A stretch of DNA of 64,000 nucleotides from Protonemura montana (taxonomy: Eukaryota; Arthropoda; Insecta; Plecoptera; Nemouridae), in NCBI GenBank assembly GCA_947568835.1, contig OX387610.1, positions 15,171,001 through 15,235,000 on the forward strand, written 5' to 3'. Positions 1 through 64,000 of the stretch are shown here, in pieces. The number at the start of each line of letters is the position of its first letter. Positions within the stretch are counted from its first letter, which is position 1. A program made the position numbers and the translations under genes. Below the pieces are notes generated by a model, which was not told the DNA's origin, did not search any database, and was given only the letters and a program-made list of their open reading frames with translations.

Positions 1-49
1 AACGACTTCACGTTCATCATAAAAGAGTACAAATTACAGACGTAAGTTG

Positions 50-471
50 CTGCGATCCACCTCTTGATGATGTATTCTGCACGCTATCGTTCCCCTGGTT
101 GCTGTGATCCACCTCTTGATGATGTATTCTGCACGCTATCGTTCCCCTGGTTGCTGTGATCCACCTCTTGATGATGTATTCTGCACGCTATCGTTCCCCT
201 GGTTGCTGTGATCCACCTCTTGATGATGTATTCTGCACGCTATCGTTCCCCTGGTTGCTGTGATCCACCTCTTGATGATGTATTCTGCACGCTATCGTTC
301 CCCTGGTTGCTGTGATCCACCTCTTGATGATGTATTCTGCACGCTATCGTTCCCCTGGTTGCTGTGATCCACCTCTTGATGATGTATTCTGCACGCTATC
401 GTTCCCCTGGTTGCTGTGATCCACCTCTTGATGATGTATTCTGCACGCTATCGTTCCCCTGGTTGCTGTTA
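50..471. repeat. 52-bp minisatellite, about 8 units
   Basis: A 52-bp unit containing 'gatccacctcttgatgatg' is repeated about eight times with almost no divergence, which points to recent expansion. It stops about 26 bases before the splice acceptor of the PAH exon at 498, so it lies in the preceding intron next to the polypyrimidine tract. Confidence 0.95.
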
Positions 472-497
472 TATCAATGTTATTTTTGTCCGGGTAG

Positions 498-621
498 AAT
501 GGAGATCCCCGAGGTGATCCGGAGAGTTTCCCACCTGTTCCGGGATTACCCCGAGCTGATAGCCGGGTTCAACTCGTTCTTGCCACCCTGGTGCAAGATC
601 AAGGTGCCAGTCAGCCAGAAG
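498..621 (+). CDS. internal exon encoding a PAH (Sin3-type) domain
   Basis: The exon encodes one base of a split codon plus 41 residues, including 'VIRRVSHLF', 'DYPELIAGFNSFLPP' and 'CKIKV'. This matches the second helix and conserved FNxFLPP turn of paired amphipathic helix domains of Sin3 corepressors, which bind short helices of transcription factors in the nucleus. The acceptor is the AG at 496-497 after a T-rich tract; the donor is the GT at 622-623 (AAG|GTGCGT). It ends on a codon boundary (phase 0), the same phase as the zinc-finger exon at 1940, so direct splicing is plausible. The first half of the PAH domain must lie upstream of the window. A combination of PAH and C2H2 finger is not the usual Sin3 architecture, so I do not name the gene. 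The domain call is fairly sure. Confidence 0.75.
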
Positions 622-659
622 GTGCGTCATATCGTTGCTTTGATTTCAACAATAATTAA

Positions 660-872
660 TGTCTTTATGATTGTTCTTAGACTCATGTCTACTTGATGTC
701 AACTTAGCACTAATTTTAACAAAAACTATTTCAACTGGGTTTTGAATGCTAGTGAAGAACAACTAAAATTCTAGTCGTAATTAAATTATAATATTAAAAT
801 ACTGAACATTTTAGTTATCCATTACTTAGCATTCAAAACCCATTTCAAATAGTTATTATCAAAATTAATAAC
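660..872. mobile_element. palindromic Penelope-associated repeat, short copy
   Basis: Begins with 'tagactcatgtctacttgat' and contains 'tttgaatgctagtgaagaac'. The reverse complement of that end follows at 828-860 ('tagcattcaaaacccattt'). The same arms recur near 8.2-8.7, 21.4-21.9, 44.9, 52.0-52.5, 61.0 and 62.1 kb. This copy lacks most of the central part. Confidence 0.75.
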
Positions 873-1340
873 TTCTGTGTAAATATTATTATTTATTAAG
901 AGTGATTAAAATAGAGTTTGTGGGCCGAAGTGGAATCCTGTAGAAAATGTCAAGTGAAAGCAGTTAATTGTTTTCTTGTTCTACGTGGAAAAAATTACTT
1001 TCTCATCTTTTCTAGTCCAGCATTACTCCAAGCTTTCCATGCTGTCAATTCAGTATAAAAATCACCTGCACAAATAGCTGACTCCCTTGTCATATGCTAG
1101 CTTTTATTATATGTCATATTTTCAACACACTTTCTATTCTTTGTGCAACTGACAACTGTGGCTTTTGAGCGATCCCAAGGAAACTGTTCTGTAATTGTGT
1201 TTCTTTTTTATAAAGATTTCTGTTGTTTGTGTTTTTTAAATTAGAAACAAATTCTTATCGACAAAATCTCTCGATGCTTTGCCCCACGAGCGTGATTCGA
1301 TAACTTTTTTCCAATGAAACAAACGAATCACTTCTCATCT

Positions 1341-1871
1341 GATCAGTTGAAATCTTATTTAAATTGCAAACGCTTGTAATGCACGGGGTATTTTATTATT
1401 AACAACACTATAACCGTCTAAAAAATTGATGCCCAAACGCGGACTCGAACCCCTATCTCCACCTGTCGCGGGTGTTGCTCTAACCAATTGATATACTTGG
1501 ACACCGATCTCCACCTGTCGCGGGTGTTGCTCTAACCAATTGAGCTACTTGGACCCCGATCTCCACCTGTCGCAGGTGTTGCTCTAACCAATTGAGCTAC
1601 TTGGACCCCGATCTCCACCTGTCGCGGATGTTGCTCTAACCAATTGAGCTACTTGGACCCCGATCTCCACCTGTCGCAGGTGTTGCTCTAACCAATTGAG
1701 CTACTTGGACCCCGATCTCCACCTGTCGCGGGTGTTGCTCTAACCAATTGAGCTACTTGGACCCCGATCTCCACCTGTCGCTGGTGTTGCTCTAACCAAT
1801 TGAGCTCCGACACTGGCTTTTTGGCTGTTTAGGCATCAATTTTTGAGACGGTTATAGTGTTGTTAATAACA
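1341..1871 (+). mobile_element. palindromic tRNA-array element, copy 1 (interior flipped)
   Basis: Flanked by a 15-bp direct repeat 'aatcacttctcatct' (1326-1340 and 1872-1886), a target-site duplication. The left end has the family head ('aaattgcaaacgcttg'), then an arm ending 'ttgatgcccaaac' near 1436. Seven 52-bp tRNA-like half units follow in minus orientation, then the inverted arm (1832-1865). The single box B-bearing tRNA end ('ggactcgaacc' = GGTTCGAGTCC reversed) lies beside the head arm, opposite to the other array-bearing copies, so the interior is inverted relative to the ends. It occupies the intron just before the zinc-finger exon. Confidence 0.9.
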
Positions 1872-1939
1872 AATCACTTCTCATCTCGTCAGGGCAAAAT
1901 TCAAGGCCCTAAATGTTAAACCCTGCTTCTCTGAACCAG

Positions 1940-2335
1940 AAGGAGAAGGAAGACATCGACCCCATCGAGGCGGGCAGCTCAGCAAACCACCGCGGTAGCG
2001 ATCTCGCGAGCAAAGTTCGATCGCCCGCCGTCGAAGTCGGCAAGCGACTGAAACGCAAGTCAAGCGCGACTGCGGCCGACGTAGCCAAGAAAGTCAAGAC
2101 GGAGCTCGTTCAGAACGATGCTCGATCAGCGGCGCAGTCCGTGCAGATCGTGACCGATGTCGTCGTGGAGGCGTCGCCCTCCGTCGTGGAGGAGGAGGTA
2201 AAGGAGGAGGAGCTAGAGGAGGACGGCGGCGGCGCGACTCCGTTCGGGGCGTTCGTGTGCCATGCGTGTCTGAAGTCGTTCCCGCGCAAGAACCTCTTAC
2301 AAGCGCACGTCCAGGAAAACCACGCCAAGAGATAA
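1940..2335 (+). CDS. terminal exon: acidic nuclear protein with C-terminal C2H2 zinc finger
   Basis: Encodes 131 residues to a TAA at 2333-2335. Visible parts in order: a basic stretch ('KRLKRKSS', 'KKVKTE') resembling a nuclear localisation signal, an acidic run ('EEEVKEEELEED'), then one C2H2 finger, F-V-C-x2-C-x3-F-x5-L-x2-H-x4-H, ending 'HVQENHAKR'. The finger suggests nucleic-acid binding. The acceptor 'ctctgaaccag' at 1939 is chosen because it starts in phase 0, as the PAH exon requires. An ATG at 1913 is also in frame but has a stop directly before it. The exon is GC-rich compared with its surroundings, as expected for coding DNA here. The protein is not identified; a chromatin or transcription role is inference from the PAH plus finger pairing. 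Confidence 0.75.
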   Translation, partial: KEKEDIDPIEAGSSANHRGSDLASKVRSPAVEVGKRLKRKSSATAADVAKKVKTELVQNDARSAAQSVQIVTDVVVEASPSVVEEEVKEEELEEDGGGATPFGAFVCHACLKSFPRKNLLQAHVQENHAKR

Positions 2336-2800
2336 GGCGGTCGATCGCTAGCTACGTTTACCTATCGGGCTCATTCTGGGCGTATTTCTTTTTGTACATA
2401 GTGTCGTAACGTTAACTGGAAGTAACCATATTCTCTTTGTTAGCGGTTGTTAACCGATGTAAGTTAGTTAATCAATGTCGCGTTTTTTAGAACGCATAGG
2501 CGTAGAGTTTGATAACGGATCGCGATGAGGCTTGGCTTGTTTCTTCCTGAACACAATCAGCCAGCCTCGAGGTTTAAGTGGATGTGTACGATAAAACTAT
2601 AATAAGTTGTTTTTATTGTGTACTATTATTGAATAATCTAGGTAAACTTAATGCTTCTGCACACAAATTGGTATGGATGTGGTCGTCTCCACATCGACCT
2701 ACGACCAATTGGTATGAATTAACAATCGATATGTAAAATGTTCTTTCGAAATATGAAATAATGATCCGTACGTGAAGATTGTTCTTCTTTGTCTTTTGTA
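2336..2800 (+). other. 3' UTR and intergenic spacer
   Basis: Follows the zinc-finger stop codon. No standard AATAAA signal is obvious; 'cgataaaactataataag' near 2590 is the nearest candidate. Nothing else recognised. Confidence 0.4.
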
Positions 2801-3037
2801 AACTTTTGCGAGTTGTATCGAAGTTGTGTACAAAGTGTCGACGGTCGGGAAAGTGGATTATTTTACGTGTTTTTATCGTGAACTTTGTGACTCTGGCGAT
2901 CAAAGATGGCTGCCGTCGTGCAGCGGACAGATTTCAGCAAAGTTAACGCAAGAGAGCATCGAGTCCCATATCGGGAGCGAAACCAGCTTCCGATTTAGCG
3001 AGGATTAGGCGATTTGGACAACGCGACCTTGTGCTAG
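2801..3037 (+). other. possible first exon of a plus-strand gene
   Basis: An ATG in good context ('caaagatggctgcc', ATG at 2906) opens a 30-codon frame beginning MAAVVQRTDF and stopping at 2998. A consensus donor 'tgctag|gtgagat' follows at 3037/3038. It could be a 5' UTR exon with an upstream reading frame. A 33-bp segment at 3590-3622 with a strong acceptor ('tttttctctgttgcag') and a donor (GTGAAT) could be a next exon. Weak; no homology recognised. Confidence 0.3.
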
Positions 3038-4036
3038 GTGAGATATTTGGGAGTTTGGAAGAAATTACAAGATGTGAAACGGTTATTTTGAGACACTTCT
3101 GTTAATAGCTTCTCTCTCTTTCATTTGGTAGATTGATTGATTTCCTTTAGTGGCTTAAAGCAAAAAAAACAAGCCATGAATCCTGTTAGTACATAAAAGT
3201 AATATTTATAAAATACAGTTATAATAATAATAATTAAAGTAGTTGTTAAACTCTCAACTCACTGAAGCAGCTTTGCTTTTGAGGATAAGAATAACAGGAA
3301 CAGCTGACTCAAGTCCTCGCACGTCATTTGCCCATAAGAGCTAATTGACATAAAAGCTTGCGTGTTGCCAGTTCACATCCTGAATAGTTGGTACTTGTAT
3401 ATTTTGCTTTGGACTTCTGCTTAACAAAGTTGGTTTAGTAAAATAAAAGTGAAGTTCTGAGAATTAAAATTGTTTAATGCTGTTTGTTGAGTGGACCCAA
3501 AATGTTGTCAAATTGCAGTGTTCGAATTTGTTTCTTGAAATCGCCGTTCACGTCGGAAAACATTAACCGCTGGTTTTTCTCTGTTGCAGCGCGTTCGTGT
3601 GGAATCGAGGCGGGTAGTGGAGGTGAATTCTTTGAACGTTTGGTTAATTGTACAATTGAATTTGTTGTACTGAATGAAAATGGATTTGATATTTTATGTT
3701 CAAGCCTGTAAATTAAATTTACATAAATTATAACAAGAAGTTACTGACTTGTGAATCATTTCTTAATTTTACGAACTTGAAGATGTCTCAGCTGCAAGAG
3801 ATTTGCAAGGAGATGAATGTTCTCTGTCCTACGTTTCTTTAAAACCGATGCAAATTAAATGTTTGCATGAACGGTGCATCTCTGGTAGCATTGATAAAGA
3901 GAGCTGCCTTATTAATAGTGTTAAAGTAGTGTAAAGTTTCAAGGCCACAATATAATTGTTCCTGCAGAGAACTGTGTAAGTCAAACAAACATCTACCAGA
4001 AATAGGAATCAGAGAAATGCTCGTGAACTTTATTTT
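3038..4036. other. AT-rich non-coding stretch
   Basis: Apart from the mini-exon candidate at 3590-3622 I see no gene, repeat or RNA here. Confidence 0.5.
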
Positions 4037-6870
4037 GAAGTACGATGTTTACGCAAAATTTAAATAGCCCATCGTGTTCGGGGGTGCAAACTACCCCTTA
4101 GACCACAGTATGTGCCAATCTTCAAAAATCAAGAAAAAACGTAAGGGGTTAGTCCATTGATTTTTTCAATATTTTTTCAGTGTAAAATCAAGTGATGGAT
4201 TTTGACCCGCGAGGGGTGTCAACAGGGGTAGAATTTCAAGGGGAATTGAATGCACCCCTCTGTTTTTGTCTCAGATCAATATTAAGGGAGTTATTCTAGT
4301 TTTAAAATTAAAAATCAAGATAGCGGCTAAAGTATGATGTTAACGCAAAATCTAAACAGCCCATCGTGTTCGGGGGTGCAAACTACCCCTTAGACCACAG
4401 TATGGGCGAATCTTTAAAAATCAAGAAAAAACGTTATTTTTTCAATATTTTTTCAGTGTAAAATCAAGTGATGGATTTTGACCCGCGAGGGGTGTCAAAA
4501 GGGGAAGAATTTCAAGGGGAGTTGAATGCACCCCTCTGTTTTTGTCTCAGATAAATATTAAGGGAGTTATTCTAGTTTTAAAATTAAAAATCAAGATAGC
4601 GGCTAAAGTATGATGTTAACGGAAAATCTAAACAGCCCATCGTGTTCGGGGGTGCAAACTACCCCTTAGACCACAGTATGGGCGAATCTTTAAAAATCAA
4701 GAAAAAACGTAAGGGGTTAGTCCATTGATTTTATCAATATTTTTTCAGTGTAAAATCAAGTGATGGATTTTGACCCGCGAGGGGTGTCAACAGGGGTAGA
4801 ATTTCAAGGGGAGTTGAATGCACCCCTCTGTTTTTGTCTCAGATAAATATTAAGGGAGTTATTCTAGTTTTAAAATTAAAAATCAAGATAGCGGCTAAAG
4901 TATGATGTTAACGCAAAATCTAAACAGCCCATCGTGTTCGGGGGTGCAAACTACCCCTTAGACCACAGTATGGGCGAATCTTTAAAAATCAAGAAAAAAC
5001 GTAAGGGGTTAGTCCATTGATTTTATCAATATTTTTTCAGTGTAAAATCAAGTAATGGATTTTGACCCGCGAGGGGTGTCAACAGGGGTAGAATTTCAAG
5101 GGGAGTTGAATGCACCCCTCTGTTTTTGTCTCAGATAAATATTAAGGGAGTTATTCTAGTTTTAAAATTAAAAATCAAGATAGCGGCTAAAGTATGATGT
5201 TAACGCAAAATCTAAATAGCCCATCGTGTTCGGGGGTGCAAACTACCCCTTAGACCACAGTATGGGCGAATCTTTAAAAATCAAGAAAAAACGTAAGGGG
5301 TTAGTCCATTGATTTTATCAATATTTTTTCAGTGTAAAATCAAGTGATGGATTTTGACCCGCGAGGGGTGTCAACAGGGGTAGAATTTCAAGGGGAGTTG
5401 AATGCACCCCTCTGTTTTTGTCTCAGATCAATATTAAGGGAGTTATTCTAGTTTTAAAATTAAAAATCAAGATAGCGGCTAAAGTATGATGTTAACGCAA
5501 AATCTAAACAGCCCATCGTATCGGGGGTGCAAACTACCCCTTAGACCACAGTATGGGCGAATCTTTAAAAATCAAGAAAAAACGTAAGGGGTTAGTCCAT
5601 TTATTTTTTCAATACTTTTTCAGTGTAAAATCAAGTGATGGATTTTGACCCGCGAGGGGTGTCAAAAGGGGAAGAATTTCAAGGGGAGTTGAATGCACCC
5701 CTCTGTTTTTGTCTCAGATAAATATTAAGGGAGTTATTCTAGTTTTAAAATTAAAAATCAAGATAGCGGCTAAAGTATGATGTTAACGGAAAATCTAAAC
5801 AGCCCATCGTGTTCGGGGGTGCAAACTACCCCTTAGACCACAGTATGGGCGAATCTTTAAAAATCAAGAAAAAACGTAAGGGGTTAGTCCATTGATTTTT
5901 TTAATATTTTTTCAGTGTAAAATCAAGTGATGGATTTTGACCCGCGAGGGGTGTCAACAGGGGTAGAATTTCAAGGGGAGTTGAATGCACCCCTCTGTTT
6001 TTGTCTCAGATAAATATTAAGGGAGTTATTCTAGTTTTAAAATTAAAAATCAAGATAGCGGCTAAAGTATGATGTTAACGCAAAATCTAAACAGCCCATC
6101 GTGTTCGGGGGTGCAAACTACCCCTTAGACCACAGTATGGGCGAATCTTCAAAAATCAAGAAAAAACGTAAGGGGTTAGTCCATTGATTTTATCAATATT
6201 TTTTCAGTGTAAAATCAAGTGATGGATTTTGACCCGCGAGGGGTGTCAACAGGGGTAGAATTTCAAGGGGAGTTGAATGCACCCCTCTGTTTTTGTCTCA
6301 GATAAATATTAAGGGAGTTATTCTAGTTTTAAAATTAAAAATCAAGATAGCGGCTAAAGTATGATGTTAACGGAAAATCTAAACAGCCCATCGTGTTCGG
6401 GGGTGCAAACTACCCCTTAGACCACAGTATGGGCGAATCTTTAAAAATCAAGAAAAAACGTAAGGGGTTAGTCCATTGATTTTATCAATATTTTTTCAGT
6501 GTAAAATCAAGTAATGGATTTTGACCCGCGAGGGGTGTCAACAGGGGTAGAATTTCAAGGGGAGTTGAATGCACCCCTCTGTTTTTGTCTCAGATAAATA
6601 TTAAGGGAGTTATTCTAGTTTTAAAATTAAAAATCAAGATAGCGGCTAAAGTATGATGTTAACGCAAAATCTAAATAGCCCATCGTGTTCGGGGGTGCAA
6701 ACTACCCTTTAGACCACAGTATGTGCCAATCTTCAAAAATCAAGAAAAAACGTAAGGGGCTAGTCCATTGATTTTTTCAATATTTTTTCAGTGTAAAATC
6801 AAGTGATGGATTTTGACCCGCGAGGGGTGTCAACAGGGGTAGAATTTCAAGGGGAGTTAAATGCACCCAC
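4037..6870. repeat. 292-bp satellite array, about 10 units
   Basis: The landmark 'cccatcgtgttcgggggtgc' recurs at 292-base steps (4071, 4363, 4639, 4931, 5223, 5515, 5806, 6098, 6390, 6682). One unit is 276 bp through loss of about 16 bases near 4440. The unit is G-run rich and holds short internal inverted stretches ('gggggtgcaaactacccc'). Variants shared between non-adjacent units ('cggaaaatc' in the third, seventh and ninth; 'aaaggggaagaa' in the second and sixth) show block duplication. No coding capacity. Confidence 0.95.
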
Positions 6871-6983
6871 CTGTTTGAACCTGCGATGGAAACTTACCTC
6901 GTTTTTCTTGATTTTCTTCTGAGAATTCCCCGAGTTCCTCGACTCTCAACGCCTGGGCTATAGACATGACGTAAGCACACACG

Positions 6984-7413
6984 TGTACGATAAGTTGCCT
7001 ACCCATCAGGATTCACTGCTACGTGCGATTTATTTATATCTTGTTTTATTTGCTTCCTGCAAAAGATACAAGACAATGGAACGGAGGAGAAACGGGGCCG
7101 GGTTCGTATCCCGCTTGGTACACTATTTTGAACTAAGAAACAATCACCTACCAAGATTGTTAGAGTATTGTCTTGCAACTCTCACCAACGTTCATAGCGT
7201 CCGTTTAGCGGCGAGTGAAGATCGCTCTCGTGCCCAGCTCCAGGATGCAGAGGGTCGCTGGTTCGAGTCAGGTAAGTCACGTGTCTGTATTAAACTGCAG
7301 GATATGTTTCAATCTTTACAGAGAAAACTTTCATCTCCTCTCCAAGATGTACTGAGGTCTCCACCAGCTGATATCCAAGTACATGTTATTTCCTGCCAAC
7401 ATTGTGTCGTCGC
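6984..7413. other. spacer with weak tRNA-like traces
   Basis: Open in one frame for 153 codons but with no recognisable domain. It contains box B-like motifs ('gctggttcgagtc' near 7260 and 'ccgggttcgtatcccg' near 7100), so I read it as decayed tRNA-derived SINE material rather than a gene. Confidence 0.35.
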
Positions 7414-7690
7414 GGTAGCAGATCGTTTGGTCACTACTTTATGAGGAAGATCTATCAAGGAAGCCTGAGTTCGATTACCGCCCGTTCCACATTTTGTTCT
7501 TCATCAAGTGGCGACTGACATTATTATTTTCATAACACTGAAGTCGCAATTCATGTATCTCTTATTTCCCCTCACGTACCACCCAGTCACGGTGGCTGAT
7601 TGGAAAAGTCACTACTCTGCAAGTAACTAATGACGAGACCGGGTTCGATTCCCGTCCATTCCGCTTTTTGTTCTTCAGAAAGTAGCAACA
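7414..7690 (+). mobile_element. two diverged copies of a tRNA-derived SINE
   Basis: Copies at about 7414-7510 and 7585-7690 share the order: box A-like 'ggtggctgattgg' or 'ggtagcagatcg', then 'gtcactact', then box B ('gggttcgattcccg' or 'gagttcgattaccg'), then a common tail containing 'tttgttcttca'. This is the layout of Pol III retroposons. It is a different family from the 52-bp array elements. Confidence 0.6.
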
Positions 7691-7742
7691 GTAATTTGTT
7701 CTGAGTGACAGATTGCATCAAGAGTTTGATAACAAATGTATC

Positions 7743-7815
7743 GGATGATATGCGTCCTCATAGCACAGTGGGATAGTCGGGAGACTCAATGCGTGCGGGC
7801 CGTAGTTCGCTTCCC
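7743..7815 (+). other. tRNA-like fragment
   Basis: Contains 'catagcacagtgggatag', like box A, and 'cgtagttcgcttcccgg', a degenerate box B and T arm. The cloverleaf does not close well, so it is probably a SINE head or tRNA pseudogene. Confidence 0.4.
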
Positions 7816-7977
7816 GGCGCCTCCAAGTTTTGTCTCTCAGAGTCCTCCACCTGGAACATAGTTCAAGTGAAGGGATGGGGAGAGAAGATCCGAATTATAG
7901 TTTTGAAGTTTTTTTTTTTTACTAAGTCCAAAAACAAAGGCATATATACAACTTCCACCACCAAAATGTTATCAGAG

Positions 7978-8075
7978 CAGCGTGGCTCAATGGTAACGTG
8001 CTAGCTTCGAAGCTGGGCAAGGAATTATAATCCTGGGTTCGAATCCGGCCGAAATCTACGTTTTGAACACGGCTA

Positions 8076-8134
<59 letters not shown>
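7978..8134 (+). mobile_element. tRNA-derived SINE head with long poly-T tail
   Basis: 'gtggctcaatggtaacgtg' fits box A and 'gggttcgaatccgg' fits box B; between them 'ctagcttcgaagctgg' forms an anticodon-like hairpin. The acceptor stem does not pair, so it is not a working tRNA gene. A run of over 50 T at 8081-8134 ends the segment. Confidence 0.55.
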
Positions 8135-8136
<2 letters not shown>

Positions 8137-8189
8137 GGATAGGTAAAGGGGTAAGTGTTTTTGGATACAAAGAACTGTTTAAGCAAAAT

Positions 8190-8775
8190 TTTGTTTTTAT
8201 TGTTAGTCGTGGAAAAACATTTAATTATTACAGGCAACAAAGTCACATTTGCAAAAAACTACTTTCAACAAAGTTTTTGAATGCTAAGTGAAGAACAACT
8301 AATTTTCTAAGGGTTCTGCAACTAATGCCTGTTACTTTATCAAGGGTGAAAGCAGTCCTGACATTTCTCTAATAACAAAAAGAACCACAAAAATATCAAC
8401 AATTACTTTTACTTATATAATTACCCTAACAATTACTGTTGGTATAAACGTTGGGAAAATTAGTTGTTTATGATGGTTTTTAGACTCATGTCTACTTGAT
8501 GTAAACTTAGCACTAGTTTTAACAAAAACTATTTCTACTGGGTTTTCAATGCTAAGTAAAGAACAACTGAATTTCCCAACGTTTCGTAACTTGTACCTGT
8601 TACTTTATCAAGGGTAAGAGCAGTCCTGACAATTTTCCGATAACTAAAGAACCACACAAAATTATAACAATTACCTAGTTCAAGCTTCCTAAATGCATCT
8701 AAATAAAATAATCAGGGTCAATAACTTAAAAACTAGTGTATTTTGTATTTTCTGAAATAAAATCTCGAACACATT
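8190..8775 (-). mobile_element. palindromic Penelope-associated repeat, compound copy
   Basis: Two partial copies side by side. The second (from about 8470) starts with 'tagactcatgtctacttgat', carries the arm 'actatttctactgggtttt', and has the catalytic-core-like segment 8574-8613 read on the minus strand ('acgaaacgttggg'). It ends with the family tail 'tattttgtattttctgaaat'. The same tail occurs at 21.55 and 52.28 kb. Confidence 0.7.
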
Positions 8776-9072
8776 GGCAATAAACAAAATCAAAATAAGT
8801 TTAACATTCCAGTTGACCGGTGCTTTTGATTGGAGGAAACTAAAGAACAGCTAACAGTTTCCCAAGATCTCTGTCCCAGTGACATTTTGATTCTTATCCT
8901 GCAGTTGTTTAATTCCTAACAACAATTATATTGTCGCATATAACTCTGCGGGTTTTTCCTGATGCCGAGAATCAATCACTGTGATGAAATAAAAACCTTG
9001 CTTTTCTCTCCGAGGGACGGAAAGTGGACAAAGCTGCTGGTCTTGCGTTGACGTAGATTAATGTTTCCCGAG

Positions 9073-9138
9073 TCAAGTTCTCCTTCCGTTGGGTGCAGCG
9101 GGTCGACTTTCACGGCCAAGAGGGGAGGGAACGCCAAC
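9073..9138 (-). CDS. candidate C-terminal exon, paralogue of 13481-13552
   Basis: On the minus strand the acceptor 'ttattttgcag' is followed by 22 codons starting VGVPSPLG, continuing RPAAP and ending at a TGA. The segment at 13481-13552 has the same acceptor position, the same start, RPAAP and a stop at the homologous place. In the VGVPSPLG frame the differences in the first eight codons are all synonymous (GGC/GGT, CCC/CCG, CCT/CCG), while the other two frames would change residues. That pattern suggests coding selection before or after duplication. No protein family is recognised. Confidence 0.4.
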   Translation of the reverse strand, partial: VGVPSPLGRESRPAAPNGRRT

Positions 9139-9239
9139 CTGCAAAATAAGGGAAACATTTAGACATGTCAGGATAGCCAACTGTGCCAGACTGGTAAGCT
9201 AGCAGGTGGCAATGCTGGTTGTTTCATTATTGGGATTCA

Positions 9240-9330
9240 ACATAGCACTGTTTTGACAACAATCCATGGGGCACTGGTCTAATGGCGTTGGTGAATAAGT
9301 GGGTGATGATGAACCTAACCTAGCCTAGCC
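9240..9330 (-). mobile_element. fragment of 5S-derived SINE tail
   Basis: 'gcactggtctaatggcgt' and 'gatgatgaacctaacctagc' match the 3' region of the 5S-derived SINE copies at 30.15-30.25 and 45.76-45.87 kb, in the same orientation. Confidence 0.7.
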
Positions 9331-9468
9331 TTGAAGGTGAATTTAAAAAAAATTGCGATAAAAAAATGTGTCGCTGGCCTTATCTGGTTCTTTTTTCAAA
9401 AATCCCTTTGCAAATGTCACAGCATGCTCATCGTCCGGTTAAAACTGGCTAAAAGCTGGTTCAAACGT

Positions 9469-9871
9469 ACCTGGCATGCACTCTTATTGGCAGTGCATTC
9501 GACTGGACAGTAAGCCTGTAAAACATACCTGGCATGCACTCTTATAGGCAGTGCATTCGACTGGACAGTAAGCCTGTAAAACATACCTGGCATGCACTCT
9601 TATAGGCAGTGCATTCGACTGGACAGTAAGCCTGTAAAACATACCTGGCATGCACTCTTATAGGCAGTGCATTCGACTGGACAGTAAGTCTGTAAAACAT
9701 ACCTGGCATGCACTCTTATAGGCAGTGCATTCGACTGGACAGTAAGTCTGTAAAATATACCTGGCATGCACTCTTATAGGCAGTGCATTCGACTGGACAG
9801 TAAGCCTGTAAAACATACCTGGCATGCACTCTTATAGGCAGTGCATTCGACTGGACAGTAAGCCTGTAAAA
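9469..9871. repeat. 58-bp minisatellite, 7 units
   Basis: Units containing 'acctggcatgcactcttata' and 'gtgcattcgactggacag' repeat every 58 bases, nearly identical. No coding capacity seen. Confidence 0.95.
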
Positions 9872-10490
9872 CTCCAGCCTAGATAAGATCCCGCAGTTGA
9901 TTCCAAGCGATCAGTGATATTTGCGACAATATTGCGAATCACCAAAAATCTTAACTTACTTTGTAGGCTTCTAAGACGTTAAAGAGGTTTTTTTAACAAC
10001 CAAAACACACTTTATTAGTTTCTTTTTGATAATTTTGCCAAAACCAGATTGTGAGTGACAGTGCCAAACAATGCCAAAACAATTAAACTATTGAAGAAAC
10101 ATACCTTTATGTCTATTTTCAATTTTGTAACTCAACTTTACAGAAAGAAATCTTACTTTTAGTAAATGTCATGTTTTAATGCGTCAGTTAAATGAGTTTT
10201 AAGTTATAGTGAGTAAAGATTCATACCGTACTAAATTATCTTATTTCTCAACGATAGAATATAAAAATTACTGACTGCAATATTTTCACAGCTACCGTCA
10301 AAATACGCATTAGAAATACCAATTTAGATTTTTTTCATTTTTTTACAAAATCACCCTTGAAGTACTCAGGTGGTCTCCACGTGATGCTGCAACAAAAAAA
10401 TATTTACTTACATCAATCTGGAAAGGTAATATAATTCATATACAATGTCTGTTGAAGATCTTCAGGACTTACTCAATTATTGTAGGAGTC
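9872..10490. other. AT-rich stretch, nothing recognised
   Basis: No gene, RNA or repeat family recognised. Confidence 0.5.
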
Positions 10491-10496
10491 CTGTGG

Positions 10497-10548
10497 CGGA
10501 TGGGGGGATGGTGGTGGGGGGGTTGGGTGGGATGGTGGTGGGGGCCAT
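10497..10548 (+). repeat. G-rich tract
   Basis: Several runs of three or more G ('gggggatggtggtggggggg' and on) over about 50 bases could form a G-quadruplex. Function unknown. Confidence 0.5.
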
Positions 10549-10764
10549 TTTCAGAGATGACGTCTTCATCTCTGAAACAATAAACACTAATCAAGGCTTT
10601 CTGCTTTCGCTAATAATAATGTCACTCAATTCTCCCATATGTGAACTTTGAGTTCAGGAAGTGCTAAGTTATCCGTACCTACTGGCTTTTGCGACATATT
10701 TATTTGTATTTTTGCATATATATATAATATAATTATGTACTATATTAACATGTAATGTCGTTAC

Positions 10765-10897
10765 CTTTTCGGCGCCGCCGGTGCCGCCGGCGTTTCCTTT
10801 TATTTTCAATAACCTCTTCTATAACCATCGGCGGCGGCGGCGGCAGTGCAAACGCCCCTCCTAAACGATAAAACACGCCGATACGTTTTTGATCCAT
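10765..10897 (-). CDS. candidate small exon: proline run and arginine-rich tail
   Basis: On the minus strand 'tttcattttcag' is followed one base later by an ATG. The frame begins MDQKRIGVFYRLGGAFAL, runs through five prolines and an acidic patch (EEVIEN), and ends in a strongly basic stretch (KRKRRRHRRRRK) directly before a donor-like GTAACG at 10764-10761. Without splicing it would stop six codons later, giving a 50-residue peptide. It is GC-rich in an AT-rich setting. The basic tail looks like a nuclear localisation or RNA-binding segment. No homologue recognised; it may be a first coding exon or chance. Confidence 0.4.
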
Positions 10898-10995
10898 TCT
10901 GAAAATGAAAAAAAAACTTTTTTCAACTCAATTTGTTACTAATAGAGTTTATTCAATAATAATATTAATAAGAAGATAATGATAATATAGTATAT

Positions 10996-12081
10996 ACTAG
11001 CAGTACCCGCTGCCTAAGGCCGCTTAAGATTTTGAGGGAGTGGGCATTTTGGTTTAAACGTAAAGCCTACCATGCAGTACCATACAGTACCCCCATTTCT
11101 TTTATTTGAAATTTGCCGCTTATGTCACTCGGGGTCACTGCATTGTGGAAACTTTGTGAATTCCAAAGTGACCACGATGACAATTTCGAAAATAAACGAC
11201 GTTGGCTGTCAAAAGATTTCCGTTTATGATTTCTTGAAATTTTTCTTAGAGAGTGAAACTTGTGAAATACCTTTTACATCTCCACCAGATCTTACCAAGA
11301 ACGTGTTTAATGAACGGATAAGCACCTAAAATTGACAAAATGTAAGTTTCTTTGGTAATTAAGTTGTTAGACATTGTTTGAGAACTGTGAAAACCTCTCC
11401 TTGCCAGCCAGTTTTAAATAAAATTCATTATGAAAATCCCATCAAAACAGCGTAGAAATGTCGCGTTGGGTCGTGCTCTGAAGTCATGTACAATTTAAAA
11501 TTATTCCCAGCAATGTTTGACTGGTTTCTTAAAAGTATTTGACGTTCTTATCCCTTTTGACGTTTCAATATCCTGAATGCACTGCCACAATTCGTTCACC
11601 TTTCTGTGGTCAAAAAACCAAACAAATGAATGCATCTGTCAAATTTTTTGCAAAATTATTTCTATTTCACGTAAAACAAACTTAAACAACAGCGTTTGCG
11701 CTCAATTTCTTAAAAAACTTCCATGGGCATGCATGAACAGTATTACCGAGATGCTGCAGGTCATTTTAGGGCAAGTTTTGAATCAAATAAAAATCGAGCT
11801 GTCAGACATGGCTTTAAATCGCCTCGCCAGCCACGATGCAAACACAATTATCAATATTTCACAAAAAAAACGCTTTCAAATCACCCTCAAAGTGTCACTA
11901 TAGTGTTAAGATTTTAATTTTGAACAAATATAAACCAATTGCACACGTTTTTAACCAAATTTCGCAATTTCCATCAACATGTACAGAAAAATGTTACCCC
12001 AGCTGGTCAGCTGGTCGGTCAGCTGGTCAGATACAAACTAAAAAGTTGAACATCACAATTTTAAGGCTTTTATATAAGGTT
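10996..12081 (+). repeat. unclassified interspersed repeat, copy A
   Basis: Starts 'ctagcagtacccgctgcct' and ends 'ggcttttatataaggtta'. Shared blocks with copies B and C include 'catacagtacccccatt', 'ctcggggtcactgcattgtg' and 'gctgtcagacatggctttaa'. It lacks an open reading frame of interest, terminal repeats or Pol III boxes that I can see. It abuts copy B directly. Confidence 0.8.
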
Positions 12082-12895
12082 AACTAGCAGTACCCGCTGC
12101 CTACGGCGCTTACGATTTTGAGGGAGTGGCCATTTTGGATTTAATGGGACCACAACCAAAAGTACCATGCAATACCATACAGTACCCCCGTTTATTTTGT
12201 TTGAAATTTGCCGCTTATGTCACTCGGGGTCACTGCATTGTGGAAACTCTGTGAATTCCAAAGTGACCACGATGACAATTTCGAAAACAAACTACGTTGG
12301 CTGTCAAAAGATTTCCGTGTACGATTTCTTGAAATATTTCTTAAAGAGTGAAACTTGTGAAATACCTTTTACAATCTGGGCTCGCCAATCTTGCTAGCCA
12401 AGACACCAACAATATTTCAGTTCTGTCATTTATTTCCCTTCAGTTCTAGAGATTTTGAAAAGAATTTGAAATTGACGTTGACATTGACATTGACGTTTGA
12501 ATATCCTGAACGCACTGCCACAAAGATAAGTTTAAGAATTCGTTCACCCTGCACTGGTCAAAAAACTAAACAAATGAATGCATCTGTCAAACTTTTTGCA
12601 AAATTATTTCTATTTCACGTAAAACGAACGTAAATAACAGCGTTTGGGCTCAATTTCTTCAACAACTTTCAAAGGCATGCATGAACAGTATTACCGAGAT
12701 GCTTCAGGTCATTTAAAGTCAAGTTTTGAATCGAATAAAAATCGAACTGTAAGACATGGCTTTAAATCGCCTCGCCAGCCACGATGCAAACACAATTATC
12801 AATATTTCACCAAAAAAACACTTTCAAATCACCCTCAAAGTGTCACAATAGTGTTGAGATTTGAATTTTGAACAATTTACCTTATATAAAAGCCT
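12082..12895 (+). repeat. unclassified interspersed repeat, copy B
   Basis: Same head as copy A beginning at the junction. It lacks roughly the last 150 bases, and its tail motif is inverted ('ccttatataaaagcc'). A short hexamer run ('ttgacattgacg') lies near 12470-12495. Confidence 0.8.
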
Positions 12896-13178
12896 TGATC
12901 CGTTGCCAAGGGGTGAATTTGGTTTGCGTCTGTACATCTTTATAGAAATCGTGAAATTTAGTCTAAAAAGCCGGCGCTTGCGCTAGATCGGTTCGTAATT
13001 CGGGATTACACACTATTGTGCCATTTTCACGGCGATTGAATCGGGTTTTGCCGGTGAAATGCTGAAAATTAGCAAAAAAATCTACGGTCTATGCTCTAGA
13101 AATCCTCATTCAATTGAGGTAAAAAATAAGTGACAACTGTAAAAATATTGATATCTAGCATTGCTCTGAATTGCTCAC
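12896..13178. other. spacer, nothing recognised
   Basis: No feature I can support. Confidence 0.4.
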
Positions 13179-13271
13179 CTTCAGTAGACATGACAAGCTT
13201 TGTCGATGGAAACTTTGTCTCTGTTGTTGGTCTTTCACAAGAGCAGGTCTCCAGCAGCCGTTGACAGCAAT
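13179..13271 (-). CDS. candidate internal exon, minus strand
   Basis: Bounded by a strong acceptor ('attctttcttctag') and donor ('gaag|gtgagc'). The exon is 93 bases, a multiple of three, and open in two frames; the phase-0 frame begins IAVNGCWRPALVK. It lies just downstream (minus direction) of the 13481-13552 exon and could belong with it. No homology recognised. Confidence 0.35.
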
Positions 13272-13480
13272 CTAGAAGAAAGAATCCATGACTCAGACAT
13301 TGACAGCTTCTCATTGGTTTCTCATCAGAGCAATTGTATAAACTTCAACTAACCTTGTGTAAAGTCATGTATTGAAAGCAGCTGCCAGGGACATCAAGAG
13401 CAGGGGCAAGTCCCTGGTGTTGCTTCGTGGCTTGGATAGTTTTCCTGGTCTTCTATCGACGTAGAATGATGTTTCCCGAG

Positions 13481-13552
13481 TCAATGTTGATTGCCGATGT
13501 CGCTGGGTGCTGCTGGTCGAAGTGCTGGGCCAAGCGGGGACGGAACACCAAC
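13481..13552 (-). CDS. candidate exon, paralogue of 9073-9138
   Basis: Follows acceptor 'cctcattttctag' on the minus strand and encodes VGVPSPLG, then RPAAP, then a TGA at the homologous position of the 9-kb copy. Similarity continues past the stop ('ctcgggaaacat', 'ctacgtc'), so the duplicated block is larger than the coding part. A donor-like 'acaag|gttagt' lies near 13354, which would instead make a longer exon in another frame. Unsure which reading, if any, is real. Confidence 0.35.
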   Translation of the reverse strand, partial: VGVPSPLGPALRPAAPSDIGNQH

Positions 13553-13733
13553 CTAGAAAATGAGGAAAGCATTTAGACAAGCCAAGATCTAAGTGACTGT
13601 CTCTATTTCAGTTTTAAGATTTTAAAGAAGATCATTACTCAAGATTAATAAAGTTGTAATAAATATTTTAGTATTTTGATCTAAACAAACGGAGAAATCA
13701 CGCTAAAAAAAATAGTGACAGTGAAATATTTTT

Positions 13734-14680
13734 AAACTAGCAGAACCCGCTGCCTACGGCCGCTTACGATTTTGAGGGAGTTGGCATTTTGGTTTTAATG
13801 GGACCACAACCAATAGTACCATGCAATACCATACAGTACCCCCATTTATTGTATTTGAAAATTGCCGCTTATGTCACTCGGGGTCACTGCATTGTGGAAA
13901 CTCTGTGAATTCCAAAGTGACCACGATGACAATTTCGAAAACAAACGACGTTGGCTGTCAAAAGAATTTGTGTATGATTTCTTGAAATATTTTTTAGAGA
14001 GTGAAACTTGCGAAATACCTTTTACAATCTGGGCTAGCCAATCTTGCTAGCTAAGACACCAACAATATTTAAGTTCTGTCATTTATTTCCCTTCAGTTCT
14101 AGAGATTTTGAAAAGAATTTGACATTGACGTTGACATTGACGTTGACATTGACATTGACGTTTCAATATCCTGAATGCACTGCCGCAAAGATAAGTTTAA
14201 GAATTCGTTCACCCTGCAGTGGTCAAAACAACAAACAAATGAATACATCTGTCAAACTTTTTGCAAAATTATTTCAATTTCACTTAAAACGAACGTAAAT
14301 AACAGCGTTTGCGCTCAATTTCTTCAACAACTTCCATGGGCATGCAAGAACAGTATTACCGAGCTGCTGCAGGTCATTTAAAGGCAAGTTTTGAATCAAA
14401 TAAAAATCGAGCTGTCAGACATGGCTTTAAATCGCCTCGCCAGCCACGATGCAAACACAATTATTATGAATATTTCACCAAAAAAACGCTTTCAAATTAC
14501 CCTCAAAGTGTCACAATAGTGTTAAGATTTTAATTTTGAACAATTATAACCCAATTGCACACGTTTTTAACCAAATTTCGCAATTTCCATCAACATGTAC
14601 AGAAAAAAATGTTACCCCAGCCAGATACAAACTAAAAAGTTGAACATCGCAGATTTAAGGCTTTTATATAAGGTTAATTA
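13734..14680 (+). repeat. unclassified interspersed repeat, copy C
   Basis: Full-length copy by comparison with copy A: same head ('ctagcagaacccgctgcct') and tail ('ggcttttatataaggtta'). The hexamer run 'ttgacattgacg' is expanded to about seven units at 14124-14163. Confidence 0.8.
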
Positions 14681-15750
14681 CCAAACATTTCTTTTCGAGT
14701 AATGCTTTGTTTTTGCTGACTGACTTGAATAATCTTGTTGTCCAGCTTAACTAACTTGACATCAAATCTTGAGCCCAAGTTGAGTTGAAACAAAGTTTAG
14801 TCTAATGTTAGTGAAGTCTGCGCCAGGATTCCAGACATTCAATGATAACGCTTGGATAGACGGAGATAAATACCTTCACGTTCCTGACAAGACCAAGATG
14901 TTGTTTGCTTCCCACAGATCACCATGGAGACCAGCAAACAGCAAGACCTGCAATGCAGACAAAGGGAGTCAGGCTTCAAAACATGGGACTTGCATCAACC
15001 AAACTAAAGCTCAGAACCCACGGAACAATTTCTTGACATTCGGTGTACAGAGCTTTCTGAAACCTTCTTCTCCAAATAATCGGGCTTCTACAGTTGAAGT
15101 ACACTTTAGTGGAACAATTTTAGTATACTCGAGGCACTTTTAGTCACGGTTTGAGGTTGTGTGAGAGAAAATTCTCTCCTATATTAAATCAAACTGTGCA
15201 GTTAATTGGGAACTTGAAACATAACCTTCAACATGTAACAACTAAACTACTTCAAGGGAAGCTTTTTCCCTTGTAAAATATTATTAAATTCCTTTGTCTT
15301 ACCCTGACAAACTCCTGCAAGTGAAGTTGATTCTGGTGGGTCCAACAATACTTCGCCACATGCATAGTTCATAGCACTAGGCTTTAGTTGTCAGACTACT
15401 CGATAATCATCATCAAACACTGTTGTCTCCTATGATTCTATAAATGGACTGGTGAAGTAAAGAAAATAAATTTTATGCCTTACGAGAATATTTAGTGGCC
15501 ACGTGCAGAAGAAACCATGTCGGCAACCCTTTACCGTTGCGGAACCGATACATTTCCATTCGGCTTACTCTTTCACAAATAGTTTCTGGACATTCCGGAA
15601 AATAATCCAGCCTTCCACGACGTGCATCGACTTATTTTTCGATATATTCGGCGTCTTTAGCACAATTCTTTTCGACCGACAGATGCGGAAATCGACGGCC
15701 ATGTTTGTAACTATGACGTCAGAGCAGTGGGCTGCGAACAGCAAGGACGA
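14681..15750. other. non-coding stretch before the foldback element
   Basis: Several short open frames (for example 14805-15143) but no recognisable domain or splice structure. A CRE-like 'tgacgtca' lies at about 15714, just before the foldback insertion. Nothing further supported. Confidence 0.4.
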
Positions 15751-15907
15751 ACCAACGTGAAGTGCGCCCGGAAAGTGCGCCCGCGGCCCGGTAAACGGGC
15801 CCGGGAATCATCTCGACATAACGCAGCAAAAAGAAACACAATCAACACAAGACTCGGAAAAAAAAAAGGAACAGAAATTCATTTCTACGAACTTTTCAAC
15901 AATCCCT

Positions 15908-16790
15908 GCCATGTACAAGCACCGAAATTGCACAAAATGTGGCCCTTGTTATTGCCAACAATATCCTGCGTTCAGATCGCTTTCTACACATCTTGTTCCA
16001 GCGCAACAATGGTCAACAATAAAAATCAATTATGCAAATTTCTTACAAATCCCTGATATGTACAAGCACCAAAATTGCACAAAATGTGGCCTTTAATAAT
16101 GCCAACAATGTCCTGCGTTCAGATCGCTTTGTACACATCTCGTTCTAACGCAACAATGGTCAACAATAAAAATCAATTATGCAAATTTCTTACAAATCCC
16201 TGATATGTACAAGCACCAAAATTGCACAAAATGTGGCCCTTGTTATTGCCAACAATATCCTGCGTTCAGATCGCTTTGTACACATCTCGTTCTAACGCAA
16301 CAATGGTCAACAATAAAAATCAATTATGCAAATTTCTTACAAATCCCTGACATGTACAAGCACCAAAATTGCACAAAATGTGGCCCTTGTTATTGCCAAC
16401 AATATCCTGCGTTCAGATCGCTTTGTACACATCTCGTTTCAGCGCAACAATGGTCAACAATAAAAATCAATTATGCAAATTTCTTACAAATCCCTGATAT
16501 GTACAAGCACCGAAATTGCACAAAATGTGGCCCTTGTTATTGCCAACAATATCCTGCGTTCAGATCGCTTTCTACACATCTTGTTCCAGCGCAACAATGG
16601 TCAACAATAAAAATCAATTATGCAAATTTCTTACAAATCCCTGATATGTACAAGCACCAAAATTGCACAAAATGTGGCCTTTAATAATGCCAACAATGTC
16701 CTGCGTTCAGATCGCTTTGTACACATCTCGTTCTAGCGCAACAATGGTCAAAAATAAAAATCAATTATGCAAATTTCTTACAAATCCCTG
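15908..16790 (+). repeat. 147-bp array, left arm, 6 units
   Basis: Six units of 147 bases containing 'atgtacaagcaccaaaattg' and 'gcgttcagatcgctttgtac'. At least two units carry a stop in the frame that is open in the right arm, so the array is not a conserved coding sequence. Confidence 0.95.
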
Positions 16791-19700
16791 ACGACCATTG
16801 TTGCGCTAGAACGAGATGTGTACAAAGCGATCTGAACGCATGATATTGTTGGCAATAATAGGGGCCACATTTTGTGCAATTTTGGTGCTTGTACATATCA
16901 GGGATTTGTAAGAAATTTGCATAATTGATTTTTATTGTTGACCATTGTTGCGCTGGAACGAGATGTGTACAAAGCGATCTGAACGCAGGATATTGTTGGC
17001 AATAACAAGGGCCACATTTTGTGCAATTTCGGTGCTTATACATATCAGGGATTTGTAAGAAATTTGCATAATTGATTTTTATTGTTGACCATTGTTGCGC
17101 TGGAACGAGATGTGTACAAAGCGATCTGAACGCAGGATATTGTTGGCAATAACAAGGGCCACATTTTGTGCAATTTTGGTGCTTGTACATATCAGGGATT
17201 TGTAAGAAATTTGCATAATTGATTTTTATTGTTGACCATTGTTGCGCTAGAACGAGATGTGTACAAAGCGATCTGAACGCAGGATATTGGTGGCAATAAC
17301 AAGGGCCACATTTTGTGCAATTTCGGTGCTTGTACATATCAGGGATTTGTAAGAAATTTGCATAATTGATTTTTATTGTTGACCATTGTTGCGTTAGAAC
17401 GAGATGTGTACAAAGCGATCTGAACGCAGGATATTGTTGGCAATAATAGGGGCCACATTTTGTGCAATTTTGGTGCTTGTACATATCAGGGATTTGTAAG
17501 AAATTTGCATAATTGATTTTTATTGTTGACCATTGTTGCGCTGGAACGAGATGTGTACAAAGCGATCTGAACGCAGGATATTGTTGGCAATAACAAGGGC
17601 CACATTTTGTGCAATTTCGGTGCTTGTACATATCAGGGATTTGTAAGAAATTTGCATAATTGATTTTTATTGTTGACCATTGTTGCGCTGGAAAGAGATG
17701 TGTACAAAGCGATCTGAACGCAGGATATTGTTGGCAATAACAAGGGCCACATTTTGTGCAATTTTGGTGCTTGTACATATCAGGGATTTGTAAGAAATTT
17801 GCATAATTGATTTTTATTGTTGACCATTGTTGCGCTGGAACGAGATGTGTACAAAGCGATCTGAACGCAGGATATTGTTGGCAATAATAGGGGCCACATT
17901 TTGTGCAATTTTGGTGCTTGTACATATCAGGGATTTGTAAGGAATTTGCATAATTGATTTTTATTGTTGACCATTGTTGCGCTGAAACGAGATGTGTACA
18001 AAGTGATCTGAACGCAGGATATTGTTGGCAATAACAAGGGCCACATTTTGTGCAATTTTGGTGCTTGTACATATCAGGGATTTGTAAGAAATTTGCATAA
18101 TTGATTTTTATTGTTGACCATTGTTGCGCTGGAACGAGATGTGTACAAAGCGATCTGAACGCAGGATATTGTTGGCAATAACAAGGGCCACATTTTGTGC
18201 AATTTCGGTGCTTGTACATATCAGGGATTTGTAAGAAATTTGCATAATTGATTTTTATTGTTGACCATTGTTGCGCTGGAAAGAGATGTGTACAAAGCGA
18301 TCTGAACGCAGGATATTGTTGGCAATAACAAGGGCCACATTTTGTGCAATTTTGGTGCTTGTACATATCAGGGATTTGTAAGAAATTTGCATAATTGATT
18401 TTTATTGTTGACCATTGTTGCGCTGGAACGAGATGTGTACAAAGCGATCTGAACGCAGGATATTGTTGGCAATAATAGGGGCCACATTTTGTGCAATTTT
18501 GGTGCTTGTACATATCAGGGATTTGTAAGGAATTTGCATAATTGATTTGTATTGTTGACCATTGTTGCGCTGAAACGAGATGTGTACAAAGTGATCTGAA
18601 CGCAGGATATTGTTGGCAATAACAAGGGCCACATTTTGTGCAATTTTGATGCTTGTACATATCAGGGATTTGTAAGAAATTTGCATAATTGATTTTTATT
18701 GTTGACCATTGTTGCGCTGGAACGAGATGTGTACAAAGCGATCTGAACGCAGGATATTGTTGGCAATAATAGGGGCCACATTTTGTGCAATTTTGGTGCT
18801 TGTACATATCAGGGATTTGTAAGGAATTTGCATAATTGATTTGTATTGTTGACCATTGTTGCGCTGAAACGAGATGTGTACAAAGTGATCTGAACGCAGG
18901 ATATTGTTGGCAATAACAAGGGCCACATTTTGTGCAATTTTGGTGCTTGTACATATCAGGGATTTGTAAGAAATTTGCATAATTGATTTTTATTGTTGAC
19001 CATTGTTGCGCTAGAACGAGATGTGTACAAAGCGATCTGAACGCAGGATATTGGTGGCAATAATAGGGGCCACATTTTGTGCAATTTTGGTGCTTGTACA
19101 TATCAGGGATTTGTAAGAAATTTGCATAATTGATTTTTATTGTTGACCATTGTTGCGCTGGAACGAGATGTGTACAAAGCGATCTGAACGCAGGATATTG
19201 TTGGCAATAACAAGGGCCACATTTTGTGCAATTTCGGTGCTTGTACATATCAGGGATTTGTAAGAAATTTGCATAATTGATTTTTATTGTTGACCATTGT
19301 TGCGCTGGAAAGAGATGTGTACAAAGCGATCTGAACGCAGGATATTGTTGGCAATAACAAGGGCCACATTTTGTGCAATTTTGGTGCTTGTACATATCAG
19401 GGATTTGTAAGAAATTTGCATAATTGATTTTTATTGTTGACCATTGTTGCGCTGGAACGAGATGTGTACAAAGCGATCTGAACGCAGGATATTGTTGGCA
19501 ATAATAGGGGCCACATTTTGTGCAATTTTGGTGCTTGTACATATCAGGGATTTGTAAGGAATTTGCATAATTGATTTGTATTGTTGACCATTGTTGCGCT
19601 GAAACGAGATGTGTACAAAGTGATCTGAACGCAGGATATTGTTGGCAATAACAAGGGCCACATTTTGTGCAATTTTGGTGCTTGTACATATCAGGGATTT

Positions 19701-20425
19701 GTAAGAAATTTGCATAATTGATTTTTATTGTTGACCATTGTTGCGCTGGAAAGAGATGTGTACAAAGCGATCTGAACGCAGGATATTGTTGGCAATAACA
19801 AGGGCCACATTTTGTGCAATTTTGGTGCTTGTACATATCAGGGATTTGTAAGAAATTTGCATAATTGATTTTTATTGTTGACCATTGTTGCGCTGGAACG
19901 AGATGTGTACAAAGCGATCTGAACGCAGGATATTGTTGGCAATAATAGGGGCCACATTTTGTGCAATTTTGGTGCTTGTACATATCAGGGATTTGTAAGG
20001 AATTTGCATAATTGATTTGTATTGTTGACCATTGTTGCGCTGAAACGAGATGTGTACAAAGTGATCTGAACGCAGGATATTGTTGGCAATAACAAGGGCC
20101 ACATTTTGTGCAATTTTGGTGCTTGTACATATCAGGGATTTGTAAGAAATTTGCATAATTGATTTTTATTGTTGACCATTGTTGCGCTGGAACGAGATGT
20201 GTACAAAGCGATCTGAACGCAGGATATTGTTGGCAATAATGAGGGCCACATTTTGTGCAATATTGGTGCTTGTACATGTCAGGGATTTGTAAGAAATTTG
20301 CATAATGATTTTTATTGTTGACCATTGTTGCGCTGGAACGAGATGTGTACAAAGCGATCTGAACGCAGGATATTGTTGGCAATAATGAGGGCCACATTTT
20401 GTGCAATTTTGGTTCTTGTACATGT
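16791..20425 (-). repeat. 147-bp array, right arm, about 25 units
   Basis: About 24.7 units in inverse orientation to the left arm. Variant units (for example those with 'aagtgatctgaacgcagg') recur at steps of 294, 735 and 441 bases (2, 5 and 3 units), showing duplication of multi-unit blocks. Because 147 is divisible by three one frame stays open for 1213 codons; I treat that as a by-product. Confidence 0.95.
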
Positions 20426-20592
20426 CAGGGATTGTTGAAAAGTTCGTAGAAATGAATTTCTGTTCCTTTTTATTTTCCGAGTCTTGTGTTGATGGTGTTT
20501 CTTTTTGCTGCGTTATGTCGAGATGATTCCCGGGCCCGTTTACCGGGCCGCGGGCGCACTTTCCGGGCGCACTTCACGTTGGTCAAGGACGA

Positions 20593-21360
20593 GTGACTCT
20601 TCTGCCTTCTGCTAGCCTGATACAAAATCAGCTTTATTTCCAACGAACTGATATGGCAAACCAGTGGGGAGATTTCCTAAATAACAAAGCTTCAGTTAGT
20701 CTTCCCACCAAACATTTACAAAATTGCTTTTCGGTTACTCATGCTCACTTTTTATGCATTTTAAATTCTAGTATGTTATTATGAATGCAGCACAAAATAG
20801 CCTGAGATTTGGAAATATTATAATGTATAATATTATAGAAACCTTTGGATTTCTGCCAGCTTTGTTTCCTTGCAGTTGAGATGGGAACGAACGGCAGTGG
20901 TCGTGTACTACCATTTGTCACCATTGCTGCATCGTTGGGTCCACATTTGTAGCGATGTACTTTTAAAAAATACATCGGAGTTGCTTCCCTCTCTGGATTT
21001 GCACCTTCAGTTAAATTTCAAGCAGCAGCCTATTTTGCTGCGCTTGTCCCAAGCACCTACCATTCTTTCCAAGACGGAAGAGTATGCAGACCCTCGCTGT
21101 TCTGAGAAGCAATGTCGTGACATGCCAGTCAATATTAACACCGAACTATCTGCATAAATACGTAAATACATAAAGATGTTAAATATGTTCTGTAGAGAGT
21201 AACCAGAGACTAGAAGTTGATTGATTCCTTCCTGTGGAGCAAGTTCTGCTTTCAAATCAACTAGTTTCACTTCAGAAACTGAATCGATTCATGCCTGGTT
21301 TCATCAACGCTGTTATTATTTCTAATTGTTCTGCCAGCAAACACAAATATAGCTGCTTGA
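20593..21360. other. spacer with a possible splice acceptor
   Basis: 'gctttgtttccttgcag' near 20876 is a good acceptor, followed by an ATG frame that stops after 23 codons (MGTNGSGRVLPF...). No homology recognised. The rest is non-coding. Confidence 0.3.
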
Positions 21361-21885
21361 TTTCAGGACAAACAATTTTCCAATAACAAAAGAACCACAC
21401 AAAATTATAACAATTACCAGGTAAACTTGTAGAATTGAGAAATGAACTCCTAGTACGACAGTGAATAAGAGTTTTTGTAATAATTGCGTGTAGTTACCTT
21501 CCATCAATCCGTAATCCAGAAAATCCCATAAAATAATCAGGGTCAAGAACTCAAAAACTAACGTATTTTGTATTTTCTGACATAAAATCCCGAACAAATT
21601 GGGGTCTTTTACTAACTAACCAATTATGTGCATGTAAATATTATCAGAAAATTGTCAGGAATTTTAGTAGCCCTTTTTTTAGCATTCAAAACCCAGTTCA
21701 AATAGTTTTTCTAAAGACTTGTGCTAAGGATAAATCAAGTAGACATGAGTCTAAAAACCATCTTGTCAGGACTGCTCTTACCCTTGATAAAGTAACAGGT
21801 ACAAGTTACGAAACGTTGGGAAATTCAGTTGTTCTTCACTTAGCATTCAAAACCCAGTTGAAATAGTTTTTGTGTAAAACAAGTT
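21360..21885 (+). mobile_element. palindromic Penelope-associated repeat with hammerhead-like core
   Basis: Contains the arm 'tagcattcaaaacccagtt' twice, the end motif 'agacatgagtctaaaaacca', and at 21782-21820 the segment 'ccttgataaagtaac' + loop + 'gttacgaaacgttggg'. This resembles a hammerhead ribozyme core (CUGAUGA, stem II, GAAAC) with changes in the first part. Penelope-like elements are known to carry hammerhead motifs in their terminal repeats, and a Penelope reverse-transcriptase fragment follows 85 bases later. Confidence 0.65.
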
Positions 21886-21892
21886 TATAATA

Positions 21893-22306
21893 TTAATTTG
21901 CTGACAGAGAAATCAGTATCAACGACAAGAGACAAAGTTTAATACAAAAGTTTTCTTCTGATAAAGTGCAATTATTTCTTATGGGACGGTCAAATCTATC
22001 AGCAGAAAGAAGGAATAGCAATCTTTATCTCCAGCATTAGCGAATATCTTCATGGAAAATCTAGATACAATAGCGTTGAATAGTGCAGAACTGAAGCCCA
22101 GATGCTTCTTCAGATATGTAGATGCCACTTTGTTGGTTTGGCAACATGGGAGGAAAAATGTAGATACATTTCTACAACACATGAATAGACAAAATGATAG
22201 GATAAAATTCACAATGGAGGTAGAAGAGAATAGATGATTATTAATTTGCTGACAGAGAAATCAATTTCAATGACAAGAGGTAAAATAAAACACAAAACTT
22301 TTCTTG
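21893..22306 (+). repeat. 70-bp direct repeats flanking the Penelope fragment
   Basis: 'ttaatttgctgacagagaaa' and following bases occur at 21893-21961 and again at 22238-22306, about 85% alike by eye, on either side of the reverse-transcriptase fragment. Confidence 0.7.
21970..22236 (+). mobile_element. Penelope-like reverse transcriptase fragment
   Basis: The translation shows the Penelope pattern in order: 'YQQKEGIA', 'SPALANIFMENLD' (a neighbouring frame), 'FFRYVDATLLVWQHGR', 'FLQHMNRQNDRIKFTMEVEEN'. The family usually reads RYVDDT and VWPHG. The second catalytic aspartate is replaced (YVDA) and there is at least one frame change, so it is dead. About a quarter of a full RT domain is left. 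Confidence 0.8.
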
Positions 22307-22337
22307 TCCATGGTTTAATCGCAGTGTAAAAACCTGA

Positions 22338-23008
22338 GCAATGATTAATTATAGACAACAAACTTATATGGGACCCTCATATAAACAGAACTGAACTTTT
22401 AGTTGCTTCAGGTTGCTTTCTTGTAAAACACATTATGAAAACATGCGACTTCAACTCCGCTAAAGCTGTCTACTTTGCATATGTGGACTCAAGACTGAAC
22501 TATGGCATAGTAAAGTGGGGACAATCACAACGGGCATCTAAATTGTTCAGACTCCAGAAGCGGGCGGTCAGGTACTTGGCCAATGTGAGCTACGACCCAA
22601 CTACACCAGGGACCTTTTATAAGGACTCATGCAGGCCATTATTCAAAAAGTTCAATATACTGCCATTGCCCTATATTTACATTTACAGTAAAATAATGTA
22701 TGTCATGCAAAATAAGCAAGTAGAAATAAGTTTAGAAACTCATGGCCATATGTTACGAGGCAATAATGTAATAAACTTATCTGTCACAAACATGAATGAC
22801 AAGAGCCCTGTCTTGATGGGGGTATGCATTTTCAATAAACTGCCAGCTGATATTAAAGCTAGACTGACGAACCAAGACTTCACTGGAAAGCTAATGAACT
22901 TTTTAACATCAAACTGTAGGTACTCACTACTACTATTATGTTTGACCAACCCAATTTTAACATATGTCAACCAATCTGGAAATAAACAATGTATTATTAT
23001 TATGTAGT
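22338..23008 (+). mobile_element. 5'-truncated LINE, C-terminal part of the reverse transcriptase ORF
   Basis: The frame reads 'IIDNKLIWDPHINR', 'VYFAYVDSRLNYGIVKWGQ', 'LFRLQKRAVRYLANVSYDP' and 'LFKKFNILPLPYIYIYSKI', the region after the RT domain in Jockey/CR1-like LINEs. It ends 'aataaacaatg' plus a TAT/ATT-rich tail. The LINE at 41570-43060 has the same organisation and the same 3' end type, so both belong to one lineage. All catalytic RT motifs are missing by 5' truncation. Confidence 0.85.
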
Positions 23009-23089
23009 AACGTACAAGTGTTCCCTCTATTAGTTAGGGTTCTGTTCATGAGCGACAGCATCACGCTGATGAGATTGTGGAAGTTCAAT

Positions 23090-24609
23090 TAAGTCCAGGA
23101 TCTCGTTAAGAAGGGCACACGATGCACCACTGCAATGTTGCTAAGTATGATGCACGCAGAGACAATTTTGAATGCCATTGAGGGCATCTAATGCAGAACA
23201 CGGTCCTTATGACAGCATCGTCACGTTGATTTGAAGGAACTATTAAGCCGTTCCACGCAATTCCTCACTCGTGCTTGCGTCTTGTTGAAATTGGCTGATG
23301 GTGAGTAAGGAGCCAGATTTTCCACTGACACCATATTAGCCAAGGATCAAGGGGGTAGCCACTATCTCCTAGGAATAATAATAATAACAAATTATATATT
23401 AGTACTTTTTACACATTTGTTTAATTAAATATATTTAAATAAAATGTTAAAATATTAAGTATTGAAGTAACTTGAAATGTTTAACACTGTTTCTTGTCAT
23501 CCCAAGGTCCAATTTAACAAACAAGAACCAATTGTCGGTAAAGAAATAACTTATCCCAACCCATGCATGAATCAACCTATTAGCCAAGAAGATTTGTTGC
23601 CTGGCAAGTACTGCCCGGAGTTGCGAGTAGCCCGAGATAAATGCATCGTGGTTTCTTCCACAGTAATTGGAAACAATGTTCATCACCTTCAATGCTGCAT
23701 CGCATACCTGTAACACATTACCAACTATTACTTTATATTAAGAATTTACTTTTATATAAACTCTGTGCAGGGAAAAAGCATTTCAACTTTGCTCAGAGTA
23801 GCATTGCTAAGCTGGGTTTTGTAGCAACAGAGAAAAAGGACTTAGGTTCACCAAGCAAGTAAGCAAACAGAGCTAACAAAGTTTGAACAAACTGCACTAG
23901 AGAAGAACGGGGTTGTTTTGTATTCACCAATTGAACGTTGAGAGAGTGCTCTCCAAAATAATTCACATATATATGTTCGGGGTACAGTGGATCTAGTTTT
24001 GGAGGAGGTACAATTGAAATGTGCGCCCCATCCATGCAACCAATTATTCCCCGAAAAATTGAATTTGTTCTGAAATCTGTTAAGAAAAAAAATGCGTCAC
24101 ATTCAAGAAAAAGAAATACATTGGACGGGGAAAGGGAGGAACGGTTAATGGCTAGCTTTGTATTGAATTAGAAATGAATTTGAATTAGAAATAGCTACTA
24201 GAAATGAATGTCCTATAAAAAGATTTTTAAACTCACTTTGCTTTCACTGCAGCTTGCTGTAGTTGGGTGGATGGGAAACGAACCCAAAAGCCCAGGAGAT
24301 TGACAGACATTGCGGCAAAGGATTGGCTCATCATCAGATTTATCATTAGCTAGTGGCATCTGATAGCTTCCAGATGCAAAAGATCGAACTGCAGTCAGCA
24401 CCTGCAAACAAAATCTAGTATTAGTGTGGTCTAAACTCGTCAATGAGGGTTCGAATTATGGCTGTTGGCAGCCTAAAAATGTGCATGAATCCTAATTCGT
24501 CCATGGTAAATGCATCGAAACGAATGTTTAGTTGCCTCGATCGCCTCAATGCAGCTCTTTCTTCTCTTTCAATATTGGCAACTAGCCTGAACGCTTGCTT
24601 GGCCTCCAT
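23090..24609 (-). pseudogene. PIF/Harbinger transposase (HARBI1-like), decayed
   Basis: Read on the minus strand from 24609 the order fits HARBI1-type nucleases: 'RFDAFTMDELGFMHIFRL' and 'IRTLIDEFRPH' (N-terminal), 'VLTAVRSFASGSYQ', 'MSQSFAAMSV', 'RGIIGCMDGAHISIVPP' (first catalytic D in DGAHI), 'HSLNVQ', 'VCDAALKVMNIVSNYCG', 'HDAFI', then 'NFNKTQARVRNCVERLNSSF' (region of the catalytic E) and a final 'ACIILSNIAV'. The reading frame changes several times, and the first conserved block runs into a stop at FRPH. A good acceptor ('tttttcttaacag') before the DGAHI block suggests the original had an intron. It is most likely a dead transposon gene; a domesticated gene is less likely given the frame changes. 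Confidence 0.8.
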
Positions 24610-25000
24610 GTTTGTTTTGAAATCACATGCGGCAGGTCGCGCGCGGTTTCAAATTCAAGACTTGCAATCCGTAACATTTTCATGCGACATTAAACTTTAT
24701 TGCATGCGGAATCAGTTGAGACTAGGCACTAGATCGCTCACTCTCGATCGATGACAGTTGTTTATTGCCACCTGTTATCAACTAGACTAACTAACACATA
24801 GTTTTCTTTTCTCTCACTAGATGTCTTACAGAGATGAAAGTCTCCGCGACAACGGTTAGGTGTATTGGCGCACCAGTTTTGCAAACGTTGCAATATACAA
24901 AGTTTTGTATATATATTTGTATTTTGTCCCTGAGAAGTACAGTACACAAGTATGGGCAACGTCAGGTTACCTAAAGTATATGCATATAATATTGATAATA
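24610..25000. other. spacer, nothing recognised
   Basis: No supported feature. Confidence 0.4.
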
Positions 25001-26430
25001 GTAAAGTATAATAGAAATAACAATAATAATAAAAGTATATATTTACAGATGACAGTTTTGCAAATTGTTAGAAATGTTTTAATATTCATCAAGGGTGTAG
25101 AAGTGGTTGTTGAGAAGGAAGATACGCAGTTTAGAGTCAAAGCAGCTGCAGGTTGGAGAGTCTTTGACGAGGTCAGGAAGGTGATTGTGGATTTTGGTAC
25201 AAAGGTCTCGGGGGTTGTGTTTGAAAAGTGTGGCTCGGATTTCCTGTCTTCTCCTCGTTGCGTGGGAGTGAACGGAGGAGGCAGGTGGTAATAGGTCAGG
25301 GTGGGATCTGACCACATCTGACTAGGGTGCTTGCAATTTGAACGAGAGTGCAGGTGAGGGTAAGGATTTTGAGAGTTATGAAGCGGGGTTTGCATGTCTT
25401 ACGGCGGGATGCTTCTGCAATAATGCGGACCGCTTTATTAGGATGAAATCTTATTTAAATTGCAAACGCTTGCAATGCGCGGGGTATTTTGTTATTAACA
25501 ACACTATAACCGTCTCAAAAAGCCAGTGTCCAAGTAGCTCAATGGTTCAGAGCAACACCCGCGACAGGTGGAGATCGGGGTCCAAGTAGCTCGATTGGTT
25601 AGAGCAACACCCGCGACAGGTGGAGATCGGGGTCCAAGTAGCTCAATGGGTTAGCGCAACACCCGCGACAGGTGGAGATCGGGGTTCGAGTCCTCGTTTG
25701 GGCATCAATTCTTGGGACGGTTATGGTGTTGTTAATAATAAAATGTGGACCGCTTGTTTTTGGGCTACAAAGATTCTTTTTGCTTGGGGTAAAGTGCCCC
25801 AGAAAAGGAGGTTGTAGGATATGTGTGAGTGTAGGTGTGCATGATAGACTAGTTTGACGGAGTGGGGGTTGACTACCTTGTCAAGTTGGTGGAGGATGAA
25901 GCCGGCGGTTTTGATTATGGAGAGGATTTTTTGAACATGAAGTGTCCAGTCTAGGTTAGGGGTGATGTGGATGCCAAGGAATTTAGTCGAGGAGGCACTA
26001 GGAATTCCTTTGTTGTTGACTCAGGTGAGGGGAGAGAAGTCGGGGAGTTTGTTTTAGTGTGGAAGTTGATGAAGATGGACTTTGCTGGCTGGAGGGCTAG
26101 TTTGTTGTTTAGGTAATAAGAGGTGATAATAATTGTTTGGTAGTTTGTTTTAGTGTGGAAGTTGATGAAGGTGGACATTGCTGGCTGGAAGGCTAGTTGG
26201 TTCTTTAGGTAATAGGAGGTGATAATAATTGTTTGGGAGTTTCCAGCTTGGGTGAGGGAGCTGGAAGGTTTGGATTTCGGGCTGGTGAGAAGGTGGGTCG
26301 TGTCGTCTGCAAATTGGAGGCCTTGAGTGATAAGTTGGGGAAGGTCATTGACGTAGAGGAGGAATAGTAGAGGGGAAAGCACCGAGCCTTGGGGTACGCC
26401 TTGTTTTGATAAAGAGGGGGGTAGCAATTT
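25001..26430 (-). mobile_element. LINE fragment (reverse transcriptase), interrupted by a tRNA-array element
   Basis: On the minus strand 'QGVPQGSVLSPLLFLLYVND' and 'LQFADDTTHLL' are RT motifs 4 and 5 (FADD catalytic pair). Further on come 'YNLLFWGTLPQAKRIFVAQK', then after the insertion 'AVRIIAEASRRKTCKP' and a C-terminus 'LPDLVKDSPTC', 'FLLNNHFYTLDEY'. The order matches Jockey/CR1-like LINEs. The 3' tail lies near 25000-25045 (TAA-rich). A stretch of about 85 bases is duplicated in tandem at 26058-26235. 5' truncated and broken; it lacks the endonuclease and the first RT motifs. Confidence 0.8.
25436..25741 (+). mobile_element. palindromic tRNA-array element, copy 2
   Basis: Inserted in the LINE with a 14-bp duplication, one mismatch ('aatgcggaccgctt' 25422-25435, 'aatgtggaccgctt' 25742-25755). 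Head with 'aaattgcaaacgcttgcaat', short left arm, junction 'aaaaagccagtgtccaag', three tRNA-like units in plus orientation, the last with box B 'ggttcgagtcc', then right arm ending in 'gttgttaataataaa'. Confidence 0.9.
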
Positions 26431-26865
26431 GCTACCTTGCTGTAGAAATTAGCAATTTGCTCCCCTTGGTTCCCAAATTTAATTTTACTGAAGTTATTTG
26501 CTACAAAGCTCTAAATTGTGCCATCTCAGGGCTCTAAATAGCTGCACACAAAATAAGATTCCAATATTAGTTAATATTTTATTTTCCTTGGGGTTTACGC
26601 CTCCAATTTAACTTAAAATTTCAACCCCTAACTAAATCAGAGGTATTTTTCGAACGAATCAGTTGGGAGTTCAGTCAAGAATTTTAAAGTTGTCTTTAAT
26701 TTAGCGATACAATTTGCCCCTCGAACGCTTGAAGCAAATCTCTGTCCCCTGCAAGAAATCAAGAACGCAGTGGGAGGCAAATCCAGCAACTAACATCGAT
26801 GAAAGCCGGTGACTTTCCCCGGGAGCGACCAGTGTTCTCGACGCCGACCTCAAGACAACAACACA
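26431..26865 (+). promoter_or_regulatory. putative promoter and 5' UTR of the gene starting at 26866
   Basis: Sequence upstream of a well-formed first coding exon. No TATA box is obvious at a definite distance. The last 90 bases are GC-rich and continue into the exon. Location only; no element proven. Confidence 0.3.
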
Positions 26866-27061
26866 ATGGCGAGCTACTGGCCACCGCCGGCTTCACATTT
26901 CTACTCGCAGTTCGATACGCACTTCCCGGCCACAGCTACGCACTTCTCCGGCGTCCCGTCGCACTATCAAAGTAGCGTCGCGACGCATGGCTTCGGCGCC
27001 CCACACTTTCAAGTGGAGACGCCGCACGTGTTTCATCACGCGCCGAGCAGGACGTCGCCGG
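26866..27061 (+). CDS. first coding exon, unidentified protein rich in His, Pro, Ser and aromatic residues
   Basis: ATG in strong context ('aacacaatggcg') opens 65 codons starting MASYWPPPASHFYSQFD, followed by a consensus donor (ccg g|gtaagt). The upstream in-frame ATG at 26809 is less favoured because of its context. Composition (H, P, S, Y, F, T; few charged residues) is that of a low-complexity N-terminal tail as found in many transcription factors and RNA-binding proteins. That is only a resemblance. The exon is much more GC-rich than the surroundings and ends in phase 1. No later exon of this gene was identified. Confidence 0.65.
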
Positions 27062-27740
27062 GTAAGTGGCGTCGATTTGCGACATTTTGGATTTGGTTTT
27101 TGGAAGTGTTTTGTTTAATCGAATGATAGATTTTATTATCGGTCTCTATCTCATATAAGCATGTTATCAATACCTGGGTATTCATCTTCTACTTCAACTT
27201 GAACGGCAATGTAAACATTAATCATGAAGTTGTGGTGGAACAGAATTAACAATGATGTACCTACATAAAGGTATTTTATTGTCAAAGCAATAAAAATAAG
27301 ATCTAATTATGAAGGATAATTTGATCTGACCTTGAAGGGTTTTTTTTTTTATTTTTGACACGGAGATAATAAAAAAAGTCAAAAGTTTGCAATTAAAATG
27401 ATTAAACTTTTTGCTAATTTAAACAAGTGAATCACGGCTATTTAAATAATTGTCATTGCCAAAATGGTTTATGTCATCGGTGGGTTTCCAATATCCCGTG
27501 GAAATCAGGATATGCGCTTAAAAAACAAATTGATGGGATTTCTACCAATTAAAGTTTCCAATTAAAACGCAATAAAAAAACGACGAATTACATGAAAAAA
27601 TCCGAGTTATTTATCGAATGAAAACAATAGGAGGAATATTATTACAGAGAAATCGCAATCATGCTTTTTTCTTTAAACATCGCTCCAATGCTAAAGTTGC
27701 GATTGGTATTTTTATGCTTTTGACGTTTCTTTGCCGTTAT
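27062..27740. other. AT-rich, presumably first intron
   Basis: Nothing recognised except T runs near 27340. Confidence 0.4.
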
Positions 27741-28840
27741 CGACCCGGCTCCCAGCCTAGTCTATTACACCATGGGCCAAGTCGACCCGGCTCTCAGCCT
27801 AGTCTATTACACCATGGGCCAAGTCGACCGGCTCCCAGCCTAGTCTATTACATCATGGGCCAAGTCGACCCGGCTCCCAGCCTAGTCTATTACACCATGG
27901 GCCAAGTCGACCCGGCTCCCAGCCTAGTCCATTACACCATGGGCCAAGTCGACCCGGCTCCCAGCCTAGACCATTACACTATGGGCCAAGTCGACCCGGC
28001 TCCCAGCCTAGTCTATTACACTATGGGCCAAGTCGACCCGGCTCCCAGCCTAGTCTATTACACCATGGGCCAAGTCGACCCGGCTCCCAGCCTAGTCTAT
28101 TACACCATGGGCCAAGTCGACCCGGCTCCCAGCCTAGTCTATTACACCATGGGCCAAGTCGACCCGGCTCTCAGCCTAGCCTATTACACCATGGGCCAAG
28201 TCGACCCGGCTCCCAGCCTAGTCTATGACACCATGGGCCAAGTCGACCCGGCTCCCAGCCTAGCCTATTACACCATGGGCCAAGTCGACCCGGCTCTCAG
28301 CCTAGCCCATTACACCATGGGCCAAGTCGACCCGGCTCCCAGCCTAGTCTATTACACCATGGGCCAAGTCAACCCGGCTCCCAGCCTAGTCTATTACACC
28401 ATGGGCCAAGTCAACCCGGCTCCCAGCCTAGTCTATTACACCATGGGCCAAGTCAACCCGGCTCCCAGCCTGGTCTATTACACCATGGGCCAAGTCGACC
28501 CGGCTCCCAGCCTAGTCTATTACACCATGGGCCAAGTCGACCCGGCTCCCAGCCTAGTCTATTACACCATGGGCCAAGTCGACCCGGCTCCCAGCCTAGT
28601 CTATTACACCATGGGCCAAGTCGACCGGCTCTCAGCCTAGTCTATTACACCATGGGCCAAGTCGACCCGGCTCCCAGCCTAGTCTATTACACCATGGGCC
28701 AAGTCGACCCGGCTCCCAGCCTAGTCTATTACACCATGGGCCAAGTCGACCCGGCTCCCAGGCTAGTCTATTACACCATGGGCCAAGTCGACCCGGCTCC
28801 CAGCCTAGTCTATTACACCATGGGCCAAGTCGACCCGGCT
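27741..28840. repeat. 42-bp minisatellite, about 26 units
   Basis: Unit contains 'cgacccggctcccagcctag' and 'caccatgggccaagt'. The units are very uniform. Being a multiple of three it leaves frames open (DPAPSLVYYTMGQV repeated), but two single-base deletions shift frame (near 27830 and 28625) and there is no splice or start context, so I do not call it coding. Confidence 0.95.
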
Positions 28841-29077
28841 AATGTCAAACATTTTTTGCCTTGTCTTCAAATGCCTGCAGTCCTGCACGGGCCATCGTAA
28901 TTAAAGTCCTAACCTTCAAAACATTTCTTTGCATTGTTGACATTGCCTGCCATGGGTGGAGACCGTAGTATAAGGATCCTATCCTTATACTATAGGTGTA
29001 GACGACGGATACAAGAGTACAACCAACGTGAACATACATTTATATACCCAATTATCTTGATAAACAATAATTTTCCT
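28841..29077. other. spacer, nothing recognised
   Basis: Contains a perfect inverted repeat 'tagtataaggatcctatccttatacta' around 28966-28993, otherwise featureless. Confidence 0.4.
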
Positions 29078-29727
29078 AGATGAAATCTCATTTAAATTGC
29101 AAACGCTTGCAACGCGCGGGGTATTTTATTATTATCAACACCATAAACAAATAGCTCAATTGGTTAGAGAAACACCCGCGACAGGCGGAGATCAGGGTCC
29201 AAGCAGCTCAATTGGTTAGAGCAACACCCGCGACAGGTGGAGATCAGGGTCCAAGTAGCTCAATTGGTTAGAGCAACACCCGCGACAGGTGGAGATCAGG
29301 GTCCAAGCAGCTCAATTGGTTAGAGCAACACCCGCGACAGGTGGAGATCAGGGTCCAAGTAGCTCAATTGGTTAGAGAAACACCCGCGACAGGTGGAGAT
29401 CAGGGTCCAAGCAGCTCAATTGGTTAGAGCAACACCCGCGACAGGTGGAGATCAGGGTCCAAGTAGCTCAATTGGTTAGAGCAACACCCGCGACAGGTGG
29501 AGATCAGGGTCCAAGCAGCTCAATTGGTTAGAGCAACACCCGCGACAGGTGGAGATCAGGGTCCAAGTAGCTCAATTGGTTAGAGCAACACCCGCGACAG
29601 GTGGAGATCGGGGTCCAAGTAGCTCAATTGGTTAGAGCAACACCAACGACAGGTGAAGATCGGAGTTCGGGTCCCCGTTTGGACATCAATTTTTGAGACG
29701 TTTATAGTGTTGATAATAATAAAATAC
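29078..29727 (+). mobile_element. palindromic tRNA-array element, copy 3
   Basis: Flanked by 'ttttcct' (29071-29077 and 29728-29734). Head, shortened left arm, then about ten 52-bp tRNA half units in plus orientation, a final unit with a box B-like 'agttcgggtcc', and the right arm. The first eight or so units alternate 'ccaagcagctc' and 'ccaagtagctc', a 104-bp dimer. Confidence 0.9.
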
Positions 29728-29734
29728 TTTTCCT

Positions 29735-30145
29735 CTTCAATGTTCCGTTTTTCTACAACTGGCAACTTTGCATATCGAAGGAAATGCGAACAAGCGATCT
29801 TTTAACAACTCCAGTACGCAATTTGAAACAAGCTCCACAGTTAGGCATCTTAATTGTTAGCTCTGCTTTTATCCTGCTTACCTTGGTGGACCTTGCTCCT
29901 CTGTGTGCTCGCAGAAGACGTCTCAAGGATAAGGCGTGGTCCTTAACAAGGAGCAACTAGGTAATTGTGTACCTGAGCAGGTAGAGAAGCGATCCTGTTT
30001 GACAGGCGTCGCGACGTACAGGGCGCCTTTGTTAAAGAATGCGTCAAGGTCAGTTAGTTGAGTTGGCTGCTCAAGCTCATGGCTCAAGCTGGCTCTTCTT
30101 GGGCTCTTTTACTGCTGTTCTAGGTTGGTAAGACATGCCACATGA
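29735..30145. other. spacer, nothing recognised
   Basis: No supported feature. Confidence 0.4.
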
Positions 30146-30965
30146 GACAAGTTTGTGTGTGGTGTTTAACGACGCACTGTTTTGACATCTGGCCATGCGG
30201 CACTGGTCTAATGGCGTCCGTACATGTGTGGATGATGATGAACCTAACCTAGCCTAAAAGGCAGGAGCCCGGTGCTGGCACGTAGCCTACTCCTGTCGAA
30301 GACCAAGGTGACCACCGGCTTAACGTCCTTCCGAAGGACGGTACAACGCGAACAACAGGATTCCTCCACAAATCCATGCTGTCGAGAGGTTGCTAAGCAA
30401 GGCGAGTGAAGTTGCTGTACTAACTTTCATCCCTCTAACCTCTCTCCCGAACAGAACTGGTCATGTGTATGATGGTCATCCATCCAATACCTGACTCAGC
30501 GCAGTGTTGCTTAACTTTCATCCCTCTAACCTCTCTCCCGAACAGAACTGGTCATGTGTATGATGGTCATCCATCCAATACCTGACTCAGCGCAGTTTTG
30601 CTTAACTTTCATCCCTCCAACCTCTCTCTCGAACAGAACTGGTCATGTGTATGATGTTCACCCATCCAATACCTGACCAAGCGCAGTGTTGCTTAACTTT
30701 CATCCCTCCAACCTCTCTCCCGAACAGAACTGGTCATGTTTATGATGGTCACCCATCCAATACCTGACCCAGCGCAGTGTTGCTTAACTTTCATCCCTCC
30801 AACCTCTCTCCCAAACAGAACTGGTCATGTGTATGATGATCACCCATCCAATACCTGACCCAGCGCCGTGTTGCTTAACTTTCATCCCTCCAACCTCTCT
30901 CCCGAACAGAACTGGTCATGTTTATGATGGTCACCCATCCAATACCTGAACAAGCGCAGTGTTGT
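30146..30965 (-). mobile_element. 5S rRNA-derived SINE with 91-bp promoter array
   Basis: In minus orientation: tail ('gtggtgtttaacgacgcact') at the left, body ('cctccacaaatccatgctgt'), then about six 91-bp units from 30429. Each unit reversed contains 'aagttaagcaacact' (5S box A region) and 'attggatgggtgacc' (5S box C region). The 5' end of the 5S head is missing. Confidence 0.85.
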
Positions 30966-31236
30966 GAATTTAAAGACTTACATTAACTTCGATATGAACT
31001 TCAAGGAATAATTTTTCTGGAAGATTTATTGGCTAATATCCATACAAACAAGATATATTAGAGTCAGGTCCAACAGTTGACAGGTTTTTGAGAAGGTATT
31101 CAGAACAATTGGTGTGCAATTAGATTCCATGCGACCGTCCCACGTCACGGCTCAAGAAAATTCGCAATGCACCAGCATTAATCTCCGTCGGCATCTTTGT
31201 CACAGCTGGGCGTTGTTTCGAGTCGGGTCCCACGGT

Positions 31237-31267
<31 letters not shown>

Positions 31268-31501
31268 CGAATACTGCTTCAGTTTAGTGTTAGGACCCAA
31301 CGTCTTGAGCATCGACTCAATTAGCAATGATTACTGCAACAACAATCAGCTGCACGGTGCGATGAAGATGAATGATTTTTTGCACTAATTGTGTACAAAT
31401 TATGCAAGATTTTGTGAAATGTTAAATACTTTTAAAACTACATTCGGTCGCTTTCATTCACATGTGGGCAAAAAAACACTTAAAAAAAACATACAAATCA
31501 T
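30966..31501. other. spacer with GA microsatellite
   Basis: A (GA)n run lies at 31231-31260. Otherwise nothing recognised. Confidence 0.5.
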
Positions 31502-32494
31502 TTTATTATTATCAACACTATAACCGTCTCAAAAATTGATGTCCAAACGGGGACTCGAACCCCGATCTCCACCTGTCGCGGGTGTTGCTCTAACCAATTG
31601 AGCTACTCGGACCCCGATCTCCACCTGTCGCGGGTGTTGCTCTAACCAATTGAGCTACTTGGACCTCGATCTTCACCGTTCGCGGGTGTTGCTCTAACCA
31701 ATTGAGCTACTTGGACCTCGATCTCCACCTGTCGCGGGTGTTGATCTAACCAATTGCGCTACTTGGACCCCGATCTCCACCTGTCGCGGGTGTTGCTCTA
31801 ACCAATTGAGCTACTTGGACCCCGATCTCCACCTGTCGCGGGTGTTGCTCCAACCAATTGAGCTACTTGGACCCCGATCACCACCTGTCGCGGGTGTTGC
31901 TCTAACCAATTGAGCTACTTGAACCCCGATCTCCACCTGGCGCGGGTGTTGCTCTAACCAATTGAGCTACTTGAACCCCGATCTCCACCTGTCAAGGGTG
32001 TTGCTCTAACCAATTGAGCTACTTGAACCCTGATCTCCACCTGTCGCGGGTGTAGCTCTAACCAATTGAGCTACTTGGACCCCGATCTCCACCTGTCGCG
32101 GGTGTTGCTCTAACCAATTGAGCTACTTGGACCCCGATCTCCACCTGTCGCGGGTGTTGCTCCAACCAATTGAGCTACTTGGACCCCGATCACCACCTGG
32201 CGCGGGTGTTGCTCTTACCAATTGAGCTACTTGAACCCCGATCTCCACCTGTCGCGGGTGTTGCTCTAACCAATTGAGCTACTTGAACCCCGATCTCCAC
32301 CTGTCAAGGGTGTTGCTCTAACCAATTGAGCTACTTGAACCCCGATTTCCACCGGTTGCGGGTGTTGCTCTAACCAATTAAGCTACTTGGACACCGTTTG
32401 GGCATCAATTTTTTGAGACAGTTCAAGTGTTGATAATAGTAAAATGCCCCGCGCATTGCAAGCGTTTGCAATTTAAATAAGATTTCAACAAAAC
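31502..32494 (-). mobile_element. palindromic tRNA-array element, copy 4 (longest)
   Basis: Flanked by 'tacaaatcat' (31492-31501 and 32495-32504). Lies in minus orientation: tail arm at left, box B-bearing unit next to it ('ggactcgaaccccgatct'), about sixteen 52-bp half units, then the other arm and the head ('gcaagcgtttgcaatttaaa') at right. Confidence 0.92.
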
Positions 32495-32504
32495 TACAAA
32501 TCAT

Positions 32505-32885
32505 CTCCGCTGATGTCCGACATCTTTCATCAATGTGTCCGTATTAATTGCAGTTAAAACAAGACTTAACACAATTGATATAAAATATAATTCATTAATA
32601 AAACGCGGAAGAAAAAGCGGCCGTGTCGTTGGTCGGTAAGTCAACTTCTCTGTTTCAATTGTTCTCAATTACACACGAAGTAACTGTGAAAGTAGGTGAC
32701 AGTGATATGATTTACACTCATTAGTACCTAAGTTCAAGCTAACGACCAGTAGGCACTTGTTTATTGGTTATATAACCTCGGTCACTTGATTGACAGGCGA
32801 AGAGGACAAAAACACAGCTGGTGAATGAGAAGTCATTTTAAAATCAATGTGATCCAACTTGGTTTGACTCAATTCAATCGATAAA
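32505..32885. other. spacer, nothing recognised
   Basis: No supported feature. Confidence 0.4.
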
Positions 32886-35820
32886 ACAAGTGACCCGTGC
32901 CCGGCATCGGGCAGTTCATCACAATGTAATAGTAATGGGTGGGTGAAACAAGGGTTGTCATGGCAATCTAAAACAAGTAACCCGTGCCCGGCATCGGGCA
33001 GTTCATCACAATGTAATAGTAATGGGTGGGTGAAACAAGGGTTGTCATGGCAATCTAAAACAAGTAACCCGTGCCCGGCATCGGACAGTTCATCACAATG
33101 TAATAGTAATGGGTGGGTGAAACAAGGGTTGTCATGGCAATCTAAAACAAGTAACCCGTGCCCGGCATCGGACAGTTCATCACAATGTAATAGTAATGGG
33201 TGGGTGAAACAAGGGTTGTCATAGCAATCTAAAACAAGTAACCCGTGCCCGGCATCGGACAGTTCATCACAATGTAATAGTAATGGGTGGGTGAAACAAG
33301 GGTTGTCATGGCAATCTAAAACAAGTAACCCGTGCCCGGCATCGGACAGTTCATCACAATGTAATAGTAATGGGTGGGTGAAACAAGGGTTGTCATGGCA
33401 AGCTAAAACAAGTCACCCGTGCCCGGCATCGGACAGTTCATCACAATGTAATAGTAATGGGTGGGTGAAACAAGGGTTGTCATGGCAATCTAAAACAAGT
33501 AACCCGTGCCCGGCATCGGGCAGTTCATCACAATGTAATAGTAATAAGTGGGTGAAACAAGGGTTGTCATGGCAATCTAAAACAAGTAACCCGTGCCCGG
33601 CATCGGGCAGTTCATCACAATGTAATAGTAATGGGTGGGTGAAACAAGGGTTGTCATGGCAATCTAAAACAAGTAACCCGTGCCCGGCATCGGGCAGTTC
33701 ATCACAATGTAATAGTAATGGGTGGGTGAAACAAGGGTTGTCATGGCAATCTAAAACAAGTAACCCGTGCCCGGCATCGGGCAGTTCATCACAATGTAAT
33801 AGTAATAAGTGGGTGAAACAAGGGTTGTCATGGCAATCTAAAACAAGTAACCCGTGCCCGGCATCGGGCAGTTCATCACAATGTAATAGTAATGGGTGGG
33901 TGAAACAAGGGTTGTCATGGCAATCTAAAACAAGTAACCCGTGCCCGGCATCGGGCAGTTCATCACAATGTAATAGTAATGGGTGGGTGAAACAATGGTT
34001 GTCACGGCAATCTAAAACAAGTAACCCGTGCCCGGCATCGGGCAGTTCATCACAATGTAATAGTAATAAGTGGGTGAAACAAGGGTTGTCATGGCAATCT
34101 AAAACAAGTAACCCGTGCCCGGCATCGGGCAGTTCATCACAATGTAATAGTAATGGGTGGGTGAAACAAGGGTTGTCATAGCAATCTAAAACAAGTAACC
34201 CGTGCCCGGCATCGGACAGTTCATCACAATGTAATAGTAATGGGTGGGTGAAACAAGGGTTGTCATGGCAATCTAAAACAAGTAACCCGTGCCCGGCATC
34301 GGACAGTTCATCACAATGTAATAGTAATGGGTGGGTGAAACAAGGGTTGTCATGGCAAGCTAAAACAAGTCACCCGTGCCCGGCATCGGACAGTTCATCA
34401 CAATGTAATAGTAATGGGTGGGTGAAACAAGGGTTGTCATGGCAATCTAAAACAAGTAACCCGTGCCCGGCATCGGGCAGTTCATCACAATGTAATAGTA
34501 ATAAGTGGGTGAAACAAGGGTTGTCATGGCAATCTAAAACAAGTAACCCGTGCCCGGCATCGGGCAGTTCATCACAATGTAATAGTAATAAGTGGGTGAA
34601 ACAAGGGTTGTCATGGCAATCTAAAACAAGTAACCCGTGCCCGGCATCGGGCAGTTCATCACAATGTAATAGTAATGGGTGGGTGAAACAAGGGTTGTCA
34701 TGGCAATCTAAAACAAGTAACCCGTGCCCGGCATCGGGCAGTTCATCACAATGTAATAGTAATGGGTGGGTGAAACAATGGTTGTCACGGCAATCTAAAA
34801 CAAGTAACCCGTGCCCGGCATCGGGCAGTTCATCACAATGTAATAGTAATAAGTGGGTGAAACAAGGGTTGTCATGGCAATCTAAAACAAGTAACCCGTG
34901 CCCGGCATCGGGCAGTTCATCACAATGTAATAGTAATGGATGGGTGAAACAATGGTTGTCACGGCAATCTAAAACAAGTAACCCGTGCCCGGCATCGGGC
35001 AGTTCATCACAATGTAATAGTAATAAGTGGGTGAAACAAGGGTTGTCATGTCAATCTAAAACAAGTAACCCGTGCCCGGCATCGGACAGTTCATCACAAT
35101 GTAATAGTAATGGGTGGGTGAAACAAGGGTTGTCATGGCAATCTAAAACAAGTAACCCGTGCCCGGCATCGGGCAGTTCATCACAATGTAATAGTAATGG
35201 GTGGGTGAAACAAGGGTAGTCATGGCAATCTAAAACAAGTAACCCGTGCCTGGCATCGGACAGTTCATCACAATGTAATAGTAATGGGTGGGTGAAACAA
35301 GGGTAGTCATGGCAATCTAAAACAAGTAACCCGTGCCTGGCATCGGGCAGTTCATCACAATGTAATAGTAATGGGTGGGTGAAACAAGGGTAGTCATGGC
35401 AATCTAAAACAAGTAACCCGTGCCTGGCATCGGGCAGTTCATCACAATGTAATAGTAATGTGTGGGTGAAACAAGGGTTGTCATGGCAATCTAAAACAAG
35501 TAACCCGTGCCCGGCATGGGGCAGTTCATCACAAGGTAATAGTAATGGGTGGGTGAAACAAGGGTTGTCATGGCAATCTAAAACAAGTAACCCGTGCCCG
35601 GCATCGGGCAGTTCATCACAATGTAATAGTAATGGGTGGGTGAAACAAGGGTTGTCATGGCAATCTAAAACAAGTAACCCGTGCCCGGCATCGGGCAGTT
35701 CATCACAATGTAATAGTAATGGATGGGAGAAACAAGGGTTGTCATGGCAATCTAAAACAAGTAACCCGTGCCCGGCATCGGACAGTTCATCACAATGTAA
35801 TAGTAATGGGTGGGTGAAAC
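32886..35820. repeat. 87-bp minisatellite, about 34 units
   Basis: Unit contains 'acccgtgcccggcatcgggc' and 'gggtgaaacaagggttgtca'. A block of 11 units (957 bp) beginning near 33291 is repeated from 34248, including the rare 'caagctaaaacaagtcac' variant. Open frames of about 300 codons arise because 87 is divisible by three; some units carry 'tcatag' or 'ggtagtc' variants that stop them. Confidence 0.95.
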
Positions 35821-38225
35821 GGGGTTTAATTGGAAAATAAATGGCGCATAAAAAATAAAAATCGATTAAATTAAATATCAATTGATTTTTGTTTAAATTC
35901 TCAAGTCTTCCCTTCTAATTCGTTCGCATTTTTAGAATATTATCAAAGGTACATTCACCTTGACCAGTCCAGATGCTGAACAAAGGAAGACAATATCTGT
36001 GACCCACGGATGTTTGGTCCCCCACAGACAAATGATAGACAGAATCCAGATCACGGCTTGATGGAGTTGTGATTAAAAGCAGCGACGTGGGACCGTTATG
36101 CTTCAATGGACCACGTCTGAGACGAGATCTTTACATTATGACCACGGCTGCATGGACACGCAGGGGACCGGAGTCATGGTAACCAATCTGTTTACACCGT
36201 TAAGTACATACTTCTCTCATAGGGGCGCCACCGGTCGTATCGGGCATCTCAATTGATGTTCGATATTTTGATTTTGCCCGTTTGATTTTCGCGCTCTTTT
36301 GACGTTTTAAAAATAATTGTAAGTGATTTTAGGAATTATTTTGCCGATTTAATAAAGTATTTTGAAATCTCTGCAATGAAATCAAAAAATGAAATTTAAT
36401 TCATGAGTTGGTAGCACTGCTGGGGGTCAGTTTCTCTCACTGGCTATGTCTAAAGGTATCTAAATGGTGGTTGTTTAAAGGGGTATTTTGGAAGGGGCAA
36501 TGGCCCAAAATAGAGTCAATTTCAGTGCAAAATAAAATATTTAAATTGTAATTCAGGCCAGAAAAGGTATATTTGAGTTTGGTGTAAAATTCCTCGATTG
36601 AGTGTCGAATTATAGGCGAATCAACTTGAGGTTTTTTAATAAAAAGTGTACGGAAAGCAAGTTTGATTTCCTGTGGCAAGTCATGTGTTTACGGCAACGC
36701 TGGAGGGGTTCAGACCAGTAAACCAGAAGAGATTATATGTTAGCTAAAAGAAGTAGGTAACCAGTACAAGCAACTACAAGCAATGCTTTCCGATCCCTCG
36801 CGAGGCTAGTCGGGGCAAGTTAGTGCAAGGCGTTACATAAACTAAGATTTTTAGATCACAGTTCAACAACCGCGTTATGGTATGCATATTTTTTGATACC
36901 AAAATGTTTTAATTTGTTACTGAAATTACTGTAAGTACCGGTCGCTAATTATAAAGCAATGTTTCCAACAAATTACTTAACAGCAGCAAATATTGAAGGT
37001 ATGGTCAGTCATCAACTTATCAGAAATTGACTCGATGCCGAGCAAGAAATCTGTGAATAGGGAAATCTCTATAAGATTATAATTTAATTATTATCATTGT
37101 GTTCAAATACGCGTTCAAAATAAAATCTGATGTATTTTTTCTTTCTATAATCCGATCATAACTTTTCTATTTATATTTGTTTTAAGAATGGCTAAAATAT
37201 GAATTCTCGTGGCGGGATTAAAACGGGCTGTGATTAATTACAGGTAGTTCTGACGTCATTTTGTTGTATCCTTTGCGTTCGCTTCTGTTTCTTGACGTCA
37301 TACTGACGTCAGATTTCACTTTATGTCATAAAAAAAATGGCGACCCTCGTTTTCGTACGAGATTCAAACGCAAACATTTTAAACAGAGATATTTTATTTT
37401 CAAAATTGGATTTAGAAGAAAATAAAAAAATATGTGTTCATTATTTTTTCATGAAAAAAATTATAAAAAATAGTTTTAAATTTAAATAGATTTCCCTATT
37501 ACTGCAGGTACCGGTCGCTAATTATAAAGCAATGTTACCAACAATTTCTCACCAGCAGCAAATATTGAAGGTATGGGCAGTCACGTTGGTCAACCTAACA
37601 GCAAATTGACTCGATGTCGAGAACGAACGCTATAAATTGTCTAACCTATTTCGCTTATCGTGCAAAAATATCTTCGCTTTTCTCTCAAATTCCTGCAACG
37701 CGAATATAAAAACTGCATAACGTAGAACGCATACAAAACTGCAAATAAATGCACTTTCATGATTAAATCCAGCAATCATTACAATCGCTAGCCTTTAGAT
37801 AATAAATGATCGCATTTAAATACAACGTCTAATTAAACGTATACATTTTCAATACAAATCTCGATAGATTTCTGGCTTTCCCCAGTTTATAGGTTGGTAT
37901 ACCTTGGTTTGGTAATTTAACATTGCTAGGCCACCTGTTAGCTTATATAGCAAGTACCTGACGGTCGAGCGAAGTCTCGGACAAGAACACTTTTATTCGA
38001 ATAATTATGAAAGTAAAATGCTAGCGTGATAAACAAAGCTAGGTGAACGATCTGGATTCTGATTCCCCCTTTCACTCTCTGTACGTATTATAGGTACACC
38101 GCAGCGCGGCTCTGTGTCAAAGTAACTTCAAATTACATGCGAGTTGGTTTTATAACCTAGAAACATAACGACTTTAAACCCTATGCACTTACGGTGATAT
38201 AATTGAACGCCAATAAAACAGGTGA
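35821..38225. other. non-coding region with one diverged direct duplication
   Basis: 'accggtcgctaattataaag' and the following 120 bases occur at about 36936-37050 and again at 37508-37630, clearly diverged. No gene, RNA or transposon motif was recognised in the remainder. Confidence 0.5.
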
Positions 38226-39080
38226 CCTTATTATTATTAACTACACTATAACTGTCTCAAAAATTGATGCCCAAACGGGGACTCGAACCCCGAACTCCAC
38301 CTGTCGCGGGTGTTGCTCTCAGGGCATCGAACCGAAATTAATGTTGGTTCGGGTTCGGGTTCAGGTTTTTTTCCCCTTCGGTCTGCTTGGGATCGGATTC
38401 CAAAGGGGTATGGGTTTAAGTTCGTTCAAGCGATAGTTTTCGCAAATTTTGCTTATTATATTTTTCCAACAATAAAGTGATAGACATTTAAATGTTTGCA
38501 ATAATATACTGAATGAAATTGGTACTTTTGGATCGATGTTTTATTTTGATTAGGTAGTCTCGGATCTTATAAATTGCAAGTAAATCCTCTTAGAATTTAA
38601 ATGTTACCCTTTATGAAAAGTCGATTCGTGTCAAGACAAAATTTGTTAAGCTGGGTTATATTTTGTCAGACACATTTTGATAAAGTTCGGCTTTACAAAA
38701 ATATCTTGCATCTCTCCTGGAAGGATATCTGCACAATTGTAAATAAAACGCAAGATGTGGAAGAACTCGATAAAACCCGAGAAATAATACAGGTTCCGGT
38801 TCGGGTTCGGGTTTCCAAATTTTCCGGATTCTGGTTCAGGTTCGGGTTCCACACATAATTGCGGTTTTTTTGGGTTACGGGTTCGATGCCCTGGTTGCTC
38901 TAACCAATTGAGCTACTTGGACACTGGCTTTATTAGACAATTTTAGTGTATTTGATGAGATATATTTGACGCGATAGGTGGATATCGGGGTTCGAGTCCC
39001 CGTTTGGGCATCAATTTTTGAGACGGTTACAGTGTTCATATAATTAAACACCCCGCGAATTGCAAGCGTTTGCAGTTTAA
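38226..39080 (-). mobile_element. palindromic tRNA-array element, copy 5, split by another element
   Basis: Tail arm at 38232-38270, box B-bearing tRNA end 'ggactcgaaccccgaact' and one tRNA-like unit, then the nested element 38320-38893, then the remainder and the head arm to 39080 ('gcaagcgtttgcagttt'). Here the second arm also carries a plus-oriented tRNA 3' half ('cggggttcgagtccccg'), so the palindrome extends through the T arm. No clear target duplication. Confidence 0.85.
38320..38893. mobile_element. hAT-like non-autonomous transposon with 8-bp target duplication
   Basis: Ends are 'cagggcatcgaacc' and 'ggttcgatgccctg', a perfect 14-base inverted repeat, flanked by 'gttgctct' at 38312-38319 and 38894-38901. 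Eight-base duplications and CAG-starting ends are typical of hAT elements. The interior has no transposase; subterminal regions are full of 'ggttcggg' motifs in both orientations. Confidence 0.9.
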
Positions 39081-39099
39081 ATCACATTTCATCTAAATC

Positions 39100-41235
39100 A
39101 TAAGGGATTTTTTTGTGTATTCTTTATGGACCCGAGCAAGATATAGGCTACTCTCATTGCTGCATTAGAATGACTATGACTTGCATCTTATCACTGAACC
39201 CTCATATCTTAAAACCAATAACGTGGTTTTCATTCCTGTGGCCGATAACACCTCATAGCGGATGTTGGTTGCTTTGATCGATATTTATTTATTATTTACC
39301 AGCGATTTCTTGTCGACCACTCGCCATCCATTTTGTTGACATTGCATTGCATTGCATTTCATGTAATATTATGTCCTCCACGATGCCATTGTAATTTATT
39401 AACCGTTACACGATTTGAAATAATAGAAGTGTCGCGTACCCACCAGTACTCGAGTGGTATATGGATATGTCAGAAACCGGATCAACGTGAAGGTAGCGCT
39501 AGTCAACGTTCACCGGCAGCGCACGAAGTTGTAAAACACCCCAAGGATAAAGTACTCAGCAGATAAAAGTGCACGAAGGGAGCGGAAATTGTCTGCGGTA
39601 CTTTCATTATTATTGCTATTGCAACTCAAACAACAACTTCACGAGTCTGGCTTTGCGATAACGCCCGATTTCTTGATCTGACGAAGCCGTTATATACGCG
39701 ATTCGTTTGAAAAAATGACAACGTGTTTGGAAATATCAAAAGTAGTTGTACAAAAGAATATATTTCCTCAACCTGCCTCGTATATAAGTTTAAAATAATT
39801 GTATTTTTAAGATAAAACTATCATCTTCTAAATCTTCTTAATCTCTGCAACTTTAGTCTATATGTTTTATAAGCACCTCCAATTTGAAACCTATTCAATG
39901 CCCATGTTCAATTACACACCCGTTTTGACCATAGCATATATTGCAACTAAATTGACACACAGATTCAACAGTTATTAACTAACAGGTGACATACTTTGTG
40001 CATTTTCAGATCACAAAATTTAGCAAAGCACGTAAATAATTAGCAAGGTCGTAAATAAAGATCAATTTTGAATGCCAACCTATATTTTCATCGAGAGTGA
40101 ATTGCTTAATTTAATAAAAACACGACCAGATGACTCGTTTAGCTGCTACAATTTGCCAATTTAATATCAGAGATCGAAGGACTGAAGCATTGAAAAGTGA
40201 ACCGGTTTGTGGTATGAAGTGGATGTGGGTGTACCGCAATATCACGTGCTTGACCACGTGGTGACACGTGCTTGCATAGAAACGTCAACTTTCCTTTGCA
40301 CGAGAAGGGATGCAAAGAATATCTAATTGTATCGACTTATTGTAATAAGAACAAAGACAAAATTACTGAATTTATTATCAAAAAAGACCAATCCTTTCTC
40401 TTCTAATAATTCTAATCTTCTGATCTTTAATCTTAAAGAAACTATTAATTAATTTTTGTTTAAAATTAGTAATATAGTATAGTAATCTGTATAGTAGTAT
40501 GGTATAGCTCACACAAGAATATCTTATGTGTGATTTTTCACCTCTTCGTTTTTGTTTGTATTCTATATGCTTAAAATATTTGTAAAATTGTGAAAAATTA
40601 AAAGAATTAAATAAATAAATAAAATATCACTCAACAGTCAAATAAGAATACCTACCCTTGAAAAGCGCAAGTAATTTGGTAATTGAGTATATAACTCGGT
40701 GCGTGCTAGCGTGACAAAATAGGCAACCCTTGGTATTGCAATGAAAACACAGAGACAGGGTCCACCTGCTTAGAGATGTCAGATAAGATGCAAACATGTC
40801 AAGGCAGAGGTAAAGTTACAAGCAACTAAATTCTAGCTGCCATGCAAAGAAGATTGCCAAGTGAAGGCACAACACGCATCGTGTGCCTCTAACTTTGGCA
40901 ACAATTAAGAGCTGTTAGTGCTGTTTACCTTGTCTTCGAATCAACTATCATGATGTGAATAATTGTTCCTGGCACAGTTTGGTCCGATACTTCACTGCGT
41001 CAGGTTGTGTGCGTGGGTCAGTTCAAGATATTGTCGATCATGCAGTGGACAGGTAAAGCAATTCTTGGGCGTTGTTTGACCGATTTGTCGTCTGTGCCCC
41101 GGCGAATGTCAGGACGGCATGTGTGGAAAGAAGTAGCACAAAAACTAGTGCAGAAATCAAGTATATTTTATTTGGGAATGTTAGGGGATAGTTTGGTTAA
41201 AGTAGGTCACTTTGTGGTGGAGTTGATGAGTTTCT
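39100..41235. other. AT-rich region, nothing recognised
   Basis: Only short unsupported frames (for example 39333-39566 and 41007-41237). No repeats or RNAs identified. Confidence 0.45.
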
Positions 41236-41266
41236 GATCGCAACGCCCTCGTGAGGCGTTGCGATC
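41236..41266. other. perfect 12-bp hairpin
   Basis: 'gatcgcaacgcc' and its exact reverse complement are separated by seven bases (ctcgtga). Stable stem-loop of unknown role, just before element copy 6. Confidence 0.6.
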
Positions 41267-41287
41267 TTGCAAACAAGATCAATATCT

Positions 41288-41432
41288 AGACGAAATCTGT
41301 ATTTAAATTGCAAACGCTTGCAATGCGCGTGGTATTTTATTATTATATCAACACTATAACCGTCTCAAAAATTGATTGTTTGGGCATCAATTTTTGAGAC
41401 GGTTATAGCGTTCATATTAATAAAAATGTATT
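41288..41432 (+). mobile_element. palindromic tRNA-array element, copy 6, arms only
   Basis: Head and both arms meet without any tRNA array ('aaaaattgattgtttggg'). Flanked by 'aatatct' (41281-41287 and 41433-41439). Confidence 0.85.
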
Positions 41433-41569
41433 AATATCTTTAGCTGTTCTGCGATAACCATGTCTTACTGTTCTGGCTAAAATTGACGCTACAAACGAGC
41501 TTTTTTATGATTAAAAACACTAATAACCTCTCATAAATTCGTGGCTAAACGGAGCTTGTTCTGTAAGTG

Positions 41570-43019
41570 TGATGGGTTAGAGTTAGTACTTGTACTTAGG
41601 ATACCCATATTGGCAATTTCAAGCTCTTCAAACAGGATTTTCAAAGATAATCGAAAAAACTTTCTGTCTAAAAATACAATCATTTTTAGACAAATATGCC
41701 CTAAATAACAGTCACCAGCATGGGTTTACAAAGAAAAGATCGACAACAACGGCAATAGCAAACTTCATTAGCCAATCTATAGACGCTATTGACGATAATA
41801 AAGATATCCTAGGAATATTCTATGACTTCAGCAGAGCGTTCGACTCGGTCGATCACGAGTTACTGCTGCAAAAACTGAAAAATATCGGTATAGCGGGTGT
41901 CGCCAATGACTGGATTAGATCCTATTTAAAAGATCGTAAACAAGCGGTCTATATCCAAACAGAAACTGAGGTAATTATGTCAAATGAAATGATAGTTAAT
42001 GTTGGACTGCCACAAGGGTCGATAATCTCTCCACTGCTGTTTTCACTTTTTACATATGACCTTCCAAATGAAGTGAACACAGGTGAACTCACTCTCTACG
42101 CGGACGACACTACGCACCTAATTATTAGCAACGAAAATGAAAGTTTGGGACTCCAATCCAACCAAGCAGCCCACCAAATGCATACATGGTGCGCAAACAA
42201 CCACCTTTCTATAAACATATCTAAAACCGTTTTTATGCGCATCACGTCAAACTTCACAAAAATCGATAGCAGCCCCCTAATCAGGCTAGACACTAAGACA
42301 ATCGCTGGGACAAGCGAAATAAAATTTTTGGGCATCACAGTGGACAATAAATTAAATTGGGTTGCACATATAAAAAATACTTGCAGCAAAGTAGCAGCCG
42401 GATGCTACCTCATGAAAAGAATCATTAACCTGACAGACGAACAAACAGCAAAACTAGTTTACTTTGCATATATTCAATCCAGGCTACAATACGGAATTAT
42501 ATTTTGGGGTAGATCTAAGAATTCCGCACAACTTTTTAGTCTACAAAAAAAAGCACTTAGATGCATGGCAAAGGCAAGTTATAATCCGACAGCTGTCACT
42601 TTTATGAAAGATTCCTGTAAGACCCTGTTCAATCGATTTCAGATTTTATCATTACCCTGTCTGTACATTTTCAATTGCATATTATTCGTGGTGGACAACA
42701 ATCACATTGACAAAACAAAACAGCATTTACACGACACTAGAAATAGCTTAATTGACACTAAAAGATACTCAAAATCTATTTCAAAGAAAAACCCTATTTA
42801 CTCGGGGATAAAATTGTACCATGCACTGCCAAAAGATATAAAGGACTGCAAGAATGGTAGTTTCAAAACTAAGCTACAGAACTACTTATTAGATAAATGT
42901 TTTTATAATGTTAAAGAACTCTGTGATAGCTTATAATGACTGTGTATGTACTTTATAAATTTTAAGAAATTGACTGTCACATATATCATGTATACCCTGA
43001 TCACATTGACAATAAACAA

Positions 43020-43058
<39 letters not shown>

Positions 43059-43060
43059 AA
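41570..43060 (+). mobile_element. LINE (Jockey/CR1-like) with long reverse-transcriptase frame, 5' truncated
   Basis: A 448-codon frame (41590-42936) carries RT motifs in order: 'HQHGFTKKRSTTTAI' (motif 2), 'GIFYDFSRAFDSVDHELL' (motif A with catalytic D), 'GLPQGSIISPLLFSLF' (motif 4), 'LTLYADDTTHLI' (catalytic YADD), 'IKFLGITVDNKLNW', then the C-terminal region 'YFAYIQSRLQYGIIFWGRS', 'LFSLQKKALRCMAKASYNP'. Just before the frame, 'ggatacccatattggcaat' reads as the RPISIL-like motif 1 in another frame, so one frameshift is present. The 3' end is 'aataaacaaattatt' followed by (ATT)n at 43021-43055. ORF1 and endonuclease are absent. It inserted about 100 bases upstream of the yellow-family exon. 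Confidence 0.9.
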
Positions 43061-43106
43061 CATTCTACCAAAACTAGCGTGAATAAAACTATGTAAACAT
43101 TGTCAT

Positions 43107-46100
43107 ATGATGTACGTGGTCGTACAAAACCCTAACCCAGTAATAAATGTGTTCTTCTGTTTGCTCGCAGCCCCCGCGTCCTTCTTCCTGCCATGGCTAC
43201 TGACAGCCGCAGCATTGGTAACCCCACGAGACCCTGCAATGACCCGACTCAACACCGTACACCAGTGGAAAGAGATCGACTTCGATTGGCCATCACCAGC
43301 AGCTAAAGAGACAGCAGTAGCAGCCGGCAAATATGTACCAGCGAATAACTTGCCACTGGGTCTGGAGATATGGGAAGACCGCATCTTTGTCACGTTGCCG
43401 AGGTGGAAGGACGGGATACCGGCCACGCTAGCGACTGTCTCCACGTCGCCGTCAAAGGTTTGGGAGCAATTTCTTTGTTTTGTTAGATTTACAAAGTCAA
43501 GTCGAATAAGAACCAAACGAATAGAACGAGTTCTAACGAATAGAACGAGTTCTAACGAATAGATTAATTGTTTAGCATCGTTGATAAGTACATGTACAAA
43601 GTTACATCACGGGGCGTTGTCAATAACAATAATAATCATAATAAAACTAGTTACTATAACATTAATTTACATGTGAATAAATATCATAACTACCAGCACT
43701 AGTTCAGAAACCAGTTTTTAATACTTAAAAAAATAATAAACATAGTAATAATAGTTGCAAAGATGTATTAGATCTTAACACAGCCTTGCCATTGTACAAT
43801 ATGGCAGAGAGACAATATGGTAGAAACGGAGGGCTAGAGATATTTATCTCAATTTTCTTCCTGGAATACAAGGTTTTTAAAATAGTTTGCCAGGCGATTG
43901 TAATGGTAATTTATGAGAAGAATGTCCTTCAATATTTGACCATTTAAATTATCTTTCACTGCAATGTCGCACCATTACAGAAATCCACTGCGTTCTTTTT
44001 AAATAACGGACATTGATTTAAATTCGAGCAACTTGCAGGTGCGTTGGAAAGGCTTAGACTAGAACCACGCATTCTTGCTATTTTTCTCGAAGTAAGATAG
44101 ACATAGATCTTGTACACGGATATACTTTCAATGCATTATCCATTGTTTAAAAAAAGAGGTACATGCCTATAAATATCACTGGGTAAGTCAGTGAATGTTT
44201 ATGTCTATCGAGGTAACGGCATTACAATAATCATTAGACTCGTGTTACTTTAATCTAACTTAACATCGCAGAATATAAAAGTTAAAGTCGATCTAGTTGT
44301 CAATGAGCTCGCACTCCACAACCCCGATAGCAGACAGAAGAACTATCTCGAGACTCCACTCCACGAGCCGTGGTCTAGTCACGACTTGCAAAACAGCTGC
44401 ACGACTTGTCGCGTGCGCTGGTTGGAAATCTGCATCGGGTCTCGGTGTCGAAACCCGGTGCGTTCAATTCTCTTGTTTTAATTAGAGCAGTGGCGTGCGG
44501 AGGTTAGGAGGTCGCCCCCGCACAACGCTAAACGCTGCTTGTTAACATTTGGTTAAAATACCAGAAGAGAGAATTTTGTAAAACATATCTATTCTAATTA
44601 TTTGGGAATTGCTTGAGCTCCGGTCCACTTTATATTGCATTCTAACAAAGTATGTATTGTGTCTGGGTAGGTACATATTCTCTTCAATTCTTCAATTCAC
44701 TTCCTTCATCCATTTCCCAAAACTTTTCACTTAATTTTCGACCATACCACTATAATTACATGCCACTCTTCAACACCTCTTTCCACAATCCCATAGTTCC
44801 AAGGCAATCAATCACTTGTCATAATTCAAATATACTTGCAGTATTTCTGTAGATCGTGCATTTATACATGACAACCATTTTGAAACGCCTTCAGCAGGTA
44901 AAATAATAATAATAAGATTCAAAACATCTCACAGTTTATGATAGTTTTTAGACTCATGTCTACTTGATTCTAAACCTTGAAGAAGTTACTAGTACATGTG
45001 ACGAACGTCGGGAAATTTTAGTTGTCTTTTACTGAGCATTCAAAACCCATTTCAAATAGTTTATCTCACAGTTTGACTAAATTATCCCTAAACAAACTCA
45101 AGTAGGCAGCCTAATTGCTACAACTTCACCTGCATGGACCACATCTTTTAGCATTCTAATGAAAGAGATCCACTTCTTAATGTTGCGCTTCGAAACTTAA
45201 TAAATGCACAGACTTCAAAATACTTGTACAGTAAAATCCACAATACAATAATTCCCAGTACAAGCTGTCTGCGCTGTGACAGTATATTTCAGAACGTCCA
45301 GTTCATACTGGTTGGTTCCAGTGTAAAGCGGGCTAAATCAGGACGCCGACTTCAAGACTAGGGTTGCACGCTACGCCACTGTCCATTCTTCGAACCCGTC
45401 CTCGGGACACCAACAGATTCACTCAATACAGGAGACAATAGAAGAAGTCTGGGAACTGCACACCTTCATGTACCGATGCAATAATCATTAATTACCTGCA
45501 ATCCCAACACGACAATCATTCACTTTCGCCATCTACTTTCATTGCATAGCACCTCGATCGTCCACAGGCGCTCATTTCTGGCGCAAAGTCAATTATTGAG
45601 ACGGTTATAGTGTTCATAATTATAAAATTCACTATGAAGGTTTTTAGACTCATTCCTACTTGATGTAACCCCAATGCCCGTGAAGCCACTGTCGTATGAA
45701 ATTTAATTTCGATATTTCTCGTAGGCTAACTCGCTTTTGAATATCATTATTATTATTATTTGTGGTGTTTAACGACGCACTGTTTTGACATCTGGCCATG
45801 CGGCACTGGTCTAATGGCGTCGGTGAATGAGTGGATGATGATGAGGGTGATGATGAACCTAACCTTGACTAGAAGGGAGGAGGGAAAAACCCGGTGCGGC
45901 ACGTAGCCTACTCCTGTCGAAGACCAAGGGGACCACCGGCTTAACGTCCCTTCCGAAGGACGGTACAACGCGAACAACAGGATTCCTCCACAAATCCATG
46001 CTGTCGAGAGGTTGATAAGCAAGGCAAGTGAAGTTGCTTTACTAACTTTCATCCCTCCAACCTCTCTCCCGAACAGAACTGGACATGTGTATGATGGTCA

Positions 46101-49100
46101 CCCATCCAATACCTGACTCAGCGCAGTGTTGCTTAACTTCGGTAATCTCACGAGGACCGGTGTTTCCAACCTGCTAAACCGTTCTGTCTTTTTAATAACG
46201 TTACATGTATATCAACCGTTGAGGTAAATATTAATGGAGATTTTTTGAGCATGAAAAGTCTCAAAAGCGAGTTAACCCACGAGAAATATCGAAATTAAAT
46301 TTCATACGACAGTGGCTCCACTTAACGTGATGTTCCGGTACTCTGCATTTTTGTCGGTAAGGTAGTCATTTGGCGGCCATCTTTCACGCAGAGACTGTAA
46401 CATTGACGTTGTTTCTCTACCTAGAACCTACACACTCAACGCTTTTATGTACTATCCTGACGATCCCAAACGGGATTCATGGCTTGTTAATGTTTTATTT
46501 ATTTTTAAAGGAAATCAATTAATTTTTCCCCCAGAAATCGCCTCTACTGAAGCCCTATCCCAACTGGTCTTGGCACAGCGCTGAAGATGATTGCGATGGT
46601 CTCACTTCCGTCTTCCGGTTGAGCGTGGACCCATGTGGTCGTCTCTGGGTCATCGACTCTGGAATCGTCGACGCAGTGGGGGTGGCAAGACAAGTGTGTC
46701 CAGCCAAGATGGTTGTGTTTGATTTAAAGACAGACAAGTTGCTGTGGAGATATCGGATACCAGCCGACCAAGTCAAGGAGGGATCGCTGTTCACCAATAT
46801 CGCCGTGGATGTTAGAGACGGTGAGTTGGGTCGAAGTTTTCCAATCATTTCTTCATTTATTTATTGTTAATGGAGCTAAAGCCAAAATAGGGGGTTCTTT
46901 TATTGATGTTATGCTCATAACATATTCATGAATGTTGGTTTAATTGACGGTTCTACCAACAGAGCTATCCGGGCAGCCTGCGTAGCTTGTGTGACCGGCT
47001 AGCTCAGTTGTTTGAGCACCTAACCAGCAATCGGGAGGTCCCGGGTTCATATCCCTGTTCGTTTACACAATACGCCAATCTAGCTCCCTTTCCAAAATAG
47101 ATTTAACAAAACTAACTAGCTTAGTACATGTGCACACATCCAATACCTGACCCAGCGCAGTGTTGCTTAACTTTCATCCCTCCAACCTCTCTCCCAAACA
47201 GAACTGGTCATGTGTATGATGGTCACCCATCCAATACCTGACCCAGCGCAGTGTTGCTTAACTTTCATCGCTCCAACCTCTCTCCCGAACAGAACTAGTC
47301 ATGTGTATGATGGTCACCCGTCCAATACCTGACCCAGCGCAGTGTTGCTTAACTTTCATCCCTCCAACCTCTCTCCCGAACAGAACTGGTTATGTGTATG
47401 ATGGTCACCCATCCAATACCTGACCCAGCACAGTGTTGCTTAACTTCGGTAGTGTCACGGTAACGGCTGTACGCATGGATGGTGTCAAAGCGTTAGGTTT
47501 TTGCGTTCATTGCGAACAGCTTGTTTTTTCAAAGTTCAAAAATGCATTTCACAGTCAATCGCTTCGGCTCGTTTTTGCCGGTTTTTGCCGGCACCTTACG
47601 GTGTTAGGTACCAACCAACTAAGACAACTACTTGCCGGTTTACTTAACGAAACAAAAAACTTTTACACCAAATAAGATGCATTTTTCAGAAGTTTTCTCG
47701 AGAAAGTTACAAAATCAAGCATCAATCAAGTTTGTTAGTTTCTTATTTAATTTTTAGAAATAATAATCCAATTGCATAACACTTTGGTGAAATATCAAAT
47801 GATAACTTCACTCGCCTTGCTTATCAACTCTCGACAGCATGGATTTGTGGAGGAATCCTGTTGTTCGCGTTGTACCGTCCTTCGGAAGGGACTTTATGTG
47901 TATAATGGTCACCCATCCAATATCTGACCCAGCGCAGTGTTGCTCAACTTTCATCCCTCCAACCTCTCTTCCGAACAGAACTGGTCATGTGTATGATGGT
48001 CACCCATCCAATACCCGACTCAGCGCAGTGTTGCTTTACTTTCATCCCTCCAACCTCTCTCCCGAACAGAACTGGTCATGTGTATGATGGTCATGTGTAT
48101 GATGGTCATGTGTATGATGGTCATGTGTATGATGGTCATGTGTATGATGGTCATGTGTATGATGGTCATGTGTATGATGGTCATGTGTATGATGGTCATG
48201 TGTATGATGGTCATGTGTATGATGGTCATGTGTATGATGGTCATGTGTATGATGGTCATGTGTATGATGGTCACGTGTATGATTGTCATGTGTATGATGG
48301 TCATGTGTATGATGGTCACCCATCCTAACCCTAACCTTACAAATGACAGTCAACATTATTGTCAAGTTTAAATTGTCTCTACAGGTAAATGCGATGAAGC
48401 AGTTGCCTACTTGGCCGACGTCTGGAGGTTTGCGATCGTGGTTTACAGCTGGAACGAAGATCGCTCTTGGCGGGTGTCACATAACCTCTTCTTCCCCGAC
48501 CCACTGGCCAGCGAGTATCATCTTCATGGCCTTGACTTCCGTTGGATGGACGGTGTCTTCGGTCTGGCCCTCAGTCCCACAGAGAACAACTCCGGAGACC
48601 GCACGCTTTACTTCCATCCTATGTCTTCTTACAGGCAAGTGGTAGACCGTTGTAAATCACTATAACAAGTCTTTACCGAAACCTGGGTATAGACAGCTCA
48701 TACTTAGCTCATACTTGGCTCATACATAGCTCATACTTAGCTCATACTTAGCTCATACTTGGCTCATACTTAGCTCATACTTAGCTCATACATAGCTCAT
48801 ACTTAGCTCATACTTAGCTCATACTTAGCTCATACTTGGCTCATACTTAGCTCATACTTAGCTCATACTTAGCTCATACTTAGCTCATACTAAGCTCATA
48901 CTTAGCTCATACTTGGCTCATACATAGCTCATACTTAGCTCATACTTAGCTCATACTTAGCTCATACTTGGCTCATACATAGCTCATACTTAGCTCATAC
49001 TTAGCTCATACTTACCTCATACTTAGCTCATACTTAGCTCATACTTTGGTACATATTTACAAATAATGCACAATGCTTAGATGAAATGTGATTTAAATTG

Positions 49101-52100
49101 CAAACGCTTGCAACGCGCGGGGTATTCTATTATTATAGTCTCAAAAATTGATGCCCAAACGGGGACATTTCGATATTTCGACATTTGAACATTTGGGACA
49201 TTCCCCATTTGGGCATCAATTTTTGAGACGTCTATAGTGTTGATAATAATAAAATGCACAATGCTGTTATTTCCTTTTGAAAAACTCGACGCTTAGCAGC
49301 AGTAAAATCTTACAGACTTCTAGAGTCAGTAGATCAGTGTCACTGGGGCAGTGTTTAATGCGTTGCTTTGCAGAATTAGTCACGATGACTCGACATTAAA
49401 TTAGATATCACGACTCAGAGCTGTCAGATATCAAGCAGCTGAAAACGTGATTAAGTCAAGAATCTGTTGAAATTACTCTCCCGAAGTTGTCGGGTTTCCA
49501 TCTTTAAAACGAGTCGCTAGAGAAGAAAAGTAGCTCGGTATTTGAACAATCTTTGAGAGAAGATTCCAATACGTATCTTCCTTAATGTGGTATTTTATGT
49601 CATGGCATGGGCTGGACTTTGGGTTCGGATTGAAAGAATAATATCACCTCCATATTTAGTAAAAGCGTTGAGTGTGCAGGTTCTAGGTAGAGAAACAACG
49701 TCAATGTTACAGTCTCTGCGTGAAAGATGGCCGCCAAATGACTACCTTACCGACAAAAATGCAGAGTACCGGAACATCACGTTAAGTGGAGCCACTGTCG
49801 CATGAAATTTAATTTCGATATTTCTCGTGGGTTAACTCGCTTTTGAGACTTTTCATGCTCAAAAAATCTCCATCAATGTTTACCTCAACGATTAATATAA
49901 ACGTAACGATATTCAAAAGCGAGTAACCTACGAGAAATATCGAAATTAAATTTCATACGACAGTGGCTCCACTTAACGTGGTGTTCCGGTACTCTGCATT
50001 TTTGTCGGTAAGGTAGTCATTTGGCGGCCATCTTTCACGCAGAGACTGTAACATTGACGTTGTTTCTCTACCTAGAACCTACACTAAATGGAAGAAGTGA
50101 GTGATTGAAGATCGCATGGTCCACGTATCTTCTGATGCGTTTCTTGGCAGTGGTTTATCCGATCAACACACATGAGCCAGAAGATGTTTGGTGTGGAAAT
50201 CACATTATTTGCTCAATTGAATTTCAGAAATGAAGCATACAAAGAAATATTATTCAGGATGACGAAGTGTATTTTTTTCTTACAATGGACCAGATGTTTT
50301 CACTTTTTTTTTTCAGTGAATAGATTAAATTATAAAAAAGAAAACTCGAAGCAAGCGCATAAATCGGCGTGATGCAGAGATGCAATCTTTGTTATAAAGA
50401 AACCACATTGAGATTTCTGAAGAACTTGCGATGTACTCGATCCAGTTTATTATCACCAGCAATAATTAGGGTATTGGTTGATAGCATTGTCGTTCGTTTG
50501 GATCATTTAAAATAGTGCTATCACCGGCTTAACGTCCCTTCCGAAGGACGGTACAACGCGAACAACAGGATTCCTCCACAAATCCATGCTGTCGAGAGGT
50601 TGATAAGCAAGGCGAGTGAAGTAGCTGTACTAACTTTCATCCCTCCAATCTCTCTCCCGAACAGAACTGGTCATGTGTATGATAGTCACCCATCCAATAC
50701 CTGACCCAGCGCAGTGTTGCTTAACTTTCATCCCTCAAACCTCTCTCCCGAACAGAACTGGTCATGTGTATGATTGTCACCCATCCAATACGTGACCCAG
50801 CGCAGTGTTGCTTAACTTTCATCCCTCAAACCTCTCTCCCGAACAGAACTGGTCATGTGTATGATTGTCACCCATCCAATACCTGACCCAGCGCAGTGTT
50901 GCTTAACTTTCATCCCTCAAACCTCTCTCCCGAACAGAACTGGTCATGTGTATGATTGTCACCCATCCAATACCTGACCCAGCGCAGTGTTGCATAACTT
51001 TCATCCCTCCAACCTCTCACCCGAACAGAACTGGTCATGTGTATGATGGTCACCCATCCAATACCTGACCCAGCGCAGTGTTGCATAACTTTCATCCCTC
51101 CAACCTCTCACCCGAACAGAACTGGTCATGCGTATGATGGTCACCCATCCAATACCTGACCCAGCGTAGTGTTGCTTAACATTCATCCCTCCAACCTCTC
51201 TCCCGAACAGAACTGGTCATGTGTATAATGGTCACCCATCCAATACCTGACCCAGCGCAGTGTTGCTTAACTTTCATCCCTCCAACCTCTCTCCCGAACA
51301 GAACTGGTCATGTGTATGATGGTCACCCATCCAATACCTGACCCAGCGCAGTGTTGCATAACTTTCATCCCTCCAACCTCTCACCCGAACAGAACTGGTC
51401 ATGCGTATGATGGTCACCCATCCAATACCTGACCCAGCGTAGTGTTGCTTAACATTCATCCCTCCAACCTCTCTCCCGAACAGAACTGGTCATGTGTATA
51501 ATGGTCACCCATCCAATACCTGACCCAGCGCAGTGTTGCTTAACTTTCATCCCTCCAACCTCTCTCCCGAACAGAACTGGTCATGTGTATGATGGTCACC
51601 CATCCAATACCTGACTCAGCGTAGTGTTGCTTAACTTTGGTAATTATTTCAATGATTCTCCTGTGCAGAGAGTTTGCTGTAAGCACCGCTGTGCTGCGCA
51701 ACGAGACGCGAGCTGCAGCCGAGCCCGAAGCATTCCAGGTTTTGGGTGAGGCACGTGGTGCTAACTCCTACCACTCCAGCGCTAGCGGCATGGACCGCTC
51801 GGGGGTGCTCTTCTACAACCTGGTTACCAGGGATACTGTCGCGTGCTGGGACAGTCGCAAGGAGTACATTCCCGAGGCACAGGGCGTGGTTGACAGGAGC
51901 AATGTGTCGCTGGTCTTTCCCAATGACCTTAAGGTAAACCCGGCACAGGATCTTAAATTGCCATCATTTTTAACTTTTAATTAATTCTCGTCAACTAAAT
52001 AATAAGTAGGTATGTTAATTTTTAGACTCATGTCTACTTAATGTAAACTTAGTACTAGTTTTAACAAAAACTATTTCAACTGGGTTTTGAATGCTAAGTG

Positions 52101-52745
52101 AAGAACTGAATTTCCCAACGTTTTGCAACTTGTATCTGTTACTTTATCAAGGGTAAGAGCAGTCATGACAATTTTCTGATAACAAAAGAACCACAAAAAA
52201 TTATAACAATTACCAAGTTCAAGCTTCCTAAATGCATCTAAATAAAATAATCAGGGTCAATAACTAAAAAACCAATATATTTTGTATTTTCTGAAATTAA
52301 ATCCCGAACACATCTTGCCCTTGTTAAAGTAACAGGTACAAGTTACGAAACGTCGGGAAATTTAGTTGTTCTTCACTTGGCATTCAAAACCCATTTGAAA
52401 TAGTTTTTGTTAAAACTAGTGCTAAGTTTACATCAAGTAGACTTGAGTCTAAAAACAATCATAACCTCTTAACAAATTCAAAGATTCGCTGTCTTCAGCC
52501 GAGTGAATGTTAAACGCTTGCAATCAATATTCCAGGTTGATCTGGAGAAGCGACAGAGCGTGTGGGTGCTAAGCAACAAACTCCACGACTTCCTCTACCG
52601 GAAGCTGGACCCGATGGCCGTCAACTTCCGAGTGCTGAAAGCTTTCACAGATGATGCAGTCCGAGGGACAGTCTGCGATCCTGGTACCACCCTGACCACA
52701 CCAGTGCTGCGCTCTGGAGCCAATGTTCGATGTCCTGGATACTAA
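43107..52745 (+). CDS. yellow / major royal jelly protein family gene, five exons
   Basis: Exons 43171-43457 (or from an ATG at 43107), 46535-46820, 48385-48634, 51669-51933 and 52536-52745 join in frame with matching phases into about 431 residues, or 453 from 43107. Family length is roughly 400-540. It shows the MRJP domain hallmarks listed per exon. Yellow proteins are secreted; in insects members act in cuticle pigmentation, and one is a dopachrome conversion enzyme. The function of this member is unknown. The hydrophobic N-terminus 'FFLPWLLTAAALV' fits a signal peptide. The true start is uncertain: a strong acceptor at 43170 suggests a further upstream exon. The third intron has a GC donor. 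Introns hold 5S-derived arrays and other repeats, but the exons look intact. Confidence 0.88.
43171..43457 (+). CDS. yellow-family exon 1 (recognised)
   Basis: Encodes the signal-like hydrophobic stretch and the N-terminal MRJP part 'HQWKEIDFDWPS', 'YVPANNLPLGLEIW', 'DRIFVTLPRWKDGIPATL', the conserved region that names the family. Acceptor 'ttctgtttgctcgcag' at 43170, donor AAG|GTTTGG, ends in phase 0. If translation starts at the in-frame ATG 43107 no intron is needed here. Confidence 0.85.
44935..45070 (+). mobile_element. palindromic Penelope-associated repeat, fragment
   Basis: 'tagactcatgtctacttgat' start, hammerhead-like segment at 44975-45012 ('gtgacgaacgtcgggaaa') and the arm 'gcattcaaaacccatttc'. 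Confidence 0.7.
45590..45668 (+). mobile_element. element fragments (tRNA-array arm and Penelope-associated end)
   Basis: 'tgagacggttatagtgttca' is one arm of the tRNA-array element without the rest (45594-45632). It is followed at once by 'tttttagactcat' and 'cctacttgatgtaa', the end of the Penelope-associated repeat. Confidence 0.6.
45676..46434 (-). mobile_element. foldback repeat split by a 5S-derived SINE
   Basis: Left part 45676-45742 ('ccactgtcgtatgaaattta') and right part 46191-46434 match the element at 49671-50095 in reverse orientation. Between them lies a 5S-derived SINE in minus orientation (45743-46190) with one array unit, its tail at left ('ttattatttgtggtgtttaa') and 5S head at right ('ccggtgtttccaacctgct'). 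The target duplication is unclear. Confidence 0.8.
46535..46820 (+). CDS. yellow-family exon 2
   Basis: Encodes 'KSPLLKPYPNWSWH', 'LTSVFRLSVDPCGRLWVIDS' and 'CPAKMVVFDLKTDKLL', then 'FTNIAVDV'. These are the core MRJP motifs (PYPSW, VDxCGRLWVLDSG, FDLxTDxL). Acceptor 'tttttcccccag', donor GACG|GTGAGT, phase 0 in and phase 1 out. Confidence 0.92.
46993..47070 (+). other. tRNA-like sequence in intron 2
   Basis: 'ggctagctcagttgtttgag' fits box A and the D arm; 'cccgggttcatatccc' fits box B and the T arm. The acceptor stem does not pair convincingly. Probably a tRNA pseudogene or SINE head. Confidence 0.5.
47120..47455 (-). mobile_element. 5S-derived 91-bp array, about 3.5 units
   Basis: Minus-oriented units as at 30.4 kb ('cccatccaatacctgaccca', 'gaacagaactggtcatg') without the SINE body or tail. 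Confidence 0.85.
47810..48330. mobile_element. rearranged 5S-derived SINE with nested 15-bp array
   Basis: Body in plus orientation (47815-47892, 'tggatttgtggaggaatcct') joined head-on to minus-oriented 91-bp units (from 47893). Within the last unit the 15-bp segment 'tcatgtgtatgatgg' is repeated 16 times (48076-48315). Confidence 0.85.
48385..48634 (+). CDS. yellow-family exon 3 with GC donor
   Basis: Encodes 'KCDEAVAYLADVWRFAIVVY', 'SWRVSHNLFFPDP' and 'LDFRWMDGVFGLALSP', then 'LYFHPMSSY'. These match the MRJP motifs AYIADxxGYGLVVY and DGxFGMALSP. Acceptor 'attgtctctacag'. The donor is AG|GCAAGT: joining at this GC gives Y-R-E-F-A-V with exon 4, as the family expects. Using the next GT would put exon 4 out of frame. 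Confidence 0.9.
48695..49046. repeat. 11-bp minisatellite, about 32 units
   Basis: 'agctcatactt' repeated with variants 'ggctcatactt' and 'agctcatacat' that recur in blocks, so larger segments were duplicated. Lies in yellow-family intron 3. Confidence 0.95.
49078..49252 (+). mobile_element. palindromic tRNA-array element, copy 8, no array
   Basis: Flanked by a 13-bp duplication 'aatgcacaatgct' (49065-49077, 49253-49265). Head and two arms surround only a short 'catttcgatatttcgacatt' spacer. The copy called 7 is the arm fragment at 45594-45632. Confidence 0.9.
49671..50095. mobile_element. foldback element with about 175-bp inverted arms
   Basis: Left arm 49671-49846 and right arm 49914-50095 are reverse complements ('caggttctaggtagagaaac' against 'gtttctctacctagaacct'), with a 67-base centre. 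A second copy lies in intron 1 (45676-46434). No coding capacity. Similar segments ('cctcaacgatt', 'ggagccac') at 54.2 and 58.1 kb suggest a larger family. Confidence 0.85.
50096..50519. other. intron 3 spacer, nothing recognised
   Basis: No supported feature. Confidence 0.4.
50520..51640 (-). mobile_element. 5S-derived SINE with 11-unit 91-bp array beside exon 4
   Basis: Starts in the SINE body ('ggcttaacgtcccttccgaa'; tail missing), then about 11 minus-oriented 91-bp units. A 273-bp (three-unit) block is repeated ('ggtcatgcgtatgatgg' with 'cagcgtagtgttgc' near 51125 and 51400). The array stops about 28 bases before the exon 4 boundary. Confidence 0.88.
51669..51933 (+). CDS. yellow-family exon 4
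   Basis: Starts with the base completing the split Arg codon, then 'EFAVSTAVLRNE', 'ASGMDRSGVLFYNLVTRDTV', 'CWDSRKEYIPE' and 'SLVFPNDLK'. These fit the MRJP motifs SxGVLFFNLVTxxAVxCW and FPNDLKV. Acceptor 'gattctcctgtgcag', donor AAG|GTAAAC, phase 0 out. Confidence 0.92.
52010..52475. mobile_element. palindromic Penelope-associated repeat, full copy
   Basis: Left end 'tagactcatgtctacttaat' and right end 'agtagacttgagtctaaaaa' are inverted repeats of roughly 100 bases. Each arm holds one hammerhead-like segment (52112-52153 minus, 52319-52358 plus). A TA at either end may be the target duplication. Lies in yellow-family intron 4. Confidence 0.8.
52536..52745 (+). CDS. yellow-family exon 5, C-terminus
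   Basis: Encodes 'VDLEKRQSVWVLSNKLHDFL', 'RKLDPMAVNFRVL', 'GTVCDPG' and stops at TAA 52743-52745. WVLSNRL and the NFRIL/GTVCD block are the C-terminal MRJP signatures. Acceptor 'caatcaatattccag', phase 0 in. Confidence 0.92.
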   Translation, partial: VDLEKRQSVWVLSNKLHDFLYRKLDPMAVNFRVLKAFTDDAVRGTVCDPGTTLTTPVLRSGANVRCPGY

Positions 52746-52844
52746 CACCTCACTACATAACAGTGATATCCACTCTCTTGAAAGTTAGCCGCTCTCTTTT
52801 AACCCGTTTCCCTGTTTGCTCAACTAGTACAGTTGAAGTTTATG

Positions 52845-53172
52845 CTATTTTATTATAAACAACACTATAACCGTCTCAAAAATTGATGCCCAAACGCGGA
52901 CTCGAACCCCGATCTCCACCTGTCGCAGGTGTTGCCCTAACCAATTGAGCTACCTGGACCCCGATCTCCACCTGTCGCGGGTGTTGCTCTGAACCAATTG
53001 AGCTACTCGAACCCCGATCTCCACCTGTCGCGGGTGTTGCTCTAACCAATTGAGCTATCTGGACACTGGCTTTTTGAGGCTTTTTGGCTTTTTTGAGGTT
53101 ATATAGCGTTGTTAATAATAAAATACCCCGCGCATTCCAAGCGTTTGCAATTTAAAAATAAGATTTCATCCT
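52845..53172 (-). mobile_element. palindromic tRNA-array element, copy 9
   Basis: Flanked by 'aagtttatg' (52836-52844, 53173-53181). Tail arm left, box B-bearing unit ('ggactcgaaccccgatct'), three units, junction 'ggacactggctttttgag', reduced second arm and head at right. It begins 100 bases after the yellow-family stop codon, so it may lie in the 3' UTR. Confidence 0.9.
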
Positions 53173-53181
53173 AAGTTTATG

Positions 53182-54149
53182 GTGTTTAGGATTGGTAAAC
53201 TTTGCAAGGTTTTGAAAAATATGGAAAAAAATCGGTTAAAACCGTTAAACATTGAGCTATGGAGGTGTTAATGCGAATCACTGGGGTTACTAGATTTTCA
53301 TTTCATAGCCAATTGAATTCAATGCTCAACGAAGGCGATTGGCTGCAAAAATATTAACCCCAGTTAGATAAAAAAATTAAAAAAGCAACTTTGAAGTGTT
53401 GACTATTTACAGAGTTGATCTGCAAGAACCTTCCATAAGCTCAAATGATTGGTACATGATATGACCGACTGTAACTCTATGACCCTGTTTAGATAGGTTT
53501 AAGATAATTGTGCTGAACACAGATCGTGTCCGGTTCACTGTTATCACAGCATCTTTATAAAAGACATAAGTTTACTCTGAATTAATCTTATTGTTGTAAT
53601 GGAAGGTACATGCGTGTGCGTGTGCCCACAACGCACTGGTCGAGATGGTAAACGCATTTCACGCAAAGTGTTTTGCATTTGAAAGATGATTGAACGTATT
53701 ATTTATTCGCTGCTTGATTTTTCTACGTGTTTTTCTAAGATTTTCTAACGTTTAAAATAAAGTTTTTTCTATGAAATTGTTGTAATTATTTTTCAACTTT
53801 TTAACAGCGATTTTTCTCAAATGTTCCTTTTTTCTTGACTTGTATTCATTTCACTTTATTTCATTTTAGAAATAAGTCCTCTTAAGCTTGATATACCTTC
53901 ACTTAGCATTGTTAATCATGGCTGAAATTGACTGCTAGCTTTTGACCCGTTGCAACTTACAGATCCACCTTTGCTTTATGTGAGTTTCGAAGTTTTTCTT
54001 CATTTTTCTTCAAAGAAAAGCGCATGGCAGGTCAAGCCTAGTGGGCCGTGCTTGCCACTTTCCAACTGAAGTTAACGCCGGTGCATTCAGATGCATCGTG
54101 GCTTGCAAAGTAAGGCGACAGACTATTAAAATTATTCGTGAACATTACC
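53182..54149. other. spacer, nothing recognised
   Basis: AT-rich, no supported feature. Confidence 0.4.
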
Positions 54150-54750
54150 GACCGGTAACTACTTTACCGACAATAACTATAGTCGATATAAACGAACACA
54201 GGTGGAGCCACCGTCGCTTCGAGTGTTTTGAAATTTCACTGTCGTTATTTCTCGCAGATTACTCGCATTTGAGTCTGGTTTTCACTCAATTAATCTTTAT
54301 TAATGCTAACCTCAACGATTGATAAACATGTATCGCGATATTTTGAGTCGTTATTATATAGTTGTTGAGGTTTGTTAAAAAAGTCGGCAGCAAGCGCCAT
54401 CGGGTGGCACCTACCGTTACCACGTGATGCCGGCCTCGTTTGCTCAGCAGCAAGCGCCATCGGGTGGCGCCTAACGTTACCACGTGTTGTCGGCCTCGTT
54501 TGCTCAGCAGCAAGCGCCATCGGGTGGCACCTACCGTTACCACGTGTTGCCGGCCTCGTTTGCTCAGCAGCAAGCGCCATCGGGTGGCACCTACCGTTAC
54601 CACGCGTTGCCGGCCTCGTTTGCTCAGCAGCAAGCGCCATCGGGTGGCACCTACCGTTACCACGCGTTGCCGGCCTCGTTTGCTCAGCAGCAAGCGCCAT
54701 CGGGTGGCACCTACCGTTACCACGTGTTGCCGGCCTCGTTTGCTCAGCAG
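54150..54750 (+). mobile_element. repeat arm plus 60-bp array (copy 1)
   Basis: A diverged arm (54190-54330, 'attactcgcatttgagtctg', 'cctcaacgattgat') is followed by six 60-bp units at 54386-54750 ('gcaagcgccatcgggtggca', 'cgttgccggcctcgtttgct'). The same arm and array occur together at 58.1-58.6 kb. Open frames on both strands come from the unit length being a multiple of three. Confidence 0.85.
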
Positions 54751-54939
54751 ATTGTTCAACACTAGCGCTGTGACTCTGATCAACTCTAAACCCAATGGTT
54801 GTACTGAAACGAATACCAGACCTCGTTTAAATTCACTGGAAAATATTCCTTCCCGTTAAGTTTGCTCAGTCGAACATTGACAATAGCTAGGTTGTTGATT
54901 TCTGAATGAATTCGCTTGAATTTCATCGCATGTCTCGCA

Positions 54940-55164
54940 TTAGGGTCATTCCATATCAAGTGCCCACACTCAAAACCTTCACTATCTAAGAATTTGACGA
55001 AATTTTGCTCCCCGATAGTAAGATAATTGCTCTACGAAGGCGTATGGAAAAAAACTTTGAGAACGGGGGTTTTTATTTCCGATGTTTCAGACTTCCTAAA
55101 AATTTCGTCATATTCTGAGATAGTGAAGGTTTTGAGTGTGGGCACTTGATATGGAATTACCCAA
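54940..55164. mobile_element. MITE with about 64-bp inverted repeats
   Basis: Left end 'agggtcattccatatcaagt' and right end 'acttgatatggaattaccc' start long inverted repeats that include 'actcaaaaccttcactatct' and its reverse complement. The centre is about 90 bases. No coding capacity; superfamily not determined. Confidence 0.8.
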
Positions 55165-56630
55165 CTGCTGGTCTGACATAGGAGGAGGAAAATCAAATTA
55201 TTTAAAAATCGACAGCTTAAATTGCTAAAATGCTTTGACACGGGACTCTCATGAGGGAACAGCTCAACATTTCTGAAACGTTGTCTTCATAATTACATTT
55301 CTAGAGTTATTAACAAATATCAGCAGATAATTTTGCATTAGTGTACAGTTAATACAGGTTAGGTAGAGCCGTACAGTCTGTGTTAAAGTTTCTGTCAACT
55401 TTTTGGACCTTCTTTGGAACCACACCGGTGATCGCAGCAGTCGTTTGGGGTGCCAGCAGCTAGCGATTGCTGGATTTTAGTGGCACTGCCTAGGAACTAC
55501 ATGACTATCTTACCGACTCGGCTCAGGCTATGTCAGAAAACCCGTATTCTTTCCTCTAAGGTACAACTATCTGTGGTAAAACCGTAAAATGGGTTTCAAT
55601 CATACGCAAAAAAAAAAAAAAAAAAATCTGGGTGCGATGGAGCGGACAGGATTCGAACCTGGCACCACATGACTCTCATGACCCAAAGACCGTCGTAAGT
55701 TCAAAGTATTTCCTGTTTCCTGTCTCCAAAAAATAATAATTGTTCAAAATAAATAATTCCGAGCGTTCGATGGTTCATGTGTAACGAACTTACACATGGA
55801 TATTCACGCCCGGGTTAAAATCGCTGTGTGAAAGTGAAACCTTGCGATCTAGCGGCGTTTCCCTCAACTACACGCTGAAATAGTTCGGTGGTCTTCCGTT
55901 AGTCAGCGCTGTCTGCAGTTAAGTCCTACTGTTTCACTCGCTATCAAATTCGCATACCCGTTCCCCTATACGCATGGTTTGTACCTACATAGGAGCAAGA
56001 TGGTCTTTGGGAGCAAGCAACAAACGTGCTTGAATTTGACTGGGAACAAATTCCGATGACTCTGACGTTTCTCTTTGCTGACTTTCATCACGGGTAAGAT
56101 AACGATGCTCGACTAAAGAGCACTAACCTCTTCAAGAAGCTATTCTACGCCTGCGTGGAACTAACCTTAAATTTTAGGACCCTACACCAACAGAAGCGAT
56201 CGCAATATTAAAATGAAAAAAAGGTTTACGGCCAATATCCGATCTTAAATACGCTAAGAATTCGCCCAAAGTTTTCTTGCAGAATACCATAGAACCCTAC
56301 CTGCGAGTCAGTTCAGAAGTAAATTTATAAAAGCTATGAATAAAACCGATGTTAGAACTTAGCAATGCAAGTAAATGGATTACCTGCAATATTTATTTGA
56401 GATACGACTAATATTTCACGAGTGGCCTCCATCTAATGATTACGAAGAACTCCAGTGAAATGCTAATTGTCCTACACAGAATGCGCCTGGAGCAGTTTGA
56501 AACTTGAACTACATTTTACGAGAAGCACCTCTAAACGCAGTTTAACTTCTTGGGAACAACTGAATATTGTAACCAAGATGGTGCACGATAGATGCTGTCT
56601 TAATTATCGATACTCTATCTGTAATGGATG
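55165..56630. other. spacer with one tRNA-like sequence
   Basis: At about 55632-55720 (minus strand) 'caggttcgaatcctg' is a perfect box B and T arm, next to an A/T run at 55610-55626, as in a tRNA-derived SINE. The remainder shows nothing I recognise. Confidence 0.45.
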
Positions 56631-57140
56631 AAACCGAACGGTTTGGCGTGTTGGAAACACCGGTTCTCATTAGATCACCGAAGTTAAGCAACACTGCGCT
56701 GGGTCAGGTATTGGATGGTTGACCATCATACACATGACCAGTTCTGTTCGGGAGAGAGGTTGGAGGGATGAAAGTTAAGCAACACTGCGCTGGGTCAGGT
56801 ATTGAATGGGTGACTATCATACACATGACCAGTTCTGTTCGGGAGAGAGGTTGGAGGGATGAAAGTTAGCACAGCAACTTCACTCGCTTTGCTTATCAAC
56901 CTCTCGACAGCATGGATTTGTGGAGGAATCCTGTTGTTCACGTTGTACCGTCCTTCGGAAGGGACGTTAAGCCGGTGATCCCCTTGGTCTTCAACAGGAG
57001 TAGGCTACGTGCCGGCACTGGGTTTCCCCTCCTCCCTTCTAGGCTATGTTAGATTCATCATCGACGCCATTAGACCAGTGCCGCACGGCCAGATGTCAAA
57101 ACAGTGCGTCGTTAAACACCACAAATAATAATAATAATAA
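56631..57140 (+). mobile_element. full-length 5S rRNA-derived SINE
   Basis: Flanked by an 11-bp duplication 'tgtaatggatg' (56620-56630, 57141-57151). The head is a 5S rRNA piece ('aacaccggttctcattagat', 'caccgaagttaagcaac', 'attggatggttgacc'), then a second 91-bp unit, the body ('ctctcgacagcatggatttg', 'ccttcggaagggacg'), and the tail 'cagtgcgtcgttaaacacca' ending in (AAT)n. This is the reference copy for the fragments elsewhere in the window. 5S-derived SINEs are the SINE3 class. Confidence 0.92.
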
Positions 57141-57151
57141 TGTAATGGATG

Positions 57152-58080
57152 GTCGAGTACAGTAATCACCCTGACCTACGCGATTTAACTCAACATTAAC
57201 CCATAACAGTTCTATAAAACAAAATAAAACTAATCGCAACCACGGTCCACCCACCCACACCCCCCAAGATATTGAATAAATCTGCAAAAGTCACGTCTTC
57301 TCTTGGGGCTATAATTACAAGGCGACTGCACCTTGTCCCGTCACGTGTTGACCTTCCCACCAACAGACAAGACGCTGCCGCCGCCGCCACGGCGATCTCT
57401 AGCGCAGATCTGGCTCAGTCTTGTTTCTCTTCTCGGGGTCTCAGCATCTTCACCTAGAGCAACTGACACAGGTAGGTGACGCCGTCGCTGCACTCGTATA
57501 CCTGCCTAGTCAAGCATTGCTAGTAAATGTTCGCGTGCTTTGCGCAAGTGTAGTCGCTGCTTTAGTCGCTGGGTAAAGTCGCGTTTTTTTTTTTTCTTAT
57601 GGGCTATAAAAAGAAAAACTAACGCATGGCGATTTTTTTTGGCGACGCCCTGACTTTTGTGTGTAGTGTCATTTAAAAAACTGGTCAATCAAAAAAAGAA
57701 TTTTGTTCAATTCAAGAAGATTTTAGCAAAAATCCTCTAAAAAACATTGAAAACTCGTTTTTTAACCCGCGTACAGTGCGTTCCGAAGTTTTTTTCAAGT
57801 AATTTTTAAAGAAATTCTGCAGAAATATGAAAGGATGTCGTTTTCACGCGTTTGTTTGGTTTTCGAGCGGAAAATATTTGCTGCTTGCGAAATTTCTATC
57901 CGAGCAGAAAATTGTAAATTCTATTTCTGTCAAATCGGGCGGCGCCTTCATAATTCTACCGGCATCAAGAAACTGTGTCGATCTGGATCCGGAGCGTCGT
58001 CTCCCATACTTTGGCCGGTGCCACTTGATTAGAGTTATTATTTATATTGATGGGCTTTATACAATACCACTTCTATGTCT
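57152..58080. other. spacer, possible untranslated exon
   Basis: A GC-richer stretch 57280-57471 ends in a consensus donor (cacag|gtaggt) and could be a first, untranslated exon. No coding evidence. The rest is featureless. Confidence 0.3.
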
Positions 58081-58084
58081 CCGA

Positions 58085-58592
58085 GAAAATAACCGCCAAA
58101 ATTACTAACATATCGTCAAAAATATATGATGCCGCCAGGTGGAGTCACCGTCGCTTAGAGTGTTAAGAAATTTCGTTATTTCTCTCAGATTACTCGCATT
58201 TGAGTCTGGTTTACACTCAATTAATCTTTATTAATGCTAACCTCAACGATTGATTGAATTATATATATTAAGTAGTGAATGGCAAGCGCCATCGGGTGGC
58301 ACCTACCGTTACCACGTGTTGCCGGCCTCGTTTGCTCAGCAGCAAGCGCCATCGGGTGGCACCTACCGTTACCGTTACCACGTGTTGCCGGCCTCGTTTG
58401 CTCTGCAGCAAGCGCCATCGGTGGCTTCTACCGTCACCACGTGTTGCCGGCCTCGTTTGCTCAGCAGCAAGCGCCATCGGGTGGCACCTACCGTTACCAC
58501 GTGTTGCCGGCCTCGTTTGCTCAACAGCAAGCGCGATCGGGTGGTAGCTAACGTTACCACGTGTGCCGGCCTCGTTTGCTCAGCAGCAAGTT
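58085..58592 (+). mobile_element. repeat arm plus 60-bp array (copy 2)
   Basis: Arm 58140-58255 ('attactcgcatttgagtctg', 'cctcaacgattgat') then five 60-bp units, the second with an extra 'accgtt'. Same order as 54150-54750. Confidence 0.85.
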
Positions 58593-58914
58593 TATCTCTA
58601 TGAATATCTCCTATAAACTCGATGGTTTGATAAATGAGTCACGTCATGAAAATCAGAGCATGACGTGAATTCTATCTTCAAGCTAAAGGTCAGTTCGCTG
58701 GTCGGAACCCAAAAGGTCGTCGAGACGCGAAAATCCAGAAAGATGACAAAAACAAAGTATAGATAAAGTGATAAAGAATTCCTTGAATTTATGGGTGAAG
58801 CATTTGGTTCGAATTGATGTCATGGGATTCGATTCTCGAAATTCTCAGTGATTGGGGATTCTCTGTTAAATATCGATTCTAAATCCGATAATTTCAGAAT
58901 TTAGGGAAAGTGTT
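58593..58914. other. spacer, nothing recognised
   Basis: No supported feature; ends in the target duplication of copy 10. Confidence 0.4.
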
Positions 58915-59067
58915 AGGATGAAATGTGATTTAAATTGCAAACGCTTGCAATGCGCGGGGTATTTTATTATTATCAACACTATAACCGTCTCAAAAATTGA
59001 TGCCCAAACGTGGATGTCTGTTTGGGCATCAATTTTTGAGACGGTTATAGTGTTGATAATAATAAAA
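58915..59067 (+). mobile_element. palindromic tRNA-array element, copy 10, arms only
   Basis: Flanked by the 13-bp duplication 'tagggaaagtgtt' (58902-58914, 59068-59080). Head, two perfect 48-bp arms and a 9-base centre, no array. The cleanest example of the minimal mobile unit. Confidence 0.93.
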
Positions 59068-59080
59068 TAGGGAAAGTGTT

Positions 59081-60129
59081 GGTTGAAATATAAGTTAGTT
59101 CTCCAATGCGTCGATCATTTTTAAAGGCCATCTGAACGGAAACAATCGGACCCTGATTCCTGTCTCACAGTTTCCGATTGCATTTTCTTTCTTTTTCAAC
59201 TAAAAATACGATTTAAAGCAAAAGAAAACTCTGTCATGCGTTGACCTGTGTTCAAGCATCAGTTTCAAATCTATTCAGTCCCAGTTTTAACTATTACGAG
59301 CTTCTGTCTTAACGGCTGTAATTATACCCGGTATTACAATAATTTATAACTCAGAGTTAAGCTGGCTTAACTGTCAGAAACAGCTGATTTCCACTGCATG
59401 TGGTCGGTTGTTGTCATGGCAATTAATTTAACTCCTACTTTATCAAGAAGTTACGAAATCACAAACAAAACATACACAAAATCTTCCCAGTAATGCATTC
59501 TCGCAGCTCGTATCTTAGATCTAATCTGTAAACCCAATTATTTCGGTGTCTTACTTGGACTGAAAATACAAGGCAGTTACCAAAACTTGCAAGTTTCGAC
59601 AAAAGTACAAGCTTCAGTTAAGTTCCTCTCATTGCTCGTTGTCAAATTATGCAAGAATCGCAAGTACAAATGTAATTAAATACTGTATTTAATTGCAAGT
59701 AGATCAAAGTGCAGATTAGAACGCCGAGTGGTCTAGCGGCCGATACCCAAGCAAAACAAAACAGAGATCGGATTCATCGCACGAGGTCCTCGTGGTTAGT
59801 TTCTTGAAATCGATCGAAGTCAACCCAATTCTGTTCTATTTCTGAATCTCGCGCTCGATGTTCGATTGCGATTCGGCCCAACGTTTGACGTCAAAATAGC
59901 GACGCATCATTGGTGTCAGAGGGAGGGGGTAGGGGGGGGGGGGGGGGGGGGATCCCCCACCTGGGGGTTGCCAACTCTAAACGTTCATTATATAGGGTGG
60001 GACCTACCCTACCATCCAAGCATTACAGGCAATTTAAAGCTGAAATTGACAGAAAAACGCAAGATATCTCCATGCAATTTTAAAGTAGATTAACATTTTC
60101 TCGTGTGCCCCACCCTATTCAATCTTGCC
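59081..60129. other. spacer with tRNA-like piece and poly-G run
   Basis: 'gccgagtggtctagcggc' near 59728 resembles box A of a Leu/Ser tRNA, with no good box B. A run of about 20 G lies at 59932-59951. Nothing else recognised. Confidence 0.4.
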
Positions 60130-60360
60130 CATCTTCAGCCACGGACTGCCGGCTCCGGGTTTCCCATCCTGCCTTCTAGGCTAGATACCTTTCAGCATCA
60201 TTACCAATCGCTATCACGACGCTATCATTTCAATGACTAAATTATCAAAGCGATACCGGCACCGGGGTTTACCCAGCCTGTCTTTTAGGCTAGATTGTCA
60301 CCACCCTCAACTGGGCCACGTTGCCAAAACACAGTGCGTCGTTAAACAACACAAATAAAA
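60130..60360 (+). mobile_element. diverged 5S-derived SINE 3' part
   Basis: 'cctgccttctaggctaga' and the terminal 'cagtgcgtcgttaaacaaca' match the tail of the reference copy. A further tail piece lies near 60455-60485. Confidence 0.65.
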
Positions 60361-60983
60361 GTAGATTTGCCTCAAGTGCCGCATATCTGTCACCATATTT
60401 ACTCTACTGTATCTAGACGAATTAACGTGCCCGACCTACATCTCGTGAGCAGACAATTCAGAACAGTGCGTCGTTAAACAGTAGAAACGAAGAGCGAACG
60501 CACGCGCGTCATACGAGGCATCATCGATGCTGACCGGCATAGATCGTCGCTCGTGACCAAATTTAGCTCATGACGTTTGAGCCGGCGGCGGCTGCCAAGT
60601 GGGCTTCATCAAGGTGAACGAGTGGTAAACCTTGCCTAGTGCCCCACGCAGAAACCCCCCCTCCAACCAACCCAAGCACGGCCAGGTCTAGGTTGGAGGG
60701 AGCCCAACACGTGGTCCTTGTCAACATGGCCTGGTAGCGGGTAGTTGACAATGTCGCTAGGTTGTCATGTGTAGCGAAAACAGAGGCAATAACGAACTTT
60801 TATTTGAATCTGTACGGAGAAATGGAATATAACGGTCGTTCGTTAAAAAGATTTGAATCCCTTCCAAAGACTAATCGAGAGAATTCATGCCTTCAAAAAG
60901 TGCTATTTGATATGGTGTTAATATCTTGAATCTTCTCTGACAACGAAATTATGTATGACTATAATAATAAGTTTGTAACTATA
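60361..60983. other. spacer, nothing recognised
   Basis: No supported feature. Confidence 0.4.
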
Positions 60984-61148
60984 CCTAAAAACTATTTCAA
61001 CTGGGTTTTGAATGCCAAGTGAAGAACAACTGAATTTCCCAACGTTTTGTAACTTGTACCTGTTACTTTATCAAGGGTAAAAGCAGTCCCGACAATTTTC
61101 CAATAACAAAAGGACCACAAATAATTATAACAATTACCTGTAGATAGT
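60984..61148 (-). mobile_element. palindromic Penelope-associated repeat, partial
   Basis: Arm 'actatttcaactgggttttg' and hammerhead-like segment (61035-61079 on the minus strand), ending 'attataacaattacc' as in other copies. Confidence 0.75.
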
Positions 61149-62044
61149 TCAAAAGCATCCTAAAAACTTGATCGACTAAAACATGTGTCAAGAGTTTGAC
61201 AGGTGTTTTTTCTGCATCACATTGCTGAGCCATCACTTAAATTACAGTACATCCAAACTGGGCCTGAAATTACTGAGTTTAGATGTCACAACGCAATTTT
61301 ACCTCATGTAAGCAACATTATTTTGTTGGTCGCCTATAAGGAGGGGGGGGGGGGGGGTCAGGTGCTGACATTACACAAAACGTGACACTGCTTTGGGGCA
61401 GTTTTGCTGTTTCTCTGTAATTTCATGCGCTGTGATATTTAACCCCAACTCGCCAGTAGCATTAGACCAGTGCCACAATTTGGCTTAAGTAAAGGCCAGC
61501 ATGGGTTTGGCTAAAGCGCTGAAAACGCCAGCAATTTTTTGACTTCGATAGAATCGATTTATAATTTGCATACGATGGTGAACCTTTTGATCTTTGCCAA
61601 TTGAGATAGTGGGAGTATGAAAATTGATAATCGGGCTGAAACTGTATAATTTCCTGGAATGCCTTGCCTGGCCCCACCTAATTTACATTGAACCTGACTC
61701 ACTAGGTGGCAGTTGACGTTGCTAGGTGTGGGTTTAGTAATACATGCCGAGACACGACTCTAATTACCGTTTAAAACATTAGAAATAATTGTAATAATTG
61801 GTGTAGCTGAGATCTTGCCAAATTTATCACACTGGGTCGTGAACTCTGCGAAAAACTGCTACAGAATCAAATAGGGAAGGAAAAGAAGACAGCTTTTGGA
61901 GCAAATGTATCTAAGAAGCTTTCTATGTTTATCTTATGAGAAAAAAAATGGTTTTAAAGTCGAATAATAAACTCGAAGTTGAGATTCCTCGTCGATTATT
62001 AAAAGTCATTTTAATATCCGAACTAGTATCGTGCAAATTCACTG
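61149..62044. other. spacer with poly-G run
   Basis: Run of about 15 G at 61343-61357. Nothing else recognised. Confidence 0.4.
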
Positions 62045-62232
62045 TTAGATGATTGTTTTTAGACTCATGTCTTCTTGATGTAAACTTAGCACTAGTTTTT
62101 ACAAACTATTTCAAATGGGTTTTGAATGCTAAGTGAAGAACAACTAAATGTCAGTGAAATGCTAAGGGAAATTTAGTCGTCTTGTACTTAGCATTAAAAA
62201 CCCATTTCAAATAGTTTTTTTTTTGTTTCACA
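62045..62232. mobile_element. palindromic Penelope-associated repeat, short copy
   Basis: 'tagactcatgtcttcttgat' start and two opposed arms ('gggttttgaatgctaagtga' and 'cattaaaaacccatttcaa'). It ends about 65 bases before the acceptor of the exon at 62298. Confidence 0.75.
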
Positions 62233-62297
62233 GCAAGAAATTAGCGATGCATGTAGCTAGAAAGTGAAGTGAAGTCAGCGAGTTCACGTTCTTTCAG

Positions 62298-62503
62298 TGC
62301 CGTATTGGAAATGTGTGGGTCAAGATGCGAGATACACCGAGGAGGTCAAGGAAACGGTCGTGCGGCAGAGGGAGGCACTATCCGCTTTGCACGGCAAAAA
62401 CACCGACTTCACTTTCTGTGCGGTGAAACGAGCACCTTCGTCCTCAACAGCTGACTGGTACATAGAATCGCTGGCAATTCGGGGCGCCACCTACGTATTC
62501 TGA
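62298..62503 (+). CDS. terminal exon of an unidentified gene
   Basis: Acceptor 'gttcacgttctttcag' at 62297 is followed by a frame to TGA 62501-62503 reading 'PYWKCVGQDARYTEEVKETV', 'REALSALHGKNTDFTFCAVK' and ending 'WYIESLAIRGATYVF'. The exon starts with two bases of a split codon, so the previous exon ends in phase 1. Sequence complexity and GC content look coding. The protein family is not recognised. The preceding exon was not found; the one at 26866-27061 also ends in phase 1 but is too distant to link. Confidence 0.55.
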
Positions 62504-62620
62504 GACACCTTATTGCATTTCATGGCCTCGACTGTCTTAAAACACCAAGAGTCAAGACACTCTTGCAAGATCAACTCGACGCCCATCCCGGATTGTAAAA
62601 TTCCATTCAAGTTGAGCATT

Positions 62621-64000
62621 CAAACCTTAGATACATAAAGCCCCTTAGAGCTACCATAGCGGTGATTTGAAGTCTATGATATATAATGTCTCTTAGAGCT
62701 ACCATAGCGGTGATTTGAAGTCTATGATACATAATGTCCCTTAGAGCTACCATAGCGGTGATTTGAAGTCTATGATACATGATGTCTCTTAGAGCTACCA
62801 TAGCGGTGATTTGAAGTCTATGATACAAAATGTCTCTTAGAGCTACCATAGCTGTGATTTGAAGTCTATGATACATGATGTCCCTTAGAGCTACCATAGC
62901 GGTGATTTGAAGTCTATGATACATGATGTCTCTTAGAGCTACCATAGCGGTGATTTGAAGTCTATGATACATAATGCCCCTTAGAGCTACCATAGCGGTT
63001 ATTTGAAGTCTATGATACATAATGTCTCTTAGAGCTACCATAGCGGTGATTTGAAGTCTATGATACATAATGTCTCTTAGAGCTACCATAGCGGTGATTT
63101 GAAGTCTATGATACATGATGTCTCTTAGAGCTATCATAGCGGTGATTTGAAGTCTATGATACATAATGTCCCTTAGAGCTATCATAGCGGTGATTTGAAG
63201 TCTATGATACATGATGTCTCTTAGAGCTACCATAGCGGTGATTTGAAGTCTATGATACATAATGTCTCTTAGAGCTACCATAGCGGTGATTTGAAGTCTA
63301 TGATACATGATGTCTCTTAGAGCTACCATAGCGGTGATTTGAAGTCTATGATACATAATGTCTCTTAGAGCTACCATAGCTGTGATTTGAAGTCTATGAT
63401 ACATGATGTCCCTTAGAGCTACCATAGCGGTGATTTGAAGTCTATGATACATGATGTCTCTTAGAGCTACCATAGCGGTGATTTGAAGTCTATGATACAT
63501 AATGCCCCTTAGAGCTACCATAGCGGTTATTTGAAGTCTATGATACATAATGTCTCTTAGAGCTACCATAGCGGTGATTTGAAGTCTATGATACATAATG
63601 TCTCTTAGAGCTACCATAGCGGTGATTTGAAGTCTATGATACATGATGTCTCTTAGAGCTATCATAGCGGTGATTTGAAGTCTATGATACATAATGTCCC
63701 TTAGAGCTATCATAGCGGTGATTTGAAGTCTATGATACATGATGTCTCTTAGAGCTACCATAGCGGTGATTTGAAGTCTATGATACATAATGTCTCTTAG
63801 AGCTACCATAGCGGTGATTTGAAGTCTATGATACATGTCTCTTAGAGCTACCATAGCTGTGATTTGAAGTCTATGATACATAATGTCTCTTAGAGCTACC
63901 ATAGCGGTTATTTGAAGTCTATGATACATGATGTCTCTTAGAGCTACCATAGCGGTGATTTGAAGTCTATGATACATGATGCCCCTTAGAGCTACCATAG
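62621..64000. repeat. 48-bp minisatellite, about 28 units, continuing past the window
   Basis: Unit contains 'cttagagctaccatagcggt' and 'gatttgaagtctatgatac'. A block of about eleven units appears twice (variants 'catagctgtgatt' and 'ataatgcccc' recur in the same order near 62850-63000 and 63380-63530). A 463-codon open minus frame results from unit length 48. Confidence 0.95.

Follow-up and report, generated by a model that had tools for sequence, protein, structure and literature searches.

A tRNA-derived SINE of the stonefly Protonemura montana with frequent 5'-inverted copies that fit twin priming

The palindromic repeat family in the analyzed window, a 64,000-nucleotide stretch of the genome of the nemourid stonefly Protonemura montana, is by its sequence a tRNA-derived SINE. 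It was very probably moved by target-primed reverse transcription, with a large share of the insertions completed by twin priming, and the palindromes look like a frequent by-product of insertion rather than an inherited layout. The family contains 4238 exact tail hairpins.

Modules and copies of the SINE family

The element consists of a 5' domain of some 160 nt that precedes the tRNA part (D), a tRNA 5' half of 52 nt in tandem (T), a tRNA 3' end with an arm terminating in AATAATAAAA (A), and a hairpin that adjoins A on its 3' side in sense pieces (TAIL). The tRNA-like core proposed in the initial annotation was supported by the Rfam tRNA model (33-50 bits) and by ARAGORN tRNA-Ser predictions in four of the nine window copies; in three loci with full elements, only tRNA and 5S exceeded the Rfam gathering score. 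The full-length RNA bears degenerate arms of its own on either side of the tRNA, the 5' arm pairing with the 3' arm in the predicted fold (z -7.3). No earlier description of the family was found in the literature searched, Repbase and SINEBase lying outside the comparison.

In the window, the hairpin gave 19 matches at up to three mismatches, compared to 0.08 expected, corresponding to nine sites on both strands and one fragment at 52507. Module maps placed the nine hairpin-bearing copies previously reported, with copy 1 mapped to 1348-1873; the hairpin of their supposed one-sided head was found, but this head is the RNA 3' end. The copies and fragments, with their target duplications (TSDs), are as follows.

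About 1341..1871, minus strand: SINE copy 1, opening with a short inverted piece of A and continuing in sense with a T array of 6 full units, A and TAIL; TSD core AATCACTTCTCATCT at 1326-1340 and 1872-1886
25442..25743, minus strand: SINE copy 2, inverted A and 3 T units, then sense A(26-60) and TAIL; TSD AAGCGGTCCRCATT (transcript strand)
29079..29724, minus strand: SINE copy 3, inverted A and 10 T units, then sense A(38-60) and TAIL
31501..32487, plus strand: SINE copy 4, inverted A and 16 T units, then sense A(11-60) and TAIL
38231..39093, plus strand: SINE copy 5, inverted A-T-D piece, then sense T-A-TAIL; no clear TSD
41289..41425, minus strand: SINE copy 6, inverted A, sense A and TAIL with nearly no loop; TSD under threshold
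45589..45627, plus strand: lone arm fragment, A 22-60
49080..49254, minus strand: SINE copy 7, inverted A(8-60) joined through filler to sense A(7-35), then TAIL; TSD AGCATTGTGCATT (transcript strand)
52507..52524, minus strand: hairpin fragment with 3 mismatches
52848..53170, plus strand: SINE copy 8, inverted piece of A, T units and D(155-168), then sense A(26-60) and TAIL
58917..59067, minus strand: SINE copy 9, arms perfect over 48 bp around a short loop, then TAIL; TSD AACACTTTCCCTA (transcript strand)

An inverted arm opened all nine window copies, and the copy at 38226 was interrupted by an unrelated 574-bp insertion at 38320-38893. Perfect 48-bp arms, earlier ascribed to every copy, were present only at 58915 (48/48), the arms of the other eight being 3.6-11.4% divergent over 23-54 aligned bases. 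The number of full 52-bp units per copy ranged from 0 to 16, as had been stated. Among 13 arrays of four or more full units, identity within arrays was near that between arrays in most cases; the arrays of L042 and L057, and less so those of L029, L034 and the window copy at 29078, were more alike within. Lag profiles were mostly flat, with a two-unit rhythm at 29078, and arm divergence exceeded array divergence in 12 of the 13 elements with both measures, the exception again being 29078. These measures point to no single origin of the arrays.

Inverted pieces, target duplications and the second priming site

The frequency of inversion was analyzed in 45 clusters, some with an inexact hairpin and with one 18-nt TAIL match excluded. 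Of the 53 hairpin places listed on C1 between 432649 and 7684697, 47 fall within the 40 sampled stretches, the other six being left out through the choice of stretches and not by structure. An inverted piece came first in 31 of the 45 clusters and 14 were without inversion; L072, with a short inverted-looking stretch missed by BLAST, was scored as not inverted. Junctions and target duplications were analyzed in 82 copies, 56 inverted and 26 non-inverted, obtained from 97 clusters after removal of 15: three loci representing the window's own copies, four TAIL fragments, two clusters cut by a locus end, L100-L103, L036 (a near-copy of L032 at a distance of 2 kb with the same junction) and L053 (flanks same as L052). 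Loci L029-L058 were picked by similarity and lie outside the 45 sampled clusters.

The inverted piece started at the end of A (A57-60 by BLAST ends) in 26 of the 31 sampled inverted clusters, the other starts being A54, A50, A48, A35 and D102, and TAIL was missing from it in 27 of the 31. Genome-wide, 982 sense arm-tail junctions were counted versus 455 tail-less arm starts, part of which the search patterns miss. All 56 non-duplicate inverted copies had different junctions, the sole repeated one being that of the L032/L036 pair; together with the 14 non-inverted clusters, this speaks against the claim that palindrome and array form the family layout. Of the 56 copies, 29 had the inverted piece, and 26 the sense piece, as the one extending further 5'.

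The TSD threshold was a score of 9, with mismatched pairs serving as the null (99th percentile 9.0). Seven of the nine window copies reached it, the exceptions being 38226 and 41288, as did 30 of the 56 inverted copies, 26 of them scoring above 9, and 5 of the 26 non-inverted copies. The TSDs missing at this threshold, in 26 of the 56 inverted copies as well as in non-inverted ones, are perhaps due to age or wrongly set ends. Aligned TSD length, with mismatches and microhomology bases counted, was 9-25 bp in 30 copies across all material. The range of 7-15 bp given in the initial annotation is about right for exact cores, except that 38226 and 41288 lack a clear TSD. The varying length speaks against a fixed duplication, and with the variable 5' ends and constant 3' end it bears out retroposition, not cut-and-paste, as initially proposed.

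The arm start adjoins the target duplication with microhomology. In the 30 copies with good TSDs, a mean of 3.3 target bases paired with the RNA at the arm-start site, compared to 0.41, and microhomology was zero in five. Among 100 listed of the 455 arm-start places, flank base -1 was A in 54, T in 38, G in 8 and C in none, and base -2 was T in 69. The linker AAUAAUAAAAUA between arm stem and tail hairpin is AU-rich, with an unpaired probability of 0.8-1.0 in the predicted fold of a full-length sequence assembled by eye. These data are consistent with twin priming that starts at one fixed place, an AU-rich linker predicted to be single-stranded.

Proposed mechanism and alternatives

The anatomy, duplications, preferred start, microhomology and different junctions are read from the sequence; from them we infer the order of steps, a LINE as the putative mover, and displacement or a second RNA. 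The first nicked target strand would prime on the RNA 3' end (TAIL...UAA) and be extended toward the RNA 5' end. The other nicked strand, its 3' end mostly T or A, would anneal to the linker through a few base pairs and then copy the same kind of RNA, and joining of the two antisense cDNAs would give the palindrome [inverted A(-T-D)] [sense (D-T-)A-TAIL]. The first cDNA extended beyond the second primer in 50 of the 56 inverted copies, which implies that one cDNA was displaced or two RNA molecules were used. Counting against twin priming are the five inverted pieces that start elsewhere, the inverted and non-inverted copies below the TSD threshold, the lack of a LINE match among the loci compared below, and the median arm overlap of 44 bp, a module-limited value, which is longer than the median of 12 bp reported for human L1 twin priming. 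The model does not predict the inverted tail that opens L058, and with D lying upstream of the tRNA it leaves the promoter of the full-length RNA unexplained.

A stronger version, less likely than not, is that two-ended target-primed reverse transcription is the normal integration of this SINE: the RNA would offer one priming site to each target strand, its 3' end and, some 45 nt upstream, the exposed AU-rich linker, and two RNAs would often share one complex. The linker would then act as an intrinsic primer site for the second strand, perhaps under selection. The frequent presence of two RNA molecules is suggested by arms of different subfamilies in some copies and by head-to-tail template jumps. 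In favour of the main model too, the dimers L012 (head-to-tail within one 14-bp duplication) and L022 (also head-to-tail, 14 exact duplication bases, lower score) and the composite inverted pieces of L009, L013 and L070 fit end-to-end jumps. The diagnostic dinucleotide was the same in both arms in 21 of 27 readable copies, compared to 7.3 expected under random pairing, an agreement that would also be expected if the sources were active at one time; in L015 and L037, the arms differ at both diagnostic bases.

It is rather improbable, though compatible with twin priming, that the mover was a Penelope-like element instead of an APE-type LINE. Penelope-like elements leave inverted and tandem copies, and both inverted and head-to-tail copies are present here. 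The comparison of the tail with LINE 3' ends proposed in the initial annotation drew on at least 150 RT hits. It covered the 3' regions of 11 mutually different RT loci, several of which may stop short of a LINE 3' end, together with the window LINE and another 8 RT loci, and no LINE partner was found among them. By eye, L089 and L090 continue into histone genes, and L097 resembles an LTR element. Of 197 hairpin sites lacking the typical upstream sequence, considered as candidate LINE ends, all four inspected were of the TTTGCGC kind and represent an older form of the same SINE.

That palindromic source SINEs were transcribed and retroposed, passing on palindrome and array as the initial annotation held, is very unlikely. 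All window copies are palindromic and the full-length RNA carries its own arms; in opposition stand the unique junctions, the non-inverted clusters and the arm start adjoining the TSD with microhomology. Slightly less likely still is a snap-back, in which the first cDNA folds by arm complementarity and copies itself. It agrees with the pairing of the RNA arms and with L023, which resembles an arm chimera, but 29 of the 56 inverted pieces carry sequence that their sense partners do not have, and the tail, which should be copied too, is mostly absent from the inverted piece. A DNA element, either Helitron/HINE-like or of the foldback type, with a minisatellite between subterminal inverted repeats can practically be dismissed: the SINE shares the general plan of HINEs, with a hairpin close to one end and inverted arms around a tandem middle part, but Helitrons/HINEs insert without target duplication, which is present here, and MITE/foldback transposons have fixed duplication length and ends, in contrast to the 9-25 bp TSDs and the variable 5' ends, arm lengths and piece lengths observed.

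Comparison with known systems

The family shares with other tRNA-derived SINEs (SINE2) the Rfam-detected tRNA-like region, constant 3' tail, TSDs and many copies, and differs in the domain upstream of the tRNA, the tandem tRNA-half array and the 5' inversion of most sampled copies. A 5S-derived SINE of the same window likewise repeats part of its Pol III-derived region in tandem, as 91-bp partial copies; it differs in its 5S rRNA head and, by eye, in another tail with TAA repeats.

Second-strand priming in LINE/SINE integration is described as poorly known (PMC6895275). One genome here would offer hundreds of natural twin-priming events from one short RNA site, and their sequences give direct access to base pairing, cDNA overlap and the number of RNAs involved, one or two. 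As a caution, a palindromic repeat with a tandem array at its centre may be a by-product of integration and not a DNA transposon.

Twin priming was reportedly put forward by Ostertag and Kazazian in 2001 for 5'-inverted human L1 insertions. These share the inverted 5' piece, 5'-junction microhomology and duplications of mostly 10-20 bp, and twin priming accounts for 18-31%, compared to inversion in 31/45 sampled clusters of the stonefly SINE, in which priming is mostly at one site and the element is a SINE RNA. Alu is a short Pol III-derived element, and the stonefly SINE is likewise short and putatively Pol III-derived. For Alu, 5' inversion is given as 1 of 5554 (PMC2912911) and 5' inversion/twin priming as 0.02% (PMC12016303). 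With twin priming known in L1 and very rare in Alu, what looks new is a SINE in which it would be frequent.

Family anatomy, tandem units and neighboring elements

The assembly containing the window comprises 258 Mb in 34 contigs, with COX1 and COX2 on contig C34, the latter read with the invertebrate mitochondrial code. Among named sequences, this COX2 is most similar to those of two nemourid stoneflies, Mesonemoura (98%) and Amphinemura (97%), across 95% of the query. The tail hairpin of the tRNA-derived SINE occurs in 4238 exact copies across the assembly, and the nine window copies are members of one interspersed family. The full unit order, D-T-A-TAIL, was obtained from copies outside the window.

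Modules of the full SINE unit
D: about 160 nt, 5' domain
T: 52 nt, tRNA 5' half
A: 60 nt, tRNA 3' end and arm, final bases AATAATAAAA
TAIL: 45 nt including the hairpin, closing with TTTCATC, then mostly CTAA or TAA

What the initial annotation called the head of the copies is actually the RNA 3' end. The D domain has 1624 candidate places and, because 32 of the 40 scored were identical over 115/115 bases, the family is, judged by its sequence, recently active. Among the matches listed, the top hits to the SINE were frequent in a few regions, some near contig ends, on C1 (30-33 Mb), C4 (23-26 Mb), and C13 (14.7-15.5 Mb), as were exact copies of the T-T string and D domains without differences.

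Full T units, in either orientation, numbered 1 to 66 in the 42 elements having any, and the exact 85-nt T-T string gave 1630 genome-wide matches, overlapping ones included. Since the unit joint falls where the tRNA start GTCCAAGT is similar to the T-arm GTTCGAGT, T was likely duplicated via this short repeat. The 5S-derived SINE of the window is likewise arrayed, in 91-bp units; this genome has two unrelated SINEs in which Pol III-derived parts form tandem arrays.

Other features of the window
46-469, 4038-6876, 15901-20433, 32882-35820, and 62630-64000: further long tandem arrays, units of 52, 292, 147, 87, and 48 bp, respectively
30421-30964, 47133-47446, 47896-48093, 50631-51638, and 56633-56868: 5S rRNA-derived SINE, tandem 91-bp partial 5S units
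38320-38893: 574-bp element inserted into SINE copy 5, inside one of its T units, ends CAGGGCATCG / CGATGCCCTG, 8-bp duplication GTTGCTCT
41587-42936: ORF of a LINE, matching the reverse transcriptase family RVT_1 of Pfam at 101 bits
43171-52000: yellow/major royal jelly protein gene exons, assigned by eye except 51688-51936 (Pfam MRJP match, 5.8e-14)

The 5S-derived SINE ends, by eye, in TAA repeats, the 147-bp array switches strand at about 16792, and the 574-bp element is hAT-like by the usual criteria. An (ATT)n stretch follows the LINE ORF, and the SINE tail, sought by eye in the 3' region of this LINE, was absent. Histone coding DNA lies, by eye, downstream of the reverse transcriptase loci L089 and L090 (C11 and C16), which may represent site-specific insertion into histone genes.

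Junctions and target duplications

Forty stretches of C1 picked by the hairpin yielded 45 clusters with TAIL, and an inverted piece, antisense A(-T-D), stood at the start of 31, beginning at A57-60 in 26 (BLAST ends). TAIL sequence was present within the inverted piece in 4/31 (L009, L013, L070, and L085) and formed the outer end of that piece in 0/31; locus L058, from outside this sample, has an inverted tail at its start. All material comprised 97 clusters, or 82 copies (56 inverted and 26 not) after 15 were dropped. The 56 inverted copies had 56 different junctions with the sense piece, (D-T-)A-TAIL. The inverted piece reached further 5' in 29 and the sense piece in 26, the reach of composite inverted pieces being taken from the last unit's coordinate. 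Because every junction differs and the 5' reach of either piece varies, the palindrome looks, on sequence grounds, to arise at insertion rather than by inheritance, and its initial description as a family layout is not supported. At the junctions (BLAST ends, n = 56), 17 copies shared 1 to 5 bases, 9 had gaps of 0 to 3, and 30 had more than 3 extra bases; the sense piece began at TAIL, without overlap, in 6. The arm overlap had a median of 44 bp (range, 22 to 60; 46 copies with at least 20 aligned), the maximum being limited by module length.

Duplication scores were compared with 6642 mismatched left/right pairs of the 82 copies (99th percentile, 9.0; maximum, 14.5). Scores of at least 9.0 were reached by 30/56 inverted copies, 26 of them exceeding 9.0, and by 5/26 non-inverted copies, whose weaker scores may reflect age or misplaced ends. 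Duplication lengths in these 30 inverted copies were variable, as the initial annotation had described, at 9 to 25 aligned bp with mismatches permitted. Their first base was A in 23 and their last T in 24, which would fit a first-strand primer with terminal T on RNA terminating UAA.

Proposed second priming site and number of RNAs

At the proposed second priming site, the RNA linker at the end of A, duplication-end bases extended the RNA complement by a mean of 3.3 versus 0.41 in other registers, with microhomology absent in 5 of the 30 copies measured. Arm starts without a preceding tail numbered 455 genome-wide, by a pattern estimated to let through roughly two thirds of random flanks, versus 982 sense arm-tail junctions. 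Among the 100 flanks listed of these 455, the adjoining base was A in 54, T in 38, G in 8, and C in 0, and the penultimate base was T in 69, as the sequence complementary to the RNA, ...GGTA, would predict; the 7 finishing GGTA may be sense copies with altered bases. The full-length sequence, assembled by eye, folded with a z of -7.3 against 100 shuffles, and the proposed priming stretch is predicted to be unpaired, within a 20-nt linker that separates the arm stem from the tail hairpin.

A diagnostic dinucleotide was identical in both arms of 21/27 readable copies, an agreement that favors a single source lineage, and loci L015 and L037 look like products of two sources. A single 14-bp duplication bounds the head-to-tail dimer L012; a second such dimer, L022, has 14 exact duplication bases with a windowed score of only 8. 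In L009, L013, and L070, the inverted piece traverses D and then enters a second TAIL, with duplication scores above threshold in L009 (10.0) and L070 (13.5) and below it in L013 (5.0). Dimers and composite pieces of this kind would fit template jumps.

Comparison with published insertions

In literature titles and abstract openings, we saw no SINE with frequent one-site inversion, nor any SINE containing an array of tRNA halves or any SINE family from stoneflies. In published data, 5' inversion is given for 639/2068 L1, 1/5554 Alu, and 4/477 SVA insertions (PMC2912911), and for 21.9 and 18.4% of L1 and 0.02% of Alu insertions (PMC12016303). The latter source reports a median twin cDNA overlap of 12 bp, and most L1 inversions carry duplications of 10 to 20 bp (PMC4245944).
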